A DNA stretch of 64,000 nucleotides from contig NW_026042397.1 of NCBI RefSeq assembly GCF_023856365.1, forward strand, positions 186,001 through 250,000. Reading direction: 5' to 3'. Below, piece by piece: positions 1 to 64,000 of the stretch (position 1 is its first letter; every line of letters starts with the position of its first letter). The stretch comes from Brienomyrus brachyistius. Its lineage: Eukaryota > Chordata > Actinopteri > Osteoglossiformes > Mormyridae. Made by a program: the position numbers and the translations under genes. Below the pieces are notes generated by a model. It saw nothing but the letters and a program-made list of their open reading frames with translations, had not been told where the DNA came from and did not search any database.

Positions 1-3000
1 TCATTAAATTATCTATACTTAACAAAAAGTTATGTATTGTTAGTATATATGGTCCAAATGTTGATAACCCCTCATTCTTCCACGTTTTCTTTACCACACT
101 CTCTGAACACCTGGATTGCGCACTTGTTCTTGGGGGTGACCTCAACTTTGGACTAAATAAAGAAATGGACAGGCTCAGTACAGCTGCTCAGCGCAATTGG
201 GAATCCACAAATATAGTTAAACAGCACATGAGCGACTACGGACTTTGCGATGCATGGCGTTCTCTTCACCCCACCCGTAGGGAATATACTTTCTTCTCAC
301 ATGTCCATCACTCTTACTCTCATCTGGATTATTTCCTAGTCAGTAGCTCTCTGCTGAGTGACATTTCAGACACAGAGATACACCCTATAGCTGTCAGCGA
401 TCATGCTCCTGTATCTTTAACCCTAATAAATAAGAAGGCCATTCCACCAAGCAGAAACTGGAGATTTAATACATCATTGCTTAAAGATGGAAATTTTATT
501 AACTATTTTAAAAAAGAGTGGGCTTTATATTTAGACTATAATGACCTGCCTGGAACATCAGCATCTGTTGTCTGGGAAGCAGGCAAAGCTGTGATGAGAG
601 GTAAAATAATCTCATTCTCATCACATAAAAAGAAAAGAGAAAACAAGTGTATCCAGGAATTAGAAGAAACCATCAAATCCTTAGAAGAAGCCTACATATC
701 ATCCCAGGAACAGGAAATGCTGAATAAAATACGCAAAGCAAAACTAGATTTAAATGAAATTATTAATAGAAAAACTTCGCTGGCAAAATTATGAACATGG
801 TAACAAATCAGGTCATTTTTAGCTAATCAGTTAAAAATAAATATGGAAAAAACAACTATATGTGCTGTTAAAGACTGAAATGGGGATACAGTATATGACT
901 CTGACAGAAAAAAACAGCACTTTCAGGGACTTTTACAAATCTTTATATTCACCACAGATAAACGCATCTAAAGACGAAATTGATCAGTTTCTTGATAGTA
1001 TAACCCTTCTGAAATTATCAGACAATCAAGCGATGGCACTGGATTCTCCGCTGACACCAGGTGAACTCCAGGAAGCCCTGAACGGTATGCCCAATAAAAC
1101 GGCTCCAGGTCCAGATGGATTTCCAGCAGAATTCTATAAAGAATTCTGGACAATTCTGGCATCAACATTCTGCAGAATGTTGCAAGAAACCAGGGAAAAT
1201 GGTCGGCTACCACCAAATATGAATTCTGCCAACATTAGTCTCTTGCTAAAACCAGGCAAAGATCCTACAGTATCTACCAGCTATCGTCCAATATCCCTTA
1301 TAAACGTTGACCTTAAAATAATCTGCAAAGCTCTCTCAAAAAGAATAGAGAAGTTAACCCCTCTCATAATTCATCCTGACCAAACTGGTTTCATAAAAGG
1401 AGGCACTCATCAACAAATACACGTAGATTACTTAATCTAGACATAGACTATTCATGCAATAAAAACCTTCAAATTACAATATTGTCTCTAGATGCAGAAA
1501 AAGCATTCGATAGAGTTACAGTAACTGGAATTTTTTATTTGCAGCTTTATGCAAATTTGGTTTCGGAAACTCTTTCATAAACTGGTTAAAAATATTACAT
1601 CGTTCCCCAACGGCATGTGTCAGGACAAAAGAAACTGGAGGATGTTTGGTCAGTCTGAAGAGGGGCACCAGGCAGGGATGTCCTCTATCCCCCTCAGTGT
1701 CTGCGATTTTTATTGAACCACTAGCAGCAGCAATTAGACAGGCTACAGTGATTAAAGGCATTAAACGCAGGAATGTAGAACATAAGGTGAGTCTTTATGT
1801 GGATGACGTGTTACTTTTTCTCCAGCATTCACAAACCACTCTTTCTGAGGTGATTGCATTAATAAAATCTTTCTCAAGAGTCTCAGATTATTCGATAAAT
1901 TGGTTAAAATCTACAGTTCTTCCAATTAATTGCTCCTTCCAGAATAATTCTCCCACTCCACTGCCATCTGGAGATATAAAATATTTAGGTATTAATGTTA
2001 CACCTAGGCTGGCAGATTTAACTAAACTAAACCATTTCCCACTTTTAAATAAAGTAGCGGATGATCTGGTCAGGTGGAAGTCCGTACCCATAAAACTTAT
2101 GGGAAGGGTCACCTCAATAAAAATGATGGCTTTGCCAAGAACTAATAATTTATTTGCAACGATCCCGAGTAAACCATCACCTGACTGGTTTAGATCTCTG
2201 GACTCCGCCATCTCTAAATTCCTCTGGAAAGATAAACCCCCACGTATTAGCTTAGAAACACTGCAAAGGACTAAGGACAAAGGAGGAATAGATCGGCCTA
2301 ATTTTCACCACTATTTCTTAGCCAACAGGCTCCAAAACATCTCAGGGTGGTTAAAACATACCCTCTTAGATGAGCCTTGGCCAGACGTAGAACAGGCACT
2401 ATGCAATAAGATAGAGATTTCGGATCTACCATTCATTAGCTCAAACATCAAAACGACAGGAATGCTTCAAAAGCATCAGTATCAGCTCTTTTCTGACAGC
2501 GTGCTGGGAGTTTCTAAAAATGACTCAGTCTTCATTAATCCCATGCAAGCGTACTCCCATCTGGAACAACCCTGACGTACTACTAAACAATAATTGATAA
2601 ACTTCCCAGATTGGAGTTGTAAAGGTATTAAATACTTGGAACATATATTTGAAGGAATAGACTTTATTCCCTTTGACATATTAGTTAAACGATATGGGAT
2701 TAGCAAGAATAGATTTTTAGAATATCAACAAGTTAAATCTATAGTAAAAAAAAATTAAGGTCTAATCAAATCAAATTACAAATACCACAAAGTGTGGCAG
2801 AATTCCTTAATCTAAAACCCCCCAAATTACTGTCTAAAATATACAGGACACTTTCTAAAATGGATGAATCATTGCAAAATGGGAGGCAGATCTATCAGTC
2901 AGCTGGGACCACAATTTCTGGTCTAAGATATGTTTAAAAACCTTTAAACTGATTAGAAATTCCAGTTTACAGTTAATACAATACAAAATCCTGCATAGAG

Positions 3001-3422
3001 TGCACTATACAGGGCATCGGATGTTCAGGATGGGTTTTACGTCTTCTAACATCTGCTCACACTGTCAAGGCGATACACCTGACAGTTACATCCATGCTTT
3101 TTGGTTCTGTCCACCTACTCAGATGTTCTGGCGCAGGATCTGTGAAGACTTAAAATGTCTGAAATGTACCATTCCAGCCTCTCCTTCAGTCTGCTTGTTG
3201 GGTGACCTAGATGGCGTCAGTACAGATTTTAACACAATCCACATGGCTTTCACCGCCTTATGCACTGCCTAGAAGACTGTCCTTATGAACTGGAAAAATA
3301 AAAATAATTTTAATATCGACCAATATAGAGACAGTTTGTTGAACCATATTAGTCTTGATACAGCTTCTGCTGCCACACTAGATCAATCTCTCTGTGCTCC
3401 TTTGATCAGCTCCATCACCTAG
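1..3422 (+). mobile_element. L1-Tx1-type LINE, ORF2 remnant, 5' end outside the window
   Basis: Broken open pieces in different frames together read as a non-LTR retrotransposon ORF2. Piece 165-794 carries the end of the endonuclease domain, with an SDHAPVSL motif. Piece 862-1440 carries the start of the reverse transcriptase (GPDGFPAEFYK, then SYRPISLINVDLK). Piece 1646-2575 has GTRQGCPLSP and the YVDDVLLFL catalytic box. Piece 3000-3272 has a C-terminal Cys/His cluster (CSHCQG then H-FWFC). The last readable frame ends with a TAG at 3420-3422. Frame shifts or stops near 795-860, 1440-1645 and 2576-3000 kill the element. Such proteins nick and copy RNA into the genome; this copy cannot. The assignment to the L1-Tx1 group rests on motif style and is an inference; the LINE identity itself is clear. 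Confidence 0.9.
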
Positions 3423-4150
3423 TGGGGGTGGGGGGTCACGGTTCTGTCCCGCTTTGGTCATTGTCGTTGTACGTGGGGGGCATATTGTCTCGGGCCGTCT
3501 GGGGGTTCCCTGGGGGTGGGTTGCTGGGGGGTTCGGCACTGCGACTGCGATCCTGGCCTGGGTGGGGCTTTGGTGGCTCTTGGGTGGGGTCCTTCTGGTG
3601 GCTGCAGGCGGAGCTGCTGGGGGAGCCTGTGCCGGCGGACGTAGGTTACCGGCCTGGCAGCAGCGCTGCTCCTTGGTGAATCCGGGGCGGGCTTGGGGTT
3701 CTGGGGGCGCTCTGCCTCCGGGCTGGGGTTCCGGCTGGGCCGGGGGGGCTGAGCTAACACCAGCTGTTGGTTGGCAGGGGGTAGTTAGCGCCATGCCCTT
3801 CCCGTTTTAAAAGCACTTTAGAACATGCACCAACACCACATCTGAGTGGGCGAAGGGGGGGCATAGGGTCTTTTCACACCCCCGTTCTCTGTTCGACATT
3901 TGGAGCTGGGGGCTGAGAGGAAGAGCTGGCCGTCCGGTCGGGGTCTGGGCTGGTGGGCTTCTCGGCTGCTGCAGGGTCCGGGGTGGTCTTCTGGTCTCCT
4001 CGCCAGAGGAAAAAATAGGGGTCCACATAGAGTATATATGGGGAGTGAGAGTATGTGTACATCTCTCTATGTTGGGTGAATGTGTAAATATTTGTTTATG
4101 TGTGCATGAGGGTGGGAACGTATGCTTGTGTATGTGTGCGCCTGTTTGTC
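3423..4150 (+). mobile_element. G-rich 3' tail following the LINE ORF2
   Basis: This stretch follows the ORF2 stop directly and is strongly G-rich on the plus strand at 3420-3780. It then turns into GT-rich sequence at 4020-4150. Several open frames overlap here on both strands only because the composition lacks stops. It is probably the LINE 3' UTR. The exact 3' end is not visible because no poly(A) or target-site duplication could be identified. Confidence 0.5.
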
Positions 4151-4960
4151 TATGCAGTATCTGCATTTAAGACCACCAACTGCTCTTTCTTCTCCTTCGC
4201 TCGTCGTCTCAGAGTGGGTTCGTTAATGAGTTTAAATGTTATTGAATGGCTTACCTTAAACTTCTCCAGTAAGTCTTCAGCGGTGGAGTGGCTCATGTAC
4301 TGTGATCCCAGATACCAGGACTGCACTCGAGAGCCATTCTCATAATTTACCCAATACCTGACATGCACATCCAGTTGTTTTCTTTTGATGGTCCTGTTCA
4401 TACTTACGTCAAACATGACAACGAAGCTCCCTTTTAATATATGGAGCGAGTCCGAATCATGCAAGAAAAGCGGTTATATCCCTACCACAAGTGAATGTTT
4501 TGGCAAAGCCCATAGCACTTCTGCTTTCAGTGTCGGTTGAGGAGAATGTACTGAAGGCATTACTTGTTGTGGGATCCGGAGACACTGCCAAAACGGGTGT
4601 AGGCCTATCTGTAGAGGTTGTGCTTGCAATGCCAATACTGGTAAAAAACTGAATGGGGACAGTTGTCCGACTATTGACAAAATATTTGTGCTTCTCTCCC
4701 TTGATATGTGCATCGATGGCTTTAGAGCCCATTGCTGCCAGTTTGATAACTTTTTTACAAAGGTTGTATTGTGCTTTTTAGACATTAGTCGTCTTTTTCA
4801 ACAAGCCACAGTACTTATCATTTGCATTTACCATTTCTACCATTTTAAGGGAAACCTGCTACACACCAGCTATGCACATGCAGCACTATATCTTCATTTT
4901 CTATGGCGTGCATATAGGCCTATCGGGTACACACTGCCCCCTGTGCTATAGGCAGTGACG
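4150..4960 (-). pseudogene. hAT-type transposase remnant (N-terminal part)
   Basis: Read on the minus strand, two frames give pieces of a fish hAT-like transposase. Piece 4732-4457 carries a BED-like zinc-finger tail (GSKAIDAHIKGEKHK) followed by a Ser/Thr/Pro-rich linker, with AEVLWALPKHS readable in the neighbouring frame. Piece 4464-4150 carries VRYWVNYENGSRVQSWYLGS and then HSTAEDLLEKFK, resembling the region ahead of the catalytic domain. The pieces are out of frame with each other and no DDE catalytic core or C-terminal dimerisation region follows. This is a dead fragment. The family assignment comes from remembered family style and is moderately certain. Confidence 0.6.
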
Positions 4961-5074
4961 TGCGTGGGAAAAAAAAAAGGGGGGGAAAAACAGACTTTGA
5001 TACTTTTCAAAGATCCGCGGGGATCCTGTAACTTCCTCAAAGCTTTGGACAGGAATGGTGAACTTCCTGTGTAA

Positions 5075-5336
5075 GGTAACAAGGGGTCTGGAGCCTATCA
5101 TGGAAGCTATGAGCACAAAGCACGGAATAACCCAGGATGGGGTGCCAACCTGTTACAGGGCATACACACCACTCAGACATGGGTAATTTGGCAACTCCAG
5201 TTAACCTTGGAATATTTTTAGACTGTGGGGGGAAACCGGAAGAAATCCCATGACACCTGGAGAACATGCAAGATCCACAGACATGACTTGAACCTTCCTC
5301 CCACATATGTCAGGCAACAGGTCTAACCACTGTGCA
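5075..5336 (-). mobile_element. tRNA-derived SINE, diverged copy
   Basis: On the minus strand this matches the SINE family seen better preserved at 59760-60116: promoter-like head at 5336 (TGCACAGTGGTTAGACC), then the conserved body with CCCCCCACAGTC and an ACCCCATCCTGG block. The GGAT tail is not preserved. Divergence from the other copies is the highest in the window. Confidence 0.75.
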
Positions 5337-6299
5337 GCTCCTACGTGCAATTTTGAAATTAAGCAATGATGCTGATCTAGATATGAAGACTGTAAACATT
5401 AAAAACCTGGAGATGTGCTTCTATGGGGTCACTTGTAAGAACAACATGGTCCCATACAGACAGCGAGAACATTACGCCTGGCGGTCTATGTTACATCACA
5501 TTAATCTCCTTTCAATCACATTTCTTCTGTGTATTACCTAAATAATTAATGTAATTATTATCTATCCATCTGTATTTGTGACAAACACCTAAATATTTAC
5601 CATAAAGACCCATCACTGAAATAGTGACACCCACATCAGGTGAAGAATACAGATAAGATTCCTTCCTGAATGTTTTTATACATAACCACATTGCAAAGGA
5701 GAAACAAGAGGGATATCTCATTACAAGCTTTATTACAGGACATTATGGGGTTCACCTAAAACAGCTGGACTTATTATACATTGATTGACAGTACCAGTAT
5801 GTGTGTGTGTATGCATTGGGATTGTTTGGGACCAGTGATATTACTGCTAAATAAAACTGAAAGATGGAAACTAATGAAAAAAAACTGGACTAAAAGTTGA
5901 AACTATAGCTAATAAACTCGTCAGGCATTAAATCAACATAAAAGTACTGTCACTCCACCATCTTTATACCAAGTTTACCCACAATAAATTTTTAGTTTAC
6001 AAAAAGTACTTCCTGCTTCCATTATCTACCAAAACAGCTGCATGTGGTGCTCCCATAAGCGAATTTAAAAAACCGTGTTTAATATCTCTGGCTCCCCTCA
6101 CCTGCATATCAGCTCCCGCCTGTTACAAGTGAATTACTGCGTTAAGTGAATCAACCAATTGGTTAAATAGTCGATGGATTAATTCATAGAAAAATTGTCG
6201 GTAGTTGCAGCTCTAATGTCAACAGTATGAACATAAACCACCAGTGATAATAATATATAAATGAAACCCGGGGAGGAAACCCGTCTAAATCTGGAAATG
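5337..6299. other. No gene seen; AT-rich intergenic DNA
   Basis: Only short open frames without recognisable domains occur here. The stretch 6128-6235, next to the minisatellite, resembles a short interspersed fish repeat (AATCAACCAATTGG, then GTAGTTGCAGCTCTAATG), but its class cannot be fixed. Confidence 0.5.
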
Positions 6300-6659
6300 C
6301 TTCTGGCAGCGTGCCCGCCGGGACTTGACTTCTGGCAGCCTGCCCGCCCGGGGCTTGACTTCTGGCAGCGTGCCCGCCGGGGCTTGACTTCAGGCAGCGT
6401 GCCCGCCGGGACTTGACTTCTGCCAGCGTGCCCGCCGGGACTTGACTTCTGCCAGCGTGCCCGCCGGGACTTGACTTCTGCCAGCGTGCCCGCCGGGACT
6501 TGACTTGGGGCCGCCTGCCCGCCGGGACTTGACTTGGGGCCGCCTGCCCGCCGGGACTTGACTTGGGGCCGCCTGCCCGCCGGGACTTGACTTGGGGCCG
6601 CCTGCCCGCCGGGACTTGACTTCTGGCAGCGTGCCCGCCGGGACTTGACTTCTGGCAGC

Positions 6660-6940
6660 GTGCCCGCCGGGACTTGACTTCTGGCAGCCTGCCCGCCCGG
6701 GACTTGACTTCTGGCAGCCTGCCCGCCCGGGACTTGACTTGGGGCCGCCTGCCCGCCGGGACTTGACTTCTGGCAGCCTGCCCGCCCGGGGCTTGACTTC
6801 TGGCAGCCTGCCCGCCCGGGGCTTGACTTCTGGCAGCCTGCCCGCCCGGGGCTTGACTTCTGGCAGCCTGCCCGCCCGGGGCTTGACTTCTGGCAGCCTG
6901 CCCGCCCGGGGCTTGACTTCTGGCAGCCTGCCCGCCGGGA
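6660..6940. repeat. 30-bp sub-array within the minisatellite
   Basis: Consecutive units here are 30 bp long, with CCCGCCCGGG in place of CCCGCCGGG, so the plus strand reads as a perfect 10-residue repeat (LPARGLTSGS). Adjacent units are almost identical, implying recent local amplification. Confidence 0.85.
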
Positions 6941-7757
6941 CTTGACTTCTGGCAGCGTGCCCGCCGGGACTTGACTTCTGGCAGCGTGCCCGCAGGGACT
7001 TGACATCTGGCAGCGTGCCCGCCGGGACTTGACTTCTGGCAGCGTGCCCGCCGGGACTTGACTTCTGGCAGCGTGCCCGCCGGGACTTGACTTCTGGCAG
7101 CGTGCCCGCCGGGACTTGACTTCTGGCAGCGTGCCCGCCGGGACTTGACTTGGGGCCGCCTGCCCGCCGGGACTTGACTTCTGCCAGCGTGCCCGCCGGG
7201 ACTTGACTTCTGCCAGCGTGCCCGCCGGGACTTGACTTCTGCCAGCGTGCCCGCCGGGACTTGACTTCTGCCAGCGTGCCCGCCGGGACTTGACTTCTGC
7301 CAGCGTGCCCGCCGGGACTTGACTTCTGCCAGCGTGCCCGCCGGGATTTGACTTGGGGCCGCCTGCCCGCCGGGACTTGACTTGGGGCCGCCTGCCCGCC
7401 GGGACTTGACTTGGGGCCGCCTGCCCGCCGGGACTTGACTTCTGCCAGCGTGCCCGCCGGGACTTGACTTGGGGCCGTCTGCCCGCCGGGACTTGACTTG
7501 GGGCCGCATGCCCGCCGGGACTTGACTTGGGGCCTCCTGCCCGCCGGGACTTGACTTCTGGCAGCGTGCCCGCCGGGTGGAGCCGCTTGACCGCCGGGAC
7601 TTGACTTGGGGCCGCCTGCCCGCCGGGACTTGACTTCTGGCAGCGTGCCCGCCGGGATTTGACTTGGGGCCGCCTGCCCGCCGGGACTTGACTTGGGGCC
7701 CCCTGCACGCCGGGACTTGACTTCTGGCAGCGTGCCTGCCGGGTGGAGCCGCCTACC

Positions 7758-7975
7758 CGCCGGGACTTGACTTCTGGCAGCCTGCCCGCCCGGGACTTGA
7801 CTTCTGGCAGCCTGCCCGCCCGGGACTTGACTTCTGGCAGCCTGCCCGCCCGGGACTTGACTTCTGGCAGCCTGCCCGCCCGGGACTTGACTTCTGGCAG
7901 CGTGCCCGCCCGGGACTTGACTTCTGGCAGCGTGCCCGCCCGGGACTTGACTTCTGGCAGCGTGCCCGCCGGGAC
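7758..7975. repeat. Second 30-bp sub-array within the minisatellite
   Basis: Another run of about seven 30-bp units has the CCCGCCCGGG form. Four units with CAGCCTGCC are followed by units with CAGCGTGCC. It is separated from the first 30-bp block by about 800 bp of 29-bp units, so either it arose independently or the block was copied. Confidence 0.85.
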
Positions 7976-10232
7976 TTGACTTCTGGCAGCGTGCCCGCCG
8001 GGACTTGACTTGGGGCCGCCTGCCCGCCGGGACATGACTTGGGGCCGCCTGCACGCCGGGACTTGACTTGGGGCCGCCTGCACGCCGGGACTTGACTTCT
8101 GGCAGCGTGCCCGCCGGGACTTGACTTCTGGCAGCGTGCCCACCGGGACTTGACTTGGGGCCGCCTGCCCGCCGGGACATGACTTGGGGCCGCCTGCCCG
8201 CCGAGACTTGACTTGGGGCCGCCTGCACGCCGGGACTTGACTTCTGGCAGCGTGCCCGCCGGGACTTGACTTGGGGCCTCCTGCACGCCGGGACTTGACT
8301 TCTGGCAGTGTGCCCGCTGGGTGGAGCCGCTTGCCCGCCGGGACTTGACTTGGGGCCGCCTGCCCGCCGGGACTTGACTTGGGGCCGCCTGCCCGCCGGG
8401 ACTTGACTTGGGGCCGCCTGCCCGCCGGGACTTGACTTCTGGCAGCGTGCCCGCCGGGACTTGACTTCTGGCAGCGTGCCCGCCGGGACTTGACTTCTGG
8501 CAGCGTGCCCGCCGGGACTTGACTTCTGGCCGCCTGCCCGCCGGGACTTGACTTCTGGCCGCCTGCCCGCCGGGACTTGACTTGGGGCCGCCTGCCCGCC
8601 GGGACTTGACTTGGGGCCGCCTGCCCGCCGGGACTTGACTTGTGGCAGCGTGCCCGCCGGGACTTGACTTCTGGCAGCGTGCCCGCCGGGTGGAGCCGCC
8701 TGCCCGCCGGGACTTGACTTGGGGCCGCCTGCCCGCCGGGACTTGACTTGGGGCCGCCTGCCCGCCAGGACTTGACTTGGGGCCGCCTGCCCGCCGGGAC
8801 TTGACTTCTGGCAGCGTGCCCGCCGGGTGGAGCCGCTTGCCCGCAGGGACTTGACTTCTGGCAGCGTGCCCGCCAGGACTTGACTTGGGGCCGCCTGCCC
8901 GCCGGGACTTGACTTCTGGCAGCGTGCCCGCCGGGTGGAGCCGCTTGCCCGCAGGGACTTGACTTCTGGCAGCGTGCCCACCGGGACTTGACTTCTGGCA
9001 GTGTGCCCGCTGGGTGGAGCCGCTTGCCCGCCGGGACTTGACTTCTGGCAGCCTGCCCGCCGGGTGGAGCCGCCTGCCCGCCGGGACTTGACTTGGGGCC
9101 GCCTGCCCGCCGGGACTTGACTTCTGGCAGCGTGCCCGCCGGGTGGAGCCGCTTGCCCGCCGGGACTTCACTTGGGGCCGCCTGCCCGCAGGGACTTGAC
9201 TTCTGGCAGCGTGCCCGCCGGGACTTGACTTGGGGCCGCCTGCCCGCCGGGACTTGACTTGGGGCCGCCTGCCCGCCGGGACTTGACTTCTGGCAGCGTG
9301 CCCGCCGGGACTTGACTTCTGGCAGCGTGTCCGCCGGGACTTGACTTGGGGCCGCCTGCCCGCCGGGACTTGACTTGGGGCCGCCTGCCCGCCGGGACTT
9401 GACTTGGGGCCGCCTGCCCGCCGGGACTTGACTTGGGGCCTCCTGCACGCCGGGACTTGACTTGGGGCCGCCTGCCCGCCGGGACGCGACCTCGGGCCGC
9501 CTGCCCGCCGGGACGCGACCTCGGGCCGCCTGCCCGCCGGGACGCGACCTGGGGCCGCCTGCCCGCCGGGACGCGACCTGGGGCCGCCTGCCCGCCGGGA
9601 CGCGACCTGGGGCCGCCTGCCCGCCGGGACTTGACTTCTGGCAGCGTGCCCGCCGGGTGGAGCCGCCTGCCCGCCGGGACTTGACTTGGGGCCGCCTGCC
9701 CGCCGGGACTTGACTTCTGGCAGCGTGCCCGCCGGGTGGAGCCGCTTGCCCGCCGGGACTTGACTTGGGGCCGCCTGCCCGCCGGGACTTGACTTGGGGC
9801 CGCCTGCCCGCCGGGACTTGACTTGGGGCCGCCTGCCCGCCGGGACTTGACTTCTGGCAGCGTGCCCGCCGGGACTTGACTTGGGGCCGCCTGCCCGCCG
9901 GGACTTGACTTGGGGCCGCCTGCCAGCCGGGACTTGACTTGGGGCCGCCTGCCCGCCGGGACTTGACTTGGGGCCGCCTGCACGCCGGGACTTGACTTGG
10001 GGCCGCCTGCCCGCCGGGACGCGACCTCGGGCCGCCTGCCCGCCGGGACGCGACCTGGGGCCGCCTGCCCGCCGGGACGCGACCTGGGGCCGCCTGCCCG
10101 CCGGGACGCGACCTGGGGCCGCCTGCCCGCCGCGACGCGACCTGGGGCCGCCTGCCCGCCGCGACGCGACCTGGGGCCGCCTGCCCGCCGGGACTTGACT
10201 TCTGGCAGCGTGCCCGCCGGGACTTGACTTGG

Positions 10233-10789
10233 TGCCGCCTGCGAAGTAGAAGTCAGGGTTAGTAATTGGGCTTTTTCCACTAAGCCCAACTTACTGCAAA
10301 CACCACACTGTATGTCATATGTCTGCATTATGTTTGCCATTGATTATCCATAAACTGTTGCAGTTAGTGACAATGACTCATTCACTACCAAAGAGTACTG
10401 AGATTGAGTAGAGTGAGGGACTTGGGGAGTATTACAGAAGAATAAAAGCTCAATCACTAAGAACTAACCAAGACCAGCCTTAACTCTCTAAGCACTTTGG
10501 AGACTGATATAAATGGTAAATATGAGATGTGAGTACCAGGTACTCATTGAATACTCAGTCATGCAGAAATATAGTATAAAGTTATAATTATGGGGACACT
10601 GGGCCTTCAGGTGACAATGTCCGAAACTCTTTCATACTTAAAGAATGCTTACAGTTATTACTTAAGGACGCACAAAACTCCAGTTCAGCAAATGTATGGA
10701 ATATATACCGCAGTAACTACTTTTTGTCATTTATCAAGTAACTGATTAAATTGTAAATGTAACTCACAGCGTAAAAACGTGGAATGCAA
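10233..10789. other. No gene seen; AT-rich flank between minisatellite and host gene
   Basis: No long frame, RNA gene or known repeat is apparent. It lies just downstream of the minus-strand gene and may contain its 3' UTR, but I could not place a convincing polyadenylation signal. Confidence 0.4.
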
Positions 10790-12223
10790 TCATAAGCGCA
10801 TGGGCCTCTTGCGTGGCGGTGGTGAGCTGGAGCCGCTGGTGTCGTCGGGCTTGGCCTTGCGCTTCCTCTGACTGGTGCCAACGGGCATGTGAGGAGGGCT
10901 CTCCTCCTGCCTCACAACCCATGTTCGCAGAGAACTGTGCACACGCACGGAGACATGCACGGACATGACCATGGTGTGATCATCAGCGTAGTCCGTGATG
11001 CTCCAAAGTCCCTCGGGAATGCTGAGCTCATCCAGCTTGCGCAGGAAGGTCTGGCCTTCAATCTCAACCTGCTGCCACATGGTGTTAGGGCCCGCAGGGA
11101 TCCAGAAGGTGGAGCTGGAGGGTTCACCATGCTCTGACTCAACCTCATTTCCAGGCTGAGTGTCAGAAGCCACAGATGAGGGCTCATCTTCACCCCAGAG
11201 CAAGGGGAGAGCCTCGAGGAGTCCATCAGCATCCTCAGTCGTGGATGCTGGAGCTGCAGGGGAAGCCTCCCTTGCAGAGCTGGGTGACGGCAGCCCCTGT
11301 CCGTAATGGGCATTCTCCTCAGCTGGTGATTCTCCATTCCCATGCTGGACACCAGTCTCTGCACCATGATGTAATACTTGCAGCCGTGCAGGTGTTATGC
11401 GCAATAGACTGGGATCCAACTGCTCCCCAGTGAGTCGCCAATAAAATGATGGGACACTGAGGGCCAGAGACTGCAAGTTCTCCATGGTCAGTGAGCTGCT
11501 CTCAAAGTTCACGACCAGCATGGAGATGAACTTATCCTCCACAAACTCATGAACTGCAACAAAATGGAACACAGAGAGATATATATAAGAACATGGGCTC
11601 TGACAATAACGGAATAAACACTGTACTACAAAATAAGTTTAAAATGAGTCTACGGGCTTCAGATTGTCGGATAAATGAAATTGTGAGAATTACCCATGAA
11701 GCTAAAAAGACAACATCCATGAATACGCTTACTCTCACAAATATCCAAGTGAATTAATATTAAATGTGTCTGTATTATGCATTATGAAACATTTATTCCT
11801 ACACTTTTGTCACTAATAGTCATCTTCCTTTTTATTTTCTTATTAAACACGGTGAGCAAGAAATCGAGACAGAAGGGGAGTACACCGAAGGGTATTTCCT
11901 ATCGCATCGTTACATTTTCTCATTTTAAAACTCCAGTGTATACCTTTGCAGTACAAAATACATTCGTTTCTGTAGATAAAAGTTGAACTATTCAACCGGT
12001 CGGTGATTTTACATCGAAAATCAAAGGTTTTACTTATCAGCTACTTATCAACTAACAAACATTAGGCCAATGCAGACGTTCATTTCGTTTGTCACATACC
12101 GGTAACTACAACTTTATTATTTAATCATTAATTACCTTCTGGATCCATGTTCTCCAGGTTCAACGAGCGATGGATTCGAAATCTCATCGAGTAACACTCC
12201 TTTATCTCAATACTCTGTGTCAT
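10790..12223 (-). CDS. Predicted two-exon host gene, 283-residue nuclear-type protein of unknown function
   Basis: Exon 1 is 12223-12136 and exon 2 is 11553-10790. The intron (12135-11554, 582 bp) has a GT donor (GAAG|GTAAT) and an AG acceptor preceded by a pyrimidine-rich TTCCATTTTGTTGCAG. Joined, the exons give 852 nt, exactly 284 codons including the TGA stop. The start ATG sits in AAAATGACA and the protein begins MTQSIEIKECYSMRF. Residues about 30-75 look folded and mix hydrophobic and charged residues (VHEFVEDKFISMLVV). Residues about 90-175 are acidic and Ser/Pro-rich, probably disordered. Residues about 180-240 look folded again (FWIPAGPN, MVMSVHVSVRVHSSL). The C-terminus is basic (QRKRKAK ... 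PPPRKRPMRL), like a bipartite nuclear localisation signal. I do not recognise the family. The splice phase, reading-frame continuity and non-repetitive composition support a real gene; the nuclear location is inferred from the tail only. Confidence 0.7.
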
Positions 12224-12635
12224 TTTGCCAAGAGCAAGAATGTGCGCATCCAGAAAATGTAACGTATTTGTTTTGTTTTATTTCAAACTGCCTTCATGGG
12301 CCGGAAACCGTAAATATTCTAAACTCTGCGCTAAATCACATTCCGACGGCGTTAGTGTCACCGATTCAGATGGGATAAGGAACGTGCGTAATTTCTCTAA
12401 ATTACCACACAGTAGAGAGTTCATGCCGACAGGATCTTATTGTCTACAAAGTAAGTTCAATGCAAGCATAACCTGCACAAGCAAGACGAAGCATGGCGAC
12501 TGGGAAAAAAATTGTTGCACAATTACTTCAAAATGAGTGTAGCAGGGGGATATTTTGGTGTTTATTTTGTCACTTCCATTCTCCTGCTGGTTAATTAGTT
12601 AGGCATTTGTCTGTTTCCCTGTTCTTCTCTCACGG

Positions 12636-12636
12636 A

Positions 12637-12719
<83 letters not shown>
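12636..12719. repeat. Compound GT/TA/TG microsatellite
   Basis: A short GT run is followed by about 40 bp of alternating TA and then TG dinucleotides. It lies about 400 bp upstream of the predicted gene's start codon. Confidence 0.95.
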
Positions 12720-13603
12720 ACTACACTCGCGTTTGAAAGTAGCGAAGGCTGTTTTGATTGACCCTTATTCTTGACCAGCGTTCCGCGCTGTAGTGTGTTT
12801 GCTGACGGAGAGGGGGCGTAGATTACTGAAGCGGCGTCCACCGAACGCTGGCTACAGAAATCGCAACAGGTATGTTTACCTATGTAGGTTAAACTATTCC
12901 GTACTGACGCAACCAAAAACTAGTGAGCAAGTGATGTTATGTTTAGAGGTATGTGCCCATTGTTAACGGGGGGAAGGTGAGGACTTTACATTGTCTTTTC
13001 TTTTTTTCCCGTGTTTCTTTAGTGTTTTGTGTCGTGCGCTAGCTGCTCTCTATAGTATATGTCTGCGTGATGTTTGCGGTTTGAAATTTTATAGTATCGT
13101 TGCATTTGTTTGGCCCTCCAGCCTGTGGGCTGTATGTTATAAGCACTAGGGTTGTTGTGAGAGACGGGTTGGGGGGTTTTCCTTTTTGTTTGTCTCTCTC
13201 CCCTCCCTCTCACTTAGCTAGTTGCGGTTGTGCTAAGCCTGTTTAACCGCAGGGTGTCTTCAACGCTAAATTCCCTGAATGGTGACTTTGATGTGCGGTG
13301 AAGCTTGAGGCCAGTTTCTTTTTAATATTCACTAGTGTGATCATTATCGTTTGAGGTCACAGTGCATTGGGTTTGGTTTTTTATTTATTTTTGTGCGTGT
13401 AGCGGTCTGAGCGCCTGCATTTGTTCACGCGCGGTATTGTTTCATCTTAGCGGTTGAACTGGCTTGGACCTGGTAGCTTGGCAAGTCCCTTGTATGTTTG
13501 TTTTGTTTAATGCCTTTGATTTGCCGAATGACTAACCTGTCTGACCTTCTTTTAAATGTATTTAATAAAGATTTCTAGTTTTATAAAATAAAACCTGTGT
13601 AAT
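12720..13603 (+). other. CpG-containing region with a possible non-coding first exon
   Basis: There is no protein frame of note on the plus strand. The stretch 12725-12869 is richer in CG dinucleotides than its surroundings and ends in a good splice-donor match (GCAACAG|GTATGT). An AATAAA lies at 13563. A divergent non-coding transcript from the neighbouring gene's promoter is conceivable, but nothing proves transcription. Confidence 0.25.
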
Positions 13604-14540
13604 TCAATTTTAGGGCCCTAATTCCCCCTTGTTCGGATATACTGTCGTGGTTTTTTCTCCTTCCCCGCCAAATCAGAAGTCCGCTTGTGCAGTATCCAGA
13701 ATTCAGTCTTTATTGCAACAAAGAAGTTACAACCAAGGCTGGACACGTAAAAGTGTGTCCAGTACTGTTTTACACCAATTTTTATACAAGTTCTTATCAT
13801 TTAACAATATCTCGTAACTTAAGCATCATCATTCCTTCAGCCATTCACAATAATTGTTTTTTCCCTTAATCCACACCCCTAGGTGATAAGTTTGTCCATC
13901 ATTTCTTTTACCGTTTGGTCTCTCGGCTGAACATAATGGTGGCTGGAGCAGCTCCACTTGGGTTTTTAAAAAAATGCTCAGCCGTGAACTTCGGGTGAAC
14001 TCAGGCGAATCCCCTCCTTTAGTAGTAAACCTAGGCAGTTTCAGCCTTTTACACATTGTCTAACTAAAAGGTTGATAATATATTTGTCCTTTAGCATTGT
14101 GATAAAATATACGTTAATAAAAGTGAATATTCATAGATTCAGGACTAATATAAAGTACCTAACAGAATCTCAGACTAACAAAAGGTGCAAATACATACTC
14201 AGTTGATTACGTTGTGTTGATTACATTATAATGTTTATATTGTAATGATTACATCATGGATATTTGACATACTTTTTAATAATATCATAATACTTGTATT
14301 CTATGTTATATAGTGCTGAATAATATTCCATAATACCACATTTAATTGTAGTTTAAGGGGAGGTGTGGCCAGCTGTTTACAAGGGGGTGCTACGTTAGTA
14401 ACACAAAATTGGACCTAATTTGCTTTAGTTTGACATGGGATCAAAATTTAGAGTAAACTAATACATGTAATAGCGGGCATGCAAAAGATCAACGGCAGAA
14501 CGGAGGCTCTGAACCCAGTCTAGATTAAAACGGAATTAAC
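13604..14540. other. No gene seen; possible decayed LTR on the minus strand
   Basis: The minus strand has CAATAAAG at about 13715-13708, followed by a GC-richer stretch ending near 13610 (GGGCCCTAA). This resembles the polyadenylation and 3' part of an LTR. No mate LTR or target-site duplication was found. The remainder up to 14540 is AT-rich with nothing recognisable. Confidence 0.25.
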
Positions 14541-15260
14541 CATCTCGCTCAATATAATATTGGGATGAGTTATTCTGATCAGAGGCCTCCATGGATTAGT
14601 GCATCTGTCCCCTCACGCATGTTTAGACAGACGTCTAACATCTTAAGGCACCAGGGCAACAACAGACAGAACAACAGCATCAATTTCACAGCTAGTTTTA
14701 AAAATTGCTTTAAAGCAGAATGATTATAGCAAATAGGTAAACTGCATAATATTAATGAAATTATTAAAATGTGCAGAGTAATACATATTTGTCATTCAGA
14801 CATTGTGCTTTTTAAACAGCAGAAGGGATACATTAAATCATGATTATATTGTCCTTACTATATATATTTTTTAATTTTTCCCCTCAATGTTATAAATATT
14901 TGCCCCCCTGATATATAATCAGTGTAAGCACACAAACACGTTGGCCGGTTATCCTATTCATTCAGTACCAGCCCAACAAGTAGAGAATTCAGCACCACGG
15001 ACAGTGACTTGTGTTACTGCGACATCTGGTTCCTTCATTGGCTCTGTATATATTTATAGAAATGACTAATTGGTTCTGTTGTAGAAATTTCCAGCCAGAG
15101 ACTTGGTTCCTATATGACAAGGATATTTTATTTTTACTCGGACTGAGAAGCTACAGAAAATCATCTCTGCATGTGATCTCCCCTTTACTGCTCGAGCAGG
15201 GCACACGTACATCAACAAGTGTCAAGGCAGCAAGTGCATGCAAACAACTTCTCAGGACAG
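14540..15260 (+). repeat. Dispersed repeat, full-length-like copy
   Basis: This segment is clearly similar to the reverse complement of 29480-28690 and, for its first part, to 59330-59660. Shared landmarks are AGAGGCCTCCATGGATTAG, GGCACCAGGGCAACAACAG, GCAGAAGGGATACATTAAA, then GGCCGGTTATCCTATTC and TTACTGCTCGAGCAGGGCAC. The order is the same in both copies. The class is unknown; a degenerate LTR-bearing or composite element is possible. Confidence 0.65.
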
Positions 15261-16538
15261 TTATAGGGCCTTCAGGAGGAGCCAAACTGCTGCGTCATTC
15301 AGTGATACCTTGTCTAAGGCACTAAAACATTCTAAGCACTTGGGCATATTTAAACAAAGTAGTATGGCACCTGTGTCAGAATCCATCCCTGCCTTGTCCT
15401 GTTCACATGTCACTGGCCATCCTATTCTCTCCTCTGTCTTCTACCCCTTAGCCCGTAGTGTGTTTGCCTGCTCATAGGGCCACCATGTGGCTTAACGGGC
15501 CAAGTGGTTGGCCACCGTTCCTGACTACCCTTTTGGTTGTGGGTTTTGAGGATATCAGAGGGTCTGTGTTTTAATGATTGTCCCCCAGGCCACCATGCAG
15601 CTCAGCCCAGGATTCTCCACCCATTCTACCTTTACTCCTTCAGCCGCATACATGAGTCAGACCTATAGGTTATTCAAATTTCGTCCTGTCAAATTTACTG
15701 GACAGGAAGTGGACACTGCAAATGAATCTGTGAATACTCCAATACCTACATCTTCACAAGTTACATTAATGGGTTTGGTACAGTAAATGGCTGTGAGGTG
15801 GGATTTCTTCTTGATGTCTGTTTGTAGCCCGTCCACCAGCAGCTGCTGCTGTATTTATCACACCAAGCAGGGAAAGTATATTGCTAAATTTTCCTTAGTT
15901 CAATTACGCTTGATTAAGCTAATTAAGCCGGCTATGTTATTTACATTCAGAAGGATGCCGCCATATTGGGTTATACACAGATGCCACGATAGCTCACACT
16001 CACATTCCCTCTTCATTATTTTTCTAAACACACTCCATCCTGCCTTGTCACCTGCAACAAGATCTCACTCCCTGTATCAAGTAAAGTCTTTCTAATGATT
16101 GAGCAGATTTCTGCTTCTCTCCTAACCATGGGCATCCAAAGTAAGATGAAGCAAAATGTTAGGAAATTTGACAACACATGGTTACTCTTTTGGTAACAGT
16201 GACCTTGGTTTTATTTTGATAGATGTAAACCACATAATTTGGTCTTAACCTTGTTTTCTGTCCTAAAAGCAAACTTTTGTGTTACAGGAGAAATGTGCAC
16301 AGCTGCTCGGATCAACCCCAGCTAATCAGCGCATATGGGAATCTTTTCAAAATACCATGTGAGTCTTATGCAATTTACCCAAGTAATATAAGCTCTTTAG
16401 ATGACGCTCAAATAATCATTTCCCATCAACTTAGTGTCAGAACACAAACTCGGTGGCAAAAAAAGTGAAGCACAACAGACTAAGTTGTGAAAATGAAATC
16501 TGCATGTGATGAAAGGGCATGTGACTGTATCACGATGA
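15261..16538. other. No gene seen
   Basis: Short open frames occur on the plus strand (for example 15574-15786 and 15787-16095) but none shows a domain, coding-like composition or splice framing. No repeat shared with the rest of the window was found. Confidence 0.4.
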
Positions 16539-17225
16539 TTATAATATCAGAGCATACGGACCACGGAGTTGGTGGTATGGCCACACTGCTGGTCCCATGT
16601 CAGTAGGGTATAGCACACCCTTGGGCCCGGATACCACTAGGATGTCACTGGTGTACCACTGTGCCGTCAGAGTGTGGTGTGTCACTCCACAGCGTTGGCA
16701 GGATTGCTCTTCTCCCTGCGGCGCCACCATACGCACACGACGGTCATCTGTGGTACTGCAGAACTGAGATGTATCGCTGAACATGGTAGGACGCCAGTCG
16801 TCATCAGTCCATGCCTCCCAGTGACTACACCACTCCAATCGCAACAGTTTCTGTGCTATTGTGAACGGCAGCCTATGCATGGGACGGTGAACCCGTAGTC
16901 CAGCTGATGCCAGTCATCGCGACACGATGATATAGGGTGTTGTAGAGAGTCCAGTAGCTGTGTCCATATATCAGGCGCAGGTGTCATGGGGATCTGTGAT
17001 GCTTGGAGCACAATCCGACGATCCTTCCTTGGCGTGGTCTGTCTTGGATGACCAGAAACTTCACGACGTGTGTGGATGCCTCACGTGCCCATTGGTTTCA
17101 ATATCAGGCCACTGTGATATCCGCATGGCCCACATGCAATTGCACCATATGACCACCTGGCTTCATGCAAACCCGCAATGCAACCCTATCAAACTCCGTC
17201 AAGTGCCGGTAACCCTAATGTGACT
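16539..17225 (-). pseudogene. Tc1-like transposase remnant
   Basis: The minus strand reads as a decayed Tc1/mariner transposase. Upstream (17080-16880) is a basic DNA-binding part (RQDRPRQGRIV) interrupted by stops and frame changes. Then 16880-16539 is open for 113 codons with the core style LLRLEWCSHWEAWTDDDW, then FSDTSQFCSTTDDRRV (a decayed form of the FSDE-type catalytic box) and MGPAVWPYHQLRGPYA. In this family the protein cuts and pastes DNA at TA sites using a DDE triad. Here the second acidic position appears changed (FSDT-S) and the C-terminus is missing, so it is inactive. Terminal inverted repeats were not found. Confidence 0.75.
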
Positions 17226-17696
17226 ACGAGGCATCCTGTGTCTGGTGATTAAACATGCCAACTCCTTGCAATTCTAATCATTTACATATCCATCACTGGT
17301 CTGCACATGTACCAAATTACATCTAAATTGGAGAGTTCTGGGTTTTCAACTTGTATATGCCCTTCACTGATGAGAAATTCATCAACATCTAAGTCCTACA
17401 TTCATGTACAATGCATATTAAATTAATATTTTGTCACTATTAGTCTTGATGTATCATTCTTTGAATGCACTCAATTGAATCATGGACAGTGGTTCCACAT
17501 GGAAAAAAATGAATATTCTGAAAAGGAAACGTCCTTCTTCGGTTGATACATTCACTTTGTTTTCTGAGAAGGTTTTTCCCTTGACTGCCTTGTACAGTAT
17601 GTCTAGTGTGTTTTTTTGGTATGAATGTGGCATTAATCATACAATGAAAAAAACACTGACTTGTAGTGAACATGTAAAACAACAACATGCAGTGTC
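17226..17696. other. No gene seen
   Basis: AT-rich sequence between the Tc1 remnant and a SINE. The open frame starting at 17482 is not supported by any domain and runs into the SINE. Confidence 0.4.
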
Positions 17697-18028
17697 ATCC
17701 ATCCATCCATTTTCCAAACCGCTTATCCTATTGGGTCGCGGGGGGTCCGGAGGCAGGGAACAACCCAGGATGGGGGGCCAGCCCATCGCAGGACTCACTC
17801 ACACACCATTCACTCACACATGCACACCTATGGGCAATTTAGCGACTCCAATTAGCCTCAGCATGTTTTTGGACTGTGGGGGGAAACCGGAGTACCCGGA
17901 GGAAACCCCACGACGACATGGGGAGAACATGCAAACTCCGCACACATGTGACCCAGGCGGAGACTCGAACCCGGGTCCCAGAGGTGTGAGGCAACAGTGC
18001 TAACCACTGCACCACCCCGCCGCTCCTC
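17697..18028 (-). mobile_element. tRNA-derived SINE, near full length
   Basis: On the minus strand it starts near 18028 with GCGGCGGGGTGGTGCAGTGG. The A-box-like TGGTGCAGTGG and B-box-like GGTTCGAGTCT match an RNA polymerase III promoter. The conserved body follows, and the element ends in GGATGGATGGATGA at 17697. It is the same family as 59760-60116. Confidence 0.9.
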
Positions 18029-18328
18029 ATGCAGTGTCATATATAACTGAAATAAGAAATGCTGGATTGCCTGAGTTGCATGCGTGTGTGTTTTTTAATA
18101 TGGGCAACATGGTTCCCTGAGATGCCTCAGTGTTGCTCACCTCCATCTCTAACACACAGCCACACAAATGATTTTAAAACTACTGAAAGAAATAATTGGC
18201 TACACTGCAGCTCCACTGTTTTGTTTGGCACCCCTGCATGTTCTGCATTGCGTGGGGAAAAAAGTTGAAGGCTGTGTTACATACTGTAACACAGCTAGAA
18301 TGCAAAAACACTTTATACTTCACATAAG

Positions 18329-18966
18329 GTGGTGGACGTTATTGACAAAGGCAAATTTGTGTTGACCCCAGCAAGGCAGCTAGCGTACTTTGCATTTCTC
18401 TCTTACCCGGATGTGACAATAAAGTGCTGCACTACAGTAAACCCTGCAGACACACATGAGTGTGTGGCAGAGTCTTTGGTTTACACTAAACTGAGAGCAG
18501 ACTTGGAGAGCTCTCCCATTGAAAATAGCGAGATGGTTTTGTTTGTGGATGGCTCATGTTGGAGAGATGGGGATGCCTTGAAGGCTGGGTTTGCTGTAGT
18601 CCAGGCACAGGGTGATGATTTTCACACTCTCGTTTCAGAGCACAACCCTGTTCTGGTCAATTAGCAGAGATAAAGGCTTTGACTACAGCGTGCCGGCGAG
18701 GACAACATAAGACAGTTACTATCTACACAGACTCTGCATACACACATGATGTATGCCATCAGTTTGGAGCAGTCTGGAAGCAAAGGGGGTTTCGCAAAAG
18801 TGACGGCTCCCCCATTCAGCATTATAATCAGATTTTGGAGTTGCTACACACAATGATGCGTCCCAAGCGTTTGGCTATTGTTAAGTGTCAGGCCCACCGC
18901 AAAGGTCGTGATTTTGTTATTCAAGGAAATGCAGTCTCTGATGCGGCAGCCAGGCCAACATTTTGA
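18329..18966 (+). pseudogene. Retroviral RNase H domain remnant
   Basis: Two overlapping frames cover an RNase H domain. The first (18329-18664) contains the DGS acidic motif (LFVDGSCW) and stops at VLVN. The second (18668-18966) contains YTDSAYTHDV and the closing HRKG segment. In the family this domain degrades RNA in RNA:DNA hybrids during reverse transcription. The break near 18664 puts the two halves in different frames, so no working enzyme can be made. Confidence 0.85.
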
Positions 18967-19058
18967 TAACGGATGCGCATGGTCTTGACCATTGCACAAG
19001 GGGGGTGGTGTTACAGAAAATTACAGAACAAGGTTTCTGGACACCATAGCTGCAAGCA

Positions 19059-19835
19059 ATGACGGATGCAAGGTTGTCAGAATATGAGGTGTGCATTAAG
19101 AACAATTTACGCAAAGCAATCACGGCCCCAGTAGGGCACATTCCAGTGCCTGAGGGACCGTTCAGACACTTGGTGATGGACTATGTGGACATGGGAAAAA
19201 CAGCATATGGAAAGCGATATATGCTTGTGATTGTGGACAGGTTCAGCAGATGGGTGGAGACAATACCGTCCAAGGACATGGGGGCGATGACAGTGGTGAA
19301 ATTCCTGATCAGAGAGTCCGAGGTTTGGGATACCAACTGAAATAAGCTCTGATAATGGAGCTGCCTTTGTGGGGAAAGTTAAAAGTTAGTGGTTTAACAG
19401 CTGAGAATAAAACAAAAGTTGGCATGTGTGTATCACCCTCAGATGCAGGGTATGGTGGAGAGAGTGAATGGCACACTTAAGCAGAAGCTGAATAAAATTT
19501 GCGCCGCCATGAAAATGAACTGGGTGGATGCCCTGTCAACAGCCTTGATGACATATCGGATGGAAACGCACAGGTGATGCATTTGTCTCCGCATGAAATG
19601 CTGACAGGGAGACCTATGCCTGGATCGACTTGGAGGGGGCGTATAAGGGACCCAGCCTAGATCAGCTGGGGGATGAATTAAAGTTGTACATGAGGACTTT
19701 AACCAAAATACACAAAACTATTTCCAAACAGGAAAAGGAGAAAGCACAGAAAGAAGACACAGACCAGGAGGAGCCAGTCATCTTTCCAGGAGATAAAGTC
19801 TACCTGCGAGTGTTCCGGTGAAAGTGGCACTAGCC
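19059..19835 (+). pseudogene. Retroviral integrase remnant
   Basis: Piece 19059-19340 holds the first part of the catalytic core, with VMDYVDMGK and IVDRFSRWVE. The sequence downstream shows ISSDNGAAF in another frame and then several more breaks; a last open piece at 19630-19821 holds the C-terminal part. In the family this enzyme inserts viral DNA into the host genome. Frame changes near 19340, 19440 and 19620 destroy the gene. The zinc-binding N-terminus is not evident. Confidence 0.8.
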
Positions 19836-20035
19836 CCGACGAGAGGGACCCTTCAAGGTGACACGAGCCACAGCAACAGCGGTGCAGGTAGAAGGGAGTA
19901 ATATGTGGTACCATTTGAACCACTGCACTAGAGTACCGCACGAAAGACAGAGTCACTGAAAACAACACAGAGGATGCAGTTGCCCTTGACTCAGATGGCC
20001 CTGATGGAGCTCCCAGAGGAGCTCCACAGCTTGGG

Positions 20036-20780
20036 GTGGAGTCAGTTTCAGGATCAGAGCAGAGTGAGGGTCAAGAGGGAGCATCGCAAGCAGACCAGCC
20101 ACTCCAGACAGGACACGAAGCTGTGGGTTCTGGTACGGCTGACAGCAACGATGTTAGTGATGCTAATGATTTATCAGGCCCTTCAGGTCTGGGTGCACAG
20201 CAGGACCACAGGTCAGGTGAGCACAGGACAACTGACTTCACTGACTCAGCCTGGTCCTTTGATGCTGAATAACCTCTCAGATTACAGTGAGCGAAAGCGG
20301 AGAGAAATGGGGGGAGATATGGGAGTGAGGAGAGTGAGTAAATTTTAGAAGGATGCCCAGGATGAAGTAGACCTGTATGGGTTAGCAAAACGTACACTTG
20401 GAAATTGGTGATATAAATGGGCTAAGTATACCGCCACTTCATTAGGGCAGGAGGGGTGTGTGTTGTGTGCAAGTCCTGACCCTTCAGTTAGGGTTGTCCC
20501 GTTCCCATACACTAATAAACAGTGTGAAGAATGGGAAATGGAGAGGATTATGAGATTCTGGAAGAGTCTGTGTCAGGAGGGGCAGGCCCCTAAGAAAGTG
20601 CAGGCCCACATCTAACCAGACGGAGCGCATACCGTACTGCCCATATCAGCGTCTGATATATCAGGGAAATACTAAATATGCATAGAGGGTGGAAAAGCAT
20701 TGTGGGCAGTTTAAGCCCTGGGAAGGAGGTCAGCAAGATATTATGGCGAACAAATTGAGTTTTTTTACAGCAAATTTTCC
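20036..20780 (+). pseudogene. Post-integrase region with possible envelope remnant
   Basis: Frames 19974-20348 and 20036-20272 are polar and Ser/Gln-rich and follow the integrase directly. From about 20430 to 20780 several short frames show cysteine-containing, envelope-like pieces, all interrupted by stops. Calling it envelope is an inference from position and style; no fusion peptide or transmembrane anchor is readable. Confidence 0.4.
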
Positions 20781-20973
20781 TCTCTTCATGTTGTCCCTAC
20801 TGCGCAGATTAATCGTCCCATGTGCCTGCCAGCAAATATTGCTCCTTTACCTGCCGAATGCTGCCTAATTTTAATGCTGCAATTGAAAGGCTTCAAACAT
20901 GATATGGGTGTGTGGGTTCTTACTAAAAAGTTATAATTCAAGTAGCCTCAATAACAGTCCATTTTGATGGCAG

Positions 20974-21458
20974 GTACCTGAAAGTACAACTCTGGAGGAC
21001 CTTGAGAAGTGAAAGACACCTCTGCTTGACTTCATGGCCAATGCAGGTTGTCTGAGGCCTATCCGGTCAATAAGAGACGGGAATCTGCTGGAACATGACA
21101 TTGTCACGTTTCAGGTCATCCACAGGGGTCAGGGTCCATTTCAGAGGTATTCTGTGTTCTGTTTACATGTACGTTAGTTAGGATCAGAATTTTATCCTTT
21201 GACCATCATGGTTCAAGTTGCTATTATTTCTTTGAATATAAACTAATAAAGTAACCAGTAACACATTGATAATTAATAAGCGAGTTATAAACACTGTCTA
21301 CATTCTGCGCCACCTGTTCTGCTTTGAGACAATCACAATGACTGCTGACCAGATGGAAGATCTTTTCAGCATTCATCTGTCTCCAGAAGGTAGCAACAAG
21401 AGAGTTGCTGAGGAAATAGACTCTCCAGAAGGTAATGACCATCTCCAGGATGCAGAAG
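20974..21458 (+). pseudogene. G2E3/HECT-like gene exons, interrupted
   Basis: Exon-like block 20974-21146 is bounded by an AG acceptor (GATGGCAG) and a GT donor (CAGAG|GTATTC). It reads VPESTTLEDLEK, an in-frame TGA, then LLDFMANAGCLRPIRSI and HDIVTFQVIHRGQGPF. A second block, ending 21458 at another donor (GAAG|GTACTT), reads TADQMEDLFSIHLSPEGSN. Both pieces resemble conserved segments of the fish G2E3-like HECT ubiquitin ligase family. The in-frame stop and the absence of neighbouring exons suggest a broken copy. The family assignment is from memory of the family style. Confidence 0.5.
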
Positions 21459-21593
21459 GTACTTTAATTGACCGTATAGTGTAGAAGTAAATGTTGTTTT
21501 TGTAAAACAAAATATACCTGTATAACAAAAAACACTGTAGCTAAAGGTAAATCCTCTTACTGGACAATCACCTATTTTAAATCGCTCTTCAGT

Positions 21594-21941
21594 TTTATCC
21601 GTTTTCCAAACCTCTTATCCTTCTGGGTCACGGGGGTCGGGAGCCCATCCCAGAAGCAATGGGCACGAGGCAGGGAACAACCCTGAATGGGGTCAAGCCC
21701 ATTGCAGGGCACACTCACACACCATTCACTCACACACGCACACTTACGGGCAATTTAGCAACTCCAATTAGTCTCAGCATGTTTTTAGACTGTGGGGGAG
21801 AACCGGAAAACCCAGAGGAAACCGCACGACGACATGGGGAGAACATGCAAACTCCACACACATCTGACCCAGGCGGAGACTTGAACCCGGGTCCCAGAGG
21901 TGTGACGCAACAGTGCTAACCACTGCACCAGCATGTCGCCC
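21594..21941 (-). mobile_element. tRNA-derived SINE, near full length
   Basis: Same family and orientation as the copy at 17697-18028. The head is at 21941 (GGGGCGACATGCTGGTGCAG) and the 3' end at 21594 (GGAAAACGGATAAAA), where the GGAT repeat tail is lost. Confidence 0.9.
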
Positions 21942-23878
21942 CATCCTATTAAGCTTATTGTTCAGAATTAAAAATGGGGTTATTAAGAAAGAGTAGCCTC
22001 CTATAAAATAGCCCAGCACTCCTCCCTCCAGGCCAAGAATATTTTCTTTATGGTCCAGTTCAAAATAATGTCATCTGCAGAAATACGGAGCACTTGTAAT
22101 TTATCTGTATTTTAGATGGTAGACGAGTGGCTGGGTGACGTCGTGGCTGGACGACTTGCAGTGTAGCTTGTTATCTGTGCGTTCTGGACAGGCTGCTGAC
22201 TTCTGATTACTTTTGGCATTTGGTTCAATGTTACGTCATTTCCAGGTGTGTCGGTGCCCAGTATGAAGCTAATCGCCGCATTATAGTTATGAAAAGAAGA
22301 CAGAATAGCAAAGAAATTGAGGCAGAATTAATTCAACAAAGTATTAAAAATATTACTCAAGTAGATGAATCGCTTCTTGAGACTGAAGGCGACTGTATTT
22401 GCACGAACGAGCGTCGAAAAGAAATGCATTATTGTCGCGCAGGAGAACAAGACAACCGATGTTACAGCGAGCGGACGCTGCTGCCGCGCAGGAGAAGCGA
22501 AGCGACATTGCCTTTAAAATGAGAGATTACATTCCGTGGCAGGGGGACAGTTTACAGCACGACACCGGCATTAGGCAGCAGGATGGGTGGGTTAGGTGAT
22601 CTCCCAGACTGAAAGGGATTCTGGGGACTCAGGGGACAGTGTCGCCCTGAGGGACTGAGGGCCACGTCAGAGGGGGCCTGCTGTAGAGGGGCCCAGACAA
22701 GGGATGGCTGATGTAGAGGAGCCAGGTGTGGAGGTGCCACATATTGAGGAACCCTGGTGATCACACTACAGGGGGCCAAATGTTGGTGGGCCAAGAGGAA
22801 GTGGCTGGGGAGTAGAAAGCATAGATGTCTTGGAGGTGGGTAGACTACAGAGATTTATGCACCCCGGGATTCCCTCAAGTGCCTCTCAGATCTAGGATGG
22901 CCAATACTCGGTCCTCCCCAGGAGTGAGAGGATGCAGACTGGCTCCCCCCAGCTCTCCTCACCGGCTCCCTCCAAAGAGCTGTAGCCCTCCTTTTGGTGA
23001 TGCCGACATCGTCCCTGCACTTCCCCCTCACACTCTCTGCCATGCGGCAGCAGACATGGCCCACAGAATGTATCAATTTTCTTTGATCTCTTGCTATATA
23101 GTTTCCTGACATATATTTGTCTTTTGCCAATGTGCATTGTGATATAGGAAACGTACCCCAGAGCAGGACTTTAGACTAAACCATTTTCAGTAAGGATAGG
23201 TGTGCTTGGGGTGAAAACACTTTAAATGAACTGTTGAGATTGATTCATTTTATCTGTACTTTTTTGAATATGAAGAATTATTTTAGTGGATATCTCCCTA
23301 TTTTAATGCTAGAGGGAGCCCCCCCCCCAAATTTATGCCTGACCCACAAACCCACACACTGTCCACAGATGAGAACAGCGCAGACCCTGCACAGTCAGGT
23401 TTGGCAACTCCTTCCAATTTTATAGCCCAAACCAGGAGTAAAAGATGCAGAAAATCAGACCCTTCATAGAAAAATTTATGTTCTACGACACTCCATAATG
23501 CTGCTTAAAATGAAGCAATGCACGCACAAGTTAAAGCTCTTTTCGTTTTAATGAATGAGGAGTTTTGGATAAAGAAATGAATTAGGCTTATTTTTTTCAT
23601 GTGAGCATCCTCCTGCAGCATTTAAATACGGTAAAGTGGCTGATGGATGGACTTGTATTAAATTTGGGAGGGTCTGAATGAAGCTCATTACCCCAAATTT
23701 TCTTAAATTGGCTTATATATTTACAACATGGTGACTGCAACAATAATACACCCACGACTGTGGTGTTCTACCTAGAGCACCACTAGAGGGAGCTCACACA
23801 TTCTGTCGTACTTGCCACAGTAACAACAGTGATGTATAGGAACAGAGTTAGAAGCCGGTAATTTATATATAAAAAATG
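21942..23878. other. No gene seen
   Basis: About 1.9 kb without a supportable gene. An open frame at 22220-22522 follows an AG acceptor-like site (TCATTTCCAG) and reads KRRQNSKEIEAELIQQSIKN; I do not recognise it. The 22560-22820 part is GC-richer with irregular GGG/CC runs. No repeat shared with the rest of the window was seen. Confidence 0.4.
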
Positions 23879-24320
23879 TCATTTCATTAATCTGACTGGG
23901 TAGGTCCAGCTGTCAATCCCACCCAGGCCTATCCTCAGCTCCGCCTCTGCGTCAGTCCATCTCTTTGCAGTCCAAGTTGTACATCTACCAAACTTGGCAA
24001 CAAATTTGCAACGGTTCTGTTTCGGTGGTTGTATTTAAGGAATGTCACATTAGTAAACATCTGGACATCTGAAATGGGCAGAGACAAAATCGGCAGTACA
24101 GGCAGACCAATGTCTTTGAAACTCCTTTTTCCTTCAGCACCCTCTTACTGCAAAACCTCAATCCAAAGTTCTCCATGTTGTTCATCTCTGTGAAACTGCA
24201 ACAGGAGAGCTCTCTCCACTGGTGTTCTAATTCACCAAGGGAACAGGAAAGGCCCTCTTTTGGTAGACTGCCTACTGCAGGCTCTCTTTCCCGGGGATGA
24301 ATTATCTCCAGCTTACTCAA
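23879..24320 (-). pseudogene. hAT transposase C-terminal remnant
   Basis: On the minus strand, frame 24320-24045 reads ELEHQWRELSC and NNMENFGLRF. A neighbouring frame then reads LPILSLPISDVQMFTNVTF, followed by KYNHRNRTVANLLPSLV. This matches the layout of the hAT C-terminal dimerisation region (LSLPHSNA-type box, then basic linker, then repeat helix). The frame change and missing catalytic part make it a fragment. It abuts the outer visible edge of the inverted-repeat left arm. Confidence 0.55.
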
Positions 24321-25433
24321 GTGACTCTGGAAGTCGCATTAGATACTGTGTCCAGAAGCAGTCCATGCTGCGCTTAGGAATGATGTCTCTTCTAGTGTAG
24401 AACTGACTGTGGAATTTACTGTAAATACCTAGCAAAAAAAAAGCTGCCAGAAAAGTATTGCAAAATTGCTGTTAATCACTGTAAAACCCCCAGCTCCATG
24501 GGTGTCCCTACAGGTGGCTGCCCTTTGCTGCCAGGTTTGCTGTTACCTTTGTCTGTGCCCGTGTGTCAAGTAGAGCAAGATGGGGTAGGTGAAAAGAGAA
24601 TTTCCCCAAGGGGAGTAACAAAGCATCTTCATTTCATTTAGAAAATAATTACAAAATGTCTTTTACAGGTTTTGTCCTATGTAAATTACAGCAATTGTCT
24701 TTTTTAAACAGAAAAATAACAATTAACTGTAATCTAGTTTAAAATATTATATTGTATTCTATTCAAAATATAGAAGTTACCTAGCAACTGGAATTGGCAA
24801 TAAATGCTATTAATACTCCACAATACTGAATGTTGTTGTAGAATGCTTTCCAAGTTAATTTTTGTATTTTACATTTGCAGCTATGCAATCTATGCATATT
24901 GTTAAGTGGTTTAAATGAAACTAAGACGAAAATAACAGCCTGAGACAGAGACCCACACAGAACAAACTCACATTAACTGGAATGACATTAACTTGAAAAT
25001 TTCAGGATAATCTTCACACCCGTTAACCACTTGATGGAATTCAACTTAGTCAGAGTTGCAACAAAGTCAAGTATTTTTAAAACTGACCATATTCTAGGCT
25101 TAAAGGCCCAATTTGAAATCAGGACTGGACATAGAAATCTATTCAGAACAACATTACATTAATGTTAGAATAATGTTATATTTTTTGCTGGTCTGTGTTA
25201 ATGTAATGCAACAACTCTGGTCTAATACCTCCCTGTCACTTTAATGCTGGATGTGTGTGCAATTTATAACAAGTTAGGCAAGCCACGGATTCAACCATTA
25301 AACTGCATTTTCATTCCACATTTTTTGACAGTTCTGTCCAAAATCATATTCCACCAAATCAGCCGTTACAAATTCCAATAACTTCAACCTTCAAATGTAT
25401 TAAAGTTGATCTTTTTCAGTGTGTTCCTAAATC

Positions 25434-25625
25434 TTACGGTATAAGCAAAAGGTATAAATAAAAGATTAAGAACAATTTCCATTTGAATAGTGGAGAAGAG
25501 TCCTCATCTTTTGTACATGTCTCATGCTCAGAGTCCATCAATCGCCTGAGGAGAGAGGAGACGTGAGGATTGACTGAGTTGTTCTTCTCAGGCATCGTCC
25601 CACTTCTTTGGCTTGCAGTCTTCAT
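25434..25625 (-). other. 63-codon open frame, left-arm copy
   Basis: Open frame starting MKTASQRSGTMPEKNN and ending in a hydrophobic stretch (LFLIFYLYLLLIP). It is identical in the right-arm copy. Identity here reflects the recent duplication and is not proof of coding. I do not recognise it; a short secreted or membrane peptide cannot be excluded. Confidence 0.2.
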
Positions 25626-26281
25626 GCTGCTGGTTGGATTGATTCCAATGAAACAGTTTAAACCGCAAAATCACATGAATAAAACTTACGCTGACCCTCA
25701 CTGAAGCGGCCTGGTATCTGTTTCATACCTCACTTTACAACACACAGGACTTTTTTTTAAATTTAAAGGCACAAGTTATTTTACGTCATGGCCAACCCAC
25801 GTTTGCTAGTTTAATGGCAGAAAAATAGTCAAAGCCAGGCGCCTGGTCCACAAGGGTTGTACTCAGTCACTGCTGTTTTTATGGTGTAAACATGCTATAA
25901 ACTAATTTTTTCAAACATTTTCTTTAAGAGCTAGGGGCGCTAGGTGGATTGCTATTATAATGATGGATTTGCCAGGCAGAAGAAAAGAATGCTTCTCTGC
26001 AGAGATACAAAAAATCTGCTTGTGCACAATGTGAAAGCGTGCGAGCAGACCATCTACAACAGCAGCAGGATTACACCAAAGTAGAGGTCTGCATTCCTGT
26101 GGAACCCACGGCAATAAAGTGCAGTGCAGGACAAACTTTCATTTTTGAATGCAGGAGCAGGAGGGAAGTGACTGATATGTTCGCAGGGAAAAAGAATGAA
26201 ACAAGTGTTTTTTGTTATCAAACAATTTTTTATTTGCGTGAGTAAATACAAAATTACACAGCAAAGTATAGCACGTTATCA

Positions 26282-26455
26282 CAACATTACATTGTGTGAA
26301 AGCGCTTTACAGCATCCCCACCCAAAGCCCCCAGTGAGTAAGCCATAGGCGACAGTGGCAAGGAAAAACTCCCTAGAAGGAAGAAACCTTGGGAGGCACC
26401 AGACTCAAAGGGGAAGCCCAAACCTCCAGGGGCCGGCAGGGATAGTCAAAAACAC
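26282..26455 (-). repeat. Common fish interspersed repeat fragment, left arm
   Basis: It contains AAAGCGCTTTACAGCATCCC and GGCGACAGTGGCAAGG, landmarks I associate with a widespread fish repeat. The class is uncertain. The right-arm mirror is at about 61871-62044. Confidence 0.5.
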
Positions 26456-26502
26456 ACACACCAGATAACTGCAACAGGTTCTTCTACATATCCTATACAT
26501 GG

Positions 26503-26600
26503 GCATGGTACAGTGATGCAGTGGTTAAAACTGTTAACTCACACCTCTGGGGACATTCATCCATTTTCTGAAACCGCTTCTCCTGTTCAGCGTTGCTCCA
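26503..26600 (+). mobile_element. SINE head fused to an inverted SINE tail
   Basis: The first half (CAGTGATGCAGTGGTTAAAA to ACACCTCTGGGG) is a plus-strand SINE head. It is followed at once by CATTCATCCATTTTCTGAAA, the SINE tail in reverse orientation. The body between is missing. The mirror copy lies at about 61726-61823. Confidence 0.6.
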
Positions 26601-26739
26601 GCTGACAGCTTAAGCAATTCATCTGTATCTGAATGAGGAAAAACAACATACAGGCAATACAATGGAGCTGTCAGTCACTCCTGGCACATGGAATACAGTT
26701 CTGCACTGACACCTCCGCAATGAACAATTGCATTATAGC

Positions 26740-27300
26740 ATAGGAAACTAGTTAACTTTCACATAAAATTTAGATATAATCAAAACAGAAGCCTGGAACA
26801 ATTTTAAATTTTACTAAATGGCAATATACTGATTTTGGTCACCAAACAAACTTTACAGGACTTGCTTCACTACTTTTATTTGTGTTTCTTACAATACATC
26901 TGCCCTCTCCTGGTCTGGTGGAATATCATTGCTGTAGGCAGCACCGAGCGAAACCACCCGCATCCGCAGTAGAATGCAACATGAAAGCGCACGCGGAAAA
27001 GTGAAATATCACCTAGACTTTGCGGCACAGGAAACTAGCCGACTTGCACATGAAATTTAAATTTAACCAACACAGCACCCCACAACAATGTTCACTTTAT
27101 TTAAAAGAAATGAACTAATTTACTCACTAGCAAGCGCAATAATGTACTTAAACGCAGGAAAGCGCACGCGGAAAAGTTAAATGTCAACTACACTTTGCGC
27201 ATAAAATTTAAATATAATTAACATAGTAGCCCAGAACAAAATCACTTTATTTAAAAGCAATATACTGACTTTACTCATCAAACATATTTTAATATACATG
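26740..27300. repeat. Degenerate tandem repeat of three units, left arm
   Basis: Three diverged tandem units share the order CTAGTT/CCGACTT..., CACATAAAATTTA, a stretch of AACA and CACTTTATTTAAAAG, then ACTGA/TTACTCA. Starts are near 26745, 27025 and 27185. The GCGCACGCGGAAAAGT motif separates them. The right-arm copy is at about 61026-61586 and lacks 14 bp next to this motif. Confidence 0.6.
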
Positions 27301-28245
27301 CAAATTTGACAAATACTAAATAATAAGATAAATTATCCGATAAAATGGGAGCAGAATGGCAACCCACCTTGGTGCAGAAAACAAGTGAAGCCGCGTCTTT
27401 CAAACCGGCAGCGTCCCACGTGCCGAGGAGTCAAATGTAATCAAGCAACACGGCCCACACACATTAAATAATAACATCATAATAATTATAGTTCTTGTAT
27501 AATTATTCTCTATATTATTCTATAATAAGATTTTAAAACAGACTTTTATAAGTTAAGTTGTATACCGAGAACAGTATGCGACAGCATAAGCATATAACTC
27601 TTAAGGGTTTATTAATTAAAAATCACACATTCATCCTGCTTAACATAAAACAATGACTTAAAGAGACTTAATTGTGAAATGAACGCTACTGTCCGAGGGT
27701 ATTTATCTCCACAAATTGCTATGGAACATAATGTCTTAAATACTCAGATTTTCAGAATGACAGAATCTTAACATTTTAAATTTTGTTTTGCGATACCGAT
27801 ACGTAGTGATATTGGTATGTGGAACAACGTTAAACTGTAGTTAGATTAAGTGCGTATTCACAATTTACCCGTTTGCCTTTTATCGTGACTGAGCACGATC
27901 CCCCACCCCAGCTGGTCTGCACTCCCCACATTGCAATTAACGATCCAGACCTCAGCGCTTTTGTTACCGTGGGACTTTGTTGCGTTGAAGAAAACATTAA
28001 AATGAAGTCTGAGGAATGTTACATGACACAGCTAAAATGCAAAAACTCTCTCTGGTGTAATTCACTGCATAAAACCAATAGTCTTAAGTGTGGTGCCTTC
28101 TTCATAACACTCCCTGACTTTTGTATTCGTGACCATGAGATACGGTGGCCTTTTCTTCCTTCATTTGACTAGTGTTCCTCCCTTTCCTCCCAGCCTTGGT
28201 TGGTGGTTCAGGCAGCATCACCTTCTTTTAATAGACCCAGGTGTA
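27300..28245. other. No gene seen, left arm (mirror 60117-61026)
   Basis: The open frame at 27873-28172 is kept in both arms but shows no domain. A GC-richer patch near 27360-27440 (GGCAGCGTCCCACGTGCCG) could be promoter-like; nothing more can be said. Confidence 0.3.
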
Positions 28246-28555
28246 TCCATCCATCCATTTTCCAAACCACTAATCATACTGGGTCGTGGGGGGTCCGGAG
28301 CCTATCCCAGAAGCAATGGGCACGAGGCAGGGAACAACCCAGGATGGGGGGCCAGCCCATTGCAGGGCACACTCACACACCATTCACTCACACATGCACA
28401 CCTAGGGGCAATTTAGCAACTCCAATTAGCCTCAGCATGTTTTTGGACTGTGGGGGGGAAACCGGAGTACCCGGAGAAAACCCCACGACGATATGGAGAG
28501 AACATGCAAACTCCACACACATGTGATCCAGGCAGAGACTCGAACCTGGGTCACC
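28246..28555 (-). mobile_element. SINE with replaced 5' end, left arm
   Basis: The tail is at 28246 (ATCCATCCATCCATTTTCC) and the body reads toward 28555 on the plus strand in reverse. The first 45-50 bp of the element (A-box side) are missing. The sequence switches after CCTGGGTCACCCAG to unrelated DNA, whereas the right-arm copy is complete. Confidence 0.85.
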
Positions 28556-29085
28556 CAGGTGTCATTTATTTTGAAATTCGGTTCAAGTGCAGAAAATGTT
28601 CTAGCAGAAGTCTTGGACAATCTCTGAATTACACAGAAATCTGACTTCTTCTGAAGCTGTGAGAAATTGTTCTTCTGTAATTGTTGCATTGATATTTGTT
28701 GATGTGCGTGTGCCCTCCTTGAGCAGTAAAGGGGAGATCACATGCAGAGCTGATTTTCTGTAGTTTCTTAGTCTAAATAAAAATAAAATATTCTCTTCAT
28801 ATAGGCTGGACATTTCTAGAAAAGAGCCAATTAGTTATTTCTAGAAAAATATATGGAGCCAATGAAAGGACCTGACGTCATAGTAGCACAGATCACTGTC
28901 CGTGGTGCTGAATTTTCTACTTGTTGGGTTGGCGCTGAACAAATAGGATAACCGGCCACCGTGTCTGTGTGCCTCCACTGATTGGCCCCCTGACATATAA
29001 TTATTTTTAAGACTGAAGGGGAGAAAGATCATACAGGAAATTAGTTAACAGTAATTAGCAATCACTTATAGTTCTCATTTATAAT
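28556..29085 (-). repeat. Left-arm-only segment, part of a dispersed repeat
   Basis: About 500 bp without counterpart in the right arm. On the minus strand it resembles 14900-15260 (TTACTGCTCAAGGAGGGCAC, GCCGGTTATCCTATTTG, AATCAGTGGAGGCACACAG). It sits between the truncated SINE and the flank ATTTATAATGATGT. Confidence 0.75.
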
Positions 29086-29099
29086 GATGTAAATTTAAA

Positions 29100-29104
<5 letters not shown>

Positions 29105-29177
<73 letters not shown>
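29105..29177. repeat. (TA)n microsatellite, left arm
   Basis: Perfect alternating TA for about 73 bp. The right-arm mirror at 59651-59731 is about 8 bp longer. Confidence 0.97.
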
Positions 29178-29179
<2 letters not shown>

Positions 29180-29479
29180 TTAAAAACAAAATATAATCCT
29201 GATTTAATGTATCCCTTCTGCTCTTAAAAAAGCACAATATGTCTGAAAGACAAATATGTCTATTACTCTACATGTTTTAATAATTTTGTTAATATTACCT
29301 AATTTGCTTATCTTTTTTTCTGTAATCACTCTGCATTAAAGCAATTTTTAAAACTAGCTGTGATACTGATGATTCTGTTGTTATTCTGACTGTTGTTGCC
29401 CTGGTGCCTTAGGATACGTCTGTCTAAACATAATTGAGAGGATGGATGCATTATTCTATGGAGGCCTCTGAAGAGAATA

Positions 29480-29626
29480 AATGATCCCAATATTATATTG
29501 AGAGAGATGGTTAAATCAGAGCTGGATAAGATTTTAACAACTCTGAGCTATTAGTTAAGTTCTTCCCAAACGAGCTTGATGGGCCGAATGGGCTCCTCTA
29601 ATTTGTAAATTTCTTATGTTCTAAGA
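29480..29626 (+). mobile_element. CR1/L2-type LINE 3' end fragment, left arm
   Basis: The sequence from GTTAAATCAGAGCTGGATAA through CCCAAACGAGCTTGATGGG to TTCTTATGTTCTAA matches the 3' end of the LINE at 32785-33590. The mirror is at 59200-59346. Confidence 0.7.
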
Positions 29627-29628
29627 TA

Positions 29629-30103
29629 TACAGTACTGTGCAAAAGTCTTAGGCAGTCCAAAGAAATGTTTAAAGCTGTTTATCTGGGTAGCAAGTGTAC
29701 TTTGGCTTAGAACAAATAACACAATTTAACATTAGAACGTGTAAATTAAGAGGAACACAATAAAAACTATTAATAATTTCTTCTCTTTTCTAAAAAGATA
29801 CTGATATCTAGTCGGATGGCTAGATGAACACCGCTTCAGTTCCCAAACTTCTCCTCAGGGGCACCTCAGCCGTTCCATGATTTTGACAGATTGACTAGCT
29901 GTATGAGGTGTGCTAGTGGCCAAGTCAAAAAATACATGGCTGCACTGGACGGTCGCTACAAATACTAGGATGATGTTAGCAGAGGTTCTGAAATGGCTAA
30001 GCTGAGACACTTTGACAGGCATAATATCATAGTTTTACACCAACACGAGGACAATCTAAACATCGTTTTCTTTGCCTGCCTAAGATTTTTGCACAGTGCT
30101 GTA
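29629..30103. mobile_element. Tc1-type MITE, left arm
   Basis: A 475-bp element with terminal inverted repeats: TACAGTACTGTGCAAAAGTC at the left end, and TTGCACAGTGCTGTA as the right end. It is flanked by TA and has no transposase. The terminal sequence is typical of non-autonomous Tc1/mariner elements in fish. The interior frame 29993-30202 is not a gene. Confidence 0.85.
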
Positions 30104-30859
30104 CATGGAAGTCTCAATTCAACCCTATCCTTTCCTAAGTGCCATACTTCTGTTGAAAAAAGAAAATTACAGATTGGAAACCTTTTAATAAAGAAACTGT
30201 GATAGAAAATTCTTGATTATGCTAATCAGTAATCAATAATGGAATGTAGATGATTATGCAAAATGCATTACCTAATCAGTAATTAACAATTGAGTTTACA
30301 ATGTGTTGTTGATTTACACATAGTGGTTGAAACAATGTAATTTACTTGTCATTAATTGAATGTATCAAACAAGAATGCAAATCTGCTTAAGTAAGAAATT
30401 TCTATTTTCTATAGAGGAACTAACATGTTTGCCATATATTGCTTGATCAGCAAGAGGCCCAGGTCAAAGCAAAGGCTTGACCTGAGAAGTAAGCTGTTGC
30501 AGAAGATATTATAAAATGAATGCATGGTATTGGATAATATAAAATGTAGAAAAAGAGAACAACGAGTCCTAGAATAATATAGCAAAAGGAAAAGTCCCAA
30601 ATAGATAGACTTGTTCTAAGCTGATAGGTGGACCTTGAAAACGTAGAAGAAACTGGTATCTCCAAATGGCCAAACTTTCTTTGTACTGCCTGGACCTTGA
30701 AAGGCAGAAGTAACTGGAACGTCCAAAAATCCGATTTGTCCTTGATTTGTCAGATGACTGTCGCATTTTAGGCCATAAAAGATGTATGCATTTGTTGCTC
30801 GGGGAGCAGAACACAAGACGCATGCTTGCTGAGTGTCTGTTCCCTGTGAGCTCATCAAA

Positions 30860-32340
30860 TAATAAAGTTCTGTCAAACACTTAAACATCGGACTTCGAGA
30901 AATTTCTTCCACAAAACACTCTGTTCTCGTTAACAATTTTTCAGTTATAAATTCCATATTATACACTTTCTTTCCTCTTTCTTTCCATTGTACTGTCGTG
31001 GGTGTCTGGGGTTTTAGCCAGGAGATCGTTATCATCCTCCTGGCAATTACAAGAAGAACTCTCTGTAATACAACCTTATTTTCATGCACTATATTCTGTG
31101 GCATAATTCCTAGTATGAAACGAGCTGGTTCAAGTGGTAATTTTATGTTCAAACATTTATTTTTTATCTCTTCCTGTATATTTTGCCAGTACTCTGACAA
31201 TTCTGGATAATCCCAAAAAATGTGGGTGTGGTCTCCTACCAGGTCACAACCCCTCCAATAAACCCCTGATTTGAGGTGTTACCAAACGTAGAGGTGAGAA
31301 GGGGAGTCTTAAAGTATCTCATCTTAACTTTCCAATCAAATTCCCACCATGTAGGACTGTTTGTTATTCTGTGTCCTTCTTTACATGAATGAGTCCAATC
31401 TTCATCGTTAATGATAGTATTCATCTCTAGTTCTCATTTCTCTTTATTAACACTGTTGACTCCTTTTGCAATATTTTATAAATATATGATATAATGTTCT
31501 TTTTAACCAATCCTTTAATTGTTCATATAAACAATATATTTGTTGACTGTAGGTATCTAAAACAATCGGGCACTGGGAGGCCACATTTATTTCTAAGATG
31601 TTCGAAGGACATTAGATCTCCTCCATCACACAACTGATCCAACTGGTTAAACCTCTTTTCTCCCCATGTCTTAAACCCTGTATCTAATTTAGATGGTAGA
31701 AAAAATCAACATTCTGTGCAATTTTCATTGATCTTGATATTGATGAAGGGCGTCCCAGCCTCTCTCTCACTTTTCAGAGCGTTTCCTATCCAAATGTTAT
31801 TGATTTTATTTACTTTCCGTGTATCTTGATTAAAAATAATTGCTATGTCCAGCGGCAAATTTGGGCAGATACTCTGTTCCATTACCACCCACTGACCCTC
31901 CCTGTCCTGGGTAATCCATACCACTACTGATATAAGTTGGGCTGCCAAGTAATATTTTTTTTAATTAGGCAAGTCAGGACCCGCATTCTCTTTTGGGTTT
32001 AATAGTCTTTTCAGTTCAATCCTGGGTCTTTTGTTTTGCCAGGTAAATTTGGATAACCATTTATTGAGCGTTTTGAATGTAGATATAGGGACCCCTATGG
32101 GCAGGGACTGGAACATAAAGAGAAGCCTAGGTGGTATGTTCATTCTAATGCTCTCCACTCTCCCCAATAAGGATAGAGGGAGGATTTCCCATCTTTGAGA
32201 TAATTCTTTATTTCACATAGTAATTTACCATAATTAGTTTTGTATAAGTATGATATACCAGGATCCCTCGGTATCTAAAGCCATAACTGTGGAATCAAAT
32301 TTAGTATTTGCGAGCTTTAATGCAAAAAACATTCTCTGTA
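30860..32340 (-). mobile_element. L1-Tx1-type LINE, C-terminal half of ORF2, left arm
   Basis: Minus-strand frames 32167-31961 (PLLFMFQSLPIG-like region with LNKWLSKFTWQNKRPRIELK), 31948-31706, 31424-31236 and 31200-30860 (YWQNIQEEIK, FILGIMPQNIVHENKVVLQ, MITISWLKPQTPTTVQW) cover the thumb and C-terminal region of a LINE reverse transcriptase protein. The endonuclease and the catalytic reverse-transcriptase part are absent, and frames are broken. The element is dead. Confidence 0.85.
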
Positions 32341-32784
32341 ATATAAGTGTGGGTAGGTTACTGTAAAATTTGGACAAATCTTAAACTTAAGATGTGTAAG
32401 GTGTAGTGAACAGGGAGTTCAGTATAGGACTAAACATGCAAGGGAAGAAGTAGATAATTAGTGAAACTTTTGACCGGACTGGAGATCTGAGGAGTCATAC
32501 ACAGATAAATGGCACAGCAGATATTTTTGTCTGCTTTTGAGATGGTTGACGTGACATATTTTCCGACGCGCGCTCTCTGTCCGCTGGTGGGAGTGTGCTC
32601 ACCTGTCTGCATCGGGGCGGAAGTCCGCCATGCGCAATACAGAGAGCAGAGGAGAATTGTAAATACGCGACTGTGTAGACGAGACAAAAATGACAAGCAT
32701 TTGTGTAAATAAGATAAATAGCATAAGGCTATTTCATTTGTTTAATAAAAGTACAATGTATAGACTTGTTCTATAGGAAAAGTA

Positions 32785-33590
32785 ACCTTAAGAACATAAG
32801 AAATTTACTAACGAGAGGAAGCCATCCGGCCCATCAAGCACTTTTGGGAAAAACTTACCTAACAGCTCAGAGTTGGTAAAATCTTATCTAGCTCTGATTT
32901 AAAGAAACCCAGGGTTTTAGCTTGCGCTACACTAGTAGGAAGACTATTCCATACTCTAACTACACGCTGTGTAAAGAAGTGCTTCCTCAAATTCGTTTTA
33001 AAATGTTCTCCCGCTAAATTCTACTTGTGGCCACGAGTTCTAGTATGTCATGTAACTCACCATCCAGACCTGTTAGAATCTTATATAACTGGCTCATGCC
33101 CCCACTTAGTCTGAACAGATTCAGCTCAACTAACCTGTCCTCATAAGACATTCCGCTAAGACTGGGAATCATTCTCGTAGCCCTACGTTGCACCTTTTCC
33201 AAGGCAGCAATGTCCATCTTAAGGTATGGTGACCAAACCTGCACACAATATTCTAGGTGGGGTCTTACCAAGGAATTATACAATCATAGCATCACTTCCT
33301 TTGACTTAAACTCCACACACCTAGAGATGTAACCCAACATTCTATTTGCCTTTTTTATTGCTTCCCCACACTGGCGAGAGTGGGACATGGAAGCATCAAC
33401 ATACACACCGAGGTCTTTCTCATAATCAGCTACCTTTATTTCAGTGGAACCCATAAAATATCTGTACTTTATATTTCTGCCATATTTCTGGATGTGGCAG
33501 TGTGTGAGGAGATGGAGACTCTGATAAAGTATCATAAGGCTAATAAGAACACAGAAAGGTGTAACAAGAAAAGGAGTGAGCAACTGGAGG
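32785..33590 (-). mobile_element. CR1/L2-type LINE, reverse transcriptase C-terminus, left arm
   Basis: Frames 33583-33284 (KVADYEKDLGVYVDASMSHS) and 33283-33014 (YNSLVRPHLEYCVQVWSPYL, ALEKVQRRATRMI) are the end of a CR1/L2-like reverse transcriptase protein, followed by the 3' tail with GGCCCATCAAGC. A substitution makes a stop between the two frames (CTATGATTG read as a stop), and the left copy has lost part of SLEQRRL. The element is inactive. Confidence 0.85.
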
Positions 33591-35200
33591 TTCTGAGGTT
33601 ATGGCAAAGGGAGAGGCCTGGAGAAAAGAGCAGAAAGTGATGAGAGAGTGATGAGTGAGAATCAGGCAGGAGTCAAAGGTGAAACAGAGCAGGAGGAGTT
33701 ACGACTTCCTCTGTATCAGGGACTGTATCTGTTAGTAGAAGGGCCACCTCTGATATTTAAGGGCCACTTTCCAGTAATAGAGGGCAAGGTAAAGTTCAGA
33801 GGGGAAGAAACAGAAGGATGAAGAAAGTTGTTTATATGGGTACAGGGAAGTGAGCGACCAGCGGCGGCAGACCGTGAAGGAAGGACTGCGAAGGAGTGAT
33901 ATAATAATAGAAGGCCAGGCATGTGGGTTTAAGAAAAAAGGGGGTGATATAAAGGTGGGGTGCGGAGCAAGTGGTAGGGCTGCAGAAGGGCTGATGCATC
34001 TGATGGACAGCCCTAACCCTCCATGTAGAGGATGGAGTCAGTTTCAGGAGAAGGAGATAGAAACGGATAGTGAGGAAGGAGTAGAGGAGGATAATGCAGA
34101 TCATAGAACAGTGGGAAGCAGGAGGGCTGTGAGACCCCCGATAGGGACACTCTGATGCTCCCCCTGGTGGCGAAAGGAGCACAGACACAGTATGTACCAT
34201 GGGCAGAACAGTCCTGGCAGACGGAGCTTGAAAATGGATGAAAGTATTTGAGGAGGAAACTATGGGACGGCTCTTGGTGATGGGGGACATAAAAGCGGTT
34301 CAGGCTTGTGTCCTGGGGGTAGACGGAATGGAGAGAATGCTGGCAGTGGTGACAGGGACTAGGTGTGGCTGAAATGAAGGAGGAGCCCGTAAAGGAGGGG
34401 GAGAGCCCAGCTGCCTATCTGCAAGCCCAAGAAAAGCGGTGGAGCACTGAGACAGAGCAGGACCTACAGGATTCGGTGTTCAGAGGTCTGTACCGGAGGG
34501 CACTGCAGGACACGCTCCTGAAGCCAGTGAGAAGCAGGCTAAGGCAAGTGGTGGCGCTTATTACTATTCCTGAGAAGCAGCTGATCCACGCTATTGACTT
34601 GTACAGAGAGGAGGAGGACTCTGCTGAAGAGCATGAGAGGGAGCTGACGAAGAAATTGAGTCAGTCACCGCCAAAAAAACAAGGCCACTAATTGGCCTCC
34701 GGTTCCTAATTAGAACAGGTGAGTAGATACAATGGATGGGGGTTTCCTCAGAGGGTACCCATTTACTCACAAATTTGATGATCCTAGACCCTGGGGAGAC
34801 TGGGGAACAGGCTGATTCAGCTGGTGTGCTGGAGCTGTGATCAGCATAGACACACCTGTCCAACCTGCATGTTCCAGAATCTTGCATGACAACAGACTGG
34901 ATAATATTAGGCCCTGAGGGAGTAGCCATTCAGATACGGAGGACTGGTGGGAATGGTACAACACACCAGAGGAGGAGCCCCCCTTAGCAGTGGCTTTTAA
35001 TCAGCCCACGCTAAATCTGGGAGAAATGATGGGGCGAGCAAAGCAGGTGGTTTGGGTGCCGACAGAACATGAAGGAGTGCAGGCAGCGGCAGGAGAGAAG
35101 CTGGTAAGGAGTCAGTCGAGTGCAGAGAGTGTAGGAGATTTCAGAGGTTTGTGGTTGTGGAGCATGATTGGAGTGCAGTGTGAAGGGAAATAAAGGACAG
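33591..35200 (+). mobile_element. Endogenous retrovirus gag-like segment, left arm
   Basis: Plus-strand frames 33850-34155 and 34365-34691 are polar and charged. The second contains EPVKEGESPAAYLQ and ends in a Lys-rich tail, in the style of a retroviral capsid C-terminus. The frame 34990-35193 follows. About 425 bp found in the right copy are missing here, at the junction CCAGAATCTT|GCATGAC near 34885. Frames are interrupted and no LTR pair was found. The virus group is uncertain; gag identity is inferred from layout. Confidence 0.6.
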
Positions 35201-36863
35201 AGGAATATTGGCAGGAGATGGAAGTGCCTGAGGAGGTGTGGTTCCGCTTTGGAACCCCGCCCCTCCCATCTGTGGTCAACCTTCCCCTTCTCAGTCTCTT
35301 ATTTCTGGCCAGACGTGAGATCTTCGTGGTTTATGCAGCGTGCAAGCGTTTTTCCCCTCCTTGTGTTCCTGTCTTCCTGTGTACCGATCTCTGCTTCACC
35401 TCCTTGGCTCCGAATCATGCCTGGCGCGCTTACTGCCAGCTACGATCAGCCGACCTGGATTACCGACAGCGTCTGCCGTTTCAGCCCTCTGACAGCCGAC
35501 GCCGGACCCCCGGTTACATAGGATGGATGGATGGATTCGAGCTTGTATTTGAAATAGAAATATCGCAGCAGTTCTCAGGCAAGAGCTGGACATATTTATT
35601 TTTCAGCTTGTTTTTGGTAAAAGCAAGAAATATAAGCTTTGTGCGTCTGTACTCTGGTCTTACTCCCTGCACACACTGATGGCACGGAAGGACAGTCACT
35701 GCAGTCACCTATTCTCACACTGACTTTCTCCTTTAAGTGCTGATACTGCAGAAGAAGATGGATCATTTGCTTGCTTGCTTAATAACCACAAGCACCCATA
35801 TTGCAGAATGAATGAGACTGAAGTGGATGGAAGGCCACGTCATTCTGTCTGCAGTGAAAGAAATAATAGGAGTTGGAATTGATTATGATTATGGAGAAAA
35901 TGGCTGGCTATGGTGAGAAAGCTGTGGAAATTTGTGCCAATTCACATCGGTGAGGGCATAAAGGGTAATTTCTTTCAGTATGGGACGAATTCACATATTT
36001 GTGCGAGGAAGGTAACAAAAGTTCACTAAAGTACACAATATTAAATTTGAATATCTTTAATTAAAATGTTATGTACAGTATAACACTGCACCTTTTAACA
36101 CTTTGCATGTCTGGCAGTGAAGGTCACATTCAGTTTGCTGAATGTATTCTCAGTTTTAAATGGTCGGCCTATTTTTCCTTCTGCTGGATGATGTACCCAG
36201 TTATCTTATAACCAAAGAGTATAATGAACAAGTTGATGTTCTCTGTGTCTGATACCTGTACCTGTTTGGCAAAGCAGTATATAGTTACTGCCTACATTTT
36301 TGGCTGTGCATGTGTGATTTTGATGGGAATATTATATTTTTATATCTGTGTGTAGATTTTTTCAGCAATAATTGAGTTTATCCTTCTGTACAGTATTTAA
36401 GGTTTTGGTAATTCATCATTTATTTGTATTTGTGCAGTGTGCAGTTACCAGGTTATAAATAAACAAATAAATAAATGTGACATCAGAAGAGATGTACAAT
36501 GACAGTAAAATGTGTGAAAGTAATGGAATGTGAAAAATGTGTGTGAGTCTCCACATGTATAAAGCGGCTGTATACCATAAGGAAAAGGAGCAATGGATGA
36601 ATTACATAAAGTGCTTACTGTCCAAAACGACAATGAGTCATGTTCGGCGTAACATAAATATTCAGTGAGTTAACCCTTCGAACTCGACAAACGCAAGATG
36701 CGTTTTTCGCACCTATTAATCTGAAGCTCTTAACTTTGGATATGCATAATGCACAGACAAGAATCATGTCTTTGGAATCAAGAGAACTATCAGCTAACTT
36801 CACCAAGTCACCATATGGATGCAAAATCAAAGATTTCTGCCTGGCACTAAGCATGTATTCCTC
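35201..36863. other. No gene seen, left arm (mirror 50998-52640)
   Basis: The 35215-35530 part is a GC-richer repeat-like block ending in GGATGGATGGATGG, probably an unclassified interspersed element. The rest is AT-rich without domains. An 85-bp piece near 36668-36750 is absent from the right arm. Confidence 0.45.
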
Positions 36864-37153
36864 TGTCACGTCACCGGTGGGAAGTAGGACCCAAATGCAA
36901 GCTGTAGGGCAGAATCCCCTTCGTGGGGTTTTATTGACAGGCAGGTTTGGGCACAGAGACGCAAACAGACAAGGACACAACTGGAGAAGATAGGACTGGG
37001 CACTTTACCAGACTAAGGAATGGGAAAACACAAGGAAGCTGATAGTGACTGACAGAAGGGGAGGAACATGGGATGAGACTAATAGACACCAAGCGTGGCT
37101 CATCAGGGAGGAGAACTGGAGGGTAAGGTTGACTAAATGGGCAAGACATGACA
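36864..37153 (-). mobile_element. 3' LTR of a retrotransposon, left arm
   Basis: A 290-bp block whose minus strand begins TGTCATGTCTTGCC and ends GGTGACGTGACA. It has CAATAAAACCCC as polyadenylation signal. Just upstream on the minus strand lies a purine run (GGATTGGGAGGGGGGCG), the expected polypurine tract. So this is the 3' LTR of an element whose internal end lies at higher coordinates. Confidence 0.8.
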
Positions 37154-38215
37154 GTAAACGCCCCCCTCCCAATCCTGTGCCCTCCGGGTACAAGGGCATC
37201 ATTGAGGGGACACACAGACCAGGGCAAAACCAAGGACAACAGGGGAGACTAACCCCCAGGACACAAATCATGACAGGCCAGGTAATCCAACAGGGATGCT
37301 GACTATGGACCAAAAGACAGACAGTGGGTGTCAGTGGGTAAGTGGGAACAAAGGACACAGTAGAAGGAGACAAAAGGGAGGGATTGGGCATCAAAAGGAC
37401 CAAAGACGACACAGGGACAGACAAGGCAGGACACAACCAGACAAGAGAGGCAAGCAACGGAACCAGTGCAACAATAATATGGCCAGGAGAGGGGAACCTA
37501 AAGCGGGAAGCAAGAGTGACTGGAGTGGGGGCTGGAACAGTGAAATCAGGCTAAGAGGTGAAACCAGGGAGAGCCACGGGGAAGCAAGACTACAGACCAA
37601 AGACTGAGGTATTAGGAGGGGCAAGACACTAGGTAGCATGGGAGGTAAAGTGAACAGTTCAGGGCCTCTGATGGGCTCCGGGGTGCCGCAGAAGGGTCAC
37701 GGCCAGGGGGGCCTTTGGAATCCTGTCTGGGTCTGTAGAAGCTCTACTCGTCTGCGGCAGCCGAGGGAAGAACAGCATCGGTAGACGGCGAGGGGTTGGC
37801 AGAGTCAGAGGGTGTCGAGGGGCAGGCAGGACAGGAACTGGACCAAACCAGGGACCTTGCAAAACAAAAGCACAGGCCAGTATCAGAGCCATAAGGAGAC
37901 CGGAGGTGGTTCCTTTTGGGAACCATTGGATGGGATACCCTGAAAGACCATCATGGACCAAGCCTGGATCAGGAGGCAGGTCTGGGTAGCATACCCTCGT
38001 TTTTTCCTCCCGGAGCTGAGCCCACGACTGGATTTCTGTTGACCCTGCCGTTGTCGCGGCGATAGCCTCCTCGGCTGGGGAAACTTTGGCCACGGGGCTG
38101 ACACCACGGAGTGGGACTCAGGTCAAGACCTGGAGGCTCCCACTCCATGTCCTCCGGGGGAATGTCCTCCAGGTCAGCCCCCTCTGGGCTGGCATTGTCC
38201 GGAGAGTCTGATGCC
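37154..38215 (-). mobile_element. Internal end of the LTR retrotransposon, left arm
   Basis: Pro/Ser/Leu-rich minus-strand frames (37457-37005, 37639-37391, 38093-37659) lie directly upstream of the polypurine tract. They look like composition-driven frames rather than enzymes; no protease, reverse transcriptase or integrase motif is present. No 5' LTR was found, so the element is 5'-truncated or the internal part is non-coding. Confidence 0.55.
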
Positions 38216-38899
38216 AGGCTGGTGATGCCTTAATCCAGGCTGGCTGTGCCTTAATCCATACTAAATGTAATTAAACATAATGAAATTTAAAAGAATAAAA
38301 TGGTAATTAGAGGAAAATTTAACGTGTAAGTTTTAAAAAAATGGGCTTTTCCTTTTATCCAGATGTCTGCAAGCGCTGTGACTGTGATGAATGGTGACGC
38401 ATGAGATCCTGAGAATGGGCGACGCTTCCAAGGATGGGTGGCAGGTGGCATTTCCCAGGAATTACAGGCAGGAGATGCCTGAGGAGCTCTCCTGGAGGGA
38501 AGACAGAAAGAGAAGAAGGGAACAAGCAGAGGCTGTGGGGAGAAAAAGGCTGCAGAACCAGTTAAAGTTGTACAGGTGGATTGTACAAATGCCCTCAAGT
38601 CTTGGTCCACGAGGGTACCCGTTTTTAATTTACAAAAAAACAATACATTTTTAATAAATCTTAAGGCTTATCATTAACATCTTTCTAGTAGTTAAAACAC
38701 ATACAATCGATTAACTTACCTGGTGATTTTGGAACTTCCGACTCCAAAGCAAAATGTAAAGTAAATGCAGCGTTCTACTTGGGGAAAAGGGATAAATTAA
38801 AGGGTTAACTTTGGAATCTAAAACAAAAACAGCAATATCATATCAAGGGTCTTCAATACCTTTTTCCTGTGTCTGCTCCCTTTACATGTAGATACTGAA
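38216..38899. other. No clear gene, left arm (mirror 48990-49640)
   Basis: A plus-strand frame 38391-38654 (MVTHEILRMGDASKDGWQVA, then basic RKRRREQAEA) is kept in the right arm on the opposite strand, 49469-49209. I do not recognise it. The minus strand of the left arm shows exon-like pieces with a splice-donor match (AAATCACCAG|GTAAGT). Confidence 0.3.
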
Positions 38900-39867
38900 T
38901 GTGAAAAAGGCAAGAGCTGGACAGGCCCTGCCTTATTGAGTTGAGGGAATGCAAACAACCCCGCATGCGAGTGGGGAGAAACCAGGCACAAACGCAGTAG
39001 GCCTCAGAACAAAGGTAGCTTTATTTCATGGGGCCTTTCCAGCCTCACCTCAAGCTGTTACCCCTCTCTCTTGGCCTTGACATGCCTATAATCCACACAG
39101 GCCACAGCATGACAAAAACAACAAAAATAAATAAATAAATAAAAAACAAACAACAATTAGACCAAAAGAAAGACCACCAACCACCCTTTTTACTCTAATC
39201 CCCTGCCCTTATATACGGCTTCCCATTAAACTAATTGGGACAGCCCAACGACAAGGGGAAACCAGTTGGAGTTTCATGTACTAACAACATACATTACAAC
39301 ACATACATTTAACATGGAACACATCATAATAGCTGGCCCTTAAGCATTACCGTCCCCTGCTCTTTCACACAGAACATCCCACCTCACACAACAAAAGCAA
39401 GAACAAACAACCTTTCTCACCTATTTCCCCCCCCCTTTTGTGCCAAACCTTCACCTTCCCCTGTTCCACCCTGGGCTATAAGGGAACCTTCCCCAGACGG
39501 CGCGCGCTTCCGCAGGGAACCCATATGCCGAGGGACCAGAGGAAACAGCAACCGGGGTGGAAGTTGGTGAGAGACTTCTGCTGATTTACCCAAGTTCTCC
39601 CTTTACCATGGCCGATGGATAAAACTAGAACAGTGGGTACCTCACAGCTCTAAGTTATTGCCTTGAATAAAGAAAGAAATAAACCAAACAGCACACTAAG
39701 CATGGACTATTATTTTGTGGTGCGCAGGGGATGATGGGATGTGTAGTCCGCCAATTCAATAAACTTCAACACACAATACACTACCATAAACCACTAACAT
39801 CTGACTCCTTGACCCCCCAAATGCTACTACCAACCCAAGTCATAGAGAAACCCCTTCCCTTTTTACA
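38900..39867 (-). mobile_element. Solo LTR, 968 bp, left arm only
   Basis: Ends are TGTGAAAAAGG and CCTTTTTACA, flanked by CTGAA (38895-38899) and CTGAT (39868-39872). The right arm has the empty site GTAGATACTGATATAAAC (in reverse complement). The minus strand carries a TATA box (CCGTATATAAGGG near 39210) and ATGAAATAAAGC as polyadenylation signal near 39020, in the right order for an LTR. It is a solo LTR of a different, longer-LTR family than those in the right arm. A one-base mismatch in the duplication implies some age. Confidence 0.88.
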
Positions 39868-39983
39868 CTGATATAAACACGTACCTATAAAATATATTAT
39901 GTTTAGTTTATAAGCTTATTTCATTACAACAAACAAGCACAATCCATAAGTGCACTAGGCCTAACACATGGTTCAGAAGCCTC

Positions 39984-40480
39984 CTACCCCACCTTACACC
40001 AGCCACATGGACACCATCTGTCCAACCTCAGCGTCTTGTGCCTCCTGAAACGCCACCTCAGTTTCTTCTTCTTCCTCACATCCTTCTTCCTGAATGGTTT
40101 CCAGCCATGATCTGCCTCCTTGTGACACAATAGATCCCAAAGCATTCCCTCTACTTTTCTCTCCTTCTCCCTTAACCTCCTCCACATTCACTCCTACCTC
40201 ACATCCATTCTCCTCACCTCCATTTACCATATGCATTCCATTCATACCAGCCTCCGCCCCCTCCATCTCACCATTGGACGCCCCTTTCTGATACCTCCAC
40301 ATTTTCCCAAGTAGCCCTTCCCAATCCCTCCTTATCCCCCCCAACCTGGACAGTGGGGGTGTCGCTCGTGAGCACTCCTCCACACCGTCTCCCCAGTCGA
40401 TCACCTCGTCACACAGGTTCCAGGCATCCCAGTACTGGGTGTTGATCCAGGCAACCGCTGTCTGAATTTGCTTTCTGAGG
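39984..40480 (-). CDS. Unrecognised ORF, about 165 residues, left-arm copy (frameshifted end)
   Basis: The minus strand is open from the AG acceptor-like site (TTTACTCCTCAG at about 40481) and reads KQIQTAVAWINTQYWDAWNL, then an acidic Gly/Glu-rich middle and a tail EEEETEVAFQEAQDAEV. An 8-bp deletion relative to the right arm (CCCAGTTG missing near 40020) changes the last residues. The upstream extension of the frame into AT-rich sequence is probably not coding. I do not recognise the family. It could be an exon of a host gene caught in the repeat, or part of an unknown transposon. Confidence 0.35.
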
Positions 40481-40587
40481 AGTAAATGATAGATAGTTAA
40501 CCAACTATTTACAGTGATAATTAAATGAATAAAGACCAGACAGATCTTCAACCATACAGAAAATACAGTTGCTATAATTATTATAAT

Positions 40588-41166
40588 CATGGGCGTAAAC
40601 TTTACTTCTGTCATTATTATTGTAGCATGGAGACTGTGTCATTATGCTTATTTTCAAAGTTTTTCTCAGGTTCAGTGACAAAGCAGATTTTTCTTCAAAA
40701 CTATTTATTGCATTTTTTGTTATGTTGTTTACGGTCAAGCCATCAACATTCAATAAAATTTAAACATGACTATTATTGTGAAAAAGATATAAAAAAAGTA
40801 ATGTTTTGTATCAAAATCAACAATTAAATAATCAATTTACAGTAACTGTTCTATGCAACAAAAAAAACATCTGCAATTTAAAGCAAACTTACATTAATGA
40901 ATAGACACTAAACAAAAGTACCAAATGTGTTTTTCCTGGTATCACTGGGCCCCACACTCTTACCATATGTTGTTTATGTTAAAGTTGTCCAGCTCGTCTT
41001 TCTGCATATTGCAGACTAATAGACTGTGAAGTCTGTCTTGACCCATAGTAGCCCTTAGCCATGTTTTTAGTCTGCGCAATGCACTGAAGCTCCTCTCAGC
41101 TTCACATGAGGACACTGGAACCACCAACAAAATTCTGACAAGGACCTCAATCTGGTCAAACAAGCC
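40588..41166 (-). mobile_element. hAT element 3' end, left arm
   Basis: The terminal sequence CATGGGCGTAAA starts at 40588, with ATTATAAT at 40580-40587 next to it. The minus strand 41163-40960 encodes the hAT C-terminal dimerisation box (PVSSCEAERSFSALRRLKTW, then RATMGQDRLHSLLV). About 118 bp near the terminus are missing compared with the right arm. It is the mirror of the 3' part of the element at 44527-48268. Confidence 0.9.
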
Positions 41167-42660
41167 TGAAGGGCCAGTGCTTTGGACAGGATCTTAGTCC
41201 GTATTCAATAAGCCTTTAGGTGAAAGGAGGTGTAAGAATGAGGATCTTTCCCCTTTTTTAGCATGAGAAATATTAGCTTGGGCAAGAGGTTCAGGTTGTT
41301 GAACATGTCCAATAGGAGAGAGGACAACTGGGGCCATAACTTTTTATAGAACTCTGAAGGAAAGCCATCGGGTCTGGGACATTAACCACTTTGCGAAGCA
41401 GCCGCCATGGTGGTCAGTTCAGTTACAGTGATAGTGACATCTAAATCATTCACAGCCACACATTCCTATGAAGGAATGGCTAAATCCCTAAAGAAACTAT
41501 TGAACTCTAGACAACAAGTGAGAGGAGAAAAGCTTGAATGCATTATTCATTTCTAGAGGATTTGCTCGTAATAATGAGACCTTGTTTGCATCAGTAGTTC
41601 AGCAGTATGTTGAGACACTAGAAATTCATACTCTGCTTGTATCGTTAGGTGCTCCTTATAAACATCAGCAGATGGGGAGAAACATATCAATTGTCAAGAT
41701 CTGCTTCACGCTGTGTTAAATATGCCATCTTCTCCTTCCACAGCTCTCTATTATTGCTTACATATCAGATAATCTGCCCACTGGTATCAGTCTGCAAGGT
41801 TTCCAGCGATATGGAAACAAATACATCTGGAGATTTATTTAAAGAAAGAAAATTGGCAATTTGTTGTGAAATAAAATCAACAAAGAAAGCAACTGAGTGT
41901 TGAACCGTCAAGGACACCATGTTCTAACAAAATTTTCGAGGAGACTGGAGCATGATCTGAGAAAGCTATTTTATCATAGCTACTTAGATATTGAGCAAGA
42001 AGTCTTATCAACTAAGAAATAGTCAATTTGGGTAAACGTGTGATGAATCTGAGAGAAAAAAACTATACTCTTTTCGAGTGGGATTAAAGAATTGTGAAAA
42101 CACCTGACACATTAAATTCTTTGGTAAAAGAATTTATCATTTCGACAGATTTTGAAGGCAGAGCTATCTTGGGGGATGGATGATCTAATTTTGGATTAAA
42201 GCGACAATTTAAATCACTCCCCAAGATAAGGTGATATTTAGAGGTATCAGGTACCAGTGAGAACAGACGCTTAAAGAAAATATCATCGCAATTAGGAGCA
42301 CATGCGTTAACCAATAGTACAGGTGTAATGAACAATAAACTAGTAATTATGACAGATCTCCCATTTGGATCGGGAATCCACATCAGATATGCAAAGAACA
42401 AAGGGAATAGATGTATGCAACAATATTGCTACGTCCCTTGCTCTACAGCAGAAAGACTGTAGAATGATAGATGTGATCTGCCCATCCACACCTGTCGTCT
42501 GATGGTTTAAAATGAGTTTCTTGAAAGAGCATCATACGAGCCCTTCAGTGATAAAGGTATTGCAGTATTTCACAGTGTTTGATAGGATTATTAAGGCTGT
42601 TATAGTTAAAACTAAGCAATTTACAATAGTATCCCCCTACACCTCCCTGGTGAGTCCCAG
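41167..42660 (-). mobile_element. L1-Tx1-type LINE fragment, endonuclease to early reverse transcriptase, left arm and spacer
   Basis: The minus strand reads the endonuclease domain from about 42640 (RMMLFQETHFKPSDD, then LILGSDLNCRFNPKLDHPSP in 42401-42084, and KIAFSDHAPVS near 41970). It continues with a degraded region up to the start of the reverse transcriptase (DPDGFPSEFYK-like, near 41370) and ends at KILSKALA near 41170. There it joins hAT sequence directly, with no poly(A) and no reverse-transcriptase core. Frames are broken. The part above 42013 lies in the spacer and has no mirror copy. Confidence 0.85.
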
Positions 42661-44370
42661 GTTAATCATTACTAAGGCGTACTCCTAACTGAAGTCTGCT
42701 ATGAAAATTTGGGTTGAAGGCTGTGGCGCAATATGTTAGACTGACTGAAATAAAGCAGAGAAAACGTAATATAAAGAAGTAAGGAAAATTAAAGGTTAAA
42801 ATGCACGGTAATTTCTTGTCATATCGCCGCAAATGCACATAAAGTACGTACGAATTCACACTGTTACAACAACCGATTGCTGCACATATCGCTTTTAAAG
42901 GTGAATGCGTACTTGCTTACCAGTTATATCCATCCCTGCGTATATAGCTAACAGAATGTCAAACACCATTGCTGTGCTCTAGAACTTGCAAAGTAACTTG
43001 CTTGCCTGCTAGTGGCACTCCAGTACATTTCTAAAAGCCTGCTCAGGCAGTGCCATCTTGTGGTTTGTCATATGTAGAAGCCTCAACAAGCCAAAAATCA
43101 GCTACTTTTTTTTCCAAAGGACAAAATTAATTTGTATCAGCTAAATGTATGAGTTTTTATAGCCACCGAGCTTATCTTATTGGAAGACAAAGCAGGACAT
43201 TCACGTATCATGTAATTAATTTAAGAAAGCGTGTATTTAAGCTGCAGTGTGGTGGAAGCTTATTACCTTTGAATAACATTCCTTTAAATATTATGCCTCA
43301 GCTCCATTTGCTTGAATAAAATAACGCTTCCTATTGTACTGAACATTCGCTATACAATTTGTTTTTATGAAACTTTCTTTAACATTTAAAAGAAACGTAG
43401 AACTTTCTACATCTGAACTACATAGCACGTCTTCGACATTCCCCGGTTAAATGGACGTTACGCAAGAGTTATGACGTAATACGCACGTAGCGTAATACAA
43501 CTCATTAGCCAATTTCAACGTACGTACTATTACATTAATGTTAAGCGGACAGTGGGAGTAGTTTCCATAGAAACAACGTAAATATTCTTTACCGTTTGCA
43601 GCACAGCAAACTCTACGAATGAAAATGGCGCTCAATTGAGCAGTTTGTTAGCTCTCCAAAATTTCCTTTTATTCTTCAAATTATATTATGCTACTTTGAT
43701 TATTTACTCTTTTATACTATACTAATGTAGTACATGTCGATAAAATTATTGCATGTTTTTAATGTCATTAAAACTTGTGGTCTTTATTTTTATTGGGGGT
43801 GCTCTTATATCGAAGTGATGATGATAGACAGCTATTTGGTTAGTAAAATCTTCCCAAACTTCAAAAAATGTCACTGATCCCTAAAACGGCGGTGTAATTT
43901 GCCGGGGTGTCCACGATAAAATATGCGGAATGGTGGGAGATTGGCTATGCGAACGGAAATCCGGCACTAAACAATACAGACAGTTTTCTTTTTAATACGG
44001 CGCGAACCCGTAATAAACAGGACGGTAGGCACAGCCCGCCCCCCCCCTGAGCACTGAGCGCGGACTGTACCGGTACACTGACCGGGGGCTGGGAACCCTT
44101 ACGGTAATGGATGGTAAAATGTTTACCTAAAATGTTTAAGTAATTTGGGGCATTGCTTTCGTAATAAGGTAAATGCTTCAAGCTGACTATTGCATTTTTA
44201 AAAAAACAATGTTGCACAGAATTTAAAAAATACTCTTAGTTTCATCAGTGTTAACACAGTTCTCAGTAGCATTCATCTGGGTTTTCACTTGTGGAGCGCT
44301 GTTGTTTCCTATTCCATGTTAGTTATAATCGCCAGCACAGTTTTTTTTTCTGTAAACCCCACAATTTCCA
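42661..44370. other. Spacer DNA without a gene
   Basis: The first 300 bp may be the LINE 5' UTR on the minus strand. The remainder is AT-rich, with a GC patch near 43900-44100 (CGGCGCGAACCCG, CCGCCCCCCCCCTG). No domain, RNA gene or shared repeat was recognised. Confidence 0.45.
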
Positions 44371-44518
44371 TTTTCCAAACCGCTTATCTTACTGGGTCTC
44401 GGGGTGTCCGGAGCCTATCCTGAAAGCAATAAACCCCACAATTATTCATTATAATCCATCCATCCATCCACTTTCCAAACCGCTTATCCTACGGAAGCAA
44501 TAAACCCCACAATTACTC
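44371..44518 (-). repeat. SINE tail fragments in a short tandem duplication
   Basis: Two SINE tail pieces (CATTTTCCAAACCGCTTATC and CACTTTCCAAACCGCTTATC) are each followed by AGCAATAAACCCCACAATTA and TCATTATAATC. So a unit of about 75-80 bp has been duplicated. The hAT element inserted at the end of the second unit. Confidence 0.75.
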
Positions 44519-44526
44519 ATTATAAT
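44519..44526. repeat. Target-site duplication ATTATAAT, 5' side of the hAT element
   Basis: The 8-bp sequence is identical to 48269-48276. Eight base pairs is the duplication length expected for hAT elements. Confidence 0.88.
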
Positions 44527-46238
44527 CATGGGCGTAAATCGCGGAGGGGACGGAGGGAACATGCCCCCCCACCCCCATCCGAGAGTTGTCCCCCCCCCAA
44601 TAAATTATTTAAAAAAACGCACTCTCTATTATGAAAATATATATATACGTATACCTAAAATAATTGTGTAAGTAGAAAATAAAACAAACCCAAATAATGC
44701 ATTTAGAAACAGTTGCGTCCCCCCCCATTCCTCACAGTGGTTTGGCCCGCTGCCTGCTTTCTCAGTTCATCTCACCTACTCTACACACACGAGTCAGGTG
44801 TGTGGCTGCGGATCTATTAACGTTGAATTCCAGTAAGTAGGGTATTTTATTCACTTTAAATAAAGAGATTATCTTTAATGTAGTTAATGCATACTCATTC
44901 ATAAATTAGTTTCGGCAAAAAAGCTGATTACCGATGTAATTTCCCATGAATTTGATATATTAGCGACTAAAATATTACTTGTGTAGTTAACGTTCGCTTG
45001 TTTACAATAACTTGTTCCATAGTGCACTGCAACTAACGCGCCAAAGCAGTTTCCAATGCATTGTTTTATTTGTGACGACCTGGCATAATATTAACTTAAC
45101 ATTAACGGCCACAGTTAGCATATTGTTTAGCTGTGCATTTACTAAATGAGCACTGTGCTACGTCCAAACTGACCCCACTGTATTTTTTTGTATAATCAGT
45201 TTCTATTCTGTTCTTAAGTGTCTTAATTCATTTTAAATACAAATTGAAACTTTTTTTAATTCCTTGTTTTTATTGTTGTGATTATTTTATGTTAGTTTTA
45301 CTTTCTTTGTGTAAAGCACTTTGAATTACCATTGTGTATGAAATGTGCTACAGCATAAACTCGCCTTGCCTTGCAGTGTCATAGACTAGGTAAAATGACA
45401 GAGAAAAGGAAAATGGACATAGGAACATTTTTCAGTGCACCTAAACGCCAAGTAACGAAACGAAAAGTTCACATATTATGGCAATTTGGCTTTAAGAATG
45501 GGTACTTATGACTACTAATGTCACAATATCAATCGCAGGCAAAGGAGACAGAAATTATTGAGGGACAGGTAGAGCAGGGTCATTCAGATGTACAGTGTCA
45601 GGTAAGTGTGTTGTGCTTTTATTGAAGGGATAAGGACAGAATTTTTTTTTGGATGAACAATTTCTTTAATGTTTTCTGAGTTGTGGCTGTTCAGTAGATG
45701 AACATCACAGGCTCACCAATTTACAGTATGATCTGTCAATTTAACAAGTGTAATGTAAACAAGTTGAGTATTATGAGTATGGAAAACATCTTTTCCTGCA
45801 TTATTTCTGCTTTAGGAGTCAGTCTGTTCTGAGACAGTGAGAGTAGAGGAAGGGGCAGATTCAGAACCAGGGAGGGAGCCGGAGACAGCAGAACAAAGAG
45901 ATGATATTGCCAGCAGCAGCACAGGGAGCACAGTTTTTAGTTTAGATCTCAGTGCCTGCACAACTACCTCCCCAGTGTATCGAAAAACAAATGTTTTCAA
46001 AGAAGTCATTGACATTTCAAGAGAAATCGTATCAAGACTTTCCATGGCTAAATTACAGTCCATCAGTGTAAGGGGTGTTATGTTTTTACTTCAGCAAAGG
46101 TGTTTCAAACCAGTCCTCTTTAGGTCATAGACCTGATGCCGCTTTCGTTAGTACAGGCTTTAGAAATTGGAAGAAAGCCACTGAAAAATGTACAGCACAC
46201 CAGACCTCTCAAGCCCACCAACATTATGTGACTGTCAC

Positions 46239-46713
46239 TTAGGGGTGGGAATCTTTAGGTACTTTGCGATCCGATCCAATTACGATTCTGGGATCCACGA
46301 TCCGATTCCAAAACGATTCTTCATATACAGTACATTTTTTTTGCAAATATGCTTAATTCAAATTTAAAATTATATGTTTTTTGTTCATAGTTAGAATCTC
46401 TGTTTGACAGTATTTCAATTTTAAAAATGACAAAGTGGAATAAAGACTTGTATTGCTTTTATTTTAACAATTATATTCAGGATGAGCAATTACTAAGGAC
46501 GATTGTAACAACAAATGGGTTGTTTTCAGTTTGTTTAGAACCTTTTAACAAAGGAAGGAATGTCTTTTATTTATTTTTGTTTAGAACCTTTAGAATTATC
46601 TTCAGAGCTGCAATGAATTATCTTTCAATCAGACTGCAAAAAATATCAACATACAAATTAAATAACTTAAATATCCAACATCTCACTATAGTTTATCTAT
46701 TGTCGATAAGAGC
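46239..46713. repeat. Foreign repeat inside the hAT element
   Basis: The sequence starts AGGGGTGGGAATCTTTAGG and contains GCGATCCGATCCAATTACGA and ATCCGATTCCAAAACGATTC, words I associate with a widespread fish interspersed repeat. It becomes AT-rich up to the LINE fragment. It replaces transposase sequence and has no mirror in the left arm. Confidence 0.6.
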
Positions 46714-47565
46714 AGTTGATAAGAGACTTCTTGCTCAATATCTGAGTAGCTATGATAAAATAGCTTTCTCAGATCATGCTCCAGTCTCCTCGAAAATTTT
46801 GTTAGAACATGGTGTCCTTGACGGTTCAACACTCAGTTGCTTTCGTTGTTGATTTTATTTCACAACAAATTGCCAATTTTCTTTCTTTAAATAAATCTCC
46901 AGATGTATTTGTTTCCATATCGCTGGAAACCTTGCAGACCGATACTAGTGGGCAGATTATCTGATATGTAAGCAATGATAGAGAGCTGTGGAAGGAGAAG
47001 ATGGCATATTTAACACAGCGTGAAGCAGATCTTGACAATTGATATGTTTCTCCCCATCTGCTGATGTTTATAAGGAGCATCTAACGATACAAGCAGAATA
47101 TGAATTTCTAGTGTCTCAACATACTGCTGAACTACTGATGCAAACAAGGTCTCATTATTACGAGCAAATCCTCTAGAAATGAATAATGCATTCAAGCTTT
47201 TCTCCTCTCACTTGTTGTCTAGAGTTCAATAGTTTCTTTAGGGATTTAGCCATTCCTTCATAGGAATGTGTGGCTGTGAATGATTTAGATGTCACTATCA
47301 CTCTCACTGTAACTGAACTGACCACCATGGCGGCTGCTTCGCAAAGTGGTTAATGTCCCAGACCCGATGGCTTTCCTTCAGAGTTCTATAAAAAGTTATG
47401 GCCCCAGTTGTCCTCTCTCCTATTGGACATGTTCAACAACCTGAACCTCTTGCCCAAGCTAATATTTCTCATGCTTAAAAAGGGGAAAGATCCTCATTCT
47501 TACACCTCCTTTCACCTAAAGGCTTATTGAATACGGACTAAGATCCTGTCCAAAGCACTGGCCCT
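46714..47565 (+). mobile_element. L1-Tx1-type LINE fragment, right arm
   Basis: Mirror of 41167-42013. It starts abruptly at LIRDFLLNI-equivalent codons just before KIAFSDHAPVS (near 46755), runs through PDPMAFLQSS-type remnants of the reverse-transcriptase start near 47360, and ends at the same KILSKALA junction at about 47565. It is truncated at both ends and embedded in the hAT element. Confidence 0.85.
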
Positions 47566-48268
47566 TCAGGCTTGTTTAACCAGATTGAGGTCCTTGTCAG
47601 AATTTTGTTGGTGGTTCCAGTGTCCTCATGTGAAGCTGAGAGGAGCTTCAGTGCATTGCGCAGACTAAAGACGTGGCTAAGGGCTACTATGGGCCACGAT
47701 GGACTTAACAGTCTGTTAGTCTGAATATGCAGAAAGATGAGCTGGACAACTTTAACATAAACAACATATGCCAGGAGTTTGTGGGGCCCCGTGATACCAG
47801 GAAAAACACATTTGGTACTTTTGTTTAGTGTCCATTCATTAATGTAAGTTTGCTTTAAATTGCAGATGTTTTTTTTTTTTTGCATAGAACAGTTACTGTA
47901 AATTGGTTATTTAATTGTTGATTTTGATGCAAAACATTACTTATGTGATATCTTTTTCACAATAATAGTCATGTTTAAATTTTATTGTATGTTGATGGCT
48001 TGACCGTAAACAACATAACAAAAAATGCAATAAATAGTTTTGAAGAAAAATCTGCTTTGTCATTTAACCTGAGAAAAACTTTGAAAATAAGCATAATGAC
48101 ACAGTCTCCCTGCTACAATAGTAATGACAGAAGTAATGTTTTTCACTGTGAGGACAAATCTTCATAAGTACAATTTGACTGTATTATTTGTGTCCCCTTC
48201 AAAAATTGCTTATGAGAAATGTTATATTTATTGTCCCCCCCTACTGTTAAATGAAATTTACTCCCATG

Positions 48269-48276
48269 ATTATAAT
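48269..48276. repeat. Target-site duplication ATTATAAT, 3' side of the hAT element
   Basis: Identical to 44519-44526. The same 8 bp also stand beside the hAT terminus in the left arm (40580-40587). Confidence 0.88.
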
Positions 48277-48379
48277 AATTATAGCAACTGTTTTTTTATG
48301 GTTGAAGATCTGTCTGGTCTTTATTCATTTAATTATCACTGTAAATAGTTGGTTAACTATCTATCATTTACTCCTCAGA

Positions 48380-48877
48380 AAGCAAATTCAGACAGCGGTT
48401 GCCTGGATCAACACCCAGTACTGGGATGCCTGGAACCTGTGTGACGAGGTGATCGACTGGGGAGACGGTGTGGAGGAGTGCTCACGAGCGACACCCCCAC
48501 TGTCCAGGTTGGGGGGGATAAGGAGGGATTGGGAAGGGCTACTTGGGAAAATGTGGAGGTATCAGAAAGGGGCGTCCAATGGTGAGATGGAGGGGGCGGA
48601 GGCTGGTATGAATGGAATGCATATGGTAAATGGAGGTGAGGAGAATGGATGTGAGGTAGGAGTGAATGTGGAGGAGGTTAAGGGAGAAGGAGAGAAAAGT
48701 AGAGGGAATGCTTTGGGATCTATTGTGTCACAAGGAGGCAGATCATGGCTGGAAACCATTCAGAAAGAAGGATGTGAGGAAGAAGAAGAAACTGAGGTGG
48801 CGTTTCAGGAGGCACAAGACGCTGAGGTTGCCCAGTTGGACAGATGGTGTCCATGTGGCTGGTGTAAGGTGGGGTAG
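48380..48877 (+). CDS. Unrecognised ORF, about 166 residues, right-arm copy
   Basis: Mirror of 39984-40480 with the full C-terminus (QLDRWCPCGWCKVG, stop at 48875-48877). It begins after TTTACTCCTCAG, which resembles a splice acceptor, and reads KQIQTAVAWINTQYWDAW, WGDGVEECSRATPPLSRL, then acidic stretches. No start codon lies between the acceptor and the conserved part, so it would have to be an internal or last exon. The protein-level match to the other arm is nearly perfect, but the DNA is equally conserved, so coding selection is unproven. Confidence 0.4.
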   Translation, partial: KQIQTAVAWINTQYWDAWNLCDEVIDWGDGVEECSRATPPLSRLGGIRRDWEGLLGKMWRYQKGASNGEMEGAEAGMNGMHMVNGGEENGCEVGVNVEEVKGEGEKSRGNALGSIVSQGGRSWLETIQKEGCEEEEETEVAFQEAQDAEVAQLDRWCPCGWCKVG

Positions 48878-49639
48878 GAGGCTTCTGAACCATGTGTTAG
48901 GCCTAGTGCACTTATGGATTGTGCTTGTTTGTTATAATGAAATAAGCTTATAAACTAAACATAATATATTTTATAGGTACGTGTTTATATCAGTATCTAC
49001 ATGTAAAGGGAGCAGACACAGGAAAAAGGTATTGAAGACCCTTGATATGATATTGCTGTTTTTGATTTAGATTCCAAAGTTAACCCTTTATTTAATTTTT
49101 ATTTTGCTTTGGAGTCGGAAGTTCCAAAATCACCAGGTAAGTTAATCGATTGTATGTGTTTTAACTACTAGACAGATGTAAATGATAAGCCTTAAGATTT
49201 ATTTTAAATTAATTTATTGTTTTTTTGTAAATTAAAAACAGGAACCCTCGTGGACCAAGACTTGAGGGCATTTGTACCATCCAGCTGTACAACTTTAACT
49301 GGTTCTGCAGTCTTTTTCTCCCCACAGCCTCTGCTTGTTCCCTTCTTCTCTTTCTGTCTTCCCTCCAGGAGAGCTCCTCAGGCATCTCCAGCCTGTAATT
49401 CCTGGGAAATGCCACCTGCCACCCATCCTTGGAAGCGTCGCCCAGTCTCAGGATCTCATACGTCACCATTCATCACAGAGTCACAGCGCTTGCAGACATC
49501 TGGATAAAAGGAAAAGCCCATTTTTTAAAACTTACACGTTAAATTTTCCTCTAATTACCATTTTATTCTTTTAAATTTCATTATGTTTAATTACATTTAG
49601 TATGGATTAAGGCACAGCCAGCCTGGATTAAGGCATCAC

Positions 49640-50707
49640 CAGCCTGTCATCAGACTCTCCGGACAATGCCAGCCCAGAGGGGGCTGACCTGGAGGACATT
49701 CCCCCGGAGGACATGGAGTGGGAGCCTCCAGGTCTTGCCCTGAGTCCCACTCCGTGGTGTCAGCCCCGTGGCCAAAGTTTCCCCAGCCGAGGAGGCTATC
49801 GCCGCGACAACGGCAGGGTCAACGGAAATCCAGTCGTAGGCTGAGGTCCAGGAGGAAAAAACGAGGTTATGCTACCCAGACCTGCCTCCTGATCCAGGCT
49901 TGGTCCAAGATGGTCTTTCAGGTTATCCCATCCAATGGTTCCCAAAAGGAACCACCTCCGGTCTCCTCATGGCGCTGGTACTGGCCTGTGTTTTTGTTTT
50001 GCAGGGTCCCTGGTTTGGTCCAGTTCCTGTCCTGCCTGCCCCTCGACACCCTCCGACTCTGCCAACCCCTCGCCGTCTACCGATGCTGTTCTTCCCTCGG
50101 CTGCCACAGACGAGTAGAGCTTCTACAGACCCAGACAGGATTCCAAAGGCCCCCCTGGCCGTGACCCTTCTGCGGCACCCCGGAGCCCATCAGAGGCCCT
50201 GAACTGTTCACTTTACCTCCCATGCTACCTAGTGTCTTGCCCCTCCTAATACCTCAGTCTTTGGTCTGTAGTCTTGCTTCCCCGTGGCTCTCCCTGGTTT
50301 CACCTCTTAGCCCGATTTCACCGTTCCAGCCCCCACTCCAGTCACTCTTGCTTCCCGCTTTAGGTTCCCCTCTCCTGGCCATATTATTGTTGCACTGGTT
50401 CCATTGCTTGCCTGTCTTGTCTGGTTGTGTCCTGCCTTGTCTGTCCCTGTGTCGTCTTTGGTCCTTTTGATGCCCAATCCCTCCCTTTTGTCTCCTTCTA
50501 CTGTGTCCTTTGTTCCCACTTACCCACTGACACCCACTGTCTGTCTTTTGGTCCATAGTCAGCATCCCTGTTGGATTACCTGGCCTGTCATGAGTTGTGT
50601 CCTGGGGGTTAGTCTCCCCTGTTGTCCTTGGTTTTGCCCTGGTCTGTGTGTCCCCTTAATGATGCCCTTGTACCCGGAGGGCACAGGATTGGGAGGGGGG
50701 CGTTTAC
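49640..50707 (+). mobile_element. Internal end of the LTR retrotransposon, right arm
   Basis: Mirror of 37154-38215. One early frame is acidic (DLEDIPPEDMEWEPPG near 49690-49735) and another is basic (RRKKRGYATQTC). The two arms keep the same frames with about 2-3 percent amino-acid change. Confidence 0.55.
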
Positions 50708-50997
50708 TGTCATGTCTTGCCCATTTAGTCAACCTTACCCTCCAGTTCTCCTCCCTGATGAGCCACGCTTGGTGTCTATTAGTCTCACCCCATGTTCCTC
50801 CCCTTCTGTCAGTCACTATCAGCTTCCTTGTGTTTTCCCATTCCTTAGTCTGGTAAAGTGCCCAGTCCTATCTTCTCCAGTTGTCCTTGTCTGTTTGCGT
50901 CTCTGTGCCCAAACCTGGTGGTCAATAAAACTCCCCACGAAGGGGATTCTGCCCTACAGCTTGCATTTGGGTCCTACTTCCCACCGGTGACGTGACA
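50708..50997 (+). mobile_element. 3' LTR of a retrotransposon, right arm
   Basis: Mirror of 36864-37153, in plus orientation, starting TGTCATGTCTTGCC after the purine tract GGATTGGGAGGGGGGCG and ending GGTGACGTGACA. The left and right copies differ by a few substitutions. Confidence 0.8.
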
Positions 50998-52639
50998 GAG
51001 GAATACATGCTTAGTGCCAGGCAGAAATCTTTGATTTTGCATCCATATGGTGACTTGGTGAAGTTAGCTGATAGTTCTCTTGATTCCAAAGACATATGAT
51101 TCTTGAATTCTGAATATTTATGTTACGCCAAACATGACTCATTTTCGTTTTGGACAGTAAGCACTTTATGTAATTCATCCATTGCTCCTTTTCCTTATGG
51201 TATACAACCGTTTTATACATGTGGAGACTTATACGCACAAACAATTTTCACATTCCATTACTTTCACACATTTTACTGTGATTGTACATCTCTTCTGATG
51301 TCACATTTATTTATTTGTTTATTTATAACCTGGTAACTGCACACTGCACAAATACAAATAAATCATGAATTACCAAAACCTTAAATACTGTACAGAAGGA
51401 TAAACTCAATTATTGCTGAAAAAATCTACACACAGATATAAAAATATAATATTCCCATCAAAATCACACATGCACAGCCAAAAATGTAGGCAGTAACTAT
51501 ATACTGCTTTGCCAAACACGTACAGGTATCAGACACACAGAACATCAACTTGTTCATTATACTCTTTGTTTATTAGAAAATTGGGTACATCATCCAGCAG
51601 AAGGAAAAATAGACCGACCATTTAAGACAGAGAATACATTCAGCAAACTGAATGTGACCTTCACTGCCAGACATGCAGTGTTAAAAGGTGCAGTGTTATA
51701 CTGTACATAACATTTTAATTAAAGACATTCAAATTTAATATTGTGTACTTTAGTGAACTTTTGTTACCTTCCTCGCACAAATATGCGAATTCGTCCCATA
51801 CTGAAAGAAATTACCCTTTATGCCCTCACCGATGTGAATTGGCACAAATTTCCACAGCTTTCTCACCATAGCCAGCCATTTTCTCCATAATCATAATCAA
51901 TTCCAACTCCTATTATTTCTTTCACTGCAGACAGAATGATGTGGCCTTCCATCCACTTCAGTCTCATTCATTCTGTAATATGGGTGCTTGTGGTTATTAA
52001 GCAAGCAAGCCAATGATCCATCTTCTTCTGCATTATCAGCACTTAAAGGAGAAAGTCAGTCTGTGAGAATAGGTGACTGCAGTGACTGTCCTTCCGTGCC
52101 ATCAATGTGTGCAGGGAGTAAAGACCAGAGTACAGACACACAAAACTTATATTTCTTGCTTTTACCAAAAACAAGTACCTCTGCTTCAATGTAATCGTTT
52201 AAAGCCAGACAACTCCAAGCTGAAAAATAAATATGTCCAGCTGTTGCCTGAGAACCGCTGCGATGTTTCTATTTCAAATACAAGCTCGAATCCATCCATC
52301 CATCCTATGTAACCGGGGGTCCGGCGTCGGCTGTCAGAGGGCTGAAACGGCAGACGCTGTCGGTAATCCAGGTCGGCTGATCGTAGATGGCAGTAAGCGC
52401 GCCAGGCATGACTCGGAGCCAAGGAGGCGAAGCAGAGATCGGTACACAGGAAGACAGGAACACAAGGAGGGGAAAAACGCTTGCACGCTGCATAAACCAT
52501 GAAGATCTCGCATCTGGCCAGAAATAAGAGACTGAGAAGGGGAAGGTTGACCACAGATGGGAGGGGCGGGGTTCCAAAGCGGAACCACACCTCCTCAGGC
52601 ACTTCCATCTCCTGCCAACATTCCTCTGTCCTTTATTTC

Positions 52640-54665
52640 CCTTCACACTGCACTCCTATCATGCTCCACAACCACAAACCTCTGAAATCTCCTACACTCT
52701 CTGCACTCGACTGACTCCTTACCAGCTTCTCTCCTGCTGCTGCCTGCACTCCTCCATGTTCTGTCGGCACCCAAACCACCTGCTTTGCTCGCCCCATCAT
52801 TTCTCCCAGATCCAGCGTGGGCTGATTAAAAGCCACTGCTAAGGGGGGCTCCTCCTCTGGTGTGTTGTACCATTCTCCCACTACTCCCATCCTCCGTATC
52901 TGAATGGCTACTCCCTCAGGGCCTAATATTATCCAGTCTGCCGTCATGTGCATCCCGTCTTTCTCTCGGTCAGGCAGCGGATCTATCAGCCGATCCCACT
53001 CATCCCTCACTCCAGGATCACTGAAATCTCCCATCACAACTAACAACTGTATTTATCCTATTTCCAATTTAGCACATTGCTATATTGTTCCTGTATAAAT
53101 GGTCCCCACTATTCTAGGATTTCCCAAACCTTTCCAATAACTTCTTCTAATCCGTATAAGCTATACTATCCCTGCTGGACAACAACCTTTGTTGCAGAAG
53201 GGTGAACTGTCCACTGAGTACCTCTACTCCCCCTTCGTACATTTTATGTCTATCTGCAGCTGACACACAGCATCTCTGCCTAACAAATTCACTGGGATAT
53301 GCTCTGATGTTAGTTTAGACATATTTACATTTTTGGCCCCTATCTGAACATCTACTAAAGAAGATTCTGGAACATGCAGGTTGGACAGGTGTGTCTATGC
53401 TGATCACAGCTCCAGCACACCAGCTGAATCAGCCTGTTTCCCAGTCTCCCAGGGGTCTAGGATCATCAAATTTGTGAGTAAATGGGTGCCCTCTGAGGAA
53501 ACCCCCATCCATTGTATCTACTCACTCTGTTCTAATTAGGGACCGGAGGCCAATTAGTGGCCTTGTTTTTTTGGCAGTGACTGACTCAATTTCTTCGTCA
53601 GCTCCCTCTCATGCTCTTCAGCAGAGTCCTCCTCCTCTCTGTACAAGTCAATAGCGTGGATCAGCTGCTCCTCAGGAATAGTAATAAGTCCCACCACTTG
53701 CCTTAGCCTGCTTCTCACTGGCTTCGGGAGCGTGTCCTGCAGAGCCCTCCGGTACAGACCGCTGAACACCAAATCCTGTAGGTCCTGCTCTGCCTCACTG
53801 CTCCACCGCTTTTCTTGGGCTTGCAGATAGGCAGCTGGGCTCTCCCCCTCCTTTACGGGCTCCACCTTCATTTCAGCCACACTCAATCACGGAGTCCCTG
53901 TCACCACTGCCAGCATTCTCTCCATTCCGTCTACCCCCAGGACACAAGCCTGAACCGCTTTTATATCCCCCATCACCAAGAGCCGTCCCATAGTTTCCTC
54001 CTCAAATACTTTCATCCATTTTCAAGCTCCGTCTGCCAGGACTGTTCTGCCCATGGCACATACTGTGTCTGTGCTCCTTTCACCACCAGGGGGAGCATCA
54101 GAGTGTCCCTATCGGGGGTCTCACAGCCCTCCTGCTTCCCACTGTTCTATGATCTGCATTATCCTCCTCTACTCCTTCCTCACTATCCGTTTCTATCTCC
54201 TTCTCCTGAAACTGACTCCATCCTCTACATGGGGAGTTAGGGCTGTCCATCAGATGCATCAGCCCTTCTGCAGCCCTACCACTTGCTCCGTACCCCACCT
54301 TTATATCACTCCCCTTTTTCTTAAACCCACATGCCTGGCCTTCTATTATTATATCACTCCCTCGCAGTCCTTCCTTCACGGTCTGCCGCCGCAGGTCGCT
54401 CACTTCCCTGTACCCATATAAACAACTTTCTTCATCCTTCTGTTTCTTCCCCTCTGAACTTTATCTTGCCCTCTATTACTGGAAAGTGGCCCTTAAATAT
54501 CAGAGGTGGCCCTTCTACTAACAGATACAGTCCCTGATACTGAGGAAGTCGTAATTCCTCCTGCTCTGTTTTACCTTTGACTCCTGCCTGATTCTCACTC
54601 ATCACTCTCTCATCACTTTCTGCTCTTTTCTCCAGGCCTCTCCCTTTGCTATAACCTCAGAACCT
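52640..54665 (-). mobile_element. Endogenous retrovirus gag-protease-like segment, right arm
   Basis: Mirror of 33591-35200 with additional sequence at about 52943-53369. In that added part the minus strand reads a short piece with NLLGRDAVCQLQ, like the C-terminal end of a retroviral aspartic protease. Gag-like frames are 54403-54098 and 53886-53554. A further 137-codon frame (53046-52633) is unbroken but unrecognised. Stops separate all parts, so nothing functional can be read through. Confidence 0.6.
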
Positions 54666-55480
54666 CCAGTTGCTCACTCCTTTTCTTGTTACGCCTTGCT
54701 GTGTTCTTATTAGCCTTATGATACTTTATCAGAGTCTCCATCTCCTCACACACTGCCACATCCAGAAATATAGCAGAAATATACAGTACAGATATTTTAC
54801 GGGTTCCACTGAAATAAAGGTAGCTGATTATGAGAAAGATCTCAGTGTGTATGTTGATGCTTCCATGTCCCACTCTCGCCAGTGTGGGGAAGCAATAAAA
54901 AAGTTAAATAGAATGTTGGGTTACAACTCTAGGTGTGTGGAGTTTAAGTCAAAGGAAGTGATGCTACGATTATATAATTCCCTGGTAAGACCCCACCTAG
55001 AATATTTTGTGCATGTTTGGTCACCATACCTTAAGAAGGACATTGCTGCCTTGGAAAAGTTGCAACGTAGGGCTACGAGAATGATTCCTGGTCTTAGAGG
55101 AATGTCTTATGAGGACAGGTTAGTTGAGCTGAATCTGTTCAGCCTCGAGCAAAGGAGACTAAGTTGGGGCATGATCCAGGTATATAAGATTCTAACAGGT
55201 CTGGATGGCGGTGACATGACATACTACAACTCGTGGCCACAAGTGGAATTTAGCGGGAGAACATTTTAAAGCGAATTTCAGGAAGCACTTCTTTACACAG
55301 CGTGTAGTTAGAGTATGGGATAGTCTTCCTACTAGTGTAGCGCAAGCTAAAACCCTGGGTTTCTTTAAATCAGAGCTAGATAAGATTTTACCAACTCTGA
55401 GCTGTTAGGTACGTTTTCCCCAAAAGTGCTTGATGGGCCGGATGGCTTCCTCTCGTTTGTAAATTTCTTATGTTCTTAAG
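54665..55480 (+). mobile_element. CR1/L2-type LINE, reverse transcriptase C-terminus, right arm
   Basis: Mirror of 32785-33590, but with one 199-codon frame (54670-55269) covering the region in one piece. It retains the segment LFSLEQRRLSWGMIQVYKIL that is damaged in the left copy. The 3' tail ends TTCTTATGTTCTTAAGG. The clade is assigned by style only. Confidence 0.85.
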
Positions 55481-56133
55481 GTTACTTTTCCTATAGAATA
55501 AGTCTATACGTTGTCCTTTTCTTAAAGAAACTAAATAGCCTAATGCTATTTATCTTATTTACACAAAAGCTTGTCATTTTTGTCTCTACACGGTCGCTCA
55601 TTTACTATTCTCCTCTGCTCTCTGTATTGCGCATGGCGGACTTCCGCCCCGATGCAGACAGGTGAGCACACTCCCACCAGCGGACAGAGAGCGCACGTCG
55701 GAAAATATGTCACGTCAACCATCTGAAAAGCAGACAAAAATATCTGCTGTGTCATATATCTTTAGATGACTCCTCAGATCTCCAGTCCAGTCAAAAGTTT
55801 CACTAATTATCTACTTCTTCCCTTGCATGTTTAGTCCTATACTGAACTCCCTGATCGCTACACCTTACTGTTGCTTTAAGTTTAAGATTCGTCCAAATTT
55901 TACAGTAACCTACCCACACTTATACTACAGAGAATGTTTTTGCATTAAAGCTCTCAAATATTAAGTTTCGATTCCACAGTTATGGCTTTAGATACCTAGG
56001 GATCCTGGTATATCATACTTATACAAGACTAATTATGGTAAATTACTATGTGAAATAAAGAATTATCTCCAAAGATGGGAAATCCTCCCTCTATCCTTAT
56101 TGGGTAGAGTGGAGAGCATTAGAATGAACATAC

Positions 56134-56412
56134 TGTCACGATCAGGAAATATCTGTAGCGGCGATCGTGCCGGAAACTGGCAAGGCAGGCAAGGTACGGG
56201 GAATAAAGGGGATTTATTAAGTGGACGAGGTTTCGGGAAAATTTGACAGGGACTAACAACAATCCACAATGACAGACAAGGGTAACTGGCAAGACCAGGA
56301 CTTAAAACAGGACAAGACTAAGCAAAGTAATCAGACAAGGCTGGAAACAATCAGGGAAGCACACGCGGGTAATCAGGGGGCACACGAGGAGCCGACGAGC
56401 CGGATCATGACA
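56134..56412 (-). mobile_element. Solo LTR, 279 bp, right arm only
   Basis: It begins TGTCACGATC and ends GATCATGACA, with the TG...CA ends of an LTR. It is flanked by a perfect 5-bp duplication CATAC (56129-56133 and 56413-56417). The left arm has the empty site (ATGAACATACCACC in reverse complement). The minus strand carries TTAATAAATCCCC, a polyadenylation signal placed as in an LTR. It is therefore a solo LTR in minus orientation, inserted after the duplication or lost by neither arm. Confidence 0.9.
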
Positions 56413-56704
56413 CATACTACCTAGGCTTCTCTTTATGTTCCAGTCCCTGCCCATAGGGGTCCCTATATCCACATTCAAAACGCTCAATAAATGGTTATCC
56501 AAATTTACCTGGCAAAACAAAAGACCCAGGATTGAACTGAAAAGACTATTAAACCCAAAAGAGAATGAGGGTCTGGACTTACCTAATTTAAAAAATTATT
56601 ACTTGGCAGCCCAACTTATGTCAGTAGTGGTATGGATAACCCAGGACAGGGAGGGTCAGTGGGTGGGAACAGAACAATCTGCCCAAATTTGCCGCTTGAC
56701 ATAG

Positions 56705-56993
56705 TGTGACGCCCGCTCCGTCCGCTCCTCGTGTGTGCCACGCCCCCTAATTACCCACGTGTGATTCCCTGATTGTGCCCAGTCGTGTCTTGTTTCCTGC
56801 TGCCTTGTTCCGTGTATTTAAGTCCCTGTTTTGCATTAACCCCTTGTCTGTCATTGATGTTAGTCAGTGTCTGATGTCTCCTTCCCCAGTTCCCTTAAAT
56901 AAATCCCCCATTTTCCCTGAGTTCTGGCTACCTCGCTTGTTTCCTGCCCGCTCGCCTGCTCGCCCGCTTTAACCCCGGAGAGCCAGCGTGACA
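56705..56993 (+). mobile_element. Solo LTR, 289 bp, right arm only
   Basis: It begins TGTGACGCCC and ends AGCGTGACA. It is flanked by a perfect 5-bp duplication CATAG (56700-56704 and 56994-56998). The left arm shows the empty site with a single CATAG. It carries GTATTTAAGTCC (TATA-like) and TTAAATAAATCCCC (polyadenylation signal). Its internal words (CTCCTCGTGTG, ATTACCCACGTG, TGTCTGTCATTG) match the minus strand of the LTR at 56134-56412, so both belong to one family in opposite orientation. Confidence 0.92.
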
Positions 56994-58722
56994 CATAGCA
57001 ATTATTTTTAATCAAGATACATGGAAAGTAAATAAAATCAATAACATTTGGATAGGAAACACTCTGAAAAGTGAGAGAGAGGCTGGGACGCCCTTCATCA
57101 AAAATAAAAATTGCACATGATGTTGATTTTCTACCATCTAAATTAGATACAGGGTTTAAGACATGGGGAGAAAAGGGTTTAACCAGTTGGATCAGTTGTG
57201 TAATGGAGGAGATCTAATGTCCTTCGAACATCTTAGAAACAAATGTGGCCTCCCAGTGCCCAACTGTTTTAGATACCTACAGTCAACAAATATATTGTTT
57301 ATATTAACAATTAAAGGATTGGTTAAAAGAACATTATATCATATATTTATAAAATATTACAAAAAGAGTCAACAGTGTTAATAAAGAGAAATGGGAACTA
57401 GAGATGAATACTATCATTAACGATGAAGATTGGACTCATTCATGTAAAGAAGGACACAGAATAACAAACAGTCCTACATGGAGGGAATTTGATTGGAAAG
57501 TTAAGATGAGATACTTTAAGACTCCCCTTCTCACCTCTACGTTTGGCAACACCTCTAATCAGGGGTTTATTGGAGGGGTTGTGACCTGGTAGGAGACCAC
57601 ACCCACATTTTTTGGGATTGTCCAAAACTGTCAGAGTACTGGCAAAATATACAGGAAGAGATAAAAAAAATGTTTGAACATAAAATTACCACTTGAACCA
57701 GCTCGTTTCATACTAAGAATTATGCCACAGAATATAGTGCATGAAAATAAGGTTGTATTACAGAGAGTTCTTCTTGTAATTGCCAGGAGGATGATAACGA
57801 TCTCCTGGCTAAAACCCCAGCCACCCACGACAGTACAATGGAAAGAAAGAGGAAAGAAAGTGTATAATATGGAATTTATAACTGAAAAATTGTTAACGAG
57901 AACAGAGTGTTTTGTGGAAGAAATTTCTCGAAGTCCGATGTTTAAGTGTTTGACAGAACTTTATTATTTGATGAGCTCACAGGGAACAGACACTCAGCAA
58001 GCATGCGTCTTGTGTTCTGCTCCCCGAGCAACAAATGCATACATCTTTTATGGCCTAAAATGCGACAGTCATCTGACAAATCAAGGACAAATCGGATTTT
58101 TGGACGTTCCAGTTACTTCTGCCTTTCAAGGTCCAGGCAGTTCAAAGAAAGTTTGGCCATTTGGAGATACCAGTTTCTTCTACGTTTTCAAGGTCCACCT
58201 ATCAGCTTAGAACAAGTCTATCTATTTGGGACTTTTCCTTTTGCTATATTATTCTAGGACTCGTTGTTCTCTTTTTCTACATTTTATATTATCCAATACC
58301 ATGCATTCATTTTATAATATCTTCTGCAACAGCTTACTTCTCAGGTCATGCCTTTGCTTTGACCTGGGCCTCTTGCTGAACAAGCAATATATGGCAAACA
58401 TGTTAGTTCCTCTATAGAAAATAGAAATTTCTTACTTAAGCAGATTTGCATTCTTGTTTGATACATTCAATTAATGACAAGTAAATTACATTGTTTCAAC
58501 CACTATGTGTAAATCAACAACACATTGTAAACTCAATTGTTAATTACTGATTAGGTAATGCATTTTGCATAATCATCTATATTCCATTATTGATTACTGA
58601 TTAGCATAATCAAGAATTTTCTATCACAGTTTCTTTATTAAAAGGTTTCCAATCTGTAATTTTCTTTTTTCAACAGAAGTATGGCACTTAGGAAAGGATA
58701 GGGTTGAATTGAGACTTCCATG

Positions 58723-59197
58723 TACAGCACTGTGCAAAAATCTTAGGCAGGCAAAGAAAACGATGTTTAGATTGTCCTCGTGTTGGTGTAAAACTATGAT
58801 ATTATGCCTGTCAAAGTGTCTCAGCTTAGCCATTTCAGAACCTCTGCTAACATCATCCTAGTATTTGTAGCGACCGTCCAGTGCAGCCATGTATTTTTTG
58901 ACTTGGCCACTAGCACACCTCATACAGCTAGTCAATCTGTCAAAATCATGGAACGGCTGAGGTGCCCCTGAGGAGAAGTTTGGGAACTGAAGCGGTGTTC
59001 ATCTAGCCATCCGACTAGATATCAGTATCTTTTTAGAAAAGAGAAGAAATTATTAATAGTTTTTATTGTGTTCCTCTTAATTTACACGTTCTAATGTTAA
59101 ATTGTGTTATTTGTTCTAAGCCAAAGTACACTTGCTACCCAGATAAACAGCTTTAAACATTTCTTTGGACTGCCTAAGACTTTTGCACAGTACTGTA
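58723..59197. mobile_element. Tc1-type MITE, right arm
   Basis: Mirror of 29629-30103, with the same length and the same ends. It shows that the MITE inserted before the arms were duplicated. Confidence 0.85.
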
Positions 59198-59199
59198 TA

Positions 59200-59346
59200 T
59201 CTTAGAACATAAGAAATTTACAAATTAGAGGAGCCCATTCGGCCCATCAAGCTCGTTTGGGAAGAACTTAACTAATAGCTCAGAGTTGTTAAAATCTTAT
59301 CCAGCTCTGATTTAACCATCTCTCTCAATATAATATTGGGATCATT
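59200..59346 (-). mobile_element. CR1/L2-type LINE 3' end fragment, right arm
   Basis: Mirror of 29480-29626, starting TTAGAACATAAGAAATTTAC on the plus strand. It abuts the MITE at 58723-59197. Confidence 0.7.
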
Positions 59347-59648
59347 TATTCTCTTCAGAGGCCTCCATAGAATAATGCATCCATCCTCTCAATTATGTTT
59401 AGACAGACGTATCCTAAGGCACCAGGGCAACAACAGTCAGAATAACAACAGAATCATCAGTATCACAGCTAGTTTTAAAAATTGCTTTAATGCAGAGTGA
59501 TTACAGAAAAAAAGATAAGCAAATTAGGTAATATTAACAAAATTATTAAAACATGTAGAGTAATAGACATATTTGTCTTTCAGACATATTGTGCTTTTTT
59601 TTAAGAGCAGAAGGGATACATTAAATCAGGATTATATTTTGTTTTTAA

Positions 59649-59650
<2 letters not shown>

Positions 59651-59731
<81 letters not shown>
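59651..59731. repeat. (AT)n microsatellite, right arm
   Basis: Mirror of 29105-29177. It is a perfect self-complementary dinucleotide run of about 81 bp directly upstream of a SINE. Confidence 0.97.
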
Positions 59732-59734
<3 letters not shown>

Positions 59735-59759
59735 TTTTTAAATTTACATCATTATAAAT

Positions 59760-60116
59760 GGGGCGGCATGGTGGTGCAGTGGTTAGCACTGTCGCCTCAC
59801 ACCTCTGGGACCCGGGTTCGAGTCTCCGCCTGGGTCACATGTGTGCAGAGTTTGCATGTTCTCTCCATATCGTCGTGGGGTTTTCTCCGGGTACTCCGGT
59901 TTCCCCCCCACAGTCCAAAAACATGCTGAGGCTAATTGGAGTTGCTAAATTGCCCCTAGGTGTGCATGTGTGAGTGAATGGTGTGTGAGTGTGCCCTGCA
60001 ATGGGCCGGCCCCCCATCCTGGGTTGTTCCCTGCCTCGTGCCCATTGCTTCTGGGATAGGCTCCGGACCCCCCACGACCCAGTATGATTAGTGGTTTGGA
60101 AAATGGATGGATGGAT
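59760..60116 (+). mobile_element. tRNA-derived SINE, best full-length copy
   Basis: It starts GGGGCGGCATGGTGGTGCAG. The A-box-like TGGTGCAGTGG lies near 59770 and the B-box-like GGTTCGAGTCT near 59815, as in tRNA-derived SINEs transcribed by RNA polymerase III. The body carries CCGGGTACTCCGGTTTCC and ACATGCTGAGGCTAATTGG, and the tail is GGATGGATGGAT. Such elements move with LINE machinery. It is the reference copy for the five other pieces in this window. Confidence 0.95.
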
Positions 60117-61025
60117 ACACCTGGGTCTATTAAAAGAAGGTGATGCTGCCTGAACCACCAACCAAGGCTGGGAGGAAAGGGAGGAACACTAGTCAAATGA
60201 AGGAAGAAAATACAAAAAATACAAAAGTCAGGGAGTGTTATGAAGAAGGCACCACACTTAAGACTATTGGTTTTATGCAGTGAATTACACCAGAGAGAGT
60301 TTTTGCATTTTAGCTGTGTCATGTAACATTCCTCAGACTTCATTTTAATGTTTTCTTCAACGCAACAAAGTCCCACGGTAACAAAAGCGCTGAGGTCTGG
60401 ATCGTTAATTGCAATGTGGGGAGTGCAGACCAGCTGGGGTGGGGGATCGTGCTCAGTCACGATAAAAGGCAAACGGGTAAATTGTGAATACGCACTTAAT
60501 CTAACTACAGTTTAACGTTGTTCCACATACCAATATCACTACGTATCGGTATCGCAAAACAAAATTTAAAATGTTAAGATTCTGTCATTCTGAAAATCTG
60601 AGTATTTAAGACATTATGTTCCATAGCAATTTGTGGAGATAAATACCCTCGGACAGTAGCGTTCATTTCACAATTAAGTCTCTTTAAGTCATTGTTTTAT
60701 GTTAAGCAGGATGAATGTGTGATTTTTAATTAATAAACCTTTAAGGGTTATATGCTTATGCTGTTGTATACTGTTCTCGGTGTACAACTTAACTTATAAA
60801 AGTCTGTTCATCTAATTATAGAATAATGTATAGAATAATTATAAAAGAGCTATAATTATTATGATGTTATTATTTAATTGTGTGGGCCGTGTTGCTTGAT
60901 TACATTTGACTCCTCGGCACGTGGGACGCTGCCGGTTTGAAAGACGCGGCTTCACTTGTTTTCTGCACCAAGGTGGGTTGCCATTCTGCTCCCATTTTAT
61001 CGGATAATTTATCTTATTATTTAGT

Positions 61026-61586
61026 ATTTGTCAAATTTGCATGTATATTAAAATATGTTTGATGAGTAAAGTCAGTATATTGCTTTTAAATAAAGTGATT
61101 TTGTTCCGGGCTACTATGTTAATTATATTTAAATTTTATGCGCAAAGTGTAGTTGACATTTAACTTTTCCGCGTTTAAGTACATTATTGCGCTTGCTAGT
61201 GAGTAAATTAGTTCATTTCTTTTAAATAAAGTGAACATTGTTGTGGGGTGCTGTGTTGGTTAAATTTAAATTTCATGTGCAAGTCGGCTAGTTTCCTGTG
61301 CCGCAAAGTCTAGGTGATATTTCACTTTTCCGCGTGCGCTTTCATGTTGCATTCTACTGCGGATGCGGGTGGTTTCGCTCGGTGCTGCCTACAGCAATGA
61401 TATTCCACCAGACCAGGAGAGGGCAGATGTATTGTAAGAAACACGAATAAAAGTAGTGAAGCAAGTCCTGTAAAGTTTGTTTGGTGACTAAAATCAGTAT
61501 ATTGCCATTTAGTAAAATTTAAAATTGTTCCAGGCTTCTGTTTTGATTATATCTAAATTTTATGTGAAAGTTAACTAGTTTCCTAT
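61026..61586. repeat. Degenerate tandem repeat of three units, right arm
   Basis: Mirror of 26740-27300. At about 61170 the sequence goes directly from TTTTCCGCG to TTTAAGTACA, missing a 14-bp piece that the left arm has. Confidence 0.6.
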
Positions 61587-61870
61587 GCTATAATGCAATT
61601 GTTCATTGCGGAGGTGTCAGTGCAGAACTGTATTCCATGTGCCAGGAGTGACTGACAGCTCCATTGTATTGCCTGTATGTTGTTTTTCCTCATTCAGATA
61701 CAGATGAATTGCTTAAGCTGTCAGCTGGAGCAACGCTGAACAGGAGAAGCGGTTTCAGAAAATGGATGAATGTCCCCAGAGGTGTGAGTTAACAGTTTTA
61801 ACCACTGCATCACTGTACCATGCCCCTGTATAGGATATGTAGAAGAACCTGTTGCAGTTATCTGGTGTGT

Positions 61871-62044
61871 GTGTTTTTGACTCTCCCTGCCGGCCCCTGG
61901 AGGTTTGGGCTTCCCCTTTGAGTCTGGTGCCTCCCAAGGTTTCTTCCTTCTAGGGAGTTTTTCCTTGCCACTGTCGCCTATGGCTTACTCACTGGGGGCT
62001 TTGGGTGGGGATGCTGTAAAGTGCTTTCAGACAATGTAATGTTG
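61871..62044 (+). repeat. Common fish interspersed repeat fragment, right arm
   Basis: Mirror of 26282-26455 (CCTTGCCACTGTCGCC and GATGCTGTAAAGTGCTTTC). The right copy reads GTGCTTTCAGACAATG where the left copy reads, in reverse complement, GCGCTTTCACACAATG. This is one of the few substitutions in the outer arm. Confidence 0.5.
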
Positions 62045-62700
62045 TGATAACGTGCTATACTTTGTTGTGTAATTTTGTATTTACTCACGCAAATAAAAAA
62101 TTGTTTGATAACAAAAAACACTTGTTTCATTCTTTTTCCCTGCGAACATATCAGTCACTTCCCTCCTGCTCCTGCATTCAAAAATGAAAGTTTGTCCTGC
62201 ACTGCACTTTATTGCCGTGGGTTCCACAGGAATGCAGACCTCTACTTTGGTGTAATCCTGCTGCTGTTGTAGATGGTCTGCTCGCACGCTTTCACATTGT
62301 GCACAAGCAGATTTTTTGTATCTCTGCAGAGAAGCATTCTTTTCTTCTGCCTGGCAAATCCATCATTATAATAGCAATCCACCTAGCGCCCCTAGCTCTT
62401 AAAGAAAATGTTTGAAAAAATTAGTTTATAGCATGTTTACACCATAAAAACAGCAGTGACTGAGTACACCCTTGTGGACCAGGCGCCTGGCTTTGACTAT
62501 TTTTCTGCCATTAAACTAGCAAACGTGGGTTGGCCATGACGTAAAATAACTTGTGCCTTTAAATTAAAAAAAAAAGTCCTGTGTGTTGTAAAGTGAGGTA
62601 TGAAACAGATACCAGGCCGCTTCAGTGAGGGTCAGCGTAAGTTTTATTAATGTGATTTTGCGGTTTAAACTGTTTCATTGGAATCAATCCAACCAGCAGC

Positions 62701-62892
62701 ATGAAGACTGCAAGCCAAAGAAGTGGGACGATGCCTGAGAAGAACAACTCAGTCAATCCTCACGTCTCCTCTCTCCTCAGGCGATTGATGGACTCTGAGC
62801 ATGAGACATGTACAAAAGATGAGGACTCTTCTCCACTATTCAAATGGAAATTGTTCTTAATCTTTTATTTATACCTTTTGCTTATACCGTAA
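62701..62892 (+). other. 63-codon open frame, right-arm copy
   Basis: Mirror of 25434-25625 with the same translation. It is preceded within 60 bp by no recognisable promoter. Listed because it is one of the few non-repeat frames kept open in both arms. Confidence 0.2.
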
Positions 62893-64000
62893 GATTTAGG
62901 AACACACTGAAAAAGATCAACTTTAATACATTTGAAGGTTGAAGTTATTGGAATTTGTAACGGCTGATTTGGTGGAATATGATTTTGGACAGAACTGTCA
63001 AAAAATGTGGAATGAAAATGCAGTTTAATGGTTGAATCCGTGGCTTGCCTAACTTGTTATAAATTGCACACACATCCAGCATTAAAGTGACAGGGAGGTA
63101 TTAGACCAGAGTTGTTGCATTACATTAACACAGACCAGCAAAAAATATAACATTATTCTAACATTAATGTAATGTTGTTCTGAATAGATTTCTATGTCCA
63201 GTCCTGATTTCAAATTGGGCCTTTAAGCCTAGAATATGGTCAGTTTTAAAAATACTTGACTTTGTTGCAACTCTGACTAAGTTGAATTCCATCAAGTGGT
63301 TAACGGGTGTGAAGATTATCCTGAAATTTTCAAGTTAATGTCATTCCAGTTAATGTGAGTTTGTTCTGTGTGGGTCTCTGTCTCAGGCTGTCATTTTCGT
63401 CTTAGTCTCATTTAAACCACTTAACAATATGCATAGATTGCATAGCTGCAAATGTAAAATACAAAAATTAACTTGGAAAGCATTCTACAACAACATTCAG
63501 TATTGTGGAGTATTAATAGCATTTATTGCCAATTCCAGTTGCTAGGTAACTTCTATATTTTGAATAGAATACAATATAATATTTTAAACTAGATTACAGT
63601 TAATTGTTATTTTTCTGTTTAAAAAAGACAATTGCTGTAATTTACATAGGACAAAACCTGTAAAAGACATTTTGTAATTATTTTCTAAATGAAATGAAGA
63701 TGCTTTGTTACTCCCCTTGGGGAAATTCTCTTTTCACCTACCCCATCTTGCTCTACTTGACACACGGGCACAGACAAAGGTAACAGCAAACCTGGCAGCA
63801 AAGGGCAGCCACCTGTAGGGACACCCATGGAGCTGGGGGTTTTACAGTGATTAACAGCAATTTTGCAATACTTTTCTGGCAGCTTTTTTTTTTGCTAGGA
63901 ATTTACAGTAAATTCCACAGTCAGTTCTACACTAGAAGAGACATCATTCCTAAGCGCAGCATGGACTGCTTCCGGACACAGTATCTAATGCGACTTCCAG

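Follow-up and report, generated by a model that had tools for sequence, protein, structure and literature searches.

A giant inverted repeat in the mormyrid fish Brienomyrus brachyistius, probably a fairly old inverted duplication of an ordinary kind

The large palindromes of ape sex chromosomes are defined by arms of more than 8 kb that are at least 98% identical (PMC11168930) and by a location in an ampliconic region, and gene conversion between the arms of a palindrome can involve long tracts, with minimum lengths of up to 9,023 bp (PMC3723533). The arms of human Y palindromes are over 99.9% alike. In human non-recurrent fold-back inverted duplications, the two inverted copies are separated by an unduplicated spacer of 766-70,466 bp (median 3,428 bp across 21 junctions), and some of the junctions have LINEs, short homologies, or local insertions; these are patient rearrangements, many of them beside terminal deletions, and the duplications that we drew on are from about 10 kb up to tens of Mb long (PMC3907307). 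A palindrome on the W chromosome of willow (W.P1) has arms of about 20 kb and a spacer of 3,586 bp (in Table 2 of that paper) or 2.6 kb (in its text), and it is gene-bearing and female-specific (PMC7023750). Another system, ODIRA inverted amplification, starts from a triplication and has a palindromic junction, and a secondary rearrangement then enlarges the spacer (PMC10766186). Our literature searches for palindromes and large inverted repeats in teleosts or on autosomes returned sex-chromosome cases and, judging by title, no autosomal parallel in a teleost; similarly, no title concerned the sex chromosomes of mormyrids. (In a paper on the stickleback Y chromosome, the string "palindrom" appears only in the reference list, in 4 places.)

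Here we describe an inverted repeat in B. brachyistius. Protein matches put the DNA within or close to the mormyrids. We compared the window (the whole stretch of 64,000 nucleotides that was analysed) to its own minus strand. Among matches of over 100 bp, 24327-42013 pairs with 64000-46714 in ten collinear inverted blocks with 93.7-98.3% identity, which is far above chance. This upholds the claim of the preliminary description that there is a giant inverted repeat with arms of at least 17 kb and a spacer of 4.7 kb. The parts of the repeat are:

24327..42013, plus strand: left arm (arm A), from the ten collinear inverted blocks and a global alignment; any continuation to the left of 24327 would lie beyond the mirror of the window edge
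46714..64000, minus strand: right arm (arm B), the reverse complement of arm A, from the self-comparison and the global alignment; it reaches the end of the window
42014..46713, no strand: spacer, with no significant inverted homology between its halves; it is probably composite, with the A version at its left end and the B version at its right end

The left arm is at least 17,687 bp long and the right arm at least 17,287 bp, and the spacer is 4,700 bp. The arms had been described as pairing up to 42013/46714 and 64000, which stands, but 24326 is not the end of an arm: 24326/24327 is just the mirror of base 64000, where the window ends, so these lengths are lower bounds and the outer ends of the repeat lie outside the window. 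The order of the landmarks had been described as mirrored, and the order of the sequence is indeed mirrored in both the self-comparison and the global alignment. The homology ends abruptly at 42013/46714: when we compared the spacer to the rest of the window, we found no significant match that would extend the inverted homology into it.

In size, the repeat exceeds the 8 kb used for ape palindromes, as its arms are at least 17.3 kb. Its identity straddles their 98% threshold, at 97.86% across 16,052 aligned columns or 98.34% across the 14,238 columns that remain after masking near indels, and is well short of the human Y palindromes. The repeat shares long inverted arms, a spacer with lower GC content, and a conversion-like mosaic with the ape palindromes (PMC11168930) and with human palindrome P6 (PMC3723533); it differs from what is described there in its borderline identity and in that we found no Pfam domain in its 40 longer arm ORFs. 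The spacer is unduplicated, falls inside the human fold-back range (about 0.8-70 kb), and contains no significant inverted homology, as judged within the window; unlike the human fold-back cases, the arms are old (2.1% apart) and at least 17 kb long (PMC3907307). The willow palindrome is very similar in size and geometry, but we saw no genes here (PMC7023750). Secondary enlargement of the spacer, as in ODIRA, is what we propose for arm B, although ODIRA begins from a triplication and the outer arm ends here lie outside the window (PMC10766186).

The two arms differ by 343 substitutions (2.1% of aligned columns) and by 52 indels, 8 of which span 50 bp or more; the earlier wording of a "near-perfect" palindrome was too strong. 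The substitutions include 205 transitions (52 of them in a CpG context) and 138 transversions, for a ratio of 1.5, and just 14 of the 52 indels are of 1 bp, with 6 of these 14 in homopolymers. Judging from these patterns, the differences between the arms are biological rather than read errors. The divergence is also uneven along the arms: across 250-bp bins, with the surroundings of indels masked, the ratio of variance to mean is 3.98, which was matched by none of 10,000 permutations. Two parts of the arm illustrate this:

24327..31189, plus strand: low-divergence part, with 27 mismatches in 5,963 kept columns (0.45%)
31190..36800, plus strand: high-divergence part, with 143 mismatches in 4,602 kept columns (3.11%)

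Some blocks diverge by 3-5%. For comparison, the heterozygosity reported for Campylomormyrus, which is also a mormyrid, is 0.96% (PMC10029256). The 0.45% of the outer 7 kb is below this and is an ordinary allelic value, which speaks against duplication; the mean of 2.1% and the blocks of 3-5% are above it and, with the 8 longer indels, speak for duplication.

The differences between the arms include:

56705..56998, minus strand: 294-bp insertion in arm B only, flanked by a short duplication (CTATG); the empty site in arm A is at 31842
56135..56418, minus strand: 284-bp insertion in arm B only, flanked by GTATG; the empty site in arm A is at 32132
38894..39866, plus strand: 973 bp in arm A only, from the global alignment; compatible with an insertion in A or a deletion in B
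52950..53360, plus strand: 411 bp in arm B only, from the global alignment and without visible duplicated flanks; probably lost from arm A

The two insertions in arm B with short duplicated flanks, each with an empty site in arm A, are another observation in favor of duplication.

Transposon remnants lie at both inner edges of the arms. At the left edge is a fragment of an L1 element that also appears, in shorter form, in arm B:

41205..42625, minus strand: decayed L1 ORF2 fragment (endonuclease to early RT) with frame changes, collinear across the arm/spacer edge at 42013
46714..47500 (end approximate), plus strand: the same L1 fragment in arm B, beginning only at 46714, with GATAAGAG on both sides of 46714

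In a search of PDB, residues 3-227 of the joined L1 reading matched LINE-1 endonuclease chains (best E = 1e-10), while a single piece of the reading had no match. Its similarity to the Pfam family Exo_endo_phos (E = 7e-5, 23.1 bits) is under the curated cut-off of 24.5 bits. We take 41205-41381, which has no match in Pfam, to be the RT part of L1 ORF2. Because the L1 frame crosses the left edge, we rejected a single inserted element as the explanation of the whole spacer. At the right edge is a hAT-like element:

44519..48276, plus strand: hAT-like element with inverted ends and identical 8-bp flanks, which appears to span the edge between the spacer and arm B at 46714
40960..41193, minus strand: hAT C-terminal dimerisation region in arm A (PF05699, E = 1.5e-7, 31.5 bits, cut-off 21.4)

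In arm B, the counterpart of the dimerisation region has its motifs at 47587-47667. Presumably, 45395-46203 is an N-terminal hAT-like reading; Pfam found no family in it. The flanks of the element are ATTATAAT at both 44519-44526 and 48269-48276, next to inverted ends at 44527-44539 and 48256-48268, and with the flanks included, the ends match at 20 of 21 bases. Inverted ends and an 8-bp target duplication are what a hAT transposon would have. However, ATTATAAT is self-complementary and might therefore be part of the inverted ends; it is also present 9 times in the window, and it is not certain that it is a target duplication.

Because the L1 reads across 42013 and the hAT-like element appears to span 46714, the true join is probably at 42.63-44.52 kb, inside the apparent spacer:

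42626..44518, no strand: interval of the putative true join between the inverted copies (or haplotypes), bounded by the continuous L1 on its left side and by the hAT-like ends on its right side

This arrangement suggests that 46714 marks a deletion from the right copy and not the join. In a fold-back duplication, a short inverted homology or a local insertion would be expected at the junction between spacer and copy; the 8-bp repeat GATAAGAG lies at 46714, but the hAT-like ends suggest that the join is elsewhere. A shared 8-mer or longer was found in 214 of 20,000 random pairs, so the repeat adds little to any mechanism.

On balance, we favor a genuine inverted segmental duplication of transposon-filled DNA, aged and partly homogenised (in either order of events), as the probable explanation. 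In this scenario, the ancestral locus would have contained a hAT-type transposon with an L1 fragment inside it. Repair of a break in the flank of this transposon, at about 42.63-44.52 kb, may have involved fold-back or a template switch into the transposon's own interior, with the neighbouring DNA copied backwards to form the left arm. Later loss of the 5' part of the L1 from the right copy would have left the scar at 46714 and widened the apparent spacer. Substitutions, deletions, and MITE-like insertions would then have set the arms apart, while stretches at the outer 7 kb, 39.87-40.56 kb, and 41.08-42.01 kb would have stayed alike or been re-homogenised by gene conversion between the arms. 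On the other side, paralogues and alleles look the same at the level of sequence, and a back-to-back pair of alleles, distinguished by a deletion, would also have edges that are native to each side.

The repeat could instead be an assembly artefact, in which two haplotypes of a single-copy locus were joined back to back by a false join at 42.63-44.52 kb. We consider this to be possible but distinctly the less likely explanation. The A haplotype would carry the longer L1, and the B haplotype would carry the hAT-like element and a deletion in its L1. As would be expected of alleles, each edge of the homology seems to belong with its own side (the L1 runs through 42013 and the hAT-like element through 46714), and the low-divergence blocks are within the heterozygosity reported for a mormyrid (PMC10029256). 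In contrast, the average divergence, the 3-5% blocks, and eight indels of at least 50 bp within 16 kb are high for alleles. Also, there is no N at the join or anywhere else in the window, and the spacer's matches elsewhere in the window are of 64 bp or less (E <= 0.01), which leaves little within the window to mislead an overlap assembler. A haplotype join would therefore probably require a chimeric molecule; for a genuine duplication, reads would have to support the join.

Another form of duplication, which overlaps with the one that we prefer, would have arm A and the whole spacer as the ancestral state, with arm B arising by template switching exactly at 42013/46714. This was our initial view, with 46714 as the copying breakpoint, and we demoted it once the hAT-like ends were found; it now seems doubtful. 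It would fit with the collinear L1 across 42013 and with GATAAGAG on either side of 46714, and the self-complementary ATTATAAT could be part of family-wide ends. However, the 5' half of the hAT-like element (in the spacer) and its 3' half (in arm B) would have to be two separate insertions, and yet the 8-bp flanks at 44519 and 48276 are identical and the matching ends are correctly oriented. Among random sites of the form nTnnnnAn, 123 of 200,000 pairs matched (for any 8-mers, 22 of 200,000 pairs), and if ATTATAAT is counted as part of the ends, then the next outer 8 bp match at only 5 of 8 positions.

The preliminary description also raised the possibility of a sex-linked or ampliconic region, for which we found no support. 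If the repeat were a palindrome in a young sex-determining or ampliconic region, with arms that stay alike through selection and conversion between them, then arms of over 8 kb with a conversion-like mosaic would fit, and the GC content of the spacer (37.1%, versus about 42% in the arms) differs in the same direction as in ape palindromes (PMC11168930). But a Pfam domain (E <= 0.01) was found in 0 of 40 arm ORFs of at least 110 amino acids (short exons would escape this search), and the identity of the arms is borderline by the ape criterion. Of these 40 ORFs, 34 were scanned as a separate set and had no family at E <= 0.01; a Pfam scan of ten ORFs from the window identified only reverse transcriptase, in two L1 ORFs at 0.8-2.6 kb; PF05699 was the sole family above its cut-off in a scan of ten pieces; and Rfam and tRNA searches gave no match. 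We consider such a palindrome to be very improbable, and a real palindrome in a young, undescribed mormyrid sex-determining region, with arms kept partly alike by ongoing gene conversion, to be slightly more improbable still. Finally, a single-molecule fold-back read (a missed adapter or an inverted chimera) that was carried into the assembly would yield back-to-back copies, but these would differ by read errors alone, and because the arms show 2.1% substitutions with the transition bias given above, 52 mostly non-homopolymer indels, arm-specific insertions with duplicated flanks, and a strong mosaic, we reject the reading of one molecule on both strands.

If the repeat is an artefact, then it calls for caution, since back-to-back alleles in a heterozygous fish mimic a palindrome, and homology edges that are native to both sides would be a warning sign. 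If the repeat is real, then it offers a well-resolved example of inverted segmental duplication in a species that is not among the usual models; its order of events can be read, its divergence forms a clear mosaic, and it would be useful for the study of arm-to-arm conversion.

A minus-strand self-comparison of the window paired 24327-42013 with 64000-46714 in ten collinear blocks, which bears out the preliminary description's claim of a giant inverted repeat. Position 24327 is not a biological arm end, because arm B reaches the end of the window, and no significant inverted homology was found past 42013/46714. The features are:

24327-42013 (+), arm A
42014-46713, 4,700-bp spacer (spacer-left adjoins A, spacer-right adjoins B)
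46714-64000 (-), arm B, reverse complement of A
41205-42625 (-), decayed L1 ORF2 fragment
44519-48276 (+), hAT-like element, with ends in spacer-right and arm B

In a global alignment, the arms differ at 343 of 16,052 aligned columns (2.14%; 205 transitions, 52 of them in CpG context, and 138 transversions) and by 52 indels, of which 14 are single-base and eight measure 50 bp or more. Masking, which drops every column lying 40 bp or less from an indel of at least 3 bp, leaves 237 mismatches in 14,238 kept columns (1.66%). These are clustered: their variance/mean ratio in 250-bp bins is 3.98, and 0 of 10,000 permutations were as high. A two-state model of the unmasked alignment reached a log-likelihood of -1560 (one-rate model, -1658), although some of its "high" stretches, for example 28503-29086, are located where indel edges are misaligned. 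Divergence along the arms is thus mosaic, a pattern expected under arm-to-arm gene conversion and also under recombination among alleles.

Divergence between the arms in kept columns; stretch limits were picked post hoc from the unmasked two-state model
24327-31189: 27/5,963 = 0.45%
31190-36800: 143/4,602 = 3.11%
36801-39866: 33/1,854 = 1.78%
39867-40555: 2/530 = 0.38%
40556-41076: 23/434 = 5.3%
41077-42011: 9/855 = 1.05%

On the left side of the centre, a minus-strand reading of the decayed L1 ORF2, interrupted by frame changes, extends from 42625 across 42013 as far as an "SDHAPV" motif at 41943; in arm B the same L1 starts only at 46714. Pieced together with X at frame changes before searching, this reading matched LINE-1 endonuclease chains (residues 3-227, best E = 1e-10) and fell slightly under the curated cut-off for Exo_endo_phos; a single piece searched alone had no match.

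On the right side, the hAT-like element appears to run across 46714. The inverted pair 44514-44539 / 48256-48281 (26 nt, 88% complementary) is the first of 70 listed in 44200-48400; two others there are longer (28-29 nt) but only 71-79% complementary. Including the identical flanks ATTATAAT, the element's ends match at 20 of 21 bases. hAT targets have the form nTnnnnAn, and random pairs of such sites had all eight bases in common in 123 of 200,000 trials. Because ATTATAAT is self-complementary and has 9 occurrences across the window, it might be part of the inverted ends instead of a target duplication; if so, the next 8 bp outward match at 5/8. Between the ends lie 45395-46203, which we take to be a hAT-like N-terminal reading in the same orientation as the C-terminal region (no Pfam match), along with arm B's copy of the hAT C-terminal dimerisation region; the arm-A copy of this region is significant (PF05699, E = 1.5e-7). 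Before the rearrangement, spacer-right was probably continuous with arm B, and spacer-left with arm A. On balance, therefore, the true join probably lies between 42626 and 44518, with 46714 a deletion scar in B.

We think it fairly probable that this is a genuine inverted duplication. The divergence is roughly double the heterozygosity published for one mormyrid (0.96%, from an excerpt on the Campylomormyrus genome, which gives GC as 43.69%, or 43.9% in a table; PMC10029256); the window's GC is 43.9%. Some blocks reach 3-5%, large indels are numerous, the window holds no N, and the spacer's matches elsewhere in the window do not exceed 64 bp. These features and the overall divergence count against two alleles having been placed back to back, which would fit a 7-kb part at allelic divergence and homology edges that are each native to their own side; we consider such a haplotype misjoin unlikely. 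An ancestral order of arm A plus the whole spacer, which overlaps the genuine case, seems quite improbable. Finally, one molecule read on both strands is ruled out: arm B alone carries insertions of 294 bp and 284 bp, flanked by short duplications (CTATG and GTATG, respectively) and with empty sites in A, and in the global alignment 973 bp of A have no counterpart in B, while 411 bp are unique to B. The segment therefore requires two separate lineages, paralogues or alleles.

For a genuine duplication, the geometry suggests that fold-back or template-switch repair may have begun in DNA flanking the hAT-like element; copying backwards from inside the element would give the observed geometry, and a later deletion in B would account for the spacer as it now stands. 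In human fold-back duplications, spacers measure 766-70,466 bp, with a median of 3,428 bp (excerpt of PMC3907307), so 4.7 kb is typical of them. GATAAGAG is present on both sides of 46714, which hints weakly at this mechanism; as a control, 214 of 20,000 random pairs had a common 8-mer or longer.

Arm identity (97.86% unmasked, 98.34% masked) is borderline against the ape palindrome criterion of at least 98% (excerpt of PMC11168930). As in the ape palindromes of that excerpt, spacer GC (37.1%) is below that of the arms (41.6 and 41.8%), and one AT-rich spacer proves little. None of 40 arm ORFs of at least 110 aa (19 in A and 21 in B, including one over the B edge) had a Pfam domain at E ≤ 0.01, a search that short-exon genes would escape. 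The sex linkage raised in the preliminary description is a guess without support.

Four copies of a presumably SINE-like family (17750-18023, 21597-21944, 28253-28562 and 59758-60108) are 88-95% alike in self-comparison. Short matches to it (44367-44430 and 44454-44492) adjoin the hAT-like element, as does, directly at its 5' end, a 30-bp repeat ending in ATTATAAT (44426-44455 and 44497-44526, one difference) that flanks a short SINE-like piece. Perfect AT dinucleotide runs (29105-29177 and 59651-59730), mirrored between the arms, adjoin about 475 bp unique to A. We take 18299-18966, 34353-34691 and 52633-53052 to be retrovirus-like fragments; three ORFs from them had no Pfam match above a cut-off. 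A GC-rich minisatellite at 6300-10242 (period 29, about 138 copies) has long minus-strand open frames in three frames, probably by-products of the repeat unit and not genes.

Protein matches of several ORFs point to a mormyrid, or a near relative of mormyrids, as the probable source of the window. The best 4 of 1,090 matches to a CR1/L2-like ORF in arm B (54655-55269) are from Paramormyrops and Brienomyrus (77-88% identity). A small ORF with an acidic C-terminal part is present in both arms (39994-40638 (-) and 48251-48877 (+)); the arm-A copy has 2 matches, one from each genus. Outside the arms, all 5 protein matches to a 282-aa ORF (10790-11638, minus strand) are from Paramormyrops or Brienomyrus, and one cluster among these relatives has 63 members. 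This ORF seemingly belongs to a lineage-restricted, multi-copy protein family.
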